A stretch of 64,000 bases of DNA. Source: Gammaproteobacteria bacterium (GTDB lineage: Bacteria > Pseudomonadota > Gammaproteobacteria > Enterobacterales > Kangiellaceae). Positions 1 through 64,000 of this stretch are shown here, one piece after another. The stretch covers positions 1 through 64,000 of the forward strand of contig JABXHY010000061.1 in NCBI GenBank assembly GCA_013373375.1. Reading direction: 5' to 3'. The position numbers and the translations under genes are program-made. The first letter of the stretch is position 1, and each line of letters opens with the position of its first letter. A model generated the notes under the pieces. The model had not been told where the DNA came from and did no database searches. It saw nothing but the letters and a program-made list of their open reading frames with translations.

Positions 1-2009
1 CGATCGGTATCGGCATTATCACCAATACCGTCACCATCTAAATCAGAACTTTCATTAGGATCTTTCGGAAAGGCATCGTTTTCATTTAAGACACCATCAC
101 CGTCTCGATCGGTATCGGCATTATCACCAATACCGTCGCCGTCTAAGTCTGACGATTCATTTGGATCATTCGGGAATGCATCGTTTTCGTTAAGAACACC
201 ATCGCCATCACGATCAGTATCGGCGTTATCACCAATACCGTCGCCGTCTAAGTCCGACGACTCATTTGGATCGTTCGGGAAGGCATCGTTCTCGTTTAGA
301 ACTCCATCGCCATCACGATCGGTATCGGCATTGTCACCGATTCCATCGCCATCTAAATCTGACCACTCCGTTGGATCATTAGGAAATGCATCATCTACAT
401 CTTTTACACCATCACCGTCTCTGTCATCACCCCACAAGAGAATTCCACGACTTCTGCCTTCGCGTCCCGCAATATCATTCCCGCGAACAGAAAAATGATT
501 TTCACTCGAATTTAACCCTTGAGTTAGTTCACAAGACATTCGATCTTCACTGATCGCAGTACAAGGGACATCGTTATAAACTCGACCATTTACCCAAAAG
601 TAAATATTTTCCGTCGGAAGAGGATTGTCATCTGAAAACTCGAATACAACTGTCGTTTTATTATCGACTAAACTATCCCCATAAGCAGGTGATATGATCG
701 TGAAAACCGGTTCTTGTAAATCTATATTAACTCTTTGAGAGAATCCTTTTTTATTACCTGCATTATCAATGGCAAGCCCAAACACTTCTTGATTTTGACC
801 TGCGGTACCTAAAGTAACCTCTGAATCACAATGGCGAATTCCACTAATCGTATCTGTACATTGAAATACTGCTTTTACAGGCTCTAAGTACCAACCGTTA
901 CTACTGAGTTGGCCAGAAATTGTTGCCGAAATTTCAGGCTTAACAATATCAATTAATATTTGAAAAATGAGTTCAGATGTATTGCCGTAAGTATCAGTTG
1001 CTTGAACCGATACTAAATTTTCTGAGGTCTCACCACTAAAAGACATTGGCGCAGGACAAGACTCGACCTGACTCTCTGAGTCTTCACAAGTAAAATTAAT
1101 ATTTACTGTTGAGTTAAACCAACCATACTCACCTGAATTACTATCTTGTGTTACTTCGATTTGTTGCTCTCCGCTAATTACTTGAGCAGTTATTTCAGGA
1201 GCAGTAGTATCGGGAGGAGTTAAGTCGAGAGCTGTCATAACAAGAGTAACAGCACTTCCAGGTTTACCAGCGAGTCTAATAGACCAGTTATTGTCCTCTA
1301 AATAAGAGACAGGAATTTCTAATAAGTTAACGTTTTTATCTAATCGATCACCGTCTTCAATTAAAACACCATTTAAATATAGTTCTAATGAGGTTGCTTC
1401 ATAACCGATAACATTACCATTTTGATCTCGTCCATTGTAAAGCTTTACTATTCCGGAGATACCTGATTGAGGCAGGGAAAATAAACCTGTTTCTGTTTTA
1501 GGCTTTCCTTTTTCGCGCACAAAAGAGTAAGGACCATCCACTATTTCTGAATTACTATCATCGTCTTCAGGAGGAGTAGAAGTAGAAGCGGTCATGTCAA
1601 CCATAACGGCACTTCCTTTTTTGCCTTCCAATTTAATAGACCAGTTATTTTCTTTTTGAAAGACGACTGGAATTTGAACAGAACGTTCTTTCCCTTTTAA
1701 TCGTTTACCATCTTCAATTAATTGATCATTTAGGTATAACTTGAGCTTTTTAACCTTCTTACCGATTTTATTACCGTCAAGATCTTCACCATTCGCAATT
1801 CTTACATGCCCAGGACTTCCGGAAGTGGGCAATGAAAAATGCCGTGTTTCAGTTTTTGGTTTTCCTTTTTGGCGCTCGAATACATAAGGTCCATCTACTG
1901 TATACTCAGCAGCAAATGCACTTACAGAAATGACTCCTGCAAAAATAACTAAAATCTTCCGACAATAGTTCGGAAGATCGTAAAGCTTACGAGCTAAAGA
2001 TAAAACCAC
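1..2009 (-). CDS. Secreted Ig-like protein with tandem thrombospondin type 3 (calcium-binding) repeats, 3' end outside window
   Basis: This is the fourth gene of the giant-protein operon, and it runs off the window without a stop. The chosen start is GTG at 2009: an AAGG lies 8 bases upstream and the frame is closed by a stop shortly before it. A Sec signal peptide follows (basic stretch RKLYDLPNYCRK, then ILVIFAGVISVSAFA, cleavage near AFA-AE). Residues about 34-140 and 150-260 are two related modules, each opening VDGPY.F.R.KGKPKTET and closing NNWSI.L.GK.GSAV. Three Ig-like segments follow (about 262-523), two of them with cysteine pairs. From about residue 525 the protein is 35-residue units rich in DGDG, DTDRDGDG and FPNDPNE, typical of thrombospondin type 3 calcium sites. 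It is probably exported to the surface or periplasm. The role is unknown; position suggests it works with the giant protein. It was missed as an ORF because it has no stop in the window. Confidence 0.88.
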   Translation of the reverse strand, partial: MVLSLARKLYDLPNYCRKILVIFAGVISVSAFAAEYTVDGPYVFERQKGKPKTETRHFSLPTSGSPGHVRIANGEDLDGNKIGKKVKKLKLYLNDQLIEDGKRLKGKERSVQIPVVFQKENNWSIKLEGKKGSAVMVDMTASTSTPPEDDDSNSEIVDGPYSFVREKGKPKTETGLFSLPQSGISGIVKLYNGRDQNGNVIGYEATSLELYLNGVLIEDGDRLDKNVNLLEIPVSYLEDNNWSIRLAGKPGSAVTLVMTALDLTPPDTTAPEITAQVISGEQQIEVTQDSNSGEYGWFNSTVNINFTCEDSESQVESCPAPMSFSGETSENLVSVQATDTYGNTSELIFQILIDIVKPEISATISGQLSSNGWYLEPVKAVFQCTDTISGIRHCDSEVTLGTAGQNQEVFGLAIDNAGNKKGFSQRVNIDLQEPVFTIISPAYGDSLVDNKTTVVFEFSDDNPLPTENIYFWVNGRVYNDVPCTAISEDRMSCELTQGLNSSENHFSVRGNDIAGREGRSRGILLWGDDRDGDGVKDVDDAFPNDPTEWSDLDGDGIGDNADTDRDGDGVLNENDAFPNDPNESSDLDGDGIGDNADTDRDGDGVLNENDAFPNDPNESSDLDGDGIGDNADTDRDGDGVLNENDAFPKDPNESSDLDGDGIGDNADTD
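3..435 (-). repeat. 105-bp tandem coding repeats (35-residue TSP3 units)
   Basis: The motif CGATC(G/A)GTATCGGC recurs at about 1, 106, 211 and 316, exactly 105 bases apart. A diverged unit starts near 421. Each unit encodes 35 residues with three Asp-rich loops (DRDGDG, NDPNESSD, DLDGDGIGDN). The two copies covering about 106-315 are nearly identical in DNA, which points to recent duplication or homogenisation. The array continues beyond the window edge. Confidence 0.9.
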
Positions 2010-2041
2010 AATGTTAACCTTAAATAGTTTGGCTTATTCCG

Positions 2042-2923
2042 TTAATTGTTATTTGTTTCAATATCACTTTGATATATAACTTCTGCTTCTTTGAGAATTT
2101 CTTCAGAAGCTTTTTTTATTGCTTTTCGTAATTGAATTGGTGCGAGTGATTTACGAATTTCTGAGCGAACTTCGGCCAATGGTTTCGGACTTACCGACTG
2201 ACTTTTGGTCACTCTAAAAATCATTGGAATGCCATCAATAAAGTGTACCGAAGAAACTTGATCTTGTTCTAAAGTCTGGATGATCGAATCAATTTTTGAC
2301 TTCAACACACCTTCTGTGACAGCTCCTTTCGAAAAAGATACGCCAAAACCCGAATCGGTCATTTGTTGCGTTGCCTTTTGCCAATCTGAATCGAAAGTTA
2401 ATTGATTCATTTTTTCCATAAGCTGTTTTCTTACATCACCGCTTAACTTCGAATTCGCTTTGATGACTTCATAAGTTCGAATTGTTTTTCCGCCAAACTT
2501 ATTAGGGTTATCGCGATAATATTCTTCGACCATTGATTCTGAGACAGGTACTGGAGTGATGTTTTGTTGCAGGTATTGTTTGGCTAATAACTCTTCCCGA
2601 TAAGCCGTTACTTTTCTTTCAAGTGCCGCGGTATCTTCAGGGCCCATATTGCTCAATTGCTTATCAGCCATCGCTTTACTCAGAACTAAGCTTTCAAGCA
2701 CTTTTTGGCGACCGGCTTCATCAAGTTGAAAAGCAGCAAGCTCTCCAACCGTTCTATCAATAGCACTATCAAGGTCTTCCGCAGAAATAGGTTTTCCGTT
2801 AACTTTCGCTAACCATGATGTCGTTTGCAATTCGGAACCTTGGTTCGATGAACTATTTTGTTCAGAACACGAAATTAAACCGAGGCTAACCAGAACAAAT
2901 AATATAATTGAGCTTCTACGCAT
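2042..2923 (-). CDS. SurA/PpiC-like periplasmic lipoprotein, parvulin domain apparently degenerate
   Basis: A lipoprotein of 293 residues: n-region MRRSS, hydrophobic stretch, lipobox LISC with Cys19 as the predicted lipidation site. Residues about 35-130 form a helical SurA-type chaperone region opening with AKVNGKPIS. Residues about 145-245 fall where the parvulin domain should be (start near RTYEVI, end near PMIFRVTKSQS). It lacks the usual histidine of the first strand, the GG.LGW turn and the GFH.I ending, so isomerase activity is doubtful and a chaperone role more likely. Overall layout resembles the EpsD/SurA/PpiC families. It starts 3 bases after the stop of the preceding isomerase gene, with its ribosome site AAAGG across that stop, so translation is probably coupled. 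Predicted location is the periplasmic face of a membrane. Client specificity for the giant protein is inference from the operon. Confidence 0.82.
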   Translation of the reverse strand: MRRSSIILFVLVSLGLISCSEQNSSSNQGSELQTTSWLAKVNGKPISAEDLDSAIDRTVGELAAFQLDEAGRQKVLESLVLSKAMADKQLSNMGPEDTAALERKVTAYREELLAKQYLQQNITPVPVSESMVEEYYRDNPNKFGGKTIRTYEVIKANSKLSGDVRKQLMEKMNQLTFDSDWQKATQQMTDSGFGVSFSKGAVTEGVLKSKIDSIIQTLEQDQVSSVHFIDGIPMIFRVTKSQSVSPKPLAEVRSEIRKSLAPIQLRKAIKKASEEILKEAEVIYQSDIETNNN

Positions 2924-2926
2924 TGT

Positions 2927-3742
2927 TTAACCTTTACTAACGTTTATGGTTTTCAATAAACGTTCCAGCTCAACCTGTTTTGCTTCTTTTCGCAATTGAT
3001 GACGGATATCGCCACGTACCCGCTCAAGCGGTTGTTTAACTACTGCAGGCCCTTCAATCAATTTAACAATATGAAAGCCAAACGAAGTTTTGAAAGGTTC
3101 TGATAACTCACCGGCTTTTAGCTGTTCAAATACCATTTTAGAAAAAACAGGATCAATCGCACCTTTGTTGATCCAGCCAACAACCCCACCTTTTTTCGCC
3201 GATACTGTGTCTTCTGAATAATCAGCAGCAAGTTCATCAAATGACTTACCAGCATTCAATTTACTGTAAACTTCGTGGATGCGAGTGTATTTGGACTTTT
3301 GCTCTTCTTCAGACATTTTGTCGTTGGTTCGAATAAGGATGTGAGCGACTTGAGCTTTCTGACTTTGGAACTTCTCAGCATTTGTCGCATAGTAATTACG
3401 GATAGCTTGGTCAGAGACCTTCTCATCCAGATATTGATCGAAATAGCGAGAAATAACCATTTGCTTTTTAAACTCTTCGAGTTCAACCTGGATTTTCTTA
3501 TCATCCAAAACATTTGTGTTTTCAATAGCTTGTGTAAGAGCTTCTCGTTCTAGGTACTCATTTAAGTAGCTCTCACGAAGGGTTGCATTAGATTTATCGA
3601 CTCGTTTAAAGTCCAAAAATGTCTCAAATTCAGACTTAGAAACACGAGTATCGCCCACTTTTGCCACACTCTCTTCGTTACTACAGGCAACGACTAAAGC
3701 TAATGTAGGGGCTAAAATTAAGGTTTTTGATAAAAAATTCAT
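2927..3742 (-). CDS. Parvulin-type peptidyl-prolyl cis-trans isomerase lipoprotein (PpiC/SurA family)
   Basis: A 271-residue lipoprotein with signal MNFLSKTLILAPTLALVVAC, where Cys20 follows a good VVA lipobox. Residues 22-125 are the helical SurA-like N-terminal part (AKVGDTRVSKSEF, then YLNEYLEREALTQ). Residues about 128-230 are an intact parvulin domain: QVAHILI with His134, GGVVGWINKG at 185-194, then PVFSKMVFEQLKAGELSEP and FGFHIVKL with His224. A charged helical tail follows. The enzyme would interconvert X-Pro bonds in proteins folding in the periplasm. It lies 15 bases after the giant gene and is followed 3 bases later by a degenerate paralogue, so an active isomerase is paired with an apparent pseudo-enzyme. 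Assistance in folding the proline-rich Ig and IPT domains of the giant is the natural inference but not shown. Confidence 0.92.
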   Translation of the reverse strand: MNFLSKTLILAPTLALVVACSNEESVAKVGDTRVSKSEFETFLDFKRVDKSNATLRESYLNEYLEREALTQAIENTNVLDDKKIQVELEEFKKQMVISRYFDQYLDEKVSDQAIRNYYATNAEKFQSQKAQVAHILIRTNDKMSEEEQKSKYTRIHEVYSKLNAGKSFDELAADYSEDTVSAKKGGVVGWINKGAIDPVFSKMVFEQLKAGELSEPFKTSFGFHIVKLIEGPAVVKQPLERVRGDIRHQLRKEAKQVELERLLKTINVSKG

Positions 3743-3757
3743 TTTGCTCTCTCTTAC

Positions 3758-6700
3758 TTAGGCAGCTTTCTTGCTGCTATTAATTGTATCCCTGTTGACC
3801 AAGCGTTCTGCGAGGTACCTCCATCGAGTCACATACTGCTTTTCCATGGAGGAATGCTTTGGATTCAAAAAATCTCTTGGGGAGATTGATTTTAAAACAG
3901 ACGCTTGGGTGTTGGGAATACCAGTGGTAATACTGCCAGCATTTATATTGCTAGAGTCATCAATAACTGAATTCGCAGGGTTGAGAACTCTAACATGGTC
4001 TTCACCGAAGTCCACGTTAGCGCCATTAGTAATCGATATTCGGTCGAATATATGGACGCCGATGAAGTTATTTCCCTCGAATAGACTCAAGTCATCATTC
4101 GTTTCAACTACTACTTGGTATTTTGTGTTTGAAACAATTTTATATAATGCAGATGTATTATTAGTGATATCCAAGCTAATGAAACTTCCAACAATCTGGT
4201 TTTCCATCCAAATAGCTTCTGGAGCAGCATTTTCTCCTTTAATATTCATAGTGTAAGTTCCCGATGAACCTGAATTAGAACCTGCTACTGCTTCACTACT
4301 CGAGAAACTATAAGCCCCAACTGCCAATATATAATCGCCAGCTTGCAGTACGCGACTTATTTTAGAAAGCCTCCCAGCACCGCCATCGTCGTCTGAAGCC
4401 ACGAGATCGCCAGTATCTAGAGAGCCATCGTCCCTAAATAAATGCATTTGGGTATCAAATGTCCCCACAACCGCTTCTAAAACTATTGTTTGGTCACTAG
4501 TAACTGTAAAAGAATGATACTGAACTGAGCCTGTTCCACTCGATGTAATACTTCTTTGTTCATTAATCTCTTCAAAAATATCCATGCCTACAGATGAAAT
4601 TTGCCATAAGCTATTTCCTAAACTAGTAATCGAAGTCGCAGGATGAAGACCTACCGGGTTAATCTTAGTCAAACCAAAATTATCCAAACCCGTTGTGCGG
4701 CTCACTCTTAAAGAACCATACTGCTCTCCTGGCTTCTGATAAACAATCGTTCCTGAGCCTGCAATATCAGATTCTTGTGCAGGGTAAAAAGTATCAGCTT
4801 GAACCGTTCCTGAAAAAGAGTCGATAGAATTAACTTGCACATTAATTCGGCCCCCTGATGATGGCTTATTGTCATTTAGAGCCAGGTCGTAGCCAGTACC
4901 TTGCGCTTCAATAACGCCTGAACCGAAAGACTCGTTTACAGTTATATTAACTCCACCTCCTGCTCCCCCGAACTGATTATTCGATGATGCTTGACTGCCG
5001 TTAGCTCGAATAATGCCATCCAATACCAGAGAGTTTGCTTTCAGAATTAGTAAACCGCCTCCCGCTGCGTCATATCCAGCACCTGCAGTGTCAACGCTCC
5101 TATAATTTCCATATACACACTCTAGGCTGTTCAATCTCGCAGTTAAATTCAATCCACCATGACAGCCTTTCTGTTCAGTACTATTGGGGCCAGAGTTTAA
5201 ATAGCCTTTGCCATTTAAATCGATCATTGAAGGAGTATTATCAATGGATACCTCGCCGCCAACATCTATATTAAGGGGAAATATCCCTTGCTCGGTCGCA
5301 TTCGCCGTCGTTAATACAGCGCCACCAGACAAACTCAAATCACCAAGTATTTTTAATTGACTTCCAAGCGATGACTCAACAACTGAATTACCCTCAATAA
5401 TTAACGAGCCTTGAACTGTAAGGTCAGAATTAATATCCAATTTAAGCTGTGTTCCATTAGATACAGTTAAATCACCTTGAACTCTCACGCTCCCAATTGA
5501 AGAAATAACTTCAGACAAACCGCTATTAAAGTTCATCGATGAATATAATTTTTCAGCGTTAATCGTCACACCACTAAAACTTGTTTTTAGATATTCAATT
5601 AATTCCGAAGAACTTGATGATAAATTAAGACCTGAACCAGCTCCCAATAATGAATCACCTAAGTTCAAGACAACAACCCGATCGTCGCCAAAATCGACAT
5701 ACGCACCACCAGAAATCGTCAGTGAATTTAAGACATGGACGCCTATTAATTTTTCTCCAATTACTGGTTGAGTGTCAGATTCGATAGTAAAGGAACATTC
5801 CATGTTTTCTAAAATTTGATACAACGGGGCATTAGGGTTATCTGCATCGAGACTCACCTTTAAACCTTTCAGACTTCTGTTTTGTATCGAGTTAAAGTTC
5901 CAAGGACAGCTTCCTTCAGTTTGAGTAACGTTTACTCTCCACTGATTGCTTGTGGATATTTGTCCTAAACTATCAATCGTATGTAAACCAACACCATGTA
6001 TAATAGTGGTCGCTACTTCAGACATATTATCTGCGTTATCAACGACTAAATCTCCTGCAGTGCCGACTTCTCTTGCGATAAAGTAAGTACCTGCACCACC
6101 AACATCAGAGTTACTTGATGAAAATTCACTACCCGTCGCGACCGAAACGTTCCAAAACTCTGTATCAGGTGAAATAATACTTACACGTCCACCACTGGCA
6201 ACTTTATTGTTTGCTTGTGAAACATTGTAACCAGCACCGCGAACATTAATGAATCCATTTCCGGATATACTAGGCGCAGTAATTTTTACGCCTCCTCCAG
6301 ATCCACCTGGCTGAGAAGAGTTATTTGAAACACCTCCATCAGCATCAATAGAACCATTTAGCAATACTTCAGCTGCAGATATCTTTAAGTAACCACCACC
6401 AAAAAACTCACTACGCCCTGATCCTGCAAACTGAGAATCAAAGTAATTGCCATATGCACAATCAAACTCTGCAGCTCTCGTATCACTTGTCGTTCCAGCA
6501 TGACAAGAAAATGCATCTCTAACGCGAGGAGATTCATTCCCTTTATTGTTTAAATCAACTTTAGAAGTCTGATCAATCTCAACAACTCCAGTAACTTCAA
6601 ACTTAATTGGAAAGTAAAGATAAACCGGATAGTTATACTCTAAACTTACTTCAGAGAGCGGGTCGAGAGCCGTTATTGTGCTACCATTGAGCGCTCGAAT

Positions 6701-9700
6701 ATTTTCGTCAACCAATATTTCGCCTCTTACACCTAAGACCAACGACGAAGCACTATCTAAAATAATAGAGCCCGTAACATTAAGATCTTCAGATGAGAGA
6801 TCATAACCTTTGTAGAAACCCTCAAACCCATCTGTTTGAAGTGTTAACTTCGCACCATTGATTAGGTTTATAGATCCATCAATTGTGATTCCACCTTCAA
6901 AAGCATCCAGAACCAAATCAGAGCCAGCTCCATCTAAATCGATATCACCTTGTACATGAATATTTCGAGCAGAATATTCTTCTGCAACAGAACCACTAAT
7001 GCTAGTGCCCGCAAGATAAAGAGTATTATTCAATAAAATTTTATCATTAGCCTTGAAGTGCTCAATTACCTCTATTGAACGTTCCGAAACGGTCAAACCA
7101 CTGTTCTGATCGATTACAGAGTTCTCAAGATCGTTAACAATTAAAATATCTTCACCAAAGGATACATTCGCTCCTCGGGTAATCTTAATCGTTTCAAGCT
7201 CATGAATACCGATCAGTTTTTTACCGACCAGATTTAGAGCAGTCAAATCATCGGTGGTTTTAATAACCATTTCGGTATTGCCAAGACTTCGGTCAACAGT
7301 ATAAAGAGGTCCATTAGGATCGTCTGCTCCAAGTTTCACAGTCAATCCCTGTAACCCTTTTACCCAATCTAACTGTCCTGTCGCTAACCCCCAACCAAGC
7401 CATCCAGATTTTGATTCAACTCCTATAGTCCACTCTCCCGTCGAAGTATTTTGAATTACAGAATTAATTACGTGTTCTCCAATTGAACGAATTGGCGTAA
7501 AGCCTCTACGATCTGTCCAGCCGTTATTATCAACAATTAAGTGGCCCGGTATGGACTCGCCAGTTGTAATATAGGCGGTACCGGCTCCTGCGACTTTCTG
7601 TCCAGATTCCATTTCTGTCCAGTAACTCCCTTCTTCCGTTTTTGGTTGATACTCGCTGCCGACTTCAAGACTGAAGTTCATAGTGCTGGTATCCGGAGAA
7701 TAAATGCTTATTCGTCCACCGCCGCCAATATCATGCCCTTCAGTAGAAGTTACGCTCCCTGAACCACGCGCAAAAATACTACCGTTCCCTAATATTCGAG
7801 TTGTTGCCTCGAGGTGAACACCACCGCCAGCGCCTCCTCGACTCCCGGCGTAAGTATTTATTCCACCGTCAGCATCAATAACGCCATTAATTTCAATTTC
7901 GTTTGCTTTCAACCAAAGTAGGCCACCGCCGCCAGCACCAAAAGACTTACTGCCAGCAAACTCAGCTTTGCGGAAATCTCCATGCGCCTCAGCATATCCT
8001 GTTCGGTTATAAGGTTCTCCTCCGTGCCCACCAGAAAGGCCCGACTCAGTTTGCAAACCTTTAAGATCTATTTTAGAAGTAGCATCAACAGTCACTTTAC
8101 CTGTGACTTCTATTTTGCCTTTTACTTTATTGATCAAGGTAGTACCGTTGGTAATATTTAAGTCACCACGAATTAATAATCCTTCACCTGTCAGCTCATG
8201 TGTTGCACCATCGGTAAAGTTACGGGTTGTCATATACTGAACACCATTAATGACTATACTTTCCGCAGTTGGCTCAAAATAACTAATGAGTGCTGTTGAA
8301 GAAGGCGATAAATTAATTCCCGCATTATCAATCTCAGAGTTAGCAAGATCATCGACCAGGACTCTGTCACTTCCAAAGTCAACGTAAGCCCCACCAATAA
8401 CTTTAATAGTGTCAAAGTGATGAACTCCTATTAAAGAATTGCCAACGAAACTACTGATATCGTCTGAAGTTCTTATTTGTAAAGAATTATAATTATTGCT
8501 GATAACCTCATAAAGCTTTGCACTTGGATTGTCTGAGTCCAAACTAACCCATAATCCTTTAAGACCTGAGCTTGGTTCTGAGTTCGAAGAAGTCCAATTA
8601 GGATTTGAAACAATTACACGCCACAAATCATTCCCACCGTATGGTTGATCAACTGATGTAATAATGTGTTCTCCGACATTTCGAAGATAAGTCGATGGGC
8701 GAGAAGTTAACTGCCCGTCATTATCAACAATTAAATTTCCAAATTCTGAACTAACCGTTTTATAGAAAATAGTTCCTGCACCTGACGGTTCATTCGATCC
8801 ATATGGAAAGTCACTTGCAGTGACAATATTGCTAATATCAAATTGACTCATATCATCCACATCAAAGCTGATGCGCCCACCACCAGAATTCAAGTTATTG
8901 GGGTAATATGTTTTGTGACCTCCAGCTCCTCGTGCAGATATAGCTCCCGTTCCTCGTAAAGTTTGAGCTTCAATGTGAACGCCACCTCCAGAACCGCCAT
9001 AATAACTTGAGTTTCCAGATCCGGTTCCGTTTACATTGATCGAGCCATTAAAGGAAAATTGGCTGGCACTGATAGTTAAAAGCCCACCGCCATCACCATA
9101 TCCGTTTCGACCTTCAAGACCTGAAGTTGAAACAACCCGATAATCACCATAGGCACATTTAACTTCAGTTGAAATTTGAGAGTGAACACCTCCATGACAA
9201 CCTCTCCAAGAGGTGTTAAAAGAAGTTGTCACTTTGCCTTCTAAATTAATAGACGACGTTGAGTCGATTGTTAGATCACCTTCAACTTTCAAAGAAAGCT
9301 GTTGATTAGTGGTACTTAAAATACTATTGACCAATAAATCTAGATTACCTTTCACGGTTACAACATCGTCAACATTTAGATTCAAAGTTGATCCATTCAC
9401 AACCTGAATATTTCCACCAACTTTGAGAGCACCATCGATATTTAAATTAGCAATTGTTGATTCACCGACTAATAGGTCACCTACAATATAAAGGCCTTCG
9501 TAGTAATTAACTGTGTTATTGGTTCCGTTATCAAGCTGTAAATAATCTAAATAACGTAAACCATTAACAGCAAAACCAGTGCCGAGAGTGTCAATATAAT
9601 TTAACAGTTCAACAGAACGAGGTGATAAATTTATTCCACTATCACTCGCCAACTCAAACTCTGTTAACTGATTGATAACAACTACATCATCACCAAAGTC

Positions 9701-12700
9701 AACATAAGCACCATTTCTTACTTTTAAACTTTCAAATGTATGAACACCTACCAATCGATTACCAACAACATTAGATAAATCAACGGTCGAATCAATAACT
9801 AAAGAGTCATACGAATTTGACACTACTTCATACAATGGTGAGTTAAGGTCATCAGCATTTAAAATTAAATGAAGTCCTTGTAATCCATGCCCTTGCATAA
9901 GATCTGTTTCTCTCCAGTTTGAATTGGTAACTCTAATTCTCCAACGATTTGAAGTACCAATTCGCTCAACAGAAACAATTTCATGCTCACCGATGCTTCG
10001 AATTGGTGTTAGTGGTTCTTCATTCAAAGCACCACCAGAGTTATCTATGACTAAAGAACCATAAGGCAACGACTTGTTTCGAGTGTAAATTGTCCCTGCA
10101 CCACTTGGGTTATCATCAAAATAGCGTCCATAAGAAGAATAGGTTCCAGCAAAAGTATCAACATTACTGAGCACGCTGATACGTCCGCCACCGCCTTGAC
10201 CATTTGCTTGCAATGACCCAGTGCCAGAAAAAGCATCAACATCAATATGAATACTTCCACCGGATCCGTTACCATTCGCCAATATTTGTCCATCAATCAA
10301 AGCAGAATTAGCCAGTAAACTGAATACACCACCGCCACCACTCTTTCCAGGGAACTGAGCATGGTCATAGCGTCCGTATTGACAGTCGCCAAATGCACCG
10401 ACGTTGATTCCCGCATGACATGCATCGCGATCACGCCAACTGCTTAATTCACCTTTATTTGAGAGATCAATTTGAGCATTTGCACCTAACGCAAAACTGC
10501 CCGAAACTTCCAGGTTAATCGAGTGAATGATATCAGAACTGTTTACATCGCTATTGCCTTCTAAAGGATCAGCTGCACGCATAACTGCACTATCTGTGAG
10601 GCTTACATTACCTTCAACAAATACAGTACCTGTTGTTGCAAATATAAGTTCGGCGTCACCCGCTAAATTGATATCGCCTTGAACCACAATGTTGTCACCT
10701 GACACCGTTCGACTCTCACCAGCCGACATTGTGATCGCATCAATTAGTTGCTTTCCGTTAAATGTAAAGCCAGGTTGATTTTCGATGAAATAATTAATCA
10801 GTGCAGTCGAGCTTTCAGACAACTTAATAGCGCTGGTCCCATCAATGGAAGAGCTAGCCAGATCATTAATAACCACTCGATCATCGGCAAAATCGACATG
10901 TGCACCATTAAGAACATTGAGTGTTTCAAAAATATGAACACCTATCATCGTATTGCCGATGAACGCATCAAGAGGAGTCGAAGACTCTACGGTTAATGAC
11001 TCTGATGTATTCGAAATAATTCGGAATGTATCATCAATGTCATCATTCGCATTGAGATCAACTCTTAATCCTGCAAGTGCACCTTCTTCCCAACGATACT
11101 TAGCAATATTGCTATTTACCGTCAATGAATAAGAACCTGTTGCATTTGAATTGTCATCGTTTATTGGGGGAAAGTCGCTATCCCATTCACTTTCACCGTT
11201 TCCTAAATCATAGTAGCTAACAGGCTCAGAAGTCACAGCTAAAATGTAATCCCCCGCCGGCAGCTCGATACTCATCAGCGCAGGCTTAGTTTTGAAGTTA
11301 TTTTGCGCAACAAGATTGAGAGATCTTTTCGACTCTTCACTATCCCACCGAGGAGGCCCATCATCGTGCCCGGACCAGATATAAAGCCAAGGGTCAAGTC
11401 CGTAGCCGTAATCTTTGAATAGGTAAACATAAGGCGTAATGCCCATGCCAGTTGCATCGATTTCAACCACCTGTTGTTGTTCAATTGTAAAGTTGTGTTG
11501 ACCGACTCGCTGTTCCTCTTCTTCTCCGATAACGCCAGACTCTTCAATGTTAATTTGCCCAACATTTATGACTTCTAACTCAGGTTCTACTAACCAGGTA
11601 CCATCACCTAAATCAGTTACTGCGGAGATAGCTTTTAGGCCAACGCTTTGAATTGGCGTAAGTCCTAATGAGTCTTTATTGCCATTGTTATCGATTGTCA
11701 AATGACCAAACTCAGAGTCATTTGTTTTATGGAATATGGTCCCAGCACCAGAGTTAAGACCACCAGAATGAGCAATTGTATTTGCTGTAGTGATGCTTCC
11801 AGTAAATCCAGTTTTGTCATCGACATAGAGGCTGATTCTACCGCCACCACCAGCGACGTAATAATTATCTTCGTCAGTATCACCTCGCGCTTCTATTACA
11901 CCAGAACCACTCAGTAAAGCAGTTTCAATATGGATACCACCCCCAGCGCTTCCAGGCATCTGCCAACCATCACTGTAAGGACGACCATTTGCCAAAATCG
12001 AGCCGTGAAGTACTAGTTCTCCAGAGGTAAGAGATAAATTACCGCCACCGCTAACAGCGAAGCCCCAACCATCATCATAACCATCGCCGATACTAGCAGC
12101 ACCGGAGTATTGTGCTCGGCGATAACTGCCATAAACACAATCTCTCGGATCTTGCTGACCGGCTCCAACACCACCATGACAGGAAGCATTAGTTTCATTA
12201 CCGGTTGGCAAGCCGTATCGGTATGTACCGCCCTGAACATGAATAGTAGAATTTTCATCGACAGTTATTTTGCCTTCGACTGAGATATTAAACGATTCCT
12301 CAGGACAGTTTTCATAGCAGTCTGACGGATAAACATTCGCGTTAGTAATATCCAAATTGCCACCGACTGTGAGTTTCGAGAATAGAATAGTGCCTCCATT
12401 TATTACGACATTACCCAATACCTCAACACCTTGTTCAGTGTAGAACTCACCGCCATTAGTAATTAATAAGTCACCTTCAATAATAACTTTCTGAGCATAA
12501 ATAGCGGTGCTTGCTGACATGATAAAATCATTTTTAACACGTAACTCGCCGTCTGTTTCAAACTCACTGCCAATAGATTCGATACTGTTAGCGACTACAT
12601 TACCGGTGAAGGTTAAATATTCTTCTAACCAAACTGCATCGCCAAGCGCTGTTGCGCCTGTTACTTCGAGCATTACAGAATCCGCTGTCGATGCGAAATC

Positions 12701-15700
12701 AACTCTTAACTCAGCATTACCCTGACCATTCACCTGAAACCCAGTCGGTAATGGCTCTGCAATTGCCCAATCTGAACTTTGATATGTCAATGCAAAACGC
12801 GATGCATCGCTAACATTCACTTGATACGTTTGACCATTAACTACAACATCGGCAATCACAGTTGGCACAATCAAACCAGTATCATTGTTTGAATCGTACA
12901 AAATACTGTCTTCAACAATGTTAATGCTTACAACAGCAGACTCATCCAACGAATAACTGTTTTCGTTCACTGGATCTGAGCCGAACTGAATTTCTAAGTA
13001 ATCACTTAATCCATCGCCATCAGTATCGGCAAGAGTCGGATCACTGAAGTATTGATTCACTTCATCGCCATCACTTAAACCGTCGCCATCGCTGTCCGTG
13101 TTGTTTAGATCGGAGCCAAGTAATACTTCGGTCGCATTTGACAAGCCATCACCATCGTGATCTTCTTCTCCATCACTAACACCATTGCCGTCTGAGTCTG
13201 CTGCCGTTGGATCTAGCCCGATATCAAACTCTGTTCGGTTCGGAATACCATCACCATCAAAATCACCATCAGTCGACAAAATACCAAGAGAAATGGTGTT
13301 GGCAACTTTTAATGGTTGCTGTTGATAAGTACCCATTAAGGACACGACAACTTGCTCACCATCCGATAAATTCGAATCTGTAAACATAGGGACAGTGAAA
13401 GAACCTGTTGCAAAATCGAAATTGGTTCGCTGCTGATCTAACATAATGTTTCCATCTGTTAGCTCACTCAATGCCACACCGTCAGCAACATTTAGAGTTA
13501 AACTAGCAGTGGTTCCTTCCAGCACGTAATCCGACACTTGCTCAGGAATCGAAATTTGTGGCGAACATATCGACAACTCTTGCTCAAGCAATTGATCGCT
13601 CTCAGCAATACCTCGAATATTTGAGTCAACAGTGCTCACCTGATAACACTTATTCAAAGCAAAAGGCGTTTCTGGAACAAATTGCAATTGCTGTGACGTT
13701 TCAAGGTTGGTGTCACCTACAACAAGAGCTCCATCGAGTTCGACCAAAATAGATCGTGACTCACTTCCAGAAGAATCAACAGGCTCATTAAACTCTGCCA
13801 TTAAAGGGAAGTTAATAGTGTCGTGAACTTCTGCGAAATCGACAAACGAAATTGCCGGCAATCTTTTAACGAATGTCAAAGCATGCGTTTCCGTTATTGG
13901 CAAATCGGTACTTAGTTGAACCGGCTGAATAGCTCTTGGACCAGGCCCACTTGGAGGATTATCAATTGGTTCAACAAGCTGTATGCTGATCAGCACTTCT
14001 TCCGCAACAGAGTTAGTTACATCAAAAGTCGCTCGCCCCTTTATCATCTGAACTGAATCTACAGCGGTTTGACCGTTAATGCTTGCATTACCGGAAACAT
14101 TTAAAGTAATGCTAGACGAAGCATCCACTAATTGGTTTTGCTCGTTAATGTATTGTTCGACGCGATTAAAATAATAATCAACCAAAGTCAGAGAAACCGT
14201 TGCGACTTCTTCAACTTCAAGAGTATCGGCTCGGCCTAATGGATGATTCGACAACTGCTCTGTTTTAAATGCATAACCGTATGGATCATTCGCAATGACT
14301 TCAACAGGAATTTCCGTAACAACAAGTTTATCCGTTGTTAGGTTATTATCGTGATCGTAACGAACATCAATGCTGTCGATCGGCTCATAATCATTATCTA
14401 ATAATGACACTTGAATCGGATAGGTGCCTGATTTATTTGAAACCGATAGCGATACAACTGCTTCGCCACTATTCATAGTGATAATGACTGTTTCGCCGAT
14501 AACATTACCAGTCGAATCGTACACAGTTTCAATGATTTGATTCGCTGCAAATCCAAAATGGAAGCCAGGATCGTTGACGAATAACTCAACTTTCTGCTGG
14601 CTGTCTTTGATCACTAAGTTTTCAAATTCATCTTTCAAACTAAGGCTCAGCTCAGTCACTTCACTGGCTTTAACCGACTCAACGTAAGCGACATCTAAGT
14701 GCTTAGCAATTCCCGGGATTAACTCAACATCCAGTCGAGCACCTTCAAATTGATCGAGTAAACGAATCGATGAAGTATCCAAGTCAGCTGTTAAGATAAC
14801 GTCTCCGGGTACTGTGTAGCCGCTCCAAGTAAATGCAGCAAGTCCATCAGAGTTTGTTACCGTTGAAGTCAGCTCAAGTGAGCTTTCATTAGTAATAACG
14901 CCCCAGTTAATCGTTTGATTACTGACCGGACGACCAGCAGAATCAACCAATCGAACTTGATAGGTGCCAGGATTCGATAGATCAACGACTCGCTGATTAA
15001 TCGTAGAGTCACTTGCTGTATCGAAATACAACTCGTTCGGTAATTGTGTTAATTGAATTGCGAATTCATTGCCACGACTCGACTGTCCTAAGATGTCTGT
15101 GACTAAAACCTCATAATTAACTTGATCGTTTAGTACAGGAGAAAGTGGCAACGTTAGATTTTTCACTTCTCTATCACGACAAGTGTAAATACGGTTTCGA
15201 TAATCCACTTCTGATGAACATACCGTTATAACTTCAACTTGCTCATTAATCTGACGAACGATATCAAACGTAAGTTCTCGAGTTTCACCATCATCGGCAT
15301 TACTTAAATTCCTAAAGTAAGCTTGCGACGTGTTGCGATAGAAACCACTTGCTGGAGCATCGACGACAACATTATCAGCCACAGGCGCTTGGTCAACGAT
15401 CACCGAAACAGTATAGGTTTCCGTAACCGTTTGATTAAAGTCATCTGTTACCGAAACGATTAGAGATAAATCTTCACTCGCAGTCAAACGTGTTTGACGT
15501 CTGTCTCTTAACGAGAATCTGGATACCGCAGTGTTACCACTGCTTGATATATTGGCAATGTCAGACTGTTGTTGCCACTCGACTTTCACTTGTGATGGCT
15601 TAATATCGTCTGACACGGTCACAGCAACTTCAAATCCGCTTAGTTCTCGAACTGTCGCGGGATAGTCAACCGAAACGATTTGTGGGAATCCATCTTCTGT

Positions 15701-18700
15701 AATACTGACAGTCAAATTATCCGTAGATGGATTACCTGCTTTATCGTAAACCACAACTTCGTAATCATAACTTGCACCGTTCAATGGTAACGACTCAGTA
15801 AACTGCATTTGATTCGAATCAACAACTGCAGAAATTAGTTTTCCATCGCGACTTAATAACGCGTAATCCACTCCGCTGCCAGTATCACTCAGAGCAACAT
15901 TGACGACATAAGGTCGTTTTGCAGGATAGATATTGCTGCCTAACTCAATTCCATCAATGGATATTTCTGCGCGTGGTCGGAACGCATCGGAAATTCTAGT
16001 TATTGGCGCAGAAACAGATTCTGTCCAGTTACCATAAATATCAACGGCTCGAGCTTTAATGACACTTCCGCTATCACTACTGTCCATCGCATAAGTAGCG
16101 GTATATATCGGACCATAGTGCTTCTTAATTAAACTAAAGGGTCCTTGCGCAGAATCACCAATGTAAAACTCGACTTGCTGTACGGGTTGAGTAGAACCAC
16201 GAACCAAGGCTTCCATTTCAAGTGGACGGGGCTCATAGGAAATACTGTCGACTAACAAATCGATACTAAATGGATTTCCAGGCTGCTCTTCACTTTGTAA
16301 GAACAAACGTTTATCAGTTGTCAGATACTCATTCCCAAACACATCTACGATGCGCGCTTTAAAGCTAAATGCGGTACCGTTTTTCAGATTCGCCGGAATC
16401 AATAGCTCCGTTGTAAACGGCGCTTGTTCTGTTCGAGAAACAACCTTATCGTCAATTAAGTATTCAACTAAAACGACTCCTTCGCTGTTCGAAGGAGCAG
16501 CCTTAATGAATTCACCTTGTTGATAGATCTGTCCTATATTTGGCATAGCAAGGCTTGTGTCACTGGTTACCACCACTGAAGGAATTTGAAGTATCTCAAC
16601 TCCACGCGTGCCTTTTGCCAAAAGCATACGATCATAGTCAACCGATAGACTATTAATGTTGGTATCAGCCTGATAGAACTCCTGAGCCTGTTGCCAGTTG
16701 TCCATTGAGACAATATAAACAGTGTTACCTGCTGCATAGAAGACATTATGGCCTTCAACATCAATACCCTTAATATCCGACGTATTATTTACTAAACTTT
16801 CGACATCATTGCTCGACAAATCGAATCGGGATAAAACTGTGTCACTGGCAAAAATTAATTGATCGCCAGAAACGGCTAAGTGTTCAATACGTTCGCTTCC
16901 CTGGAATACCGGTTCAATTATCAAAGTAACCGGATCAATTGGTAATGAACCAAACGTAACTTTATATAAGTCACCGCTTGAGGTAGCAACGTAAACAGCG
17001 TCTTTATAAATCGTCAAAGCAGAAATTTCATCGCCTTGCGCTATAACGATATCATCTGATAATTGCTGACCAAGCTGACGAATATACAAACGATCTCCAA
17101 AGCTCGCAGCAATATATTTGTCGCTCAATGCAAACTCGGTGAATAACTGATCCCTCAATACTATTTCAGAACGGTTCAAGTTTTCGAAGTGCGATCGTTC
17201 AATTTGTTTGAAACTTTCATTTAATAAGTAAACATAATCGCCGTAAACTTTAACTTTCGATACTCGCGCTGTAAATCCAGGCGCTGGAAATACTTGGGTT
17301 GTTACTGGCGAAACGTTCAAGTCAAAATTAACACTTCCAAAACTTTCATAGGCGCCAATGGCAAGCCCGTTATCCAGTGCTGCATCACCTGCAAACCCAA
17401 TAACATTGCTTTGTTGGTACAAAGTAATAAAGCGATCGTTCACTCTTTCGATATTAATGACCGTACCATTCGGCAACCAAAGCTCACCATTAATAATAAC
17501 CGCTTGTTCGAAATCGTTACCAATCGACAATTCAAATAGGCCAATCTGCTTTGGCACTCGATTATTACGGATATCGATCAAACTAAGTGTTTGAGAATCA
17601 CGATTAAGACCAATGATATAACCTGATACTGGGATAAGTTTATCAAAGTGAGTAAACATTTTTTCAGAATCAATTCGTGAGCTTTGAATCGATGCTAATC
17701 GTTCACTCTCTGTTGAAACATATAATCTATTGCTAACCGCTTTTAATGACGTAATTCCAGTTAGATTATCGATTTTTCGAGTCTGCTCAAAAGACATTGA
17801 GTAGTACTTGATAAATTCTGTACCAGCAATGACAAAAGTATCATTTTGTACGTCAACAGCTAGCACTTCACTCGACTCAGTCCAGTTACGAATCAAGACA
17901 AGTTCGTTTCCAGTCACTTCAAAACCTAGCAACCTACCGGTTGTAGTTTTTGCCAACAATCGATTATTAATGTAGGTTAACTGTTCCAAGTGATAGTTGG
18001 ATGGCGACGTAGCCAATACAGAAAAGTTATCATTAATATCAATGAATTGTATTCCTATTCCTTCAAGCGCTACCAATAGACGGTCATGAATATAAGTCAT
18101 TGCAGTGACATCGGCATCGAAACGATGCAATACATTACCTGCTGCGTCAAATAGTTGATCACCGCGCGACAACCAAAGAGAATTTGCCGTTACCAATGAC
18201 TGTTCAAAAGGCGTAACGGAACGGCTTTCATTAAACGCAAATGGCTTAATAACTTTTGATTGCTTTTCAACGGTTCTCGAGTTACCAAAACCATCGTCGA
18301 CCGTTGCTTTAAGCATCAAGCTCTCGACTGCAGGAACTTGTAAGCTAACAGATTCAACACCTGATGCCAGTAAATTTCCTGCTTCATCAATCACCTCCAA
18401 CGAGGAACTTCCACCCGATGGTATTTCTGAAGTAATTTCAATATTAAGAATACTGTTTTCAACAACTTGGTTATTGATACCAGACACAGTTAATGCCAGT
18501 TGTTGATAAATTGGAATGACACGAATGCCTACAGTTTGCTCGCTAAAGAAATAACGGTCAGAGAAATAACCTCTTACTCTAAGAGTGTAATTGTCTTGCT
18601 GACTCAAAGCAGCGAGTCTGAAGGTTAATTCACCCGATTGTTGATCGCTACGTTGTTGTGCGACAACATTTTGATTGAAGTCTAGCAAACTTACTTCTGC

Positions 18701-21700
18701 AAATTTGAAGCTGTCATTTGTGAAGTTTTCAATCAAGTACTTGACAGACACTTCATCACCTTCAACAAACTGTTGATTATTAAGAGGTGAAATAATTGTT
18801 GAGTCTAATTGCTCAGCGAAATTGTCTACTAACGTAATATTAATAGTCTCAGCAGTTGCCTGATTAACAACAAAATCCCAGGAAGTTGCATTTTCATCAT
18901 CGAGCGTTAACCAATTGGAAGCTGTGATAGTGCCCGTTAGCAAGTCATTAGCAACACCCATATGGTTAATAGTTAAATCACTCACACGCGCGTCACTGGT
19001 AAACTTAATAGATGCAGGTATAACAGCACCTTTGGTTAAACTTGCCATATCTTGAGGTAACGTTGATTCAATGTCCGTTACTACTAAGCGATCAACAATG
19101 AAGGTTTGGCTCGAACGCGAGGTATTACTTTTAACAATATGTACCGTTATCTCGTTATCAAGTGTGGCTGAACGTAAAATAGATAGTGTCGCTTGATCAA
19201 TATTACTTAATTCAGATGCCACCAAATTATTGCTACTGTCAGTCACATAAACTTGCGATAGTGAGTCTGTAATATTCGAAGGAAGGTCAGTAATTGTCCA
19301 TCCAAATGGTGTATCAACAATAGTTGCATTTAGTGATATCGCTTCGCTCGTAGCACTGCGTAATTGTCGCTGCGCAGATCTTGAACTGCTCCAAATGTAT
19401 CCAGAACTATCCAACGCGAGCGATTGATTACCACGATTAACGATGGCAACTATTTCTTCTTTATCAAATCCAATCCACACTCGACCCAATTTAGAAGAAT
19501 TAACTTTAGTCCATAACAATTTGCCATCAAGTATTGAGTCGACAAAATCAAAGCCAAAATCATACTCAGCAACAGACGCAATACTGTTATCGCTCAACAA
19601 TTGATATACCACAGTCGAGTCAGATTCACTTACGATCAATCGATCGTGAGATGCTGCGAATGAAGACACTAGCATTTGCGGATAAGTTGCGATTGTTTCA
19701 ATGCGTAACTCATCAACATCAACACTCAACATTTCCATGCCGCCAATTGTCGCAACAAAGACGCGATTCTCAATCGTTTCGATTTGTGTGATAGGGTCAT
19801 TAAATGCATGGCCAATCAGTGCAACCAATGACTGCTCAGTGATCTTGTAACCGGATACGAGCTGTCCAAACTGCATAAAGATTGTATTACCATGAACTCC
19901 TAAAACATCACCAAGAACAGGCTGCTTGATAAGCTCTACCAAAGCACCATTTTTAATTGCCCAAACAATTAACTGATGATTACCTTGGTTTTCAATTTGA
20001 GCGACCAAGTGAGTTCCAGAGAATTCGATAAACTTAACTTTTCCATTCGCATTTTCAAATAGCACCTGTCCATCGACTTCAATTTTGTAACCATCTTGAA
20101 GGTGATTTAAAGTATTTAACACCCGATCGTTAACAACATTTGGTATAACAACTGTTTTGTATAAGAACCAATTATCATTATTCGATTGGAACACTGTTTC
20201 AAACTGATCGGTTAACCAATTGACCTTATTCAGCTGCTTACTTTCGGTAACCGTGTTTTCCGATACATCACGTAAATTCGCGTCGACTGACACTACACCA
20301 GCATTTCCAGAAACATTAATGTGTTGTCTCAAGTCTTCCATTGGATAACTTGTGGTATCAACACCTGAGTCATTCACTGTGACATTGGAAAGTTCAGAAT
20401 AATCAACCATTTCAGCAGGCTTATCAGACTGAATCCAGAAACCCGTTCCTGTGAGTAGATTACTCGTTGGTAACGTTGTCACTGTAGGGCGCTCTTCTAT
20501 TCCATCATCTTGAAGTGAATTAATGAAGATTTTCGATTTTAATCCATCAGCGGTTTCAAACCGGACTTTTAACACAACCGTTTCGTCTGTGTCAGGAAGT
20601 TTAACCACTCGACTAATTCGAATTGGATCATCCTGTAATCGATTAACGACAACAGGAGCTGGATTGCGAGGATCGTTTTCGTCACCACCAATATCAATAA
20701 ACAGTTCCGCCTGGGTTACACTTTCCATCAAGAGCTCAAACTCGACAGGTTGACCTTCCCGGAAAGTTTCACCACCTTTTGGAGAAATAATGTCAACCTG
20801 AGGTTGACCTTCTGAACCATCCACTGATTTTAAAGTTAAGGTTTCAGATAATCCTACCAAGCCATTTAAGTCAGTAGCCCTGGCTTGAACAGTCACCTCA
20901 TCAAGAGTCGTCGGGGTAAATTCAAAGCGATTAATTTGCGCAAGTTCTTGCCATGTCGTACCGCTATCTAAAGTTACTTCAACTTTATCTATTCCATATT
21001 TATCAAACGACTGAATAAGAATATCAACTGGCTCATTGATGTTGATACTGTCGCCGTTTCTTGGAGAAACAATATCAACCGTAGGAGGCGTCGCATCGAG
21101 TAGCAATGGATAGGTATCCGTAAATGTTTTTTGATTGGTATACCCGTAATCAACTCGAATGGTAACTTCAATAAAGTCTGCTGGCGCAATTTCCGATAAA
21201 CGCGGATTCAAGTAAGAAATTTGAGCGATGCCTTCTGAACGACTCAGTAATGTATATTCTGCCTCAGTCCAGCGTCCAGCGACTTGCAAGTATACTTTTT
21301 TAACTAAATCTGAGTCACCAGTGATGTTGAATAAAATATCGCTACGCGTCAGTTCTTCGACGTCAGCTGGACTAGTATAAACATTAGAAATATCAATTTG
21401 AGGATCAACTACCGTTGCATCAAAACGCTGGGTCGCAAAATTACCGGCTTTATCCGTCACCTGGATAATAAGAGAAATAGCTGAGTAATTTTCTAAAATG
21501 GCAATAGAAGCAATATCGTTTCCAACAGCCGAAATGAAAGGACCAAAAGTAAGTCCGCCATCAACCGAGACTCGGTACCCAAATTTCAGATTACCTTCAT
21601 AGTTATCAATTGCGTTGGTTTCGAAACTATAGCTACGGCCACGCGTTAATTGGGTAGCCGGTGAAATTGTTGAGCTCTCTCCATCCAAACGTAAATCAAT

Positions 21701-24700
21701 ATTACGAGGTGATAAAATATCTTGAGCGATATATGTATGGGTCAATATTCCATCTTGAATGCGAATACCACCATTAAATGAATCGTTAACAGGTAGATTA
21801 CCCGCCAGATCACGTATATCCGAAATTGTGAATTGATAATGCGCGTTCTTGTCAATTGAGAAACCCGCTTTTAAACCTAATCGCAACTCATCATTGCTAA
21901 CAATTAATTCAAATCGTTCTGAAATATCGATATCAGAATTCGAAGAATAATCTTTAAAGGTTTTAATAACACTGAAACTGGTAGCCTGAATGGGTTCGTC
22001 AAACACAACCGACAATGGCTTAACCGAATTAAATGCTGAGCCATTTTGTGCATCTGGTTTCGTATCATCGATAACCGTCAATATTTGACTGGACCATATT
22101 TCTTCATTGGTTGCTTCTCGAATAATAACGACACGGTAAGCGCTGTTTTTACTTCTAGCAGGACTTACAAACTCTATCGATTGTGCTCGAATGTTGAAGT
22201 CAATTTTATTCGAGTTGTTGGGAACATAAGCATCTCCAACCTGCACCAGATGAACAGACAAGTTACCTTCAAATCCACCACCAGTGACCGTCACATGATC
22301 CTTACCACTGTCACTGATGTACTCATTACCTTGTGGATTATCGGAAACTACCGATGTAATTGATACCGCTTCGGCAACCAATAAGCTAGCAGGAAGAAAA
22401 TCATAATCCCCCGTTTGCTGCGCCAGTAAATTGTACAGGCCTGGCTGCGTAAATGATTGGCTAAAGGATATTTGAGTACCCGCATCGTTCACTGTAAACT
22501 CTGCAGACGCTATAACCTGGCTGCCTAAAGTGATTGATTCCACCGATTGCAAGCCGGAACCTTGAATCACGAAGTCAGTAGTTCGTCCAGTAATGGTATT
22601 GCTTGGATAGAGTCGTTCTAATGTAACGTCAGTCAGACCAAACAGTGTATCCGTACCGACAGATACGGGCAGATCAATCAATACTTCGCCGCCATCAATG
22701 ACTTGATTTGGTTGATTAAATAATTCGACAGAATAACGCTCACCCAGCAAATAACTATCACCATTAACAGCAAACTGAAGTTGGTTACCGAGTAATTGCG
22801 TGTAACCCGTCAGAGCTTGTCCTGAAGATTCAGGAATAATATTGAGCGCGACATCATCCCAACTTAAGCTGTCACCCATCACTTCTAATGCAAGTATGCT
22901 GTCTGCGGAACTGATCGACGTTGGAATCACAGCCGTAATATTGGCAAGAGGTATTTTCGAATTATAGTAAGCAGAACCAACCTTCCACTCGAGTAAATCA
23001 CTTCTAAATTCAATGTTAGTGAAGCTTGAAGTGGACGCCTGCTCAAAAGCTATTGAGCCAACAAAAATTGTTGATAACAAGGTTCCACTATTTTGATTAA
23101 TGTCATAAAGGCTAATATTCGAATCAGTTGCAACAACCGCAAGCTCTCCATTAATCGCAAAATCATTAATGGAAGGCGTTCCAATTGCCCGAGTCCATTG
23201 ACCAAAGAATTCTAAAGAAGAATCATTTGCTCTGTAATTGAATAGGCTAACTTGACGAGGTGAATACACCGCAAACTTACCCATTGAATAATCAAAATCA
23301 GCAACCGAGCTCATGTTGTGTGAAATTGAAAACTCAACATTCGCAGGATCTTTCAGATCTCGTACTTCTATTTCATTGCTAGTAAGAACAATTAGTTTAC
23401 GGTCATGAAGGATCGTTGATAAGTGATCAACAGACACTTCTGTAAAGTCTGCACCAAACACATTACCAATAAAGAGATTGTCAACGCCGGTTAAAACGAC
23501 CGTTCTGCCACGAGTGTTAACATTATTATAAGTGCGCTCGAGCCCATTAAATACTCGATTCACTAACTCTAAAGAATAAGGGTTCGAGTAATCATAAACC
23601 GCTAAATTACCTTTCGAATCGAGAACAGCTAAATATCCGTCAGCCGCTGATAACGCAGTAATAGATGACTCTAAAACGATTTCACTAATCCGAGTTGGGA
23701 CATCACTTGAACCAGTTTCGAATAGCTTGATTGCGTTTGCAGTTTTAACGAATAAATAATCGGCATCACGAGCTAAATGAGTGGCACCAGATAGCTGCTT
23801 TTGACTATCAAACTCAGCAGTAAGCTGATCATTGTTAGCCACATCAACACCTGAACTTCGGTTTGAAAGCGTAACATTAAGTTTACCGATGGTGTTTGAA
23901 GGCAATGGGAATACCAAGGTACGAGGACCAAGTAATTCCACCCTACTTACTGGCCTTCCATTAACAAGAACTTGAGTTAATGAACTGAATCCAGCACCTT
24001 CAATTCCGATCATCTCACCAGAGTTGAAGATGAATTGTTGGTTCGCTGGATAGATCTCCCCTGTGGAAAGATTATACTCACCGATACTGTCGATTCTTGG
24101 ATCAGCAATATAGTTAAATGATGCTGGCTCAAAAGCAGTCAGTGAAACATTGCTAACAGTTACACCAACTAACTTATTTTCACCCGGCGACTTAGCCAAA
24201 GCAGGAACTTTAACTTGTAAACGATTTGCATCGAGCAGTTCAATATTATTCGCGCTAACATTTTGCTCGCCAAATGCTACTGTGGATTCATTGTTAAAGC
24301 CATTCCCTAAAATAATGACTGTATCACCACCACGCCAGCTACCCTGACTTGGCTTAATAGAATTAATAGTCGGTTGTTCTTGGTTAGAAGCAATAAACCT
24401 GAAGGAATAATCTTGACCTAAACTTACTCCACTAAGATCGCGTAGTGCAGCGGAAACAACGACAACATAACGCTTACCAGCTTCAAAATTATTCAGCGGT
24501 CGGAACAAAATTCGCGTGCCATCGTTATTCGTTTGTTTCGATACAAAACCAGCAACTTTTGCACCATCTAAGGTAACTTCAACAAGTTGATCCGCTAATC
24601 GCGCAAACTGTTGATTGTCTACAATACGATTGAATTGAATTTCAATCGGTTGACCAAGTGGCAACACTGCTTCTGAGGCAGGAATAGTTTCTGTGATCAT

Positions 24701-27700
24701 AAATAAATCGTTTACGATCGTATTTAAGCGACCACCCAATCCTCTCGGGCTTTCTCCAACCGGTACTGGACTTTCACTAGGCTCTCCATTAGAACCATAG
24801 ATAAATGACGTACCGGCATAAATCGCATCGCTGGCAAACTCAATTGAATTAACCGCACCGTTTAGCGCAAAATAGTGTTGCATCTCTATTGGTTGACGGA
24901 ATGTATTTTTGAGCCATGGCGAAATATCAAACAGCTGTAAATCGCCATGTCCAGCCGCAACATATAAAGTTTGGCCGTGAAGCATTAGTTCACCCGCAGA
25001 GATATTGCCATTTCTAATGAGGTAAGATAGGCGCAGAGAAGCTACATTTCGCGCTCCTTCATCAGCCGATGTTTCGAAAACTTCAACGGTTGCTCGTCGG
25101 CCGGTTGATACCAATACTTTATCTTTTAAGACAACAAAATCGCTTGATGGTAATTTACGACCAAAACGATCTTCTAAGCTGAATCGTTTTTCAATAGTGT
25201 AGTTACCGCTTTGCAAATCGATTTTCAGTAACTGGTTTTGCAGCGGTAACAATGCCCACAACGAACTGCCATCAACTTTTAACTTAGTAGCAGTACCACC
25301 AATAGAGTTAGCATCAATGGTTGAAAGTTGTCGAAGTGACTGGTCCGCATTAACTTTAAAGATCTCTATACCTTTTGAAGAACTCACGTATACGACATTT
25401 TGTTTCGCTGTAAACGCATAATATTGCTGTGGCGAGACCACTTTTTGTTCTTTTATTAAATTCGGTTCTGCTGGCAATGACAAATCAAATTGCAATAATC
25501 TATCCGCAGCTAGCACAAATAAATTTCTGCCATCACGTGCCAAGTCAATAAAGCCTGTCGGTAAAATATTAGCTTTGAAGTGATAAGGTTTTGTTTGACC
25601 AGCCAATTCTTTGTTAATCACTTGAGGAGCGACTGGATCGGCAATGTCTGCTAACACTAATTGCGCACTTCGCGTTGTAGGGTTAGAGACTATCGTTCCA
25701 TTCGTATTGAATACCTCGTAACCACCACCAGTAACTACGTAGAGAAGTTGACCGTATTTTTCGATTGCAATTACAGGAGATTCCTCATCCTTTGATAAAT
25801 CTACCGAGCCTGTTTCTTTACCTGCGTAGAAGTATTCTACTGGTGCTGTCGCCACTTCATCTGCGAATTGTGGATTTACAGCCGTAACGGGTGTATATCC
25901 AAATTCACCTGAAGGCGCGCGAGCAACAAGCTGATAATTAGCTAAAACTGTAACGCCGTTTGCAAGGTTATTACCAAAATAAACTTTTGTGCTTGGTGTA
26001 AACCCAAACCCATATAGATTAACTTCGTTTCCACCTTGAGGCGGGCCAGAAATAGGTCGTATATCCTGGATTCCAATTTCAGGCATGATAATAACCGCGC
26101 CTATTAATGAGTCGCTTACGTTCTCACGAGAAAGTGTAAGGTTAAGAGGTAACGTTTGATTGCCATAAAACATCTCTGGCATCTCAAACTCAATAAGAGA
26201 ATCGCTGAAATTATTTATCGCGTCAGTGGGTATTAATGTGTCACCAATCTGAATCGTTAATCCGTCGATTGAATCACCAAAATCTAAGCCAGTAATACGC
26301 GCTAACTCTGTCCCATTTGCATGGAAGTAATGGTTAGTCGAAGCTCCATTGTCTACTCGTGTAACTGATTCAATAAGCGGGCGAGTAGACGCAGAAACTC
26401 TGTAAGAGACTGTTAACGCTTTGTGTAATTTAGGGCCAGCAAGCGAACGAATTTGATCCGATAAGTTAACGGTGATTGTATCGCCAGTCACACCATTAAA
26501 GTCGTTAAATGTAATCGCAATGAAAGCACCAGAAATCGTATTGATCGCTTCAACTGAATAATTGGCATCCGTTAAAGTGAAACCATTTGCATCAATAATT
26601 TCGATTGCTGCGAGGATCTCTTCATCGGTTGTATTAATTTGCTTATTAAATAAAACAGAAATTTTATCGCCAAGTGTTAAGGTTGTGTTTTCTGCTGGAG
26701 AATACGAGCTCACAACTAAATTTGGCGATGGTACAACTGTAATACCATCTGGATTACTAACGAATGTACCTCCGTTATTTGCTGAAATTGCACCACTTGA
26801 ATCAAACAACTGCTGCCAATAAATAGTGTCGAAACCACCATTGGCATTCTCTTCGAGAATTAAATATTCTAACCCAGTTGTTACCGAAATCTGTCCGAAT
26901 TGAACAAAAAGATCAGCCGACAATACATCACCGCTTAACTCACCTCGGTCGATACTGTGAACCTGATAATTTAAGTTAGATCCAAAGTCGTTAAATACGG
27001 CTAAGAATAATTTCCCATCGCGCAAGAACAGCACGTGTAACTTTTCACCCAACCATTGAAGTTTAAGTGGTTGACCTAGCAGCTCTCCTTGATTAAATAC
27101 AATAGTCGAATAATCCGATGGCTGTTCAAGCTCGTCATCCATTGCATTGAAGAATCTAACAAACCCGTCGCCCATGTCTGAGCTTGCAGCAACAGCCAGT
27201 AAAGTCTTACCGTGATGCAAACTAACATCATTGGCTTTATAGCCACTCAATGCATAATTGGAAATAATATATGGCGTGTTAACGTCTCGAATATCAACCA
27301 AGGCCAATCCATTGGTTCCATTTGCCAAATAAGCAATATTATCGAGAAGCTCAACTCCCGAAACAGGGTGCGACATTCTAAGTTGCGAGCGTCGAATTGG
27401 ATTTTCCCAAACACCGATATCGTAGATTTCCAAACCGTAATTCATCAAGAATCGATTTTTATCTGTTGGGTTTGCACCTTTCCGAACACCAACATAAAGC
27501 AAATTGTTTCGCTCTTTCGAATCACCAATTACCATTGGAGGATAATTCGGTAACTCAATAGAGAGCCCTTGTTCCATTAAATAAGAATAACGACCAACGG
27601 CATACTCAATACCGTTCATAACCAAATAAATATCGTAAACTTCAGGATCAATCACGCCAGGCATACGGAACCGCATGGTGTTCATGGTTAAAACATCATC

Positions 27701-30700
27701 GGCTAAATTGTTGATATAAGTCCCTTCGTCCGCTAACTCAGTATAAATCTCTTTGTTACTTAACGAACGCAACAACACTTTCGCGCCAGGAAGTATAACT
27801 TTTTGAGTACTAGAAATTGTATTGAAGCTACCGCCTGACACAGGACCTGACTCAGAACGTAATTCAAACTCAGCTTGTTGGATGTTTTCACCCATCACAA
27901 TCGCACCAAGATAGTCAGTCGACAAATCCCCCTGAATAAATCGAAGGTGATGCTGCCCCGGAATTAGCGGTAGTAGATTTAGTGTGGCCGTATCGACTGA
28001 GAGTTCGGTTGAACTAATCCAATTAGAGCTGATCGGGTACTGATTAATATAAAGTTGTCCTGACGCATCAAAGCCCTCACCTAGAATAGTGATTGATTGG
28101 TTAACACCTCGATGGAAAGTGTTATTTTCCAGTGAACGAATAACAGGTTGATTTAATCCACTTGTTGAAACAGATATTTCTCGCGAGAAAGGAATCCACA
28201 GCGAGCCACCTCGCTTGTTTCGACCTTCAATAATGTCAACTCTATAATTCTCGCCAGCATTTTTATTAAAACTTAAATCGAATGTATCACTGAATCCATC
28301 AATATCATTTGTTGGAATCCAACTAAAACTAATCGATTGATTGTCACTTAATCGAGTAATTACAATTGCGCCCTGACTGATAAACTCATCAATGCTCATC
28401 ACTTCATTGAAGCGTACTTTAATAATTTCATTTTCCGAAATCACTTGGTTCGGCTCAATGTTGATTTCCGATACAACAGCTCCAGGAAGTTCGAGTAATG
28501 TAAGTCCAGATTTACCGCCACCAACTACTAATCGATCTTTGTAAATATCTAATGTCTCAACATTTTCAATATTACCAGCAGAAATTAATTTAGGCTCTCG
28601 TATATCGGTAATGTCATAAACTTGAACACCACCGCTGGCACTTGACACAAATAGCGCATTGCCAAAGATTTTTAATTGAGTCACATCCGACGCATTAGAT
28701 TGAACAGATTTGTCAGGTGTTAAGAACCATTTAAACTCTGGCTTTTCTTGATGCATTATCGCAACACCGGAGTCTTTTAATGCGACGAGTAAATGGTCAC
28801 CGTAAGAAACAATATCAAGTATGTTATTGGTAAATTGATATTCACGAATTAACTCACTGTCAAACAAATTACGTGATTGTACTGTAACGTAATCAGGGCT
28901 TTGCTTACTCGCACCTAGACTACTCGCTCTATCACCAGTGTACTCAGGGTAAACTAAGCAAGGACCACCAGGCTTCCAGTTGTGATTTGTGTATAAGCCA
29001 CCACCATAGATCCAGCCATTATTAAGGTGTAATCCGTATACAGCTTCTAAATTAGCGCCCTGCATATCAACAGGATCGTTTAACTCAATATAGTTCGCAG
29101 AATAAACTCTACCTTTTGTTTCAGCCGGCACGGTTGCATGTGCACAGTCGTCACTTAAATCTACTGATGTACCAGTGCCAACACTCGCAAAAGCAATGTT
29201 ATCCTGCTTGAGCATGTTAATGGTTTGACCATAACCACTGAAAATGGAACCCAGTAATTGAACCCCATTCTGGTCATCCAAATTCAAGCGCGCGATACCA
29301 CCATTACCGCTTGCGACATACAGTCGTTTGTGACTGACATTATCTTCAATTTCATTAACCATCTGAACATTGATTGAGTCCAATCCAAACGGTAATTCTG
29401 CTACGGCAAGATTCTCTAAAATTTCAACTTCTTCTGGCGTTAAAGGAGGGCCTTGACCAAGTACTGCACTTTCTTTTTTCGCTTCTAAAGAAAGGCGTAA
29501 AACAAAATCTCCCAATTGCTCTTGTGCTTGCGGACCACTTGGTAATGTCGGAACACCACCGACAAGTATTGGATTGTAAGGATCTTGAATATCAAAGGTT
29601 GCGGCACGTGTGTTCTCTGGTAAAGGAATACCTTGGAATAATTGCAAGCCATTACCGTCTTTAAAGTAACCACCTGACGTTATCGCCAGTCCAGTTTCTT
29701 GATCGACGACAACATCCGTTGGAAAAACCAAAGATGACTTAATGTTCGACATGAGCTTCATACCATAACCGACACCTTGTTCGGCAGGTAATTCAAATAC
29801 ATCACCGTAGCGATTTATTGCACGAACGCTATGCAATCCAGGTGTACCTCGAGGTACAGTTACTTTCATAAGTTCTGTTGAAGGTACTTTGACGCTCAGC
29901 GCTGGAGTAGATCCCACAAAGACTTTAATGCCATCCATAACCGTATTACCAGGCTCAAATCCCTTGCCTTGAATGACAACTTCGAAACCGCCTTTCACTG
30001 GTCCCCATTGTGGAGTAATCTTTCGTAACTCCACAGAGTTATCAACTGCGAGCGCTCCAAACAAAGTACTTTCTTCAACTACTCCAGCTTTTAAAGACTT
30101 AACTGTAACGTCGTAGAAGCCAGCGTTGCTAATCGCCGGAATGTCCGCATTAATTATCGATACGCGTGAATTATCTAAACTTTTCTCAATACGATTGATT
30201 GTAGCTTCATAAGGGCCCACAAATAATTGCGTATTATCTAGTGTAGAAGAGAGACCAAATGCACTGACTGTTATGGTATTTTCAGTGTTAACTCTTACTC
30301 GACGAGGAACCACATCAAATAACTCTAATTTGTCTTCTCTCGCACCTCGATAGGTGAATGATAATGTTTGTGTGTTTTTAAGTCGGTAAAGTACAACTTG
30401 CGAACCATTCGTCAATGGTTTTATCGCTGCAAGTCCTTTTAGTATTGATAAATTCAGCTTTTCACCCGCAACTAATTTATCCGTTTCGGTTAAATAAACA
30501 ATCGCATCATTGTTAACAATCGAAACTTCCGTTTTAACCTCTTCGCCATTAGTTTTTTGCAATTTAAAGTAATTTAAATTGTCAGGCCATCCGTCAATCG
30601 CTTTACTAAAACGTAATCTTAATTTTGTTTCACCTAAAGCATCTTTATCGATAATGCCAGAGTCAGGCTGTACACTGCTCAATTTAAGTAAAACATCAGG

Positions 30701-33700
30701 GAATACCTGAACGACACTTTTTCGATTGTCAGCAACGGACAGATCTATCCCGGATCCAATAGCAGCGTATTGGGTCGCTAGTACATTTTCAAATCGAACA
30801 CGGCCCTGTACTGCCATTCCACCAGTTGCAGATGGATTTAGAGGATTGGACATGTCAAAGGTTAATAAGCCTTCTTCGCCACGCGCGATGTAAAGAGTGT
30901 TCATTATCAAATCAATATCGAAAACTGTGCCGATATCTGAAATTCGATTAACAACGCGTGGATTTGTTTTGTTACTAATATCGATAATATTTAATCCAGC
31001 ATCACCGGAAGCCGCATAAATATATTGTCCGTGCACAACCAACTTAGATGCAGGTACATTAGCCCGTCCAATTATCGCTAAGCCTTGCTCAGGACGCTTC
31101 TCAACAATAAGAACTGCACCATCTTGTTCTGCGTCGACTTTATTGTCGTTAAAACTAAATTCTCCAGTCGCCAGAGCAAATAAACTGTTCTCTCCTGCTC
31201 GATTCGAGATCTGAACTAAATCATTAACCGGATGCTCTTCATTAAACTTAAATTGTTCAGCAATATAAAGTTTCGTGTGCAAGAAGGAGTCAATAACCGC
31301 AACGCCTTCATCTGCAAGTGACACCATCACTCGATTGTTAATAACATCAATGCTATTAGCGTATCGACCTGGCAAACTTATATTCGCAACAAAAGTTGTA
31401 TTATTAATGTTTTGGCTGTCAAACGAGATAATGAATAGTTTAGAACTACCCTCTATAGGTTCTCCGCTACCGTCTAGCTTTGCAGCAGTAACAAACACAC
31501 GATCGTTGAAACGCTCGAAGAAAGTATCTATTGCTAGAGCACTATAATTATCAGGAAGATCAACTGATGCAAGGACTCGATCGTCGACGCCATCACCGTT
31601 CAAATCAATTAATTTGATTAAATCGTCACGATTGTAAGTTGCACCATCTCCACCGGTATAGGTTGATGCGTCAATATTGTAAATCGCGACTTTCTTGCCA
31701 ATTGCCGCAAATAGATAGGTATTGGTTGGATCCAATGCCATATCAAAAATTCGACCAGAATTTTGAATACTCGACTGTGAAGGCTGCAAGTATTCATAAG
31801 CGCGAGGTAATACTTGTTTGTTTTGACCAAACTCAATAGAAACATCAACTGTGCCTAAGTAGCCTGCTGGTGTCACAAGCTCAATTGTCTCGGTGTCGAC
31901 AACGGAAATAGTTTCAGTTAATGCGGGAATACCTCCAAACGATATTGATAAGTTTGAAGCTGAGCGGAAACCAGTGCCTTTAATTGTAACCTTAGTACCG
32001 CCATTTACATTTCCACTCGCAGGTGAAATTGTTTGTATGGTAAGTGGTTCAATATATTCAAATGCCCCTAATCGGCTCACTTGATAACCAGAACCGTCAA
32101 TAACTTTTAATGTTGCAGGACCAGCAAAGTTAGCAGGTGCAAGTAATTCGTAAACTGAATTTGAGCCAGTCGTATCCACTTGTTTAATAGACGCTGCTTT
32201 ATCCGCTATTAAGAAAACTGGAGTTGTTTCATTTGCAAGCTCTACAAAAACCGTTCCACCAGTTACAGGAATTGAAGCAGGAGTGTTCGCGATCAATTCC
32301 AAGCGAGTTCCCGTTCCGCTACCTGTTTCAAATTGAATTTCATGATTGACCAACCCAATCGTTCTACGACTGGTCAATTCTGAGGTGAGAACTATTTTGT
32401 AATTTGATTGAAAATCTAAATTTTGAGTGACATCGATAACAACTTTAGACGGATCTTGAGTATCGATTGTCAAATTTGTTGCAATAATTTGACCTGACTC
32501 ACTTCCATCATCTTTTATCAGCGATAAATATCGAGACAAATAAACCGACGCTTCTTCACCGTTAGGAATATCTATCGCACGATTGAATTTAACCCATAAT
32601 GGAGAGTTAACCGGAACACCGACTTCCTCATTAAAAGGCATACTATCAATAACGTCTAGCGCATAATGATCCGTCATGTAGAGCTTACTTATATTGATAG
32701 GCTGAGCTATTTCGGTTGCTACTAAAGCATGCCCGTCATTCGACAAATGTATTTTTTGAGGTCGACTTAACTTTTCTGGATTAACCGGTAAGTCGGCTGC
32801 TACTGATGTAAAGTTTTTCGCTTTTACACTCTCAACTGAGCAAGAAAGTAATCGAGTAGCATCAAACAATGAAATGTTTTCTGGCGAACTGATATCAAAT
32901 AATGAGAGGTAAACTTCACAACCTTCTTTACTTGACCAAAAACTAATCGACCCAACCAACGAATCGCTTACATCCAGATCTTGAGTGGTACCAGGAATAT
33001 CAAAACCGCGATTAGAGTATTCGGCTTGTTTTTGCGGATAACGAATGTTACTGATGTCGTAAAGCTTGAGATCTTGGTTTCCAAATTGATTCATTCCAAC
33101 TAAAGATGAACTACCGTCGATAGCCTTGGTAAACTTATCGCTAGTGAAAGCACTCAATTGAGGAGTAGTAGGTTTTCCTAAATCAAATACTAGTTGACCT
33201 GTCGAATCACTGCGTGCTCCTGGTACGCGATACTCAGCGTTAACTAATAATTTATCATTGCTAATTTGAAGATCGCTTACTTTAAAGTTAACTGATTGTC
33301 CATCAACAACCCCTTCCTTAATAACTCGCATAACAACGGGCTGGATAGGATTACTCAGGTTGATTAATGCAAATCCATCAAACTTACTCGCGACGATCAT
33401 AAGATCACCGCTGGTTACAATGTTTTCAGCAGGATAATCGAACGGTAAGTTCAATGAGCCGACAATGCTCCGATCTTTAGATTCATCGGTTGTACCCGGT
33501 AATGAAGTTTCTCTCTCAAGTACCAGCAGCTTAGATTGACCTTCATTCACAGTATCAATGTTAGGGAAGTGATAGCCCATAGCAGTGACGTAAACGTGCG
33601 AATCAGTCATGTGTATTCTTACAGGTACTAAGTCACTTGGTAAATTCGCATAACCCAAATTAAGCATTGGCGCTGCATTTTCCAGATTATTTTCTGCATA

Positions 33701-36700
33701 ATGAACCAAAGAAATCCAACCCGGCGCATAGAAGTTTTCAACTTCTTGAATTTCCGTGACATCATCAGGTTTTGCAGAAGCTGATAGCAACCCTTTCCCA
33801 AGTACATAAACTAAATTCAGCTCAGTATCGGTGGTTAAATCAACAATTACACCTGGAGGAAGCTTACCTGGATCAGGAGTATAAATTTCTTCTCCAGACT
33901 CGAATTCAATTATCTCTTTACGCGTGAACGCTCTTTGAGTTTCTAGTGTGCGATTAGCACTGAGGCGCCCAAAGAATAATGCTCTTGGCAAAATGGCTGA
34001 ACGACCTCTTTCATCGGTAACTTCAAGGTCAATAAATCCTCTGAAGTCATCACCAAAATCAGGAACTACCCACTCCATTCTCTCGGCGCTGTACAATGTC
34101 AATCTGTCTTGATCAACGACGTCCACCACTGTATTGTCCGGCTCACTAGATCGATAAGCGGTTAACTTAACGTTACTATTGAATCCATAACCCACAATCT
34201 CAACACGATCGTTTTCGCCAGCTTGGCTGATATTCACAACAGCAGGAGAAACAAATGATAAACGTAATTGATCAACGTATCTGAACGCTCCTAATACTGT
34301 CACCGATAAGTTTTCATTATTAGTCACTTTTACTGCTGCCGGTCCAGCGTAATTAGACACAGTTGTCGCGTAAATTTTTTCAAAAGGATCTTCTGAAGTG
34401 GCAGCTTCTAATTTTTCAATTGCCAATAACTGTCCACCAAGCTCTACAACCGGTGAATCACCAAAGTTTGTGCCTCGAATTACAATCGGAGTTCCACCAG
34501 AAATGTCTCCTTGTGATGGATAAATAGAAGAAAACTCTGGAGCCAGTTCATCGCCAGCTGCTGAAGTTACAAAGTGCATCAAGTAATCGTGTGACAATGC
34601 AAATCCAGTTAGCGGACTTAGCCCTGCTTTTAACCGTACATAGTAATGAGTTGCAGGAGATAATTGACTATTCTCTACAGGCGTTAATTCTATAAATCGA
34701 TAAGCTGGCTGATTATTACGTTGAGCAAAGTTAATATTAAATTGATTCGTGACATTTTGACCGATGATAGGATCAGACACGAGTACTTCGATGTAGTTGG
34801 ATAGATCTATCGACGGAGGTAATACCGACGATAACTCTATGGAAATCTTTTGCAGATTTGTTGGAATATCGAACGCATCCTGCATTGGTTGATGACGTAA
34901 AACAGTCAATGCAGGCATTTTTACAGACTGCACACCTTGCTTACCGCCAGCAATTTGTAATGCTCCCCGTGCTACAATTAACCCTCTCGCACCAGGCTCA
35001 ACTTCGCTTGGCGATTTATGTGTGATAATCGGAGTAGTCGCATCCCGTGACGTATCATCTATATTACCGAGGTCAATTATTTCTACGATACCTTCAACAG
35101 GTTTATCTTCTTGATCAGAAGAATACACACTGACATAGGCGAAGTTTCCAACTACTGACACATCATAAACACCAGAGGGCTGATAATCTTCACGCGCAGG
35201 CTTTAGGTCTATACTTTTTGTCAATCGTGGCTGATAGGGATCTGCAACATCAATAATGTTAAGTTGAGAAACGAGTCCATCACCCGACATATTGGTGACA
35301 AATATTTTATTACCAAATATTTCAACTTTATTAGCAACGCCTAATGTATCGAGCGAAGCAATAATCGGTAAGCTTGGTTGCGTTAAATCGGCAATCACTA
35401 ACCCTTCGTATGAAGCTGCAATGAAAGCAAAATCTCCAGCAATTTTTACATCTCGGCTAAAGCCATTCGGCTTGATATATCCAATATGATAAGGCGCATT
35501 AATATTACTTAAATCAACAACCTGAACTCCACCAAAACCATTAGCAACAAGAGCAAGGTTATCTTTTCTATCGACGCCATACACATCTTTATAGGGCATA
35601 TCGACTCGACCAGTTAATAGATATGGCAATCCAAATTGCCCATCTCCATTTCGTGTATTAAATACCAGTAATTCACCCGAGTCATTTTCAGGATAGATCT
35701 CCCCTGTGTCAGTGAACTTTTGTATTTCGGTGTTTAACTCTTTGGCAAATATTGGCGAATTACTGTCTTCGATCTGTCCACACGCTAAGACACATCCGAA
35801 CTCACCTGACTTTGATGCGAGAACAAATGAGCTGTCAGAATGAACTTCTGTAATTGTTCCACGAAACATTTCTGCAGCACCATTTAATAGTCCAGAGAAT
35901 ATGAATCGTTCTCCACTTTCTGTCGCTTCAGATTCATCAATAGCATCTGCCAAGAAAATACCCGTCCAAGCAGGATTACGATTTCCCAACTCTGAGTAAT
36001 TTGACATTGTGCTAAAGCCCATTTCCGCCTGAGAAGGACTAATAGTTGACCAAGCACCAACTAATGCTCCATCACGAGTTTCACTTTGAAACTGATCAAG
36101 CGCAGAGTAATAAACTGATTTAGCGATGTCTTTTTGCATTGAAGAACTTTGAGAAACTGTTTTCCCATCTTCTAGCGAAGGTATCAAGAAACGAGTTTCC
36201 GTAATATCAAGCCCAATTTCATGAGTGCTTTCATTTGATACTGTATGCACTGGCGTATAAACAGTGGTTACAACTCTTACTCTCTCATTATCGCCACTGC
36301 CTCTGAATAAAATATTACCATCAGAAAAATCGGCCCAGTAAACATAGTAAAAGTTGTTTTCATCACTTGCAGGTAAGTTCTTGTTCTCTGCACCTTGGTC
36401 ATCTCGGAACAACTGTATTTCACGTTCCGCGATTGTTATCCAAGTACCAGTAAAATCACGGTATTCACGAATCCATTTTTGTCGAACTTCACGTTCAAAT
36501 TCAGAACCAATATCTGTCACGCTTACAACAGCTGTTAAGGTTTTTCCTGCTGTAAGAATTTGTTTGTTAAATGGTTGAAGAATACTGAGCTTTGGTTCTA
36601 CAGTGTCTTCAATAATTCCTACTCTTACGACATTAGACTCAGTACTATGCCCTGCTACATCATAAGCTACGGCTTGAATCACAACACCTTCAACGCCTTC

Positions 36701-39700
36701 AGGAGGAGTTAAAACAGCCCTATAGATACGATCCAATGAGTAGCCACCTGATGTTTCACCATAGGATTCATAAGCGGTATAAACTGGCGTATCGTTCAAA
36801 TAAAATACGACCCGATCAATACCCGTCGTTCCCAGATCGTCACGCACCTCTGCAAAAATTTCGATTGATTCTCCATCGATTACAACCGATTCATCATTTG
36901 ATGGCTTAACGATCGATATTTCTGGCGGTAAGTCTTCAACTACAGTGAAGTTTCTTGCTGACGAGAGGTCCGATTCGTAGCCATCAATATCAATTGCAAT
37001 AGCTCGATAGCTGATAACATCGTCTACTGATAATTGCTTAGCATCTTCATTAAACTGGAATGGTGCAGCACTGTCTTGACCTACCAGTTCGTAATCGGAT
37101 TCACTTTGCGGGTTTACTGCCTTGAATAACTTGACTCGATCAACACCGACTTCAGCATCTGAAGCGATGACATTAATTACGAACTCTCTCTGTTCGGTTA
37201 TCTTTTCCACGTTACCGAGCAGTATTCCCTGAGGATCAAGCAGTTGAATTCGATCGACTTGCGGAGGTGAGTTTCGATTAAGTTGAACAACTAATTTGTC
37301 TTCACCAACATTTCCAGCACCATCATTTGCTTGTATAACAAAAAGTAACTGTAAGGTTTGCTGGTCTGAATTCTCATCGCCAATATATTCAGCAATAGTT
37401 CGAATTGGAAGGCTGCCACTATAAGGAGGGCTCATCATATAACTTTGTTCAAGCAACTCGTCATTAGACAAAGAGTTATCACCGTCTCGATCAATACCAA
37501 GTAGCGCGGTAGCTCCCTGAACTCTTACCGTATCAGTAATCGATGCGACAAATGGAAGAGTTCCTTTTTCTACTATCTGCGCACCTGTGCTATTTGGTTG
37601 CTGAATAACAACAACTGGTGCTTCATCGTCTTTTTCAACTTGTAATGTCACGGTTTGATTAGTCGTAACCGTTCGAGCTTCACCCGATGCCCGATACTCT
37701 GTTGCTGTTGCCGATAAAACAATGTCTTTCCCAGCTTGTCCGTAAGGAATCTGTAATAAAAATTCATAAGGCGCTCGACTGTCGGTTAGGGATTTTGCTC
37801 CATCAATTAATCCATCAGCATTCAGTACAACGTGCTCAATTCCAACATCATCGATAGCATTTATTTGTACGAGAACACTCGAACCTTCAAGATGAGCGGA
37901 TTGATCAGCTGGAAGACCAATAACTACAGTAGGAGGCATATCTTCAACGATTTCTAAATTAATTTGCTCAACTGCACGATGTTTATCAGGATCACTTCCA
38001 TTAACACCATAAGTGTCGATGGCCTCGGCATAGATCTGTAGCGTGTTATTATTGGAGTTCGCTGAGTCAAACTCAGGAACGGTCAAAACAAAATTATAGG
38101 GAGGCTGTCGTAACAAACGATTAGCGATTTCAACTTGACTGTCGCCAAAACGAGCAATCATACGCACTTGTTGAATACCAACATCGTCAAACGCAGTTAC
38201 AGAGATAGGTAACTGACTTAACTCAACAACTTTTTCACCATCAACAGGAGTTTGAATATCAATCGTTGGTTTTTCATCGACACGCACTGGAAAGCTAACT
38301 TCAGCTTCAGCTTGATTACCATTCGCGTCAGTTGCGACAATTCTAAACCATACATCAAATTGCTCGTTCCCGGTCACACCAAAACTTGAGAATGTTTGAA
38401 CCAAATCATTTAATTTTGGAACATTCACAAGATGCTGGTACAAAGGCGTATCAATATTTTCCGTGGAGACAATCTGGAAATCTTGAGCGGGAATTCGGTC
38501 AATATCTCTTACTGGCAATCCATAATCCAACAATTGATAATTTGATTCCGATATTCTCACGCCATATGATTGGAACAGTTGTAAACGCTCAACTTTTGCA
38601 TTATCAAAAGCTCTGAAACCAACAGTAAAGTCACTTCCCTCTACTGCACCGAATCCAGCTTTAGGATCGGTTAATAGTACATTTGGTTTAATTTCATCTT
38701 CCGCTCCGATAATAGTAATTTCATCAAAGCCTTCCGCGTTATCATTATCTTCGACAGACGCGGTCAAAATGTAACTTTCATTCTGTTTAATTAATGAAGC
38801 AGGAAAAGAAAGGATCCAGGACTTTGTTATGGCATTTGGACTGCTTCGAAGTCCGTACTCATCAGCTACCTGAATGCCGTACTTGTCTTCAAATTCATCA
38901 TAAATTTCATTAAATGCCTGTTCTATGATCGCATCACCGCCAGCGTCAGAAGCTCCTTCAGCTAATGTCACCTCATATCCATCGATGAAGAATTTAACAT
39001 TTCTGGTATTTAATGGGCGATCATCTGCTGCTGCAACCGCAACTTTGATTCTGAAGGTACCACCAACAATAAATTGTCCTTCTGCAGGAACCGTAAACCT
39101 TACAGCAGGAACGACATTGGAAAGAGGATGAACAATAAACTCTCGTCTCGAGACTTGTGCTAAGTTGTCAACCAGTTCCAGTTCGTAAATCGTACTCTCA
39201 ACGTCATTAAACTGTATAGTTGTTGAGTCAGATGTTCGTGTAACGGTTTCTTCAGGACATTGAGTGCCATAGAACTTTTCTGTAACCTTAGTTTTGCTAC
39301 CATCCTGATTTAACTTCCAAATTCTGTACTCGCTTAAACCTGAGTCATCAGTTAATGCGGTTCGAACTGTAAAGTTACCACCCGATCGGACCCAAAACTC
39401 ACCGTAGTTTAATCTCTCAAGATCCGTAATCGAACGGTCAGCAGAAAACTCTACTAAAGAAATTATTGGGAGTTCATTATTGTCTACGGGCACTTCAACA
39501 GTTGACGTACTTGAGTTTCCACTTGCATCGGTCGCAATAATTGTAAAATCAACAGTCGAGCCTGCTCGTAAATAATCTGGCAAGTCGTGTTGTATAGAAA
39601 AATCGTCTTGCTGATAAAGACCTCCTAACTCACGGACTAATTCGCCGTTAACGAGTAACTTAATTGACTCAACACGACCACTGTTATCCGATAATCTACC

Positions 39701-42700
39701 CGTTATATTTAAGCGCTGTGCAGCGACTACGCTTAAGTCCGCACTAGGAGAAGTAATTTCAAGTGTAGGAGGCTCTTCATCCGTCACTACTTGTTGAGAA
39801 TTTAAACTGTTGAGCGCGAATTGGCCTCGTTCTTCAGTAAACCGATCTGAAACGACTGCATACACTGAATATTTAGATAGGTGAGTTAAATAAGGTATAG
39901 GTGACAAATACGCGGTTTCAATTTCTAAATCTTCTTGTGATGAGAAAAACCGGTTATTTCCAGCATGAATAAATGCAGATTCACCATTGTTGTTTTGATC
40001 GTCTAATAACAAGAAAATCTTATGGTCATTTTTGTATACCGTTTGACGAGTATTGCCACGTCGATAATTATTTACGCTCGACTGATTCTTTGAGAAAACT
40101 CGAACACCTTTGATAAAGCTTTTAGTGCTAGTGCCTCCTGTAAATTCAGGAGTAATGTCAATTGCAACAACTTGGCCACCAAATAAGCTACTCAATACCA
40201 CCCCTGAAGTTGAGTCTATGACTTCTTCTTTCAGCAATGCAGTACATTGCTCATCTCCGTAATACTTAACTTTGTAACTAATGGCAGTATTGTCAGTAAA
40301 ATCAAAATGTAAGTTAGATAATGAAACCTTGGGCTGAGGATGAACTATGAGCTTTCCATTTTTAAACTGAATGTAATCTTCGTCATTAAGCTTTAAAGAA
40401 CCCTCAACGTCTAAACTCTCTGGGTACTCCCATTGAGTCGCGTAATAAAGGAATTCGCTCGCACTATTTGTTACTCTAATTTGCTGAGGGTTACGCGAAA
40501 TTTGACCGGACTCAAGCTCGAAATTTGAATATAAAGGGTAGAAGTTAATTCTTTCTTCAAGGTCTTTTCCAGTATAATCATCAACTACCGAGAAAGTTTG
40601 ATAACTAGCACCACCATTTATAAGCTGAGAATCAGGGGAAATATCAGAAAGACTAACCTGTGGCGCTAAATCCTTTTTAACTTTTATTACGAATGGATAA
40701 CTTATAGCATTGCCACTTGTGTCAACTGCTTTCACTAACAATGTGATATCCATACCTTCATCAGGTACTGGATTATATTGGTTTAAATCAATTTCAAGAT
40801 TAGGTGTCTGTTGTGTCTTAGTTATTCTCAAAGACTCTTCATTCAAGCCACTGTCACTAGCCAGTAGAACCGGCACTTGATTATCAGAGTTTAAATAAAT
40901 TTCGTAACTTTCAACGCCCATATTGTCATTTATACTGACAATTACAGGCAACACCTGTCTTTCCACCACAGTGGACTTAGGTTGATTAACAACAACTTTC
41001 GGAGCATCGTTATCGGCTTCAATAGTAAAGTCGACTGAGTTTGAATTCTTTTTATTGACGCCTTTATCGGTTACTACAACTTTAAGCTTAAATGTATTGC
41101 CAGCTTCACTAATCAAATCCTTTGGCAATTTTATTTCGCCTTCAAAATCCGTTTCAAAACGTGTTGCAACGACAACTTCTCCAATCGTAATAGGGTCAGG
41201 AACTGTAACAGACTCTTCTCTATCGTCACGAATCAGTGTTGCCCAGGCAAGTTCGATTTGAGTGCCGTCTTCTCGTTCTAAAATAGGTAATACATCATTA
41301 ATTATAATATTATCGTTGGCTTCACCTGATACTCGGAAGGTGTTTCCTGGTAACACGCTTAAAGCTTGCTTCGGCTCAAGCATTACAACGTTTGGTGCTT
41401 CTAAATCATCTAATATATCAATATCTACTAAAGACTCGGCTTGTAAGTTTGCATCGTCAGTAACACGAACACCGATTTCAATGTCTCCATTCGAATCACT
41501 CGAAGGAACTACAATACTGTGGGTCAGATATTCATCTGGCCTAATTTGATTGCGGCTGAATGTGTGTGAATAAATAATGCCTTTTACGGTATCACGTATA
41601 AAAAACTCAGCTGACACAACTTCAGAGTCATCACTCACTTGCGCAACTAAAGTAAATCTTTCTCCTTCATACAATCGGCTTCCATTTGCAGGAGAGCGAA
41701 TAGTGACACTAGGAGGTATTTCGCTTGCAACTGAGTAAGACCAATCAGATGTTGAAACGTTATCAAAAGTGTCGGTAACATCTACTTTAAATGTTACGTC
41801 AGTCGTACTTTCAGGCACAAGATAATCAAAACTACCGTCTATTTTTTTCAACGACGGCTGTTCACTTACAACAGTTGAACCATTGATAGAAATAGAAACC
41901 GATTTTAATTTTGAGTTATCACGAGCTAACCATTTAAACTCGTAATTTCGACCTGCGTAAAGTGAAACCGAAGGCACAGGCGAGTTAATCTCGCCATAAG
42001 GCGCTGTTGTGTCCGCAGTAATAGTCGCACTGGAAGTTTTATCTTCAGATAATTGATCGGTGCTGTCTGTCGCCTGAACGACAACTCTTATGCTAGAGTT
42101 TTCATTAGTTAATCTAAGTTCACCCAGCTTTAATTTAAATTGAGATGTTGAATTCGGTGACGCCAGCAATCCACTTTCGGTGTCTTTTACAATTGTACGA
42201 ATAGCACTCGTTGAATCGCCAATATAAAAATCCGCTTTAATACCAGTAACACCACGATCATCAGTAGCAAATACGTTAAGGGTTAATTCATCATTAGGAA
42301 AATAATTACTTTGATTAAAAGTTACCTCTTCCACCACTGGCCTTTGATCAGAGATAACTCCTATAACTCGTTCTTCTCTTGAAAAGTTACCGACTTCATC
42401 ATAGACAGTAACAATGATTGGATAGCTGTCGTATTCGGTGTTCGGCAGATTTGAAAAGCTAGGTGCAGTCACTAATCGAATTGCAGAATAAGCGTTTAAT
42501 CCACCCGGAACCGACTGTATTTTAAAATCGTCGCCACTAATTATATCGCCTGCATTACCCGTTAGTCGAAACTCATTACCAACTTTAATAACACCAGCCA
42601 ACTCTATATTCGTGGCACCAACATTATCGTATCCGGTTGCTTTGATAACTATTTCACTATTTTCTACAACCTGACTAATATTATTAACGCCACTTAAGTT

Positions 42701-45370: not shown

Positions 45371-45862
45371 CAAATTTTCCTATCAGATCAAATAGTTAAC
45401 TCATTCCTGCTTGAGCAAATAACTCACTACTGCAAAAACTTCCTTAAACTAGCTAACTTAGAATGGCAACAAATATAAGAATGCGAGATATTACCTAAGA
45501 GTTATGTGATTTGCTAGGCTAATAAGTAGTCAATATGCACATACAACTGCGATTGTTGAATATTACCAAAATGACTCAGTCCGCTTGACAAAACCCTGCT
45601 TTAACGTCGAGTTGTAATCTATTACTAACTAGACAATACCCCAAAATATTTTCCTTATAAATTAACGCGACGATCATAGATTGAGAAGCAGGATGGATCA
45701 AGATGATATTCCAAAAAAGCATGGGTGATATTCAATTATATGGAGGAAGCGGAAAGCTTAAAACGACCAGTCATAGAGTAAACTGGCCATTTAAATTAAA
45801 AACTGCGTTTTAGTCTTGATAGTTATAAATATTTAATTTGTTTTAAATTTTCACGATTAAAT
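45371..45862. promoter_or_regulatory. 492-base gap upstream of the giant operon
   Basis: This gap should hold the promoter of the giant operon on the minus strand and the terminator of the next minus-strand gene. On the minus strand a TTGACT occurs at about 45530, but the spaced -10 region is poor, so no promoter is assigned firmly. A ribosome site GGA sits just ahead of the ATG at 45370. The stretch next to the outer-membrane gene is very AT-rich, with an 11-base AT-only inverted repeat at 45840-45850/45859-45869 overlapping its stop. No convincing gene is seen. Confidence 0.4.
45758..45788 (-). terminator. Probable terminator of the TIGR02001-type gene
   Basis: Read on the minus strand, GGCCAGT pairs with ACTGGTC (one G-U pair) around a 10-base loop, arms at 45782-45788 and 45765-45771. 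A short T run (GTTTTAAG) follows. It lies about 75 bases after the stop of the outer-membrane protein gene and ahead of the giant operon. Confidence 0.5.
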
Positions 45863-46516
45863 TTAAAACAGAAAGCTAAGTCCGACCAAAGCAAAATCTT
45901 CAGGCTCCCCAAGAGTACTTGTTGACTCATTTTGACCGCCAACAGCCGCGAATATGCTGAGCTGGTCGGAGTAAACATAATTCGCCGTTAACTTGTAATC
46001 GTCTTTCGAGTCATCAAAATAAAGTTCTTGTGTTATCCCATAATGGACCGAAAAGCTTAGCTTCTCATCAAGCTCCCATAAATAACCATATTCGAAATAC
46101 TCGGTGTCCTGAGAATCATCACGATGATAAATAGCAGAAAAGTTAAACGCCGCTAATCCAAAATGCCATTCACCTGACGATCGAGCTTCTGATTCATAGC
46201 CATAATGTTTATAGCCAAATAATACATCAAAATATTTTTCAAACTCGCCGCGATAATTTAAAGAGAATTCTGAGCGACTATCTGTATCGCCATTGACATC
46301 ATAAGTACTAAGAAACAGCCGATAATTCCAGCCGAGATCGTTCCCGACATTTAGCCCAACTTGAGCAGCTGGCTTTCCGTCACTCAAGGATTCGCCTCGA
46401 AATATAAAGTCGGATACTAATGTTGCATCTGCGGAATAGTTTAGTTGTTTTGCTTGTAGTGCATTAAAAAATAAAGCAACAACAAAAATAGGTTTAACGA
46501 TTTTAGATATTTTCAT
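45863..46516 (-). CDS. TIGR02001-family (gcw_chp) outer-membrane protein
   Basis: The frame is open from 46663, but the start chosen is the ATG at 46516. It gives a clean signal peptide (MKISKIVKPIFVVALFFNALQA) and has GGA a few bases upstream, whereas the longer form would add 49 residues of non-signal sequence. The mature protein begins KQLNYSADATLVSDFIFRGESLSDGKP, the hallmark opening of the TIGR02001 family. It continues as alternating hydrophobic strands (NYRGEFEKYFDVLFGYKHYGYE, FEYGYLWELDEKLSFSVHYG) and ends ALVGLSFLF with a terminal Phe, as in outer-membrane beta-barrels. Length is 217 residues, usual for the family. The function of this family is not established. It lies upstream of the giant operon on the same strand, but a 492-base gap and a hairpin argue against co-transcription. 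Confidence 0.82.
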   Translation of the reverse strand: MKISKIVKPIFVVALFFNALQAKQLNYSADATLVSDFIFRGESLSDGKPAAQVGLNVGNDLGWNYRLFLSTYDVNGDTDSRSEFSLNYRGEFEKYFDVLFGYKHYGYESEARSSGEWHFGLAAFNFSAIYHRDDSQDTEYFEYGYLWELDEKLSFSVHYGITQELYFDDSKDDYKLTANYVYSDQLSIFAAVGGQNESTSTLGEPEDFALVGLSFLF

Positions 46517-46788
46517 TCGAAGTCCAGTTCTCAAAATTTTCGGTCGCGGATTATAAAGTATTCCAATAAACGAAAGAACCTGTATCAAAGGTTTAATCGG
46601 CTTCCTACTCAGTAAATAATACCAACCAGTATTACCAACAAATATTACGAGTCTAGTTCTCATCCGTAAGAAGAATCAGAGGGAAACAATGGTACTGCTT
46701 ATTTACCTTATATAAGTGATTTTAAATTTCATTTAATGGCAAATGAATTCTGAATACTATGAAGCTTGAAAAATTGAATAATACTAAA

Positions 46789-46816
46789 AGAAAAAGGGCT
46801 AGAATCTAGCCCTTTT
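46789..46816 (-). terminator. Intrinsic terminator hairpin (works best on the minus strand)
   Basis: AAAAGGGCTA and TAGCCCTTTT pair perfectly around GAATC (46792-46801, 46807-46816). On the minus strand the stem is followed by TTTTTCTTTT; on the plus strand by a shorter T run. It would end minus-strand transcripts from the 47-51 kb genes or from a small gene in the gap. Confidence 0.75.
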
Positions 46817-46901
46817 CAAATCATCCTTAAATATTACAAAGCCAAGTAGTCCTTTGCAAAATCCTTTACTTGAAGATAAAGCTCGTTGCTCGAATACTGA
46901 A

Positions 46902-47087
46902 TTAGCGCCATAAAGAAAGTGACCAACCCCATTCTTCATCACTTCTAATATCAGTAAAAACTTGGGCAAATCCTTTGCCGTATAATTTCCAATTCACTCT
47001 ATCTTCTTTGTCCTGCTTTTTCTCTATCCTGCTTTCTACACTGAAATTTAAGTTTCAAGTAGCCAAGTGTCGTTTCCCTAATGACAT
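46902..47087 (-). pseudogene. Possible decayed small gene, in-frame TGA after codon 10
   Basis: Reading from ATG at 47087 gives MSLGKRHLAT, a TGA (47055-47057), then about 50 open codons containing VNWKLYGKGFAQVFTDIRS and ending at TAA 46902. In the neighbouring frame the reading continues to VKDFAKDYLAL and a stop at about 46835, just before the terminator. This looks like a short protein broken by a stop and perhaps a frameshift, but no ribosome site is seen and the family is not recognised. It could equally be chance open sequence. Confidence 0.22.
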
Positions 47088-47268
47088 GTTCAAAGTGTAT
47101 CTAAAGCTTTCTAAAGTTGTTTCACTAAATCGGTCAATATATTCACAGAATTAAGCAGTTCCAAACTAACTCTTTGTTTTTAGTATGATTTCCCTTACTA
47201 ACTTTCTGATGGTTTTTGCTAACCTTTTGAGAGGTAACTCTCAAATTTATACTAAACCAAACAATTAA

Positions 47269-47715
47269 CTAAATATCTGTGTGTATCAACGGTGACTGCA
47301 AAGTTGGCAATTTGCTGCCTTTATTACTCACTAATATTCGTCGAAGTTGAGTTTGCAATGGCGCAATCAATATTTTTAAACTAAGGCTTTTAGGTTGTGG
47401 AACCTCGAAATAGTTTTTAAAAGTAAGTAATGAAAGTAACAATAACTCGACCTCACTCTGCTCGCTCTTTGGAGAGGACTTGTTCATTTTCTTTACCAGC
47501 CTATGAAGAGCATCAACAAATAACAACGCCTCATTTGCGTAATCAAACACGACTAAGGGCTGCATTTCTTTTAAATAGTACTCACATGCTAATAAATGAC
47601 ACTGATCTTCCGGCTCTTCAATGTACGACTCTACTGCGGAAAGCGCTTGCTCTAAATAATAATGGAGTAAGCCTTTCTTAAGCCTCCTGGTATTCTCTGG
47701 TTGTCTTTTCATCAT
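47269..47715 (-). CDS. Unrecognised helical protein, 148 aa
   Basis: The frame opens at 47760, but the ATG at 47715 is preferred because GGGAG lies 7 bases before it. The protein is MMKRQPENTRRLKKGLLHY and then mostly amphipathic helix: LEQALSAVESYIEEPEDQ, LACEYYLKEMQPLVVFDYANEALLFVDALHRLVKKM, SEVELLLLSLLTFKNYFEV. It has no signal peptide, membrane segment or recognised motif, so it is predicted cytoplasmic. It lies 319 bases after the hybrid kinase gene on the same strand, with a probable terminator between, so it is likely its own unit. I do not recognise the family. The all-helical composition could fit a small adaptor or chaperone, but nothing shows this. Confidence 0.6.
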   Translation of the reverse strand: MMKRQPENTRRLKKGLLHYYLEQALSAVESYIEEPEDQCHLLACEYYLKEMQPLVVFDYANEALLFVDALHRLVKKMNKSSPKSEQSEVELLLLSLLTFKNYFEVPQPKSLSLKILIAPLQTQLRRILVSNKGSKLPTLQSPLIHTDI

Positions 47716-48034
47716 TTGAATCTCCCTTTTTTTGAAATGATGATTCATCTCACAGAGCAATTTAGCTTAATGAACCAGTTCATGGTTTGACCAAAATGAG
47801 CCAAAACTTCACAAAAACAATCAAGATCAAATGACACTTCGGTGGTAAATAACATATTTTCTTTTAAAAACAACAAATTAAGGAGTAAATCTAGAACTTT
47901 AGGTAGGTTAGGCTTTGACTATTAATTAGTCTTTAACATAATAATGAATGAGATATTTTACGGTGCAAGCGCACCATTTTGATGCATTTCAGTCTCTTTT
48001 GGCTTGCTAATAAAAGCGTTGAACGCTCTTGAAT
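47716..48034. other. 319-base gap between kinase gene and 148-aa gene
   Basis: The gap contains the kinase terminator at its right end, a 5-base dyad GGTGC-AAGC-GCACC at 47962-47975, and AT-rich sequence that should include the promoter of the 148-residue gene. No gene is seen. Confidence 0.4.
48008..48030 (-). terminator. Probable terminator of the hybrid kinase gene
   Basis: On the minus strand AAGAGCG pairs with CGCTTTT (one G-U pair) around TTCAA, ending in TTTTATTAG. It begins 5 bases after the kinase stop codon. Confidence 0.6.
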
Positions 48035-51000
48035 CTAGGCCGTTTTACTTTTCGCTCGTGTTGGCGGGTACCCAAAGTGCTCGCTGAATGCACGGCTAAA
48101 TGCAGACAAACTTTGAAATCCTACTGCATAAGCAACCTCACTAACGGACGAAGAATGAGTTGTCAGTAACTCGAAAGAAGTTTCCAGCCTGCGACGCTTT
48201 ATCAATTGAGCGGGAGAGCAGTTGAGCAGCTTTTTGCACTTTCTCGACAGTTTGCTTTGCGACAAGTTGAGAATTGAGCTCAACTCACTTACGGTAAACC
48301 CTTCATTATTTAAATTTTCATTAATTTTAGAATATAGCCTCTGTAAAAAACGCTCATCATCCGACTCAAAACTAATACCTTCAACGGGCTTTGCTCGCTG
48401 TTGTTGAAAATCCAAATAAAGTTTTTGGGCCAAACGTTGCTTTTGAGCAAGATGGCTACCAATACGGGCGATAAGCTCAGGGCTTGAAAAAGGCTTTATA
48501 ACATAGTCATCAGCTCCTTTATCCAATCCCTTAACTTGTGACTTTTCATCGACCTTTGCTGTCAACAATATTAATGGAATATGCGCAGTTTCAACCGATG
48601 ACTTAAGATGGGAGGTTAACTCAATTCCGTCCATAACAGGCATCATGACATCCGAAATAATCAAATCAGGTTGATTTACTTTAATTAACTCAAGTGCATG
48701 TTCGCCATGTTTTGCTTCGTCAATCTGATAAAACGGCTCCAAAGTATGTCTTAACAGCTTTCGAATTTCTGTATTGTCATCGACCACTAATACTCTTTGT
48801 CGACTGGTATTGATAGCTCTTATTTTACGGAAATCTGGCCCGGAGTCTCCGCTTTCAAACAGTTCGTGTAGTGAGTTTTTAACCGCGGAGACCCTTACGC
48901 CCTCATTCTGAAACAATTCATCACTCGGAGTACTGTCAGTAGGCTCTTCATCTGAATCGGGTATGTCTTCAAAAACATTTAAAGACTTATAATGAGACTT
49001 GTCTTTTTTCAGTTTGACCAATACTCGGCATCCACACCCTTCCCGACTGTCAATTTCGATAGTACCTTGGTGCAATAACAGCAGCTCACTCACAAGTGCC
49101 AAACCTATTCCCGTTCCTGGTTGCTGCAATACAGCTGAATTTTTTCCTTGATAGAAGCGATCAAATACGTGGGGGACTTCGGATTTTGCAATTCCAGGTC
49201 CTTGATCAGAAACAGCAATCATTAAGTGGCTTTTGTCTTCTGATATATCAATCTCCACGACTCCGCCAGTGGGCGAATACTTTATTGCATTAGAAATTAG
49301 GTTAACAAAAATCTTATGAAAATGATCAGGGTCGAAATAAAATTTTGAATGACTCTCCATGCCTAATGTCTTTAACTCTATTGAGCGTAGCTCTACTTCA
49401 CTTTGAAATCTTTCAATACACTCGGTTAAACTTGTTGAGACATCCATTTGCTTAACACGCACAGGCATATTTTTGGACTCAAGCTTTTCAACATCCAAGA
49501 ACTGATTTAAAAGATGTAGCATATGTTTAGTATTATTGAGTGCAGTGCTAAGAAGCTCTCTGCCGCTTTCCTGTTTGATATAGTCTCCAAACTCAAGCTC
49601 TCGAAGAGGACCCGTTGCAAGAGTTGCTGCTGTTCTAAACTCATGAGAAACATTGGTTATAAAGCGAGACTTAGCTTCATCCATTTCTTGTAATAGTTGG
49701 TAGTTTCGACGCTGCCTAAGTTTTTCTCGCCACTGTAAAATCAAGATATAAACTAACAGGATTAAAAGTGCTAATATTGCAGCCATTATAAAAATAGTCT
49801 TATTTTTTTCCTGCTTAGTGAGCGATAGTTCAAGTTGTTGCTGAATGTTTTGAATACTTAATCTTTCTTTTTCTAGTTCAGAGGCTTGTATTTGAATATC
49901 TTTTTTCAGCCGCTCTCTCTCAGCTTGATTTTCTTGCTCGATACCGTCAAGCATTAACTCTCTTGAGCTTTTCAACGATTGATATGCCTGCTCAAAATCA
50001 CCTTGCTGTTCTTTTAAATTAGCAAAGCTTAAATACCATTGACTTAATACTCTGCTTTTCACTTCGTTGCCTAACATAGCTCGATAACTATGAAGTGTTT
50101 GTTCGGCTTTATCAAATTGCCCGAGCGACATATAAACTTGCGTCGCGACATCATAAAGATTGATTTTCAACTCAACATCACTGAAATTTTGAATTAACTT
50201 CTCAGCTTGGTTAATATTTAACAATGCTTGTTGTGTGCCTTCCTTTTTTAAATTAATTCTTGCGCCTAGGATAAGCGCATAAATTTGCATTCTTACATTT
50301 CCAACTTGCTCACTTAGCTTTCGACTACGCTCTAAATAAGTTTGAGCGTTATCGTATTCTTTTAAAGAAAAGTATTTACTTGCGATGTTATAAAGCAAAA
50401 TAGAACGAGAGGCGATTTGATCTTCGCCATAATATTCCAGAGCTTGTTTATGGTAGTTAATTGCTTGGCGATAATTATTAAGCTGAGAGTAAATCCTTCC
50501 TGTTGTCGACAGCAAAAAGCCAAGAGCGTCAGAGTCATTTAACTCTTTTGCATATCGAAAGGCTTCTTCTAACAGTTTTATGGCTTGCTCCGCTTCCAGC
50601 GGTACATCTAGAATACTGGCGTAGTTGGTAAGTGCCGTGAGTAATAAATGCTTATTGTCGAGTAGCCGGGCAATATCCAGAGCTTTTTTGGAAGTCTCTT
50701 TTGCCGCAACAGCCTGGCCAAGATAACCCTCAGCATTGGCGACAGAGATTAACAGTCCTGCATAAATCTCAAGTCTAACTTCACTCAACTGATCGGCACC
50801 TGAGTTATCAGGATTAATGGCTGCAATACCTCTACGAGCCGCCTTTAATGCCTCATCTGGCATAGAGTACCCGTTGTACACTTGAGCTCGGACCGTCTCA
50901 AGCGTTGCAATCACTATGCCTTCATCAGGGTCAATTTCCGCTATTTTCTTTTCGATTCTAGCGAGCGCTTCCTCCGGGTTGGAATAGGCTATGACCTGAA

Positions 51001-51145
51001 TATCCTCCCCAAGAAGCTCCTCTACCTTAACCCCAGTTTCCCCCCAAGTTAAACGGGTCAAAACTAATGAAATAATCAGAAAAATATACGAAGTTACCAG
51101 TCTAATCTTAGATTCAATAAGCAAAACAGGCCTCTTTTGGTCCAC
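48035..51145 (-). CDS. Hybrid two-component system protein: TPR sensor, histidine kinase, receiver and AraC-type output in one chain
   Basis: A 1036-residue protein starting at GTG 51145 (AGGGAAG about 9 bases upstream). Residues about 14-35 form a signal/anchor segment. Residues about 60-400 hold TPR-like helices (GRIYSQLNNYRQAINYHKQAL type), then a coiled coil rich in Q, E and K, and a membrane segment at about 447-471. The HisKA box SHEFRT puts the phospho-histidine near 501. ATPase motifs are NLISNAIKYSP (about 617), DQGPGIA (about 648) and GTGIGLAL (about 680). The receiver (about 782-895) has VVDDN, acceptor Asp near 832 in SDVMMPVMDG, and KPF. An AraC/XylS DNA-binding domain fills about 940-1032 (VSEVAYAVGFQSLSAFSRAFSEHFG). 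It would sense a periplasmic signal and control transcription directly. The stimulus and targets are unknown. It is divergent from a LysR gene. Confidence 0.95.
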   Translation of the reverse strand: MDQKRPVLLIESKIRLVTSYIFLIISLVLTRLTWGETGVKVEELLGEDIQVIAYSNPEEALARIEKKIAEIDPDEGIVIATLETVRAQVYNGYSMPDEALKAARRGIAAINPDNSGADQLSEVRLEIYAGLLISVANAEGYLGQAVAAKETSKKALDIARLLDNKHLLLTALTNYASILDVPLEAEQAIKLLEEAFRYAKELNDSDALGFLLSTTGRIYSQLNNYRQAINYHKQALEYYGEDQIASRSILLYNIASKYFSLKEYDNAQTYLERSRKLSEQVGNVRMQIYALILGARINLKKEGTQQALLNINQAEKLIQNFSDVELKINLYDVATQVYMSLGQFDKAEQTLHSYRAMLGNEVKSRVLSQWYLSFANLKEQQGDFEQAYQSLKSSRELMLDGIEQENQAERERLKKDIQIQASELEKERLSIQNIQQQLELSLTKQEKNKTIFIMAAILALLILLVYILILQWREKLRQRRNYQLLQEMDEAKSRFITNVSHEFRTAATLATGPLRELEFGDYIKQESGRELLSTALNNTKHMLHLLNQFLDVEKLESKNMPVRVKQMDVSTSLTECIERFQSEVELRSIELKTLGMESHSKFYFDPDHFHKIFVNLISNAIKYSPTGGVVEIDISEDKSHLMIAVSDQGPGIAKSEVPHVFDRFYQGKNSAVLQQPGTGIGLALVSELLLLHQGTIEIDSREGCGCRVLVKLKKDKSHYKSLNVFEDIPDSDEEPTDSTPSDELFQNEGVRVSAVKNSLHELFESGDSGPDFRKIRAINTSRQRVLVVDDNTEIRKLLRHTLEPFYQIDEAKHGEHALELIKVNQPDLIISDVMMPVMDGIELTSHLKSSVETAHIPLILLTAKVDEKSQVKGLDKGADDYVIKPFSSPELIARIGSHLAQKQRLAQKLYLDFQQQRAKPVEGISFESDDERFLQRLYSKINENLNNEGFTVSELSSILNLSQSKLSRKCKKLLNCSPAQLIKRRRLETSFELLTTHSSSVSEVAYAVGFQSLSAFSRAFSEHFGYPPTRAKSKTA

Positions 51146-51836
51146 ATATTTTTACTTCCCTTCAATACATCATATCAGATAATTAAATTATCTGTATTTT
51201 TGTGGCATCTTTTCGATTTTATCGTGCTAACAACTCGCAATGCGCGAGTCTGAACGCCTATTACCTATTTAAAACCTCTCACACACAAAGAGTTTATTTG
51301 AGAGGTATCTAATAGTGGTGGAAAGCTATTACGCAAAAGAGTTATCGGGACATCAATTTTGCTTTTCCTTTTAACATTGCTTTAAATTTTCTTTATAGAG
51401 ACAGGTTCTTAGAGGGTTGGTCTCTCTATGTATGTAAAGTTTATTTAAATCTTAGAAAGGTAAAGCAGAGAAAGCGAATCAGATAAACTATGAGCAATAC
51501 GCTCACAAATTCAATTCATAAAAAGAATAACTCTTACAATAGCCTCAGAATTTGCTGTTAGGCATCAAAATATAGTTGCGTAGAGTTATTGCTGAGTAGA
51601 GTTATAACTTAATAGGCCTTCAAGTAATCCGAATGTAAAACGGTAAATACATGTCGGACTGAAAAAGCGTCATACACCCACCAAAAGCCCTTAAGCGGCA
51701 ACCCCAATTATAGGGTGCATATGCACCGTTAATATTCCCAATTGATCAATTTAGCTCTTAAATCTTGATATACAATCATTCCTCAATTATCAACCGACGA
51801 CTTTTAGTTGTAGCGTCAAAATTGGATCTACCGTAA
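51146..51836. promoter_or_regulatory. 691-base divergent regulatory gap between hybrid kinase and LysR genes
   Basis: No gene is seen. The gap is unusually long for two regulators and rich in small repeats. It holds an inverted repeat ACCTCTCA/TGAGAGGT (51274-51281 and 51299-51306), a direct repeat TAGAGTTAT (about 51581 and 51597), an AGAGAC/GTCTCT dyad near 51400-51430, and the perfect 14-base palindrome at 51714-51727. Promoters for both flanking genes should be here; none is assigned with certainty. Confidence 0.5.
51714..51727. promoter_or_regulatory. Perfect 14-bp palindrome, candidate operator
   Basis: GGTGCATATGCACC is self-complementary over its full length and lies about 110 bases before the LysR start. 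A related dyad with the same GGTGC/GCACC arms and 4-base spacing occurs at 47962-47975. It could bind a dimeric regulator; which one is not shown. Confidence 0.45.
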
Positions 51837-52700
51837 ATGATGCTATCCAGCCGAAAACTAAAAGCTTTCCACATCTTGTCTCAACACCTTAATTTTTCAA
51901 GAGCTGCTGAACAACTTTGCTTAACTCAATCTGCATTGTCGCAAAGAATTTCTCAGCTTGAAGACTGCCTTGGCGTTAAACTTTTTAGGCGACACCAATC
52001 CAGTGTTGAACTTACCGACTCTGGCCGAAAGCTTTTAAAGTACTGCAGAATTAAACATTCATTAGAAAGTGAAGTTCTCGAAGATATTGTGTATGGAAAC
52101 CAGCAAGGCTTATCAGGTAGTGTCACGATTGCAGGGTTCTCATCCATTATGCGCTCTGCTGTAATGCCAATTCTTGCAAAATTAGTGCGGAACAATCCCT
52201 CCATTCAATTGGATCTAAAAATCCGCGATTTACACGAACTCCCCGATATGCTGTTTCACTCAGAAGCAGACTTTATAATTGGACAAATTCCGATTGAGCG
52301 ACTGGATTACGAATCGGTTTTATTAGGTGATGAACACAATATATTGATTCAGAGTACCTCCGACGATGCAATCGTAGACGTGCTTCTTGATCACAATATT
52401 CATGACCACTTCAATGAAGAGTATTTAGTAAAAAAGAACCTTATGTTTGATTTTACTCGCAAACGTGCATTCGTAAATGATATCTATGGAATAATTGATG
52501 GCGTAAAACTTGGGCTCGGAAGAGGTGTGGTGCCGAAGCATCTAATTGAAGGCATCGATGGTATAAAACCAGTCGAAGGTTGTAGCGAGCTGAGCACACC
52601 ATGTTTACTGCAGTATCCAAAGCAAGAGTATCGAAGTAAGCTCCACTTAAAAGTAATTGAAGTACTCTCAGAAAACGTCAACAAAATGCTAAACCAATAA
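51837..52700 (+). CDS. LysR-family transcriptional regulator
   Basis: A 287-residue protein with the LysR winged helix-turn-helix at residues about 3-60 (LKAFHILSQHLNFSRAAEQL, then TQSALSQRISQLEDCLGVKLFRR) and the ligand-binding domain from about 90 to the end (LSGSVTIAGFSSIMRSAVMPIL opening). The start could be either of two adjacent ATG codons at 51837 and 51840. There is little ribosome site. The fold and length are usual for LysR proteins that act as tetramers near divergent promoters. The divergent neighbour is the hybrid kinase gene, with a palindrome in the gap. The domain pattern recalls ArgP/IciA-type regulators, but I cannot name the inducer or target. Confidence 0.9.
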   Translation: MMLSSRKLKAFHILSQHLNFSRAAEQLCLTQSALSQRISQLEDCLGVKLFRRHQSSVELTDSGRKLLKYCRIKHSLESEVLEDIVYGNQQGLSGSVTIAGFSSIMRSAVMPILAKLVRNNPSIQLDLKIRDLHELPDMLFHSEADFIIGQIPIERLDYESVLLGDEHNILIQSTSDDAIVDVLLDHNIHDHFNEEYLVKKNLMFDFTRKRAFVNDIYGIIDGVKLGLGRGVVPKHLIEGIDGIKPVEGCSELSTPCLLQYPKQEYRSKLHLKVIEVLSENVNKMLNQ

Positions 52701-52810
52701 GTTTACAGAAGAAATTCACCTGGCATTTTACCCAAACACTCGAGGCACAATTTTATTAGATAATTTAGATTGGTTACGCGATAACTAATACGCTTTTTAA
52801 TACGCTTTTG

Positions 52811-52838
52811 CCTAAAAGCAGCATGAGCTGCTTTTAGG
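52811..52838. terminator. Bidirectional terminator between lysR-type gene and speD
   Basis: CCTAAAAGCAGC and GCTGCTTTTAGG pair perfectly over 12 bases around ATGA. It sits between two convergent genes, 110 bases after the LysR stop and 22 bases past the speD stop, and the T run inside the right arm fits termination in both directions. Confidence 0.8.
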
Positions 52839-52860
52839 TCTAGCCACCAAAGCTGACAGC

Positions 52861-53655
52861 TTATTTCGGCATATTTTTAGAATAAAAAATTTCTAACATT
52901 TCTCTTTCGACACTTTCTTTAATTTGCGTAATTTCTTCTTTTGAAAACTCGCTCTCACCAGAGCCAAACATATAATCATCAGCGTCAATTTGCTTTCGAA
53001 TCATTTTGGTATGAAAGGTGTTTTCTTGATAGACATTAACGTCAATCATTTGATAAGCATCTTGAGTATCATCAGACAAATAGTTTTGTATCGAGTTAAT
53101 TTCATGATCGATATAATGTTTTGTTCCATCCACATCACGCGTAAAACCTCTTACGCGATAGTCCATAATAACTATGTCTGAATCGAAACTGTGAATAAGG
53201 TAATTTAATGCTTTCAACGGCGAAATAACACCACAAGTGGATACGTCGATATCAGCTCTAAAAGTACTTATTCCATTGTCTGGGTGACTTTCCGGATAAG
53301 TGTGAACCGTTATGTGACTTTTATTCAGATGAGCGACGACCGATTCTGGAAGAGGTCCAGGCGTTTCATCCAATTGATCTTCTTTCGGCTCAATCTCATG
53401 TTCAGCGATTAATATAGTCACTGATGCGCCATGAGGATCGTAATCCTGCCTCGCTACATTTAATACGTGAGCGCCAATAATGTCCGTTACGTTTGTTAAA
53501 ATCTTAGTCAAACGCTCAGCATTGTACTGCTCGTCAATGTATTCTATATACTCTTCACGATGAGCTTCTGTTTTCGCATAGTTAATATCGTAAATATTGA
53601 AGCTCAAAGACTTAGTAAGGTTATTAAAACCGTGAAGCTTTAACTTTTTATCCAT
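52861..53655 (-). CDS. speD: S-adenosylmethionine decarboxylase proenzyme (Escherichia type)
   Basis: SpeD makes decarboxylated S-adenosylmethionine, the aminopropyl donor for spermidine synthesis, in the cytoplasm. The ATG at 53655 gives 264 residues, the length of the E. coli enzyme; a TTG one codon earlier is less likely. The sequence follows E. coli SpeD closely: [65 protein letters not shown] and [14 protein letters not shown]. The self-cleavage site is in [15 protein letters not shown], where Ser113 becomes the pyruvoyl cofactor. No speE is adjacent, so spermidine synthase must be elsewhere. The gene is convergent with the LysR gene and separated by a strong terminator. Confidence 0.97.
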
Positions 53656-53795
53656 CAAACTGAAATCTCGTCGTACTCACCTAAAATTAAGCCGGCTATT
53701 TTAAGGCAGATTGCATCGATTTTACAGGTAATTCCACCACTGAACGTCACACAAAGCCTACAATGACACAACTAATACATGGGAATAGAACTCGA

Positions 53796-54641
53796 TCAAT
53801 CGTAAAAAGGCTTCAAGACTTGACGTACAGAGCTCAAATAAGAGCCTCCAAACAGGTTCAGGTGATTGAGCAAGTGGTACAAGTTATACAGTTTTGCGCG
53901 CTCCCTCCAACTCTCAGAAATACCACTAACCATTTGATATTCTTGATAAAAAACATCGTCAAACCCACCAAATAAAGTAGTCATGGCAAGTTCTGCTTCA
54001 GGCCATCCGTAATAACACGCTGGATCAAATAATTTAGGGCCTTCCGCCGTGTTCATTAGGTTACCGGACCACAAATCACCGTGAATCAATACAGCTTTTT
54101 GAGCCGGCACCAACTCCGGCAAACGAAAGCAAACTTTCTCTATCGCGCTTAAATCCTCACTATTGAGTCTTCCTGAGTCATACGCAATCCGAGCTTGATA
54201 CTGTAATCTTTGCTCGGCAAAAAAACGGTAACCATCCTTGTCTGGTTTATTTTGCTGAGGAGTAAGGCCACAATAATTATCTTGAACGAATCCAAAACTA
54301 TCCTGAGTATTACTGTGCAGGTCAGCCAGCTGTTTAGCCAAGTCTTTCCAAAAAGCTGAGCTCGCTGGACGCTCTTCTAACCACTCCAGTACCATAGCTT
54401 GATGGTGAACAGCCAACACTTGAGGCGCAAGTCCTGTCACCGCATCAGAAATAGCCTTTAATCCCACAGATTCCGCTTCAAACATAGTTTGTGCAGGATG
54501 ATACTTTACGAAGAAACGCTTATCGCATGAGGTGACGACCTGGTAGCAATCGTTAATGCACCCGCCGCTTACCTGAGCAATAGATTCAATGCTCTTGTTT
54601 AGTTGCTGCTTGAGCCAAAGTTGTATATTTGAAGGGAGCAT
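53796..54641 (-). CDS. Fructosamine kinase family protein (phosphotransferase)
   Basis: A 281-residue protein of the fructosamine/ketosamine-3-kinase family, which has a protein-kinase-like fold. Visible parts are the glycine-containing N-lobe (VSGGCINDCYQV), the lysine region FFVKYHP, a hinge region around MVLEWLEE, and the catalytic HGDLWSGN with His near 187. The metal-binding segment FDPACYYGWPEAELAM is at about 206-221. The terminal YNLYHLLNHLNLFGG is also typical. Members phosphorylate glycated lysine or free ketosamines and start deglycation; the bacterial substrate is often unknown. The ATG at 54641 has AGGGAG close by. It is divergent from the amidohydrolase gene and lies 140 bases before speD on the same strand. 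Confidence 0.92.
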   Translation of the reverse strand: MLPSNIQLWLKQQLNKSIESIAQVSGGCINDCYQVVTSCDKRFFVKYHPAQTMFEAESVGLKAISDAVTGLAPQVLAVHHQAMVLEWLEERPASSAFWKDLAKQLADLHSNTQDSFGFVQDNYCGLTPQQNKPDKDGYRFFAEQRLQYQARIAYDSGRLNSEDLSAIEKVCFRLPELVPAQKAVLIHGDLWSGNLMNTAEGPKLFDPACYYGWPEAELAMTTLFGGFDDVFYQEYQMVSGISESWRERAKLYNLYHLLNHLNLFGGSYLSSVRQVLKPFYD

Positions 54642-54676
54642 TACTTAGCCTCACAAGCTATTGAAATACTGATCTA

Positions 54677-54708
54677 TTTACTTTATCCGATAGTGACTTG
54701 CTTATAAT
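54677..54708 (+). promoter_or_regulatory. Candidate promoter for the amidohydrolase gene
   Basis: A consensus -10 box TATAAT (54703-54708) lies 83 bases before the chosen ATG, with an imperfect -35-like TTTACT at 54677 and long spacing. The strength of this assignment rests on the -10 box only. Confidence 0.4.
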
Positions 54709-54791
54709 GACAGCATTGTTGAAACTGGTTAAACTCCTGTCATCCTTTGCGAGTTCTATTTATATCTGTGAAATCTTTACGGGACCAATCA

Positions 54792-56516
54792 ATGCATAAA
54801 ATTAATCGAACAAAAACGCCTCCGTTGAACCGACACTTTTCTACAAAACACAAAATAATAAACATCCTAGCTTTCTTTTTAGGCACTGTTATTAGTGGTG
54901 GAGTCTTCGCCGAAGCAACTTTAATCCATAATATAACAGGCTATACCATGACAGGTGAGCCCGGCAATCAAGCTAAGAGAAAGACGTTTGAAGCTCTGGT
55001 ATTCGAACAAGGAAAAGTGTTATTTGCGGGCAGTCTCGAGCAAGCCAGTCAACAGTTTTCAGATGCAAAAAAAATCGATGGCAAAGGCCGAGTCATGCTT
55101 CCAGGACTTATTGACGCTCATGGCCACATTCTCGGGTTGGGACAAGGACTCTCCAGTGTTGATTTACGTGGCGTAACATCAGAAGCAGAAGCGGTTGAAA
55201 AAGTAAAAGCTTTCGCACGCGAAAATCCCAAACAAAAATGGATAATAGGCCGCGGCTGGAACCAGGTACTGTGGCCCGATAAGCAATTTCCGAGTGCAGT
55301 ATCACTTGACGCTATCAAACTCAATAAACCGATTGTTCTTAGCCGGATTGACGGTCACGCTGCATGGGTGAACAGTAAAGCGTTGGAAGTCGGTAAGATT
55401 ACATCGAAAACACTGGACCCAGAGGGCGGCCAAATTATCAAAGACGAACAGGGAAAACCTACCGGAGTATTAATTGACACTGCCGAGTATCTGGTAACTC
55501 AACACATTCCAGCAGCCACCGATTTGGAAAACAATTATGCGCTCGATAAAGCTTTTGAGCATTTACTGTCTCTTGGTATTACCAGTGTGCACGATGCCGG
55601 GATAGGTGATGATCTCTATCGGTTATACCAACTAAGAGCAAAACAAGATCAATTACCACTGCGTGTGTACGCCATGCTCGATGGAAGTTCAGAAAAATTA
55701 CCTCTGTGGCTTAAAAAAGGCTTTGTTAAAGATCCGGATGATCGATTGAGTATTCGCAGTGTGAAACTGTACTCAGACGGAGCTTTGGGCAGTCGCGGCG
55801 CGGCGATGATAGAACCTTACAGCGATCAAAAAGATCACAAAGGTTTGCTGGTAACAGCACCTGACGTCCTTGACAATAAAGTTGAACAAACACTCTCAGC
55901 CAACTTTCAAGCCAACATCCATGCTATTGGCGACCGCGGAAATCGAATCGTCCTCAACGCTATTGAAGACGCTTATAAAAACGGATTTGGTAAAGGTCTT
56001 CGCCATCGCATCGAGCATACCCAGGTCGTTGCATTATCCGATCTTAAACGAATTAAAGAACTTAATCTGATCGCCAGTATGCAACCAACACACGCCACAA
56101 GCGATATGAACATGGCAGAAGATCGCGTAGGTCCAGACAGAATCAAAGGCGCTTATGCCTGGCGAACACTGTTAGACCAAGGCACTATCATAGCGTCGGG
56201 CTCAGATTTTCCGGTAGAGCTGGCAAATCCCTTTCACGGCATACACGCAGCAGTAACGAGACAAAATCATGAAAACCAGCCTAAAGGCGGGTGGATACCT
56301 GAGCAGAAAATGACCCGAACAGAAGCATTTAGGAGTTTTACTCTGGATGCCGCTTTCTCAGCTCATCAAGACAATGTTCTTGGTAGCCTAGAAGTTGGTA
56401 AATGGGCTGACTTTATCTTGGTGGATAAGGATATGTTTGAAATTTCTGAAACCGAGCTATGGAAGATCAAAGTGCTCGAAACCTGGGTTGCTGGTAAAAA
56501 AGTATTCGAAAAATAG
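54792..56516 (+). CDS. Secreted amidohydrolase, YtcJ-like (Amidohydro_3)
   Basis: The frame opens at a TTG (54747), but the ATG at 54792 has GGGA about 8 bases upstream and gives a signal peptide (basic NRHFSTKHK, hydrophobic INILAFFLGTVISGGVFA), leaving 574 residues. The metal-dependent hydrolase core starts after a small beta domain: MLPGLIDAHGHILG near residue 108 supplies the two metal histidines, and HAIGDRGNR, HRIEHTQV and SGSDFPVE supply later His and Asp positions. This arrangement is the YtcJ-type branch of the amidohydrolase superfamily, with secreted members found in many marine bacteria. The likely reaction is hydrolysis of an amide or cyclic amide; the substrate cannot be told. 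It stands alone on the plus strand, 78 bases before ppiC. Confidence 0.9.
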   Translation: MHKINRTKTPPLNRHFSTKHKIINILAFFLGTVISGGVFAEATLIHNITGYTMTGEPGNQAKRKTFEALVFEQGKVLFAGSLEQASQQFSDAKKIDGKGRVMLPGLIDAHGHILGLGQGLSSVDLRGVTSEAEAVEKVKAFARENPKQKWIIGRGWNQVLWPDKQFPSAVSLDAIKLNKPIVLSRIDGHAAWVNSKALEVGKITSKTLDPEGGQIIKDEQGKPTGVLIDTAEYLVTQHIPAATDLENNYALDKAFEHLLSLGITSVHDAGIGDDLYRLYQLRAKQDQLPLRVYAMLDGSSEKLPLWLKKGFVKDPDDRLSIRSVKLYSDGALGSRGAAMIEPYSDQKDHKGLLVTAPDVLDNKVEQTLSANFQANIHAIGDRGNRIVLNAIEDAYKNGFGKGLRHRIEHTQVVALSDLKRIKELNLIASMQPTHATSDMNMAEDRVGPDRIKGAYAWRTLLDQGTIIASGSDFPVELANPFHGIHAAVTRQNHENQPKGGWIPEQKMTRTEAFRSFTLDAAFSAHQDNVLGSLEVGKWADFILVDKDMFEISETELWKIKVLETWVAGKKVFEK

Positions 56517-56594
56517 TTATAATGCCCCACGAAATCTCCCGTTAGCAGGCAAAGTGACTAACGGTATATTAATTGTACAAAATAGGAGTTACCT

Positions 56595-56876
56595 ATGGCA
56601 CGCGCAACAGCACGACATTTATTAGTGGACAGTGAAGACAAATGCAACAGCATTAAACAACAAATCAGTGACGGTGCAAGCTTTGCAGAAATGGCAAAAC
56701 AGCACTCATCGTGCCCTTCTGGTGCCAATGGCGGAGATCTTGGTGAATTTGGACCAGGACAAATGGTAAAAGAATTTGATGAAGTTGTGTTCAGTGCTCC
56801 AGTCAACACAGTTCAAGGGCCGGTTAAAACTCAGTTCGGCTACCATTTACTCGAAGTAACGAGCCGCACTGAATAA
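56595..56876 (+). CDS. ppiC: Small cytoplasmic parvulin, peptidyl-prolyl cis-trans isomerase PpiC
   Basis: A 93-residue single-domain parvulin without signal peptide, the length of E. coli PpiC. It contains RHLLV with the N-terminal active-site His, FAEMAKQHSSCPSG, then GGDLGEFGPGQMV, FDEVVF and the ending FGYHLLEV with the second His. It accelerates X-Pro isomerisation in the cytoplasm. The ATG is preceded by AGGAG at good spacing. A CCGTTAG/CTAACGG inverted repeat lies in the gap before it (56539-56564), and a strong terminator follows. It is unrelated in position to the two lipoprotein isomerases of the giant operon. Confidence 0.94.
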   Translation: MARATARHLLVDSEDKCNSIKQQISDGASFAEMAKQHSSCPSGANGGDLGEFGPGQMVKEFDEVVFSAPVNTVQGPVKTQFGYHLLEVTSRTE

Positions 56877-56966
56877 TTACTACTGATTATAGTGGTGAAC
56901 ACTTATTGCAATATAGAGGTATTGATTAATCCAATATCCGCATTTCGAGTAAGTGTGAGTTCAATT

Positions 56967-56997
56967 AAAAGTGGGCATCGCCCACTTTTTTGTTTTT
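56967..56997 (+). terminator. Intrinsic terminator after ppiC
   Basis: AAAAGTGGGC (56967-56976) and GCCCACTTTT (56980-56989) pair perfectly around ATC and are followed by TTGTTTTT. It lies about 90 bases past the ppiC stop. Confidence 0.9.
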
Positions 56998-57068
56998 AAT
57001 TTTATTTGTAACTTGTTTAAATCAAAATCAATAGCACACTCAAATACAGATAAATAAGAAGAAGGCCT

Positions 57069-57353
57069 ATGGAAAAACAAACAGAAATTGAAGCGGCAGC
57101 ATTTCGAAGACTACTAAAACATCTCGATGAACATAAAGAAGTTCAAAACATTGAATTAATGATTCTTGCTGATTTTTGTCGTAATTGTTTGTCCAAATGG
57201 ATGGTCGCTGCTGCGCAAGAGCGAGATGTTGAACTCGACTATGAAGCAGCGCGCGAACATGTATACGGAATGCCTTACAGCGAATGGAAAGATAAGTACC
57301 AGACTGAAGCAACTCCAGAGCAAATGAAAGCCTTTGATGCCCGTCGCAAGTAG
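57069..57353 (+). CDS. DUF1244 family protein
   Basis: A 94-residue protein matching DUF1244: an N-terminal helix (AAAFRRLLKHLDEH), the core ADFCRNCLSKWMVAAA with Cys37 and Cys40, and VYGMPYSEWKDKYQ near the end. The conserved C..C pair could bind a metal, but no role is established for the family. It is predicted to be cytoplasmic. The ATG at 57069 has GAAGG just upstream. It is a single gene after the ppiC terminator, 94 bases before a MarR gene on the same strand. Confidence 0.88.
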   Translation: MEKQTEIEAAAFRRLLKHLDEHKEVQNIELMILADFCRNCLSKWMVAAAQERDVELDYEAAREHVYGMPYSEWKDKYQTEATPEQMKAFDARRK

Positions 57354-57447
57354 TTGGTTCTTTGGTTTAATTAATTATTCTGCAGTCGATTTGCGAGCAC
57401 GAGCAATCAATCGTAAAATACAGATTGTATTGGTTAGGTAGTCAGTT

Positions 57448-57921
57448 ATGGAAAAGTACGAAGAATTACTTATTTCGCTTAGAAGAATAATTCGCTCCAT
57501 TGATTTGCATTCGAAAAAGCTCAATAAAGAGTCTGGCATGACCGGGCCACAATTATTGGTATTGCAAGAAATTGCAAAGCTCGATGGTGTTACTGCAAAA
57601 GGAATTGCAAAAAATATCAATCTAAGCCAGGGAACCATCACAACGATTCTTGATCGACTTGAATCACGACAATTAATTCAACGAATTCGAAGTACTAACG
57701 ATCGACGACAAATTTCATTGCACTTAACTGAAGAAGCAATAAGGTTGCTGGAGAAAGCGCCAAAGCCATTACAAGATCATTTTATTGATCGCTTTAAACA
57801 ACTTGAAGAATGGGAACAAAACTTGTTGCTATCATCATTTAGCAGAGTCGCTTCAATGATGGATGCCAGCGAGCTCGATGCAGCACCACTTTTAGAGATC
57901 AGAGGCGAAATAGCGAAATAA
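57448..57921 (+). CDS. MarR-family transcriptional regulator
   Basis: A 157-residue winged-helix protein of the MarR type. N-terminal dimer helices (LLISLRRIIRSIDLHSKKL) lead to the DNA-binding part at about 35-100: GPQLLVLQEIAKLDGVTAKGIAKN, recognition helix LSQGTITTILDRLESRQLI, and wing IRSTNDRRQISLHLTEEA. A C-terminal helix pair completes the dimer interface. The ligand is unknown. It converges with the M20 hydrolase gene 41 bases further on, so it does not regulate it from a shared promoter. Confidence 0.93.
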   Translation: MEKYEELLISLRRIIRSIDLHSKKLNKESGMTGPQLLVLQEIAKLDGVTAKGIAKNINLSQGTITTILDRLESRQLIQRIRSTNDRRQISLHLTEEAIRLLEKAPKPLQDHFIDRFKQLEEWEQNLLLSSFSRVASMMDASELDAAPLLEIRGEIAK

Positions 57922-57962
57922 ACCCATTTAAAACTCTGCTTAACTCTCTATTATCGTATGAA

Positions 57963-59252
57963 TTAATTTTCCGCTAAATCAATAATCGTTTTCAGTAATA
58001 AATTTGAAGCTTTTTCAATATCATCCCAGTGAGACCATTCGTCAGGTGCATGGGAAATACCACCAACACTTTTAACAAATATTAAGCCGGTGGGCACCAT
58101 ATCTGCAAAAAATTGACAATCGTGTCCTGCTCCGCTCGGCATTCTTAAATAATCAAGATTTGCTTGCTGCGCATTTTTTTCCAACACCGACACAACCTGA
58201 TCAGAAAAGTGTCGTGGTTCCAACCAACTTAATTGCTCGTGCTCAAACTTCAAATTGTGTTTTCGTCCAATTGCAGAAAGTACCTTATGACAGGCGTGGG
58301 AGACTTGCTTCATTATCTCGTTATCCATGTCCCGTCCAACCAACGTAAAGTGCGCTTCACCAGGAATAGTGTGCGCAAAACCGGGCTTTAGCTCTACCCT
58401 ACCGATAGTTAAACGAGTGTACTCACTGCCTTCTTCATCAATAATTCGGCTTAATTCATGTGCAAAGTCTGCAACTCCCATAAAGGCATCACTGCGCATT
58501 TTCATTGGAGCAGTTCCTGCATGATCCGCTTTTCCCACAAACTTAATCAGCCACTTAAACACACCCGAAATTCCGTCAACAACACCAACTGGTTTGTTCT
58601 CGGCTTCCAAAACAGGACCTTGTTCAATATGCAATTCTAAAAATGCGCGAATGGATTCCGGATCACGACGTGCATGCAACGCTTGATGAACATCAAAGCC
58701 ACAATCGGTTAATGCATCTTTTAAATAATCGCCATTCGGATCTTTCGCCGACTCCAGCCAATCTGGGGTTAAGTTACCCGTAAGAGCTTGCGCGCCTAAC
58801 ATACCACCAAAGCGCCCCTCCTCTTCGCTGGTTCCAATAATTTCTATTGGCCGTTTTATTGGTAGGTTTAATTCTTGAATGCGTCTCACACATTCAAGTC
58901 CAGCAATTACGCCAAGCGTTCCATCAAACATCCCACCAGCTGGAACCGAGTCCAAGTGGGAACCGATCAAAATAGCGGGAGCGTCGATAATTTCTTGTGA
59001 AGCATCTTTTGGAATATATCGGCCACAAACATTACCAACGCCATCAATATGGGTTTGTAATCCATTGGCTTCAAATTGTTTTTTCACCCACTGACGTGCT
59101 TCCATATCGATCGGCGTTAATCCTTGACGATAAACACCTTTGTCTTCTGGGTTATATCCAAATTGAGCAAGACGATAAAGATCATCTTCAATGCGTTGAA
59201 TGTTGATAGAGTTATTAAACTGAGTGGGTCCGGAAGAAATAAGCGCCTCCAA
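57963..59252 (-). CDS. M20-family hydantoinase/carbamoylase amidase (AllC/AmaB/HyuC type)
   Basis: A 429-residue metalloenzyme of the TIGR01879 type, which hydrolyses N-carbamoyl-L-amino acids, beta-ureidopropionate or allantoate. Metal ligands are seen as His99 and Asp110 in GSHLDSVPAGGMFDGTLG, the acidic pair in TSEEEGRFGG (about 143-145), His208 in LELHIEQGPVLE, and the late His in GGISHAPDEW. The dimerisation insert (VGKADHAGTAPM) is present. The subtype cannot be decided by eye. The open frame begins with TTG at 59252, preceded at once by a stop. A GGAGG overlaps this TTG, which is unusual: it would better serve an ATT codon five positions in. The true start is therefore uncertain by a few residues. 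It converges with the MarR gene. Confidence 0.9.
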   Translation of the reverse strand: MEALISSGPTQFNNSINIQRIEDDLYRLAQFGYNPEDKGVYRQGLTPIDMEARQWVKKQFEANGLQTHIDGVGNVCGRYIPKDASQEIIDAPAILIGSHLDSVPAGGMFDGTLGVIAGLECVRRIQELNLPIKRPIEIIGTSEEEGRFGGMLGAQALTGNLTPDWLESAKDPNGDYLKDALTDCGFDVHQALHARRDPESIRAFLELHIEQGPVLEAENKPVGVVDGISGVFKWLIKFVGKADHAGTAPMKMRSDAFMGVADFAHELSRIIDEEGSEYTRLTIGRVELKPGFAHTIPGEAHFTLVGRDMDNEIMKQVSHACHKVLSAIGRKHNLKFEHEQLSWLEPRHFSDQVVSVLEKNAQQANLDYLRMPSGAGHDCQFFADMVPTGLIFVKSVGGISHAPDEWSHWDDIEKASNLLLKTIIDLAEN

Positions 59253-59276
59253 ACATTATGTTGAGTGAAGATTAGA

Positions 59277-59309
59277 AGGTTCCGCTTAAATGATATTCAA
59301 ACGGAACCT
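59277..59309 (-). terminator. Possible terminator between cold-shock-domain gene and M20 gene
   Basis: AGGTTCCG (59277-59284) pairs with CGGAACCT (59302-59309), with further pairing inside. It begins 11 bases past the stop of the cold-shock gene. The T run on the minus strand is poor (TTCTAATCTT), so it may instead be a processing or regulatory hairpin. Confidence 0.45.
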
Positions 59310-59319
59310 CGAGAACTAA

Positions 59320-59553
59320 CTAAGCCACACGAACTTCGATAGCTTGTATACCTCGGTCCGTTTTAGCGACTTTAAATAAAACTTTTTGATTCGGTTTTAA
59401 ATAATGGTAGCCATTAGTTTTGATATTTGAAGAATGCACAAAAATACTGTTTTTTTGATCAATTTGGATAAAGCCAAAACCTTTTTTACGGTTAAACCAA
59501 TCGACTTTACCGTTTAAATTAAACTTAAAAATTCGTGCTAATGATAAAAACAT
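59320..59553 (-). CDS. Cold-shock-domain protein
   Basis: A 77-residue protein with one cold-shock domain: GKVDWFNRKKGFGFIQ carrying the RNP1 motif KGFGFI, then IFVHSSNI for RNP2. The end QKVLFKVAKTDRGIQAIEVRV is the closing OB-fold strand pair. It should bind single-stranded RNA or DNA in the cytoplasm. Compared with CspA there are about 13 extra N-terminal residues (MFLSLARIFKFNL). The start is supported by AGGA 8 bases upstream. It lies 9 bases after the CheW gene, the last of a three-gene cluster. It need not be cold-induced; no long 5' leader is present. Confidence 0.92.
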   Translation of the reverse strand: MFLSLARIFKFNLNGKVDWFNRKKGFGFIQIDQKNSIFVHSSNIKTNGYHYLKPNQKVLFKVAKTDRGIQAIEVRVA

Positions 59554-59562
59554 AGTTGATTC

Positions 59563-60033
59563 CTAATCGTCATTTATGAGCCGATAGAAATCGAGAACCG
59601 AGTAAAGACGGTCGTTAGTATAAATGGTGCCTTTCACAAGTGTTTTTTGATCGGTCACATCAGTAGTGCGTTCAACCAGTTCTGGATCGAAATGAATGAT
59701 TTCTTCCACACTGTCGACACTTATACCGATCAAATTGTCATCAAAAGACAATGTAATAATTCGCCAGTCTTTTCCCGGGTCCGATTTCGGTAAATCGAAT
59801 AACAGTCGGCCCGAATATATAGTAGCAATGCTGCCGCGAATATTTAAAATACCTAAAATGCCATGAGGCGCTCCAGGAACAGGAGTAGGCTCAGTAAAAT
59901 GAAAAATTTCTTCGATATCCGCTATTGGGTGACAGTACCGTGTTCCACTTATTTTAAACGTGATCCACTGCCACTCTTGAGGTTGTGATAAAACCTCAGC
60001 ATCAATTGAGCCATCCTTTTTCATTTTGCTCAC
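59563..60033 (-). CDS. CheW-domain chemotaxis coupling protein
   Basis: A 156-residue single CheW domain: WQWITFKISGTRYCHPIADIEEI, then VPGAPHGILGILNIRGSIATIY, the motif that contacts receptors and kinase, and VDSVEEIIHF near the end. CheW-type proteins couple chemoreceptors to the CheA kinase on the cytoplasmic side. The start is GTG at 60033 within a 4-base overlap (GTGA) with the stop of the RRM gene, so the two are translationally linked; AAGGGG lies about 11 bases upstream. No cheA or receptor gene is close. The neighbours are two small RNA-binding proteins, an unusual setting. Confidence 0.9.
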   Translation of the reverse strand: MSKMKKDGSIDAEVLSQPQEWQWITFKISGTRYCHPIADIEEIFHFTEPTPVPGAPHGILGILNIRGSIATIYSGRLLFDLPKSDPGKDWRIITLSFDDNLIGISVDSVEEIIHFDPELVERTTDVTDQKTLVKGTIYTNDRLYSVLDFYRLINDD

Positions 60034-60314
60034 AGAGCTTTGGTCCCCTTTTTGGAGTATTTGCCTCGTCTTCGCTTTTTGCGCTGCTGTTTAAATGCAG
60101 GCGATACCTTCAGTACCTTGCCTGCCATCGGACTCCCGTCAACAATGTTGATGGCAGCCCGAGCATCTTCATTATAGCGCATCTTGACGAACCCGACCTT
60201 GTTATCTGGTTCAGTTTTTACTTCGACCTCTAAAACCTCACCAAAGTCAGCAAAAGCGTCCTCTAATTCGGCCTCCGTCACCTCTTCAGACAAATTCTCA
60301 ACTTTTATTTTCAC
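60030..60314 (-). CDS. Small RNA-recognition-motif (RRM) protein
   Basis: A 94-residue protein with one RRM at about 1-74: first strand KIKVENLS (RNP2), helix TEAELEDAFADFGEV, and NKVGFVKMRYNEDARAAIN containing the RNP1-like strand. A very basic tail follows (KQQRKKRRRGKYSKKGTK), which should strengthen RNA binding. Bacterial single-RRM proteins are poorly understood. The chosen start is GTG at 60314 with a weak ribosome site. It opens a tight cluster with CheW and a cold-shock-domain protein and lies 61 bases after asnB on the same strand. Confidence 0.9.
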   Translation of the reverse strand: MKIKVENLSEEVTEAELEDAFADFGEVLEVEVKTEPDNKVGFVKMRYNEDARAAINIVDGSPMAGKVLKVSPAFKQQRKKRRRGKYSKKGTKAL

Positions 60315-60375
60315 GTCAGATGAGCCCTATTTAAATTATCGCTATCCAGCAGTTCCGATACTGGAGCGCATCACA

Positions 60376-62385
60376 TCAAGCATGCCAGCCCAGACTTTTC
60401 GCTTGTTCAGCAGCCTGTGCAGGGACATCTGTGGCAACAAACTTCTGATGCATAATTTGAACTCCGATAACATGATTGATTACCGCATCCATCTGCACTC
60501 GATCATGATGTTCCGATGAATCACCTTGTTGCTGAATCATTGCTGCAACAGCTTTTGCATCTAATAAGCCTGCGGCATTGATTTGCTCGCTGCTGGCAAA
60601 CTCATTTACTAATGTCATCAACGCTTGCCACTTTTTCTCATCGCGATGCGCTGGCGGAGCCATAAACGCAAACTTTTGTCGCTTATACAAGGTTTCTGGT
60701 AGTAATCCTTTCATTGCTTCTTTTAAGACGTACTTTTCAACCGGGCCTTTAATTCTTAATTGAGGAGGTACTTTTGTGGCAAACTCAGCCAGATGATGGT
60801 CCAAAAATGCAGGTCGAGCTTCCATTGAATTTGCCATATCCACTCTATCTCCACCCCAAGTCAAAATTTGCCCTTCAAGCATGGTTTTAATCCAGACATA
60901 CTGCGCTTTATCAAGCGGATGTCTCCCTTGAAGCATAGACAAATCAAATGTATCCGCAATTGCAGCGCCCGGATCATAGTCTTGCAATTGCTGACGTCTA
61001 TCGTTCGTCAACAGTGATAAAGCAATTGAATCACAATGCAACCACGGTTGTAAGCATGTCGGAGTAAAGCCAACAAAACTTGAAATGGCTTTCGAGTTGT
61101 ACTCTTCTTTCGGCAACATCGCACCTCTAAATAACGAGTTGTTGTGTTCTAATGATGACTTCCATATTTTACGTTGTTGTGAATCCAGATCTGACAATCC
61201 ATACAAAAACATATCATTGCGAAACGATGGGTAACCTGCAAACAGTTCATCTGAACCTTCTCCGGTTAACACCACTTTATAGTTAACTCGATTTACTTCC
61301 TGACTCATGAGCATTTTTGCAACACCGAGCGTATTGTAAATCGTTCTTTCGGTATGCCAGATGGTGCGCTCGAAATTTTCATAAAGATGTTCGGCAGATA
61401 AACTTAATACATGTTGATCGGCACCAACTTTGTCGGCCATTTCTTTTGCAATTGGCGTCTCATCGTATTCTTTATCGTCAAAACCAATTGTAAATGCTTT
61501 AACAGGATCTTGACTAACCGCTTGCGACAAACCAAGTATTGAACAGGAGTCGATTCCGCCTGAAAGATAAGCACCAACTGGAACGTCAGCAGTCAATCGT
61601 AGCTGAACCGCTTCTAATAATTTTTCTCGTACTGCTTCGATGTAATAATCTTCGTTAGGATTAATATCATGCTCATCGGCTTGAGGAAAATCTATGTCCC
61701 AATATTTATGTTGCTCTACATTTAAACCATTACGACTGCGCTTAATTTTAACAATATGACCAGGTTTAACCTGATGGATGCCTTTAAAAGCAGTAGAACC
61801 AGGTACCATGACTTGGATAAGCTGGTGAAACAAACCTTCTTCGTCAATTTCTCTTTTAACTTCTGGGTGAGCAAATAAAACTTTTAACTCAGAACCAAAT
61901 ACAATGCCGTTGTCGGTTTGTGTCCAATACAAAGGCTTAATTCCAAACCGATCGCGTACTAAATACAAACAATCATCTGAATTGTCATAAAGCGCAAACG
62001 CAAACTCACCACGCAATTGCTCGAGAGTTTTTTCCAGTCCCATACGAGGAAACAAATGCAAAATAATTTCAGAGTCCGACTTAGTTTGAAAATCAGCTCC
62101 ATCAGCGGTCAACTGTGCTCGAATTCTTTGATAATCGTACAGTTCTCCGTTTGCCGTTAGCATTAACTTTTCTTCATGTGCACAAAAGGGCTGACGACCT
62201 CGACTTTCATTTAAATCGATTATCGACAATCGAGCATGACTAAAACCAACGCCGCGATTTTCTAACACTTTATAACCAAAGCCATCGGGACCTCGATGAT
62301 GTTGAATCGCGGCCATGTTGACTAATAATTGAGGCTCGATCGGACGAGAAGGATCGCGGTGAAATATTCCAGCAATACCACACAT
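60376..62385 (-). CDS. asnB: Asparagine synthase, glutamine-hydrolysing
   Basis: A 669-residue class II amidotransferase that makes asparagine from aspartate, glutamine and ATP. The start is fixed by MCGIAGIF: Cys2 is the glutaminase nucleophile, and AGGAG lies 7 bases upstream. The N-terminal half has HRGPDGFGY, ARLSIIDL, NGELYDY and SDSEI. The synthetase half begins near residue 250, with the ATP-binding SGGIDS near 275 and GEGSDELFAGYP after it. It is about 115 residues longer than E. coli AsnB, closer to the long Bacillus-type or secondary-metabolism forms, so another carboxylate substrate is possible. It follows the carbamoyltransferase gene by 70 bases in the symporter cluster. Confidence 0.92.
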   Translation of the reverse strand: MCGIAGIFHRDPSRPIEPQLLVNMAAIQHHRGPDGFGYKVLENRGVGFSHARLSIIDLNESRGRQPFCAHEEKLMLTANGELYDYQRIRAQLTADGADFQTKSDSEIILHLFPRMGLEKTLEQLRGEFAFALYDNSDDCLYLVRDRFGIKPLYWTQTDNGIVFGSELKVLFAHPEVKREIDEEGLFHQLIQVMVPGSTAFKGIHQVKPGHIVKIKRSRNGLNVEQHKYWDIDFPQADEHDINPNEDYYIEAVREKLLEAVQLRLTADVPVGAYLSGGIDSCSILGLSQAVSQDPVKAFTIGFDDKEYDETPIAKEMADKVGADQHVLSLSAEHLYENFERTIWHTERTIYNTLGVAKMLMSQEVNRVNYKVVLTGEGSDELFAGYPSFRNDMFLYGLSDLDSQQRKIWKSSLEHNNSLFRGAMLPKEEYNSKAISSFVGFTPTCLQPWLHCDSIALSLLTNDRRQQLQDYDPGAAIADTFDLSMLQGRHPLDKAQYVWIKTMLEGQILTWGGDRVDMANSMEARPAFLDHHLAEFATKVPPQLRIKGPVEKYVLKEAMKGLLPETLYKRQKFAFMAPPAHRDEKKWQALMTLVNEFASSEQINAAGLLDAKAVAAMIQQQGDSSEHHDRVQMDAVINHVIGVQIMHQKFVATDVPAQAAEQAKSLGWHA

Positions 62386-62455
62386 ACTATACTCCTAATA
62401 AAATTCTATTCGGACGTTTTAAAAGGCGCCAACTTAGCGCCATCCGGATTTTCAG

Positions 62456-63532
62456 CTACACAATATCCATCACTTGTTCAGTGCGTTGGCATAAACACGT
62501 TAACAATGCCATTCGAAGAAAAACTGCACCACGAGCCTGAGAAAAATACCAATTATGATGAGTGTCATCGAGGTCCGTTGACAACTCTTCTCCTCTTGCT
62601 AGTGGATGCATGATGATTGCGTTTTCTTTTAAAGGGGAGCTTTTGCTTAATACAAACTTCTCTCCAAATGACTCAAATGTATTCCCCACCCAAGCAATTG
62701 CATTAATGTAAACAATATCCAATTCAGGTAAGCGTTTATTCAGTTTACTTGATAGCGTTACGTTCAACCCTTTTTCCTGAAGTTGTTCTAACTGTCCTTC
62801 ATCAAATACCTTTTGCGCTGACTCATCATGAAAAATAATCACTTCTTCAAAGCATTCGGGGAATACCGCCATAACTTTCAAAAGGCTTCGCACCGTTCTC
62901 ATTTTGCTTGGAATACCCACGATTCCCATAGTCAATTTTGGAGTAGAATCAGGATCTGAAATTAATCCAGGCTTCCATTTAAATATGGTGTACATGTCCG
63001 CCAGTGCTTGCGTTGGGTGTTCATCTGTCCCATTTCCGGCATTAATGATAGGAATTCTTAAACTGTTCATCATCAAACGAACAGACTCTTCATTATTGTC
63101 TCGAAGAACCACGCAATCGCCATAATTATTAAACATCTCACCAACGTCTTCTAACGATTCACCTTTTGCAATCCCTGTTGTAGAACGATCAGTAATCGAC
63201 ATAATGTCGCCGCCTAACCTATGCCAGGCGCTTTCAAATGACAGGCGTGTTCGAGTACTCGGTTCGTAAAATGCGCTGATTAATATTTTTCCTTTTAAAG
63301 GAGTATTAAATCGCTCTGGGTTACCTTCGTATTTTGCAGACAGTCGAAATAATTGTAGTAACTCATCTCGTGTAAATTGATCCGTTGAAACCACATGTTG
63401 TTCAGTAAGGTTTTGTAAATAGTCACCTTCTTCCTGAATCGCTTTGAGTAATGCTTTTGGATGAGCATCACCATATACATCTGGGCGTTTACGAGAAAAA
63501 CACACTTCTTCAGTGGTGATAGAATCTACCAT
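62456..63532 (-). CDS. Aspartate/ornithine carbamoyltransferase family protein with altered amino-acid site
   Basis: A 358-residue transcarbamylase. Carbamoyl-phosphate-side residues of aspartate transcarbamylase are kept: STRTR at 92-96, Lys123 in IAKGES, Arg144, HPTQAL with His172 and Gln175, and Arg212 in MRTVRSL. On the amino-acid side, the E. coli segment TRVQKER is replaced by NAIAWVG at about 277-283, so counterparts of Arg229 and Gln231 are alanines. HPLPR reads HPLAR at 309-313. About 40 residues precede the usual N-terminus. No pyrI is adjacent. It probably transfers carbamoyl to an amine other than, or in addition to, aspartate; the alignment is by eye. The ATG overlaps the stop of the preceding small gene, with AAGGA upstream. 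Confidence 0.85.
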   Translation of the reverse strand: MVDSITTEEVCFSRKRPDVYGDAHPKALLKAIQEEGDYLQNLTEQHVVSTDQFTRDELLQLFRLSAKYEGNPERFNTPLKGKILISAFYEPSTRTRLSFESAWHRLGGDIMSITDRSTTGIAKGESLEDVGEMFNNYGDCVVLRDNNEESVRLMMNSLRIPIINAGNGTDEHPTQALADMYTIFKWKPGLISDPDSTPKLTMGIVGIPSKMRTVRSLLKVMAVFPECFEEVIIFHDESAQKVFDEGQLEQLQEKGLNVTLSSKLNKRLPELDIVYINAIAWVGNTFESFGEKFVLSKSSPLKENAIIMHPLARGEELSTDLDDTHHNWYFSQARGAVFLRMALLTCLCQRTEQVMDIV

Positions 63533-63648
63533 AACTGTTCCTTATGCCAGTCAATAACTGCAAGTATCAATAAAATTATGGGGGCAATAGCGGCTAGCGA
63601 TACCGCACTGTAAACTAAAAACTCAAACCAAGCGTAGGTCATAAACAT
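63526..63648 (-). CDS. 40-residue single-pass membrane peptide
   Basis: A frame too short for usual gene finding: MFMTYAWFEF, one hydrophobic helix (LVYSAVSLAAIAPIILLILAVI) and a charged end DWHKEQLW. It starts 11 bases after the symporter stop, with AGGA about 10 bases before the ATG. Its stop overlaps the carbamoyltransferase start (ATGGTAG), so it sits exactly between two genes with coupled spacing. The position and one-helix form suggest a small subunit of the symporter, in the way small membrane proteins accompany some sodium:solute symporters, but I do not recognise the family. A second ATG at codon 3 is possible. Confidence 0.7.
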   Translation of the reverse strand: MFMTYAWFEFLVYSAVSLAAIAPIILLILAVIDWHKEQLW

Positions 63649-63659
63649 AATCGTTTTCC

Positions 63660-64000
63660 TTATTCGCTAAGTGTTTGCCAATCAAATTTTTGGTTCTTAA
63701 TCATTAAGCCGATCAAACAGACCAGCAACGATATCGCGCAAGAAAATAAAGCGGCAACGTAAAAGCCTATAAAACCAAACCCAAGTAAGCCGCTCAGGGT
63801 GCCAAGTGCCATTGCAAATGCTGCAGTTACACCATCCAGGCGTCGATAATACAAACCAAAAACAATTGGGAAAATTGTGCTAGCGACAAATGCGCCAGTA
63901 AAGTTTAACAAAGCACCGAGAGTGGCCACTTTTGGAATACAAAGCAACCAAGTAAAGAAACCAAGAGCGACAATTGAAATTTTACTGACTTTGAACAAAT
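63660..64000 (-). CDS. Sodium:solute symporter family transporter, C-terminal part (5' end outside window)
   Basis: The last 113 or so residues of a membrane transporter; the frame remains open to the window edge, so no start is assigned. Visible are three to four hydrophobic helices (ISIVALGFFTWLLCIPKVATLGALLNFTGAFVASTIFPIVFGLYY, VTAAFAMALGTLSGLLGF, FYVAALFSCAISLLVCLIGLMI) with the link YYRRLDGVTA. The phrase ASTIFPIVFGLYYRRLDG is typical of the sodium:solute symporter (SSF) family, which includes proline, pantothenate and urea-type carriers. It is the first gene visible of a cluster with the 40-residue membrane peptide, the carbamoyltransferase and asnB, so its substrate may be a related amino acid or ureide. 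Confidence 0.82.
   Translation of the reverse strand, partial: LFKVSKISIVALGFFTWLLCIPKVATLGALLNFTGAFVASTIFPIVFGLYYRRLDGVTAAFAMALGTLSGLLGFGFIGFYVAALFSCAISLLVCLIGLMIKNQKFDWQTLSE

What the first reader, a model, noticed from the sequence alone, without database searches (positions are those of the whole stretch)
1..45370. Four-gene operon: giant protein, two isomerase lipoproteins, calcium-repeat protein
Spacings of 15, 3 and 32 bases on one strand join a giant Pro-rich secreted protein to a parvulin lipoprotein, a degenerate parvulin lipoprotein and a TSP3 protein. Dedicated folding factors next to a giant client suggest a self-contained assembly system for a surface structure. This is the best candidate for an undescribed system in the window.
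Basis: partly seen in the sequence, partly recalled or inferred. Interest (0 to 1): 0.85.

Follow-up and report, generated by a model that had tools for sequence, protein, structure and literature searches.

The report
Giant-scaffold bacterial toxin delivery locus
A gene for a very large bacterial protein (about 13,900 amino acids) sits in a conserved gene set with two helper proteins and proteins that have swappable toxin-like ends, so it is probably part of an undescribed system that bacteria use to poison other cells.

Summary
The giant gene (13,870 aa), two parvulin lipoproteins and TSP3 gene are real, with spacings 15, 3 and 32 bases; the giant is not Pro-rich (3.9%). The TSP3 gene (d1) runs off the contig; its end and a further gene (d2) lie on contig C19. 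Giant - active parvulin - degenerate parvulin - d1 recurs in 16 loci under 12 family labels of one class (giant cut by the contig edge in 4, unrecognisable in one of those; divergent in one locus); d2 follows on the same contig in 13. All 8 strong hits of the degenerate parvulin in 295 order genomes lie beside a giant. Residues 1 to about 10,700-10,900 align in 11 of 11 other full-length giants (30-60% identity). d2 has a trunk of about 920 residues without a known family, then exchangeable C-termini: D..ExKS nuclease-like (11 of 23), Rhs with HINT, M15 peptidase, alpha/beta hydrolase; small differing genes follow many, and orphan C-termini occur. This is polymorphic-toxin architecture. Best reading: an undescribed toxin-delivery locus with a 1.3-1.6 MDa scaffold and a SurA/PrsA-like chaperone pair. 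Toxicity, immunity and delivery are inferred; some genomes have trunk pieces without the rest.

The parts
3758..45370 (-). giant secreted protein, 13,870 aa (about 1.5 MDa), ATG at 45370, Sec-like signal by eye
   Evidence: colinear homologues
12671..45370 (-). conserved core, residues 1 to about 10,900: Big_7 Ig-like, then LVIVD/TIG/Big_5 modules
   Evidence: Pfam; aligned with 11 of 11 other full-length giants to residue 10,660 or beyond, 30-60% identity
3761..12670 (-). C-terminal region of about 2,970 aa with internal repeats and Gly-rich motifs; probably beta-solenoid (inference); matches only some other giants
   Evidence: self-comparison and cross-comparison
2927..3742 (-). ppi1: parvulin lipoprotein with intact His/Asp/Trp/His positions, 271 aa
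   Evidence: positions conserved in 16 of 16
2042..2923 (-). ppi2: degenerate parvulin lipoprotein, 293 aa, homologous to ppi1 but without the first active-site His
   Evidence: 0 of 16 have the first His, 2 of 16 the second
3..2009 (-). d1, N-terminal part (669 aa): Sec-like signal, Ig-like, TSP3 repeats; cut by the contig start, rest probably G000:C19:7756-11718
1..420 (-). TSP3 repeat array in d1, 105-nt unit, at the contig edge

Best explanation
The window holds the front part of a polymorphic-toxin locus of a type I found no description of. Shown: giant - ppi1 - ppi2 - d1 is conserved over 12 family labels (d2 following on the same contig in 13 of 16 loci); the giant core is colinear over about 10,700-10,900 residues; d2 has a constant trunk and exchangeable C-termini of nuclease-like, Rhs, peptidase and hydrolase types, often followed by small differing genes, with orphan C-termini in two genomes. 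Inferred: the components cross the inner membrane by Sec. The lipidated pair (one parvulin with intact active site, one degenerate) acts like a split SurA/PrsA, holding or folding the giant and/or d1-d2 in the periplasm. The giant becomes a long cell-surface scaffold of Ig, TIG and propeller domains ending in a repeat region. d1 joins or anchors d2. On contact the d2 C-terminus enters a neighbouring cell, and kin are protected by the downstream protein. Export over the outer membrane is unknown; type II secretion is the best candidate, as its secretin is in all 12 carriers tested and no two-partner transporter lies in these loci.
For: Order in 16 loci. 8 of 8 strong ppi2 hits in 295 order genomes are giant-adjacent. 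Giant core aligned in 11 of 11 others. Active/degenerate parvulin pair kept in 16 of 16. d2 trunk conserved, tail exchanged: two d2 copies in one genome are 64% identical over residues 1-951 with no further match. Tails: D..ExKS in 11 of 23, 1 of 4,600 shuffled (pattern written after seeing the tails); PT-HINT 70.3 bits, Rhs core 63.8 bits; RHS_repeat 123.9; M15 26.7; alpha/beta hydrolase 29.3 in G643, below cut-off in G463. Orphan tails in G038 and G052. Downstream genes go with the tail type: M15 tails are followed by related proteins in two classes (29-31% identity), the two hydrolase tails by related proteins (27%), and 6 of 10 proteins scanned behind D..ExKS tails share a Trp-rich N-terminal motif, as does that of G223, whose tail is unassigned. 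G182 keeps only a giant N-terminal stub and distal genes. T2SS secretin in 12 of 12.
Against: No expression, toxicity, protection or surface location is shown. The window's own d2 (1,128 aa) and one of G052 end in a short tail with no recognised toxin (G052's tail was not scanned in Pfam, NCBIfam gave nothing). In G168 the giant is divergent. Trunk without the rest: G114 (100% complete) has a trunk cut by a contig edge but no strong ppi2 or giant hit in the genome; G411 has two trunk fragments with unrelated genes upstream; G730 has trunk and tails with no giant, ppi or d1 in the 80 kb read. In the order sample all three markers are found together in 7 of the 12 genomes with any. 4 of 10 proteins behind D..ExKS tails lack the shared motif. 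Models were weak (pLDDT 52.6, 56.0) and fold searches not significant. T2SS is common, so not specific.
Confidence: 0.64

Rival explanations
1. One reading: a surface adhesin or fibre with dedicated folding factors, no toxin role; the d2 proteins are further surface proteins.
For: Ig, TIG, LVIVD, TSP3 and LamG-like domains are typical of adhesion; the window's own d2 lacks a recognised toxin tail.
Against: Rhs plus PT-HINT, M15, hydrolase and D..ExKS tails, orphan tails and tail-matched downstream genes are not adhesin features.
Confidence: 0.15
2. A secreted toxin complex aimed at eukaryotes (grazers or hosts); the giant is a cell-binding body and the downstream genes protect the producer.
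For: A giant adhesive body with hydrolase and Rhs tails would suit either target; Rhs-like toxins act on both (recalled). No target was tested.
Against: Downstream genes go with the tail type, and M15 (peptidoglycan-type, recalled) and nuclease-like tails with orphan tails point to bacterial targets.
Confidence: 0.12
3. Two independent things side by side: a giant surface protein with its chaperones, and a toxin cassette that settled downstream.
For: Divergent giant in G168; trunk pieces without giant or pair beside them in G730 and G411 and no strong giant or pair hit in the complete G114.
Against: Same order in 16 loci and 12 family labels; several clades shared by giant, ppi2 and d2 trees; d1 follows the pair in 16 of 16.
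Confidence: 0.08

Closest known systems
Polymorphic toxin systems (Zhang et al. 2012, PMC3482391; passages read)
   Same: Constant N-terminus with exchangeable C-terminal toxin-like domains, PT-HINT and Rhs in some, small downstream genes, orphan tails.
   Different: Its abstract names at least eight secretory systems, among them types II, V, VI, VII, PVC, PrsW-dependent and MuF; a giant scaffold with a parvulin pair is not named there, and 'parvulin' and 'peptidyl-prolyl' gave 0 matches in the main text held (the first 300,000 of 357,715 characters).
CDI (CdiB/CdiA two-partner secretion; recalled, plus abstracts in search listings)
   Same: Very large secreted protein, toxin tail, immunity gene, contact reading.
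   Different: No CdiB-like gene in the loci; ShlB over cut-off in 3 of 12 carriers. The toxin-like tail is on a separate protein, not on the giant.
Rhs toxins
   Same: Rhs core and HINT in some d2 tails.
   Different: d2 has a Sec-like signal (by eye) and its own trunk; most tails scanned have no Rhs repeat.
SurA / PrsA parvulin chaperones
   Same: ppi1 has the domain and active-site positions; the best solved matches are SurA, then others including PrsA.
   Different: Lipobox, one parvulin domain each, split over two genes of which one is degenerate, tied to one locus.
VARTIG modules of Thermococcales (PMC8416519; abstract and outline read)
   Same: Large Ig-domain protein upstream of variable genes, likened by its authors to polymorphic toxin systems.
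   Different: Archaea; the hypervariable part is the C-terminal Ig domain of the large protein itself; parvulins are not mentioned in the abstract.
EpsD-type isomerases and MtsC
   Same: Weak profile similarity of ppi2 (48.8 bits) and of d1 repeats (59.6 bits).
   Different: Both far below the curated cut-off (108.9 and 350).

Membership tests
Polymorphic toxin systems | constant N-terminal part with exchanged C-terminal toxin-like domains | tested here: met
   d2 trunk aligned; tails differ between and within genomes
Polymorphic toxin systems | immunity gene directly downstream | tested here: inconclusive
   small tail-matched genes after many d2; protection not testable; not assigned after G335
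Polymorphic toxin systems | orphan tail/immunity cassettes | tested here: met
   G038:C26 17641-19267, G052 1990811-1993373
Polymorphic toxin systems | known delivery marker domain in the trafficking part | tested here: not met
   no trunk match at E 0.01 in Pfam (four d2; one chance-level row, E 0.26) or NCBIfam (two d2)
CDI two-partner secretion | cognate CdiB/TpsB transporter | tested here: not met
   ShlB over cut-off in 3 of 12 carriers, none inside a locus, none in G000, G038, G052, G168; in G335 a sub-cut-off hit lies about 32 kb away
CDI two-partner secretion | TPS haemagglutination domain in the large protein | tested here: not met
   not among Pfam matches of the window's giant at E 0.01
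Rhs toxins | Rhs/YD repeat shell | tested here: inconclusive
   profile hits in 2 d2 (G564, G335), by eye in G659; not in the other 12 d2 or tails given to Pfam
T6SS effectors | PAAR/VgrG linkage | not tested
   no T6SS gene search was run
Parvulin (PpiC-type) isomerase: ppi1 | Rotamase domain and active-site residues | tested here: met
Parvulin isomerase: ppi2 | active-site residues | tested here: not met
   first His absent in 16 of 16, second present in 2 of 16
EpsD (TIGR02925) | score over curated cut-off | tested here: not met
   48.8 against 108.9 bits
PD-(D/E)xK nucleases (11 tails) | D..ExK motif in an alpha-beta-beta-beta-alpha-beta core | tested here: inconclusive
   motif present; predicted order of elements fits but pLDDT 52.6; top fold hits AddAB and CidB have E 0.4-1.2; no such Pfam hit

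The most novel reading that the evidence does not exclude
A further, undescribed kind of contact-dependent toxin delivery in Gram-negative bacteria: a 1.3-1.6 MDa single-chain scaffold whose first 10,700-10,900 residues are kept colinear across orders, built with its own lipidated active-plus-degenerate parvulin pair, presents exchangeable toxins carried by a separate trunk protein (d2) through the adaptor d1.
Probability: 0.5. Interest if true: 0.93.

Novelty: new variant of a known kind. Interest (0 to 1): 0.84.

Why it matters
If true, it adds a delivery route to polymorphic toxins and gives a function to some very large conserved bacterial proteins. It also makes two questions testable: how a 1.4 MDa chain is kept competent for export and folded, and why an active and a degenerate parvulin are paired in every locus seen.

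Tried and rejected
Adhesin-only reading: kept as rival, weakened by the d2 tails. CDI: rejected as membership. EpsD and MtsC labels: below cut-off. Plasmid-borne trunk: no match in 72,556 plasmid records at E 1e-5. Anti-phage defence: no PADLOC match at E 0.01 for the 6 proteins scanned. Structure: tail model (pLDDT 52.6) and trunk model (56.0) gave no significant fold match; no solved relative by sequence of ppi2, trunk or giant residues 4701-9300; two chance-level rows for the tail. Promoter scan upstream of the giant: 2 sites against 1.9 expected, no terminator. First genome-contig scan with ppi1 alone found nothing; the second with four ppi2 found 3 loci, already in hand. Papers: 10 searches gave listings with starts of abstracts (none); beyond that I saw passages of PMC3482391 and abstract plus outline of PMC8416519. 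I saw no description of this locus. The library holds no bioRxiv and few subscription papers, so absence in print is not established.

Rows dropped before counts: weak ppi2 hits G146 and G203 (E 5e-13, 9e-11) and G012 (2e-4); seven giant hits of E 5e-15 to 4e-11 that cover only an Ig stretch. Not among the 16 loci because the pair was not seen: G094, G114 and G549 (trunk at a contig edge), G411 (trunk fragments with unrelated genes upstream), G730, G055, G182. Of 23 d2 tails or tail pieces listed, 14 were given to Pfam (in one search the last 520 residues).

Full report
1. What is in the window. The minus strand carries a 13,870-aa giant (3758-45370), a parvulin lipoprotein (ppi1), a second parvulin-like lipoprotein (ppi2) and the start of a TSP3 protein (d1), with gaps of 15, 3 and 32 bases. 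The giant is 3.9% Pro, so 'Pro-rich' is wrong. Pfam sees Big_7 Ig-like domains in the first third, LVIVD, TIG and Big_5 in the middle, and Big_1 and TSP3_bac near residues 10,100-10,800. The last 2,970 residues are internally repetitive. Signal peptides were judged by eye throughout.

2. The locus does not stop at the window. Contig C47 begins inside a 105-nt TSP3 repeat. A search with the downstream part of a relative's d1 found the rest of d1 in this genome on C19:7756-11718, followed by d2 (4352-7738, 1,128 aa) and three further genes, x3, x4 and x5. That C19 follows C47 is inferred from homology; the gap is not closed. In Pleionea sediminis (G038) the same break lies between C9 and C26.

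3. Conservation of the order. Within the family, strong hits of both isomerases are in 4 of 40 genomes, each time after a giant. Names come and matching contig lengths: G038 = Pleionea sediminis, G001 = Aliikangiella coralliicola, G005 = a Kangiellaceae MAG. The window's own genome has the same genus label as P. sediminis and is therefore probably a Pleionea (inference). Trunk searches in order (9 of 295 genomes), class (8 of 369) and phylum (3 of 398) samples and a ppi2 search in the order, with neighbourhoods read, bring the loci with the pair to 16: G000, G038, G001, G005, G052, G058, G168, G223, G050, G051, G659, G564, G335, G776, G643, G463. They bear 12 family labels of one class. d1 follows the pair in 16 of 16. 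d2 follows on the same contig in 13; in G000 and G038 it is on another contig, and G051's contig ends inside d1. The giant is full length in 12 (11,925-15,046 aa, longest frames) and cut by the contig edge in 4 (G005, G051, G643, G463). In 15 of 16 the upstream frame is a recognisable giant; in G463 it is a 348-aa edge remnant without a match. In G168 the giant is divergent from ppi1-ppi2-d1-d2, 488 bases apart.

4. Specificity. The ppi2 profile gave 8 strong hits (E < 1e-80) in 295 order genomes: 8 of 8 are beside a giant; two weak hits were dropped as generic. The giant N-terminus gave 9 strong hits in the same sample: 7 have the pair beside them; in G055 the giant runs off its contig; G182 is a decayed locus with a 223-aa stub followed by x3, x4 and x5 relatives. 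The trunk was found in 9. All three markers are found together in 7 of the 12 genomes with any. The other five: G051 has the pair (with a giant's end beside it) but no trunk hit, G055 and G182 have only the giant, and G094 and G114 only the trunk. G114 is listed as 100% complete, so its lack of the other two is a result against a strict unit unless contigs are missing.

5. The isomerases. Profile comparison joins ppi1 and ppi2 (probability 99.2). In an alignment of 16 pairs ppi1 keeps His134, Asp178, Trp190 and His224 in 16 of 16. ppi2 has Tyr, Leu, Phe or Ile at the first His position in 16 of 16, and His at the second in 2 of 16. The nearest solved relatives of ppi1 are SurA chains; PrsA chains follow. 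A simple lipobox pattern was found in 13 of 16 ppi1 and 15 of 16 ppi2.

6. The giant. The window's giant aligns with 11 of 11 other full-length giants from near its start to residue 10,660-11,262 (13,821 in P. sediminis) in one stretch at 30-60% identity; the C-terminal part matches only some. Giant, ppi2 and d2-trunk trees share (G776,(G001,(G000,G038))), ((G659,G564),(G058,G168)) and (G223,G050), the last with low support for ppi2. G776, G659 and G564 belong to other orders than the window's, so transfer between orders is suggested. The ppi1 tree is poorly supported and places G776 and G659/G564 elsewhere. Distance correlations between genes are modest (Spearman 0.35-0.64).

7. d2 is built like a polymorphic toxin. 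The d2 proteins share a trunk of about 920 residues (10 aligned) with no match at E 0.01 in Pfam (four d2 scanned whole) or NCBIfam (two) and no solved relative by sequence. Two d2 copies of P. sediminis are 64% identical over residues 1-951 and then stop matching. Of 23 tails or tail pieces listed: 11 carry a D..ExKS motif (1 of 4,600 shuffled does; the pattern was written after seeing the tails); G564 has Rhs plus PT-HINT (70.3 bits), G335 Rhs repeats, G659 Rhs-like repeats by eye; G643 an alpha/beta hydrolase over cut-off and G463 one below it; M15 peptidase in G038 (26.7 bits, over cut-off) and two in G730 (one 22.0 against 23.2, one by BLAST); G000 and G052 a short tail without a match; G223 and G549 unassigned. 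Orphan tails with their own following gene occur in P. sediminis and G052. The genes behind the tails go with the tail type: M15 tails are followed by related proteins in P. sediminis and G730 (29-31% identity), the two hydrolase tails by related proteins (27%), and 6 of 10 proteins scanned behind D..ExKS tails share a Trp-rich N-terminal motif, 4 of 10 do not; the one behind G223's tail has it too. G001's was not scanned. Their role as immunity proteins is positional inference.

8. How it may work. Sec-like signals or lipoboxes place the components in the envelope (sequence reading). A parvulin pair related to SurA would guard or fold the long chains. The giant core, about 120 Ig-sized domains as a rough count, could reach several hundred nanometres (inference from recalled domain size). 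d1 would link scaffold and toxin. Outer-membrane export is open: no two-partner transporter in the loci and ShlB over cut-off in only 3 of 12 carriers, while the T2SS secretin is in 12 of 12 but is common in such bacteria (recalled).

9. Against this reading. No function is shown. The window's own d2 has no recognised toxin tail; its effector may be x5, which has no Pfam match and has relatives with a short-tail d2 in G052 and in decayed G182. G730 of another class has trunk and M15 tails without a giant, ppi or d1 in the 80 kb read. G411 has two trunk fragments with unrelated genes upstream. Both structure models are weak.

10. Known or new. In 10 literature searches (listed under Tried and rejected) I saw no description of this locus. 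Polymorphic toxins are a known kind, so I file it as a new variant, with the giant-scaffold delivery as the new part.

Noticed in passing
window 48035-51145 (-): Hybrid two-component regulator (TPR, HisKA, response regulator, AraC-type HTH) about 2.7 kb upstream of the giant; no such frame noticed upstream of the giant in P. sediminis (by eye).
   Followed up: partly
L048-L049, L064 (G001:C5 about 502-534 kb): In Aliikangiella coralliicola, genes resembling a contractile injection system (sheath, tube, baseplate, by eye) lie divergently next to the giant; not noticed at the other loci.
   Followed up: no
L062:322-4342; L083:3891-8043; L180:7361-9537: Three-gene set x3 (HEAT-like), x4, x5 (about 800 aa, HHLED-type motif resembling zinc phospholipases, recalled) follows short-tail d2 in two genomes and survives in part in a decayed locus of a third.
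   Followed up: partly
L174:10085-16095 (G730, another class): Tandem M15-tailed d2 pieces alternate with related proteins, near a transposase-like gene (by eye), with no giant nearby.
   Followed up: partly
window 56628-56861 (+): A third parvulin, a stand-alone PpiC-type domain (80.5 bits), lies in the same window away from the locus.
   Followed up: no
window 45863-46663 (-): A 266-aa protein with a sub-cut-off Gcw_chp match is the gene upstream of the giant.
   Followed up: no
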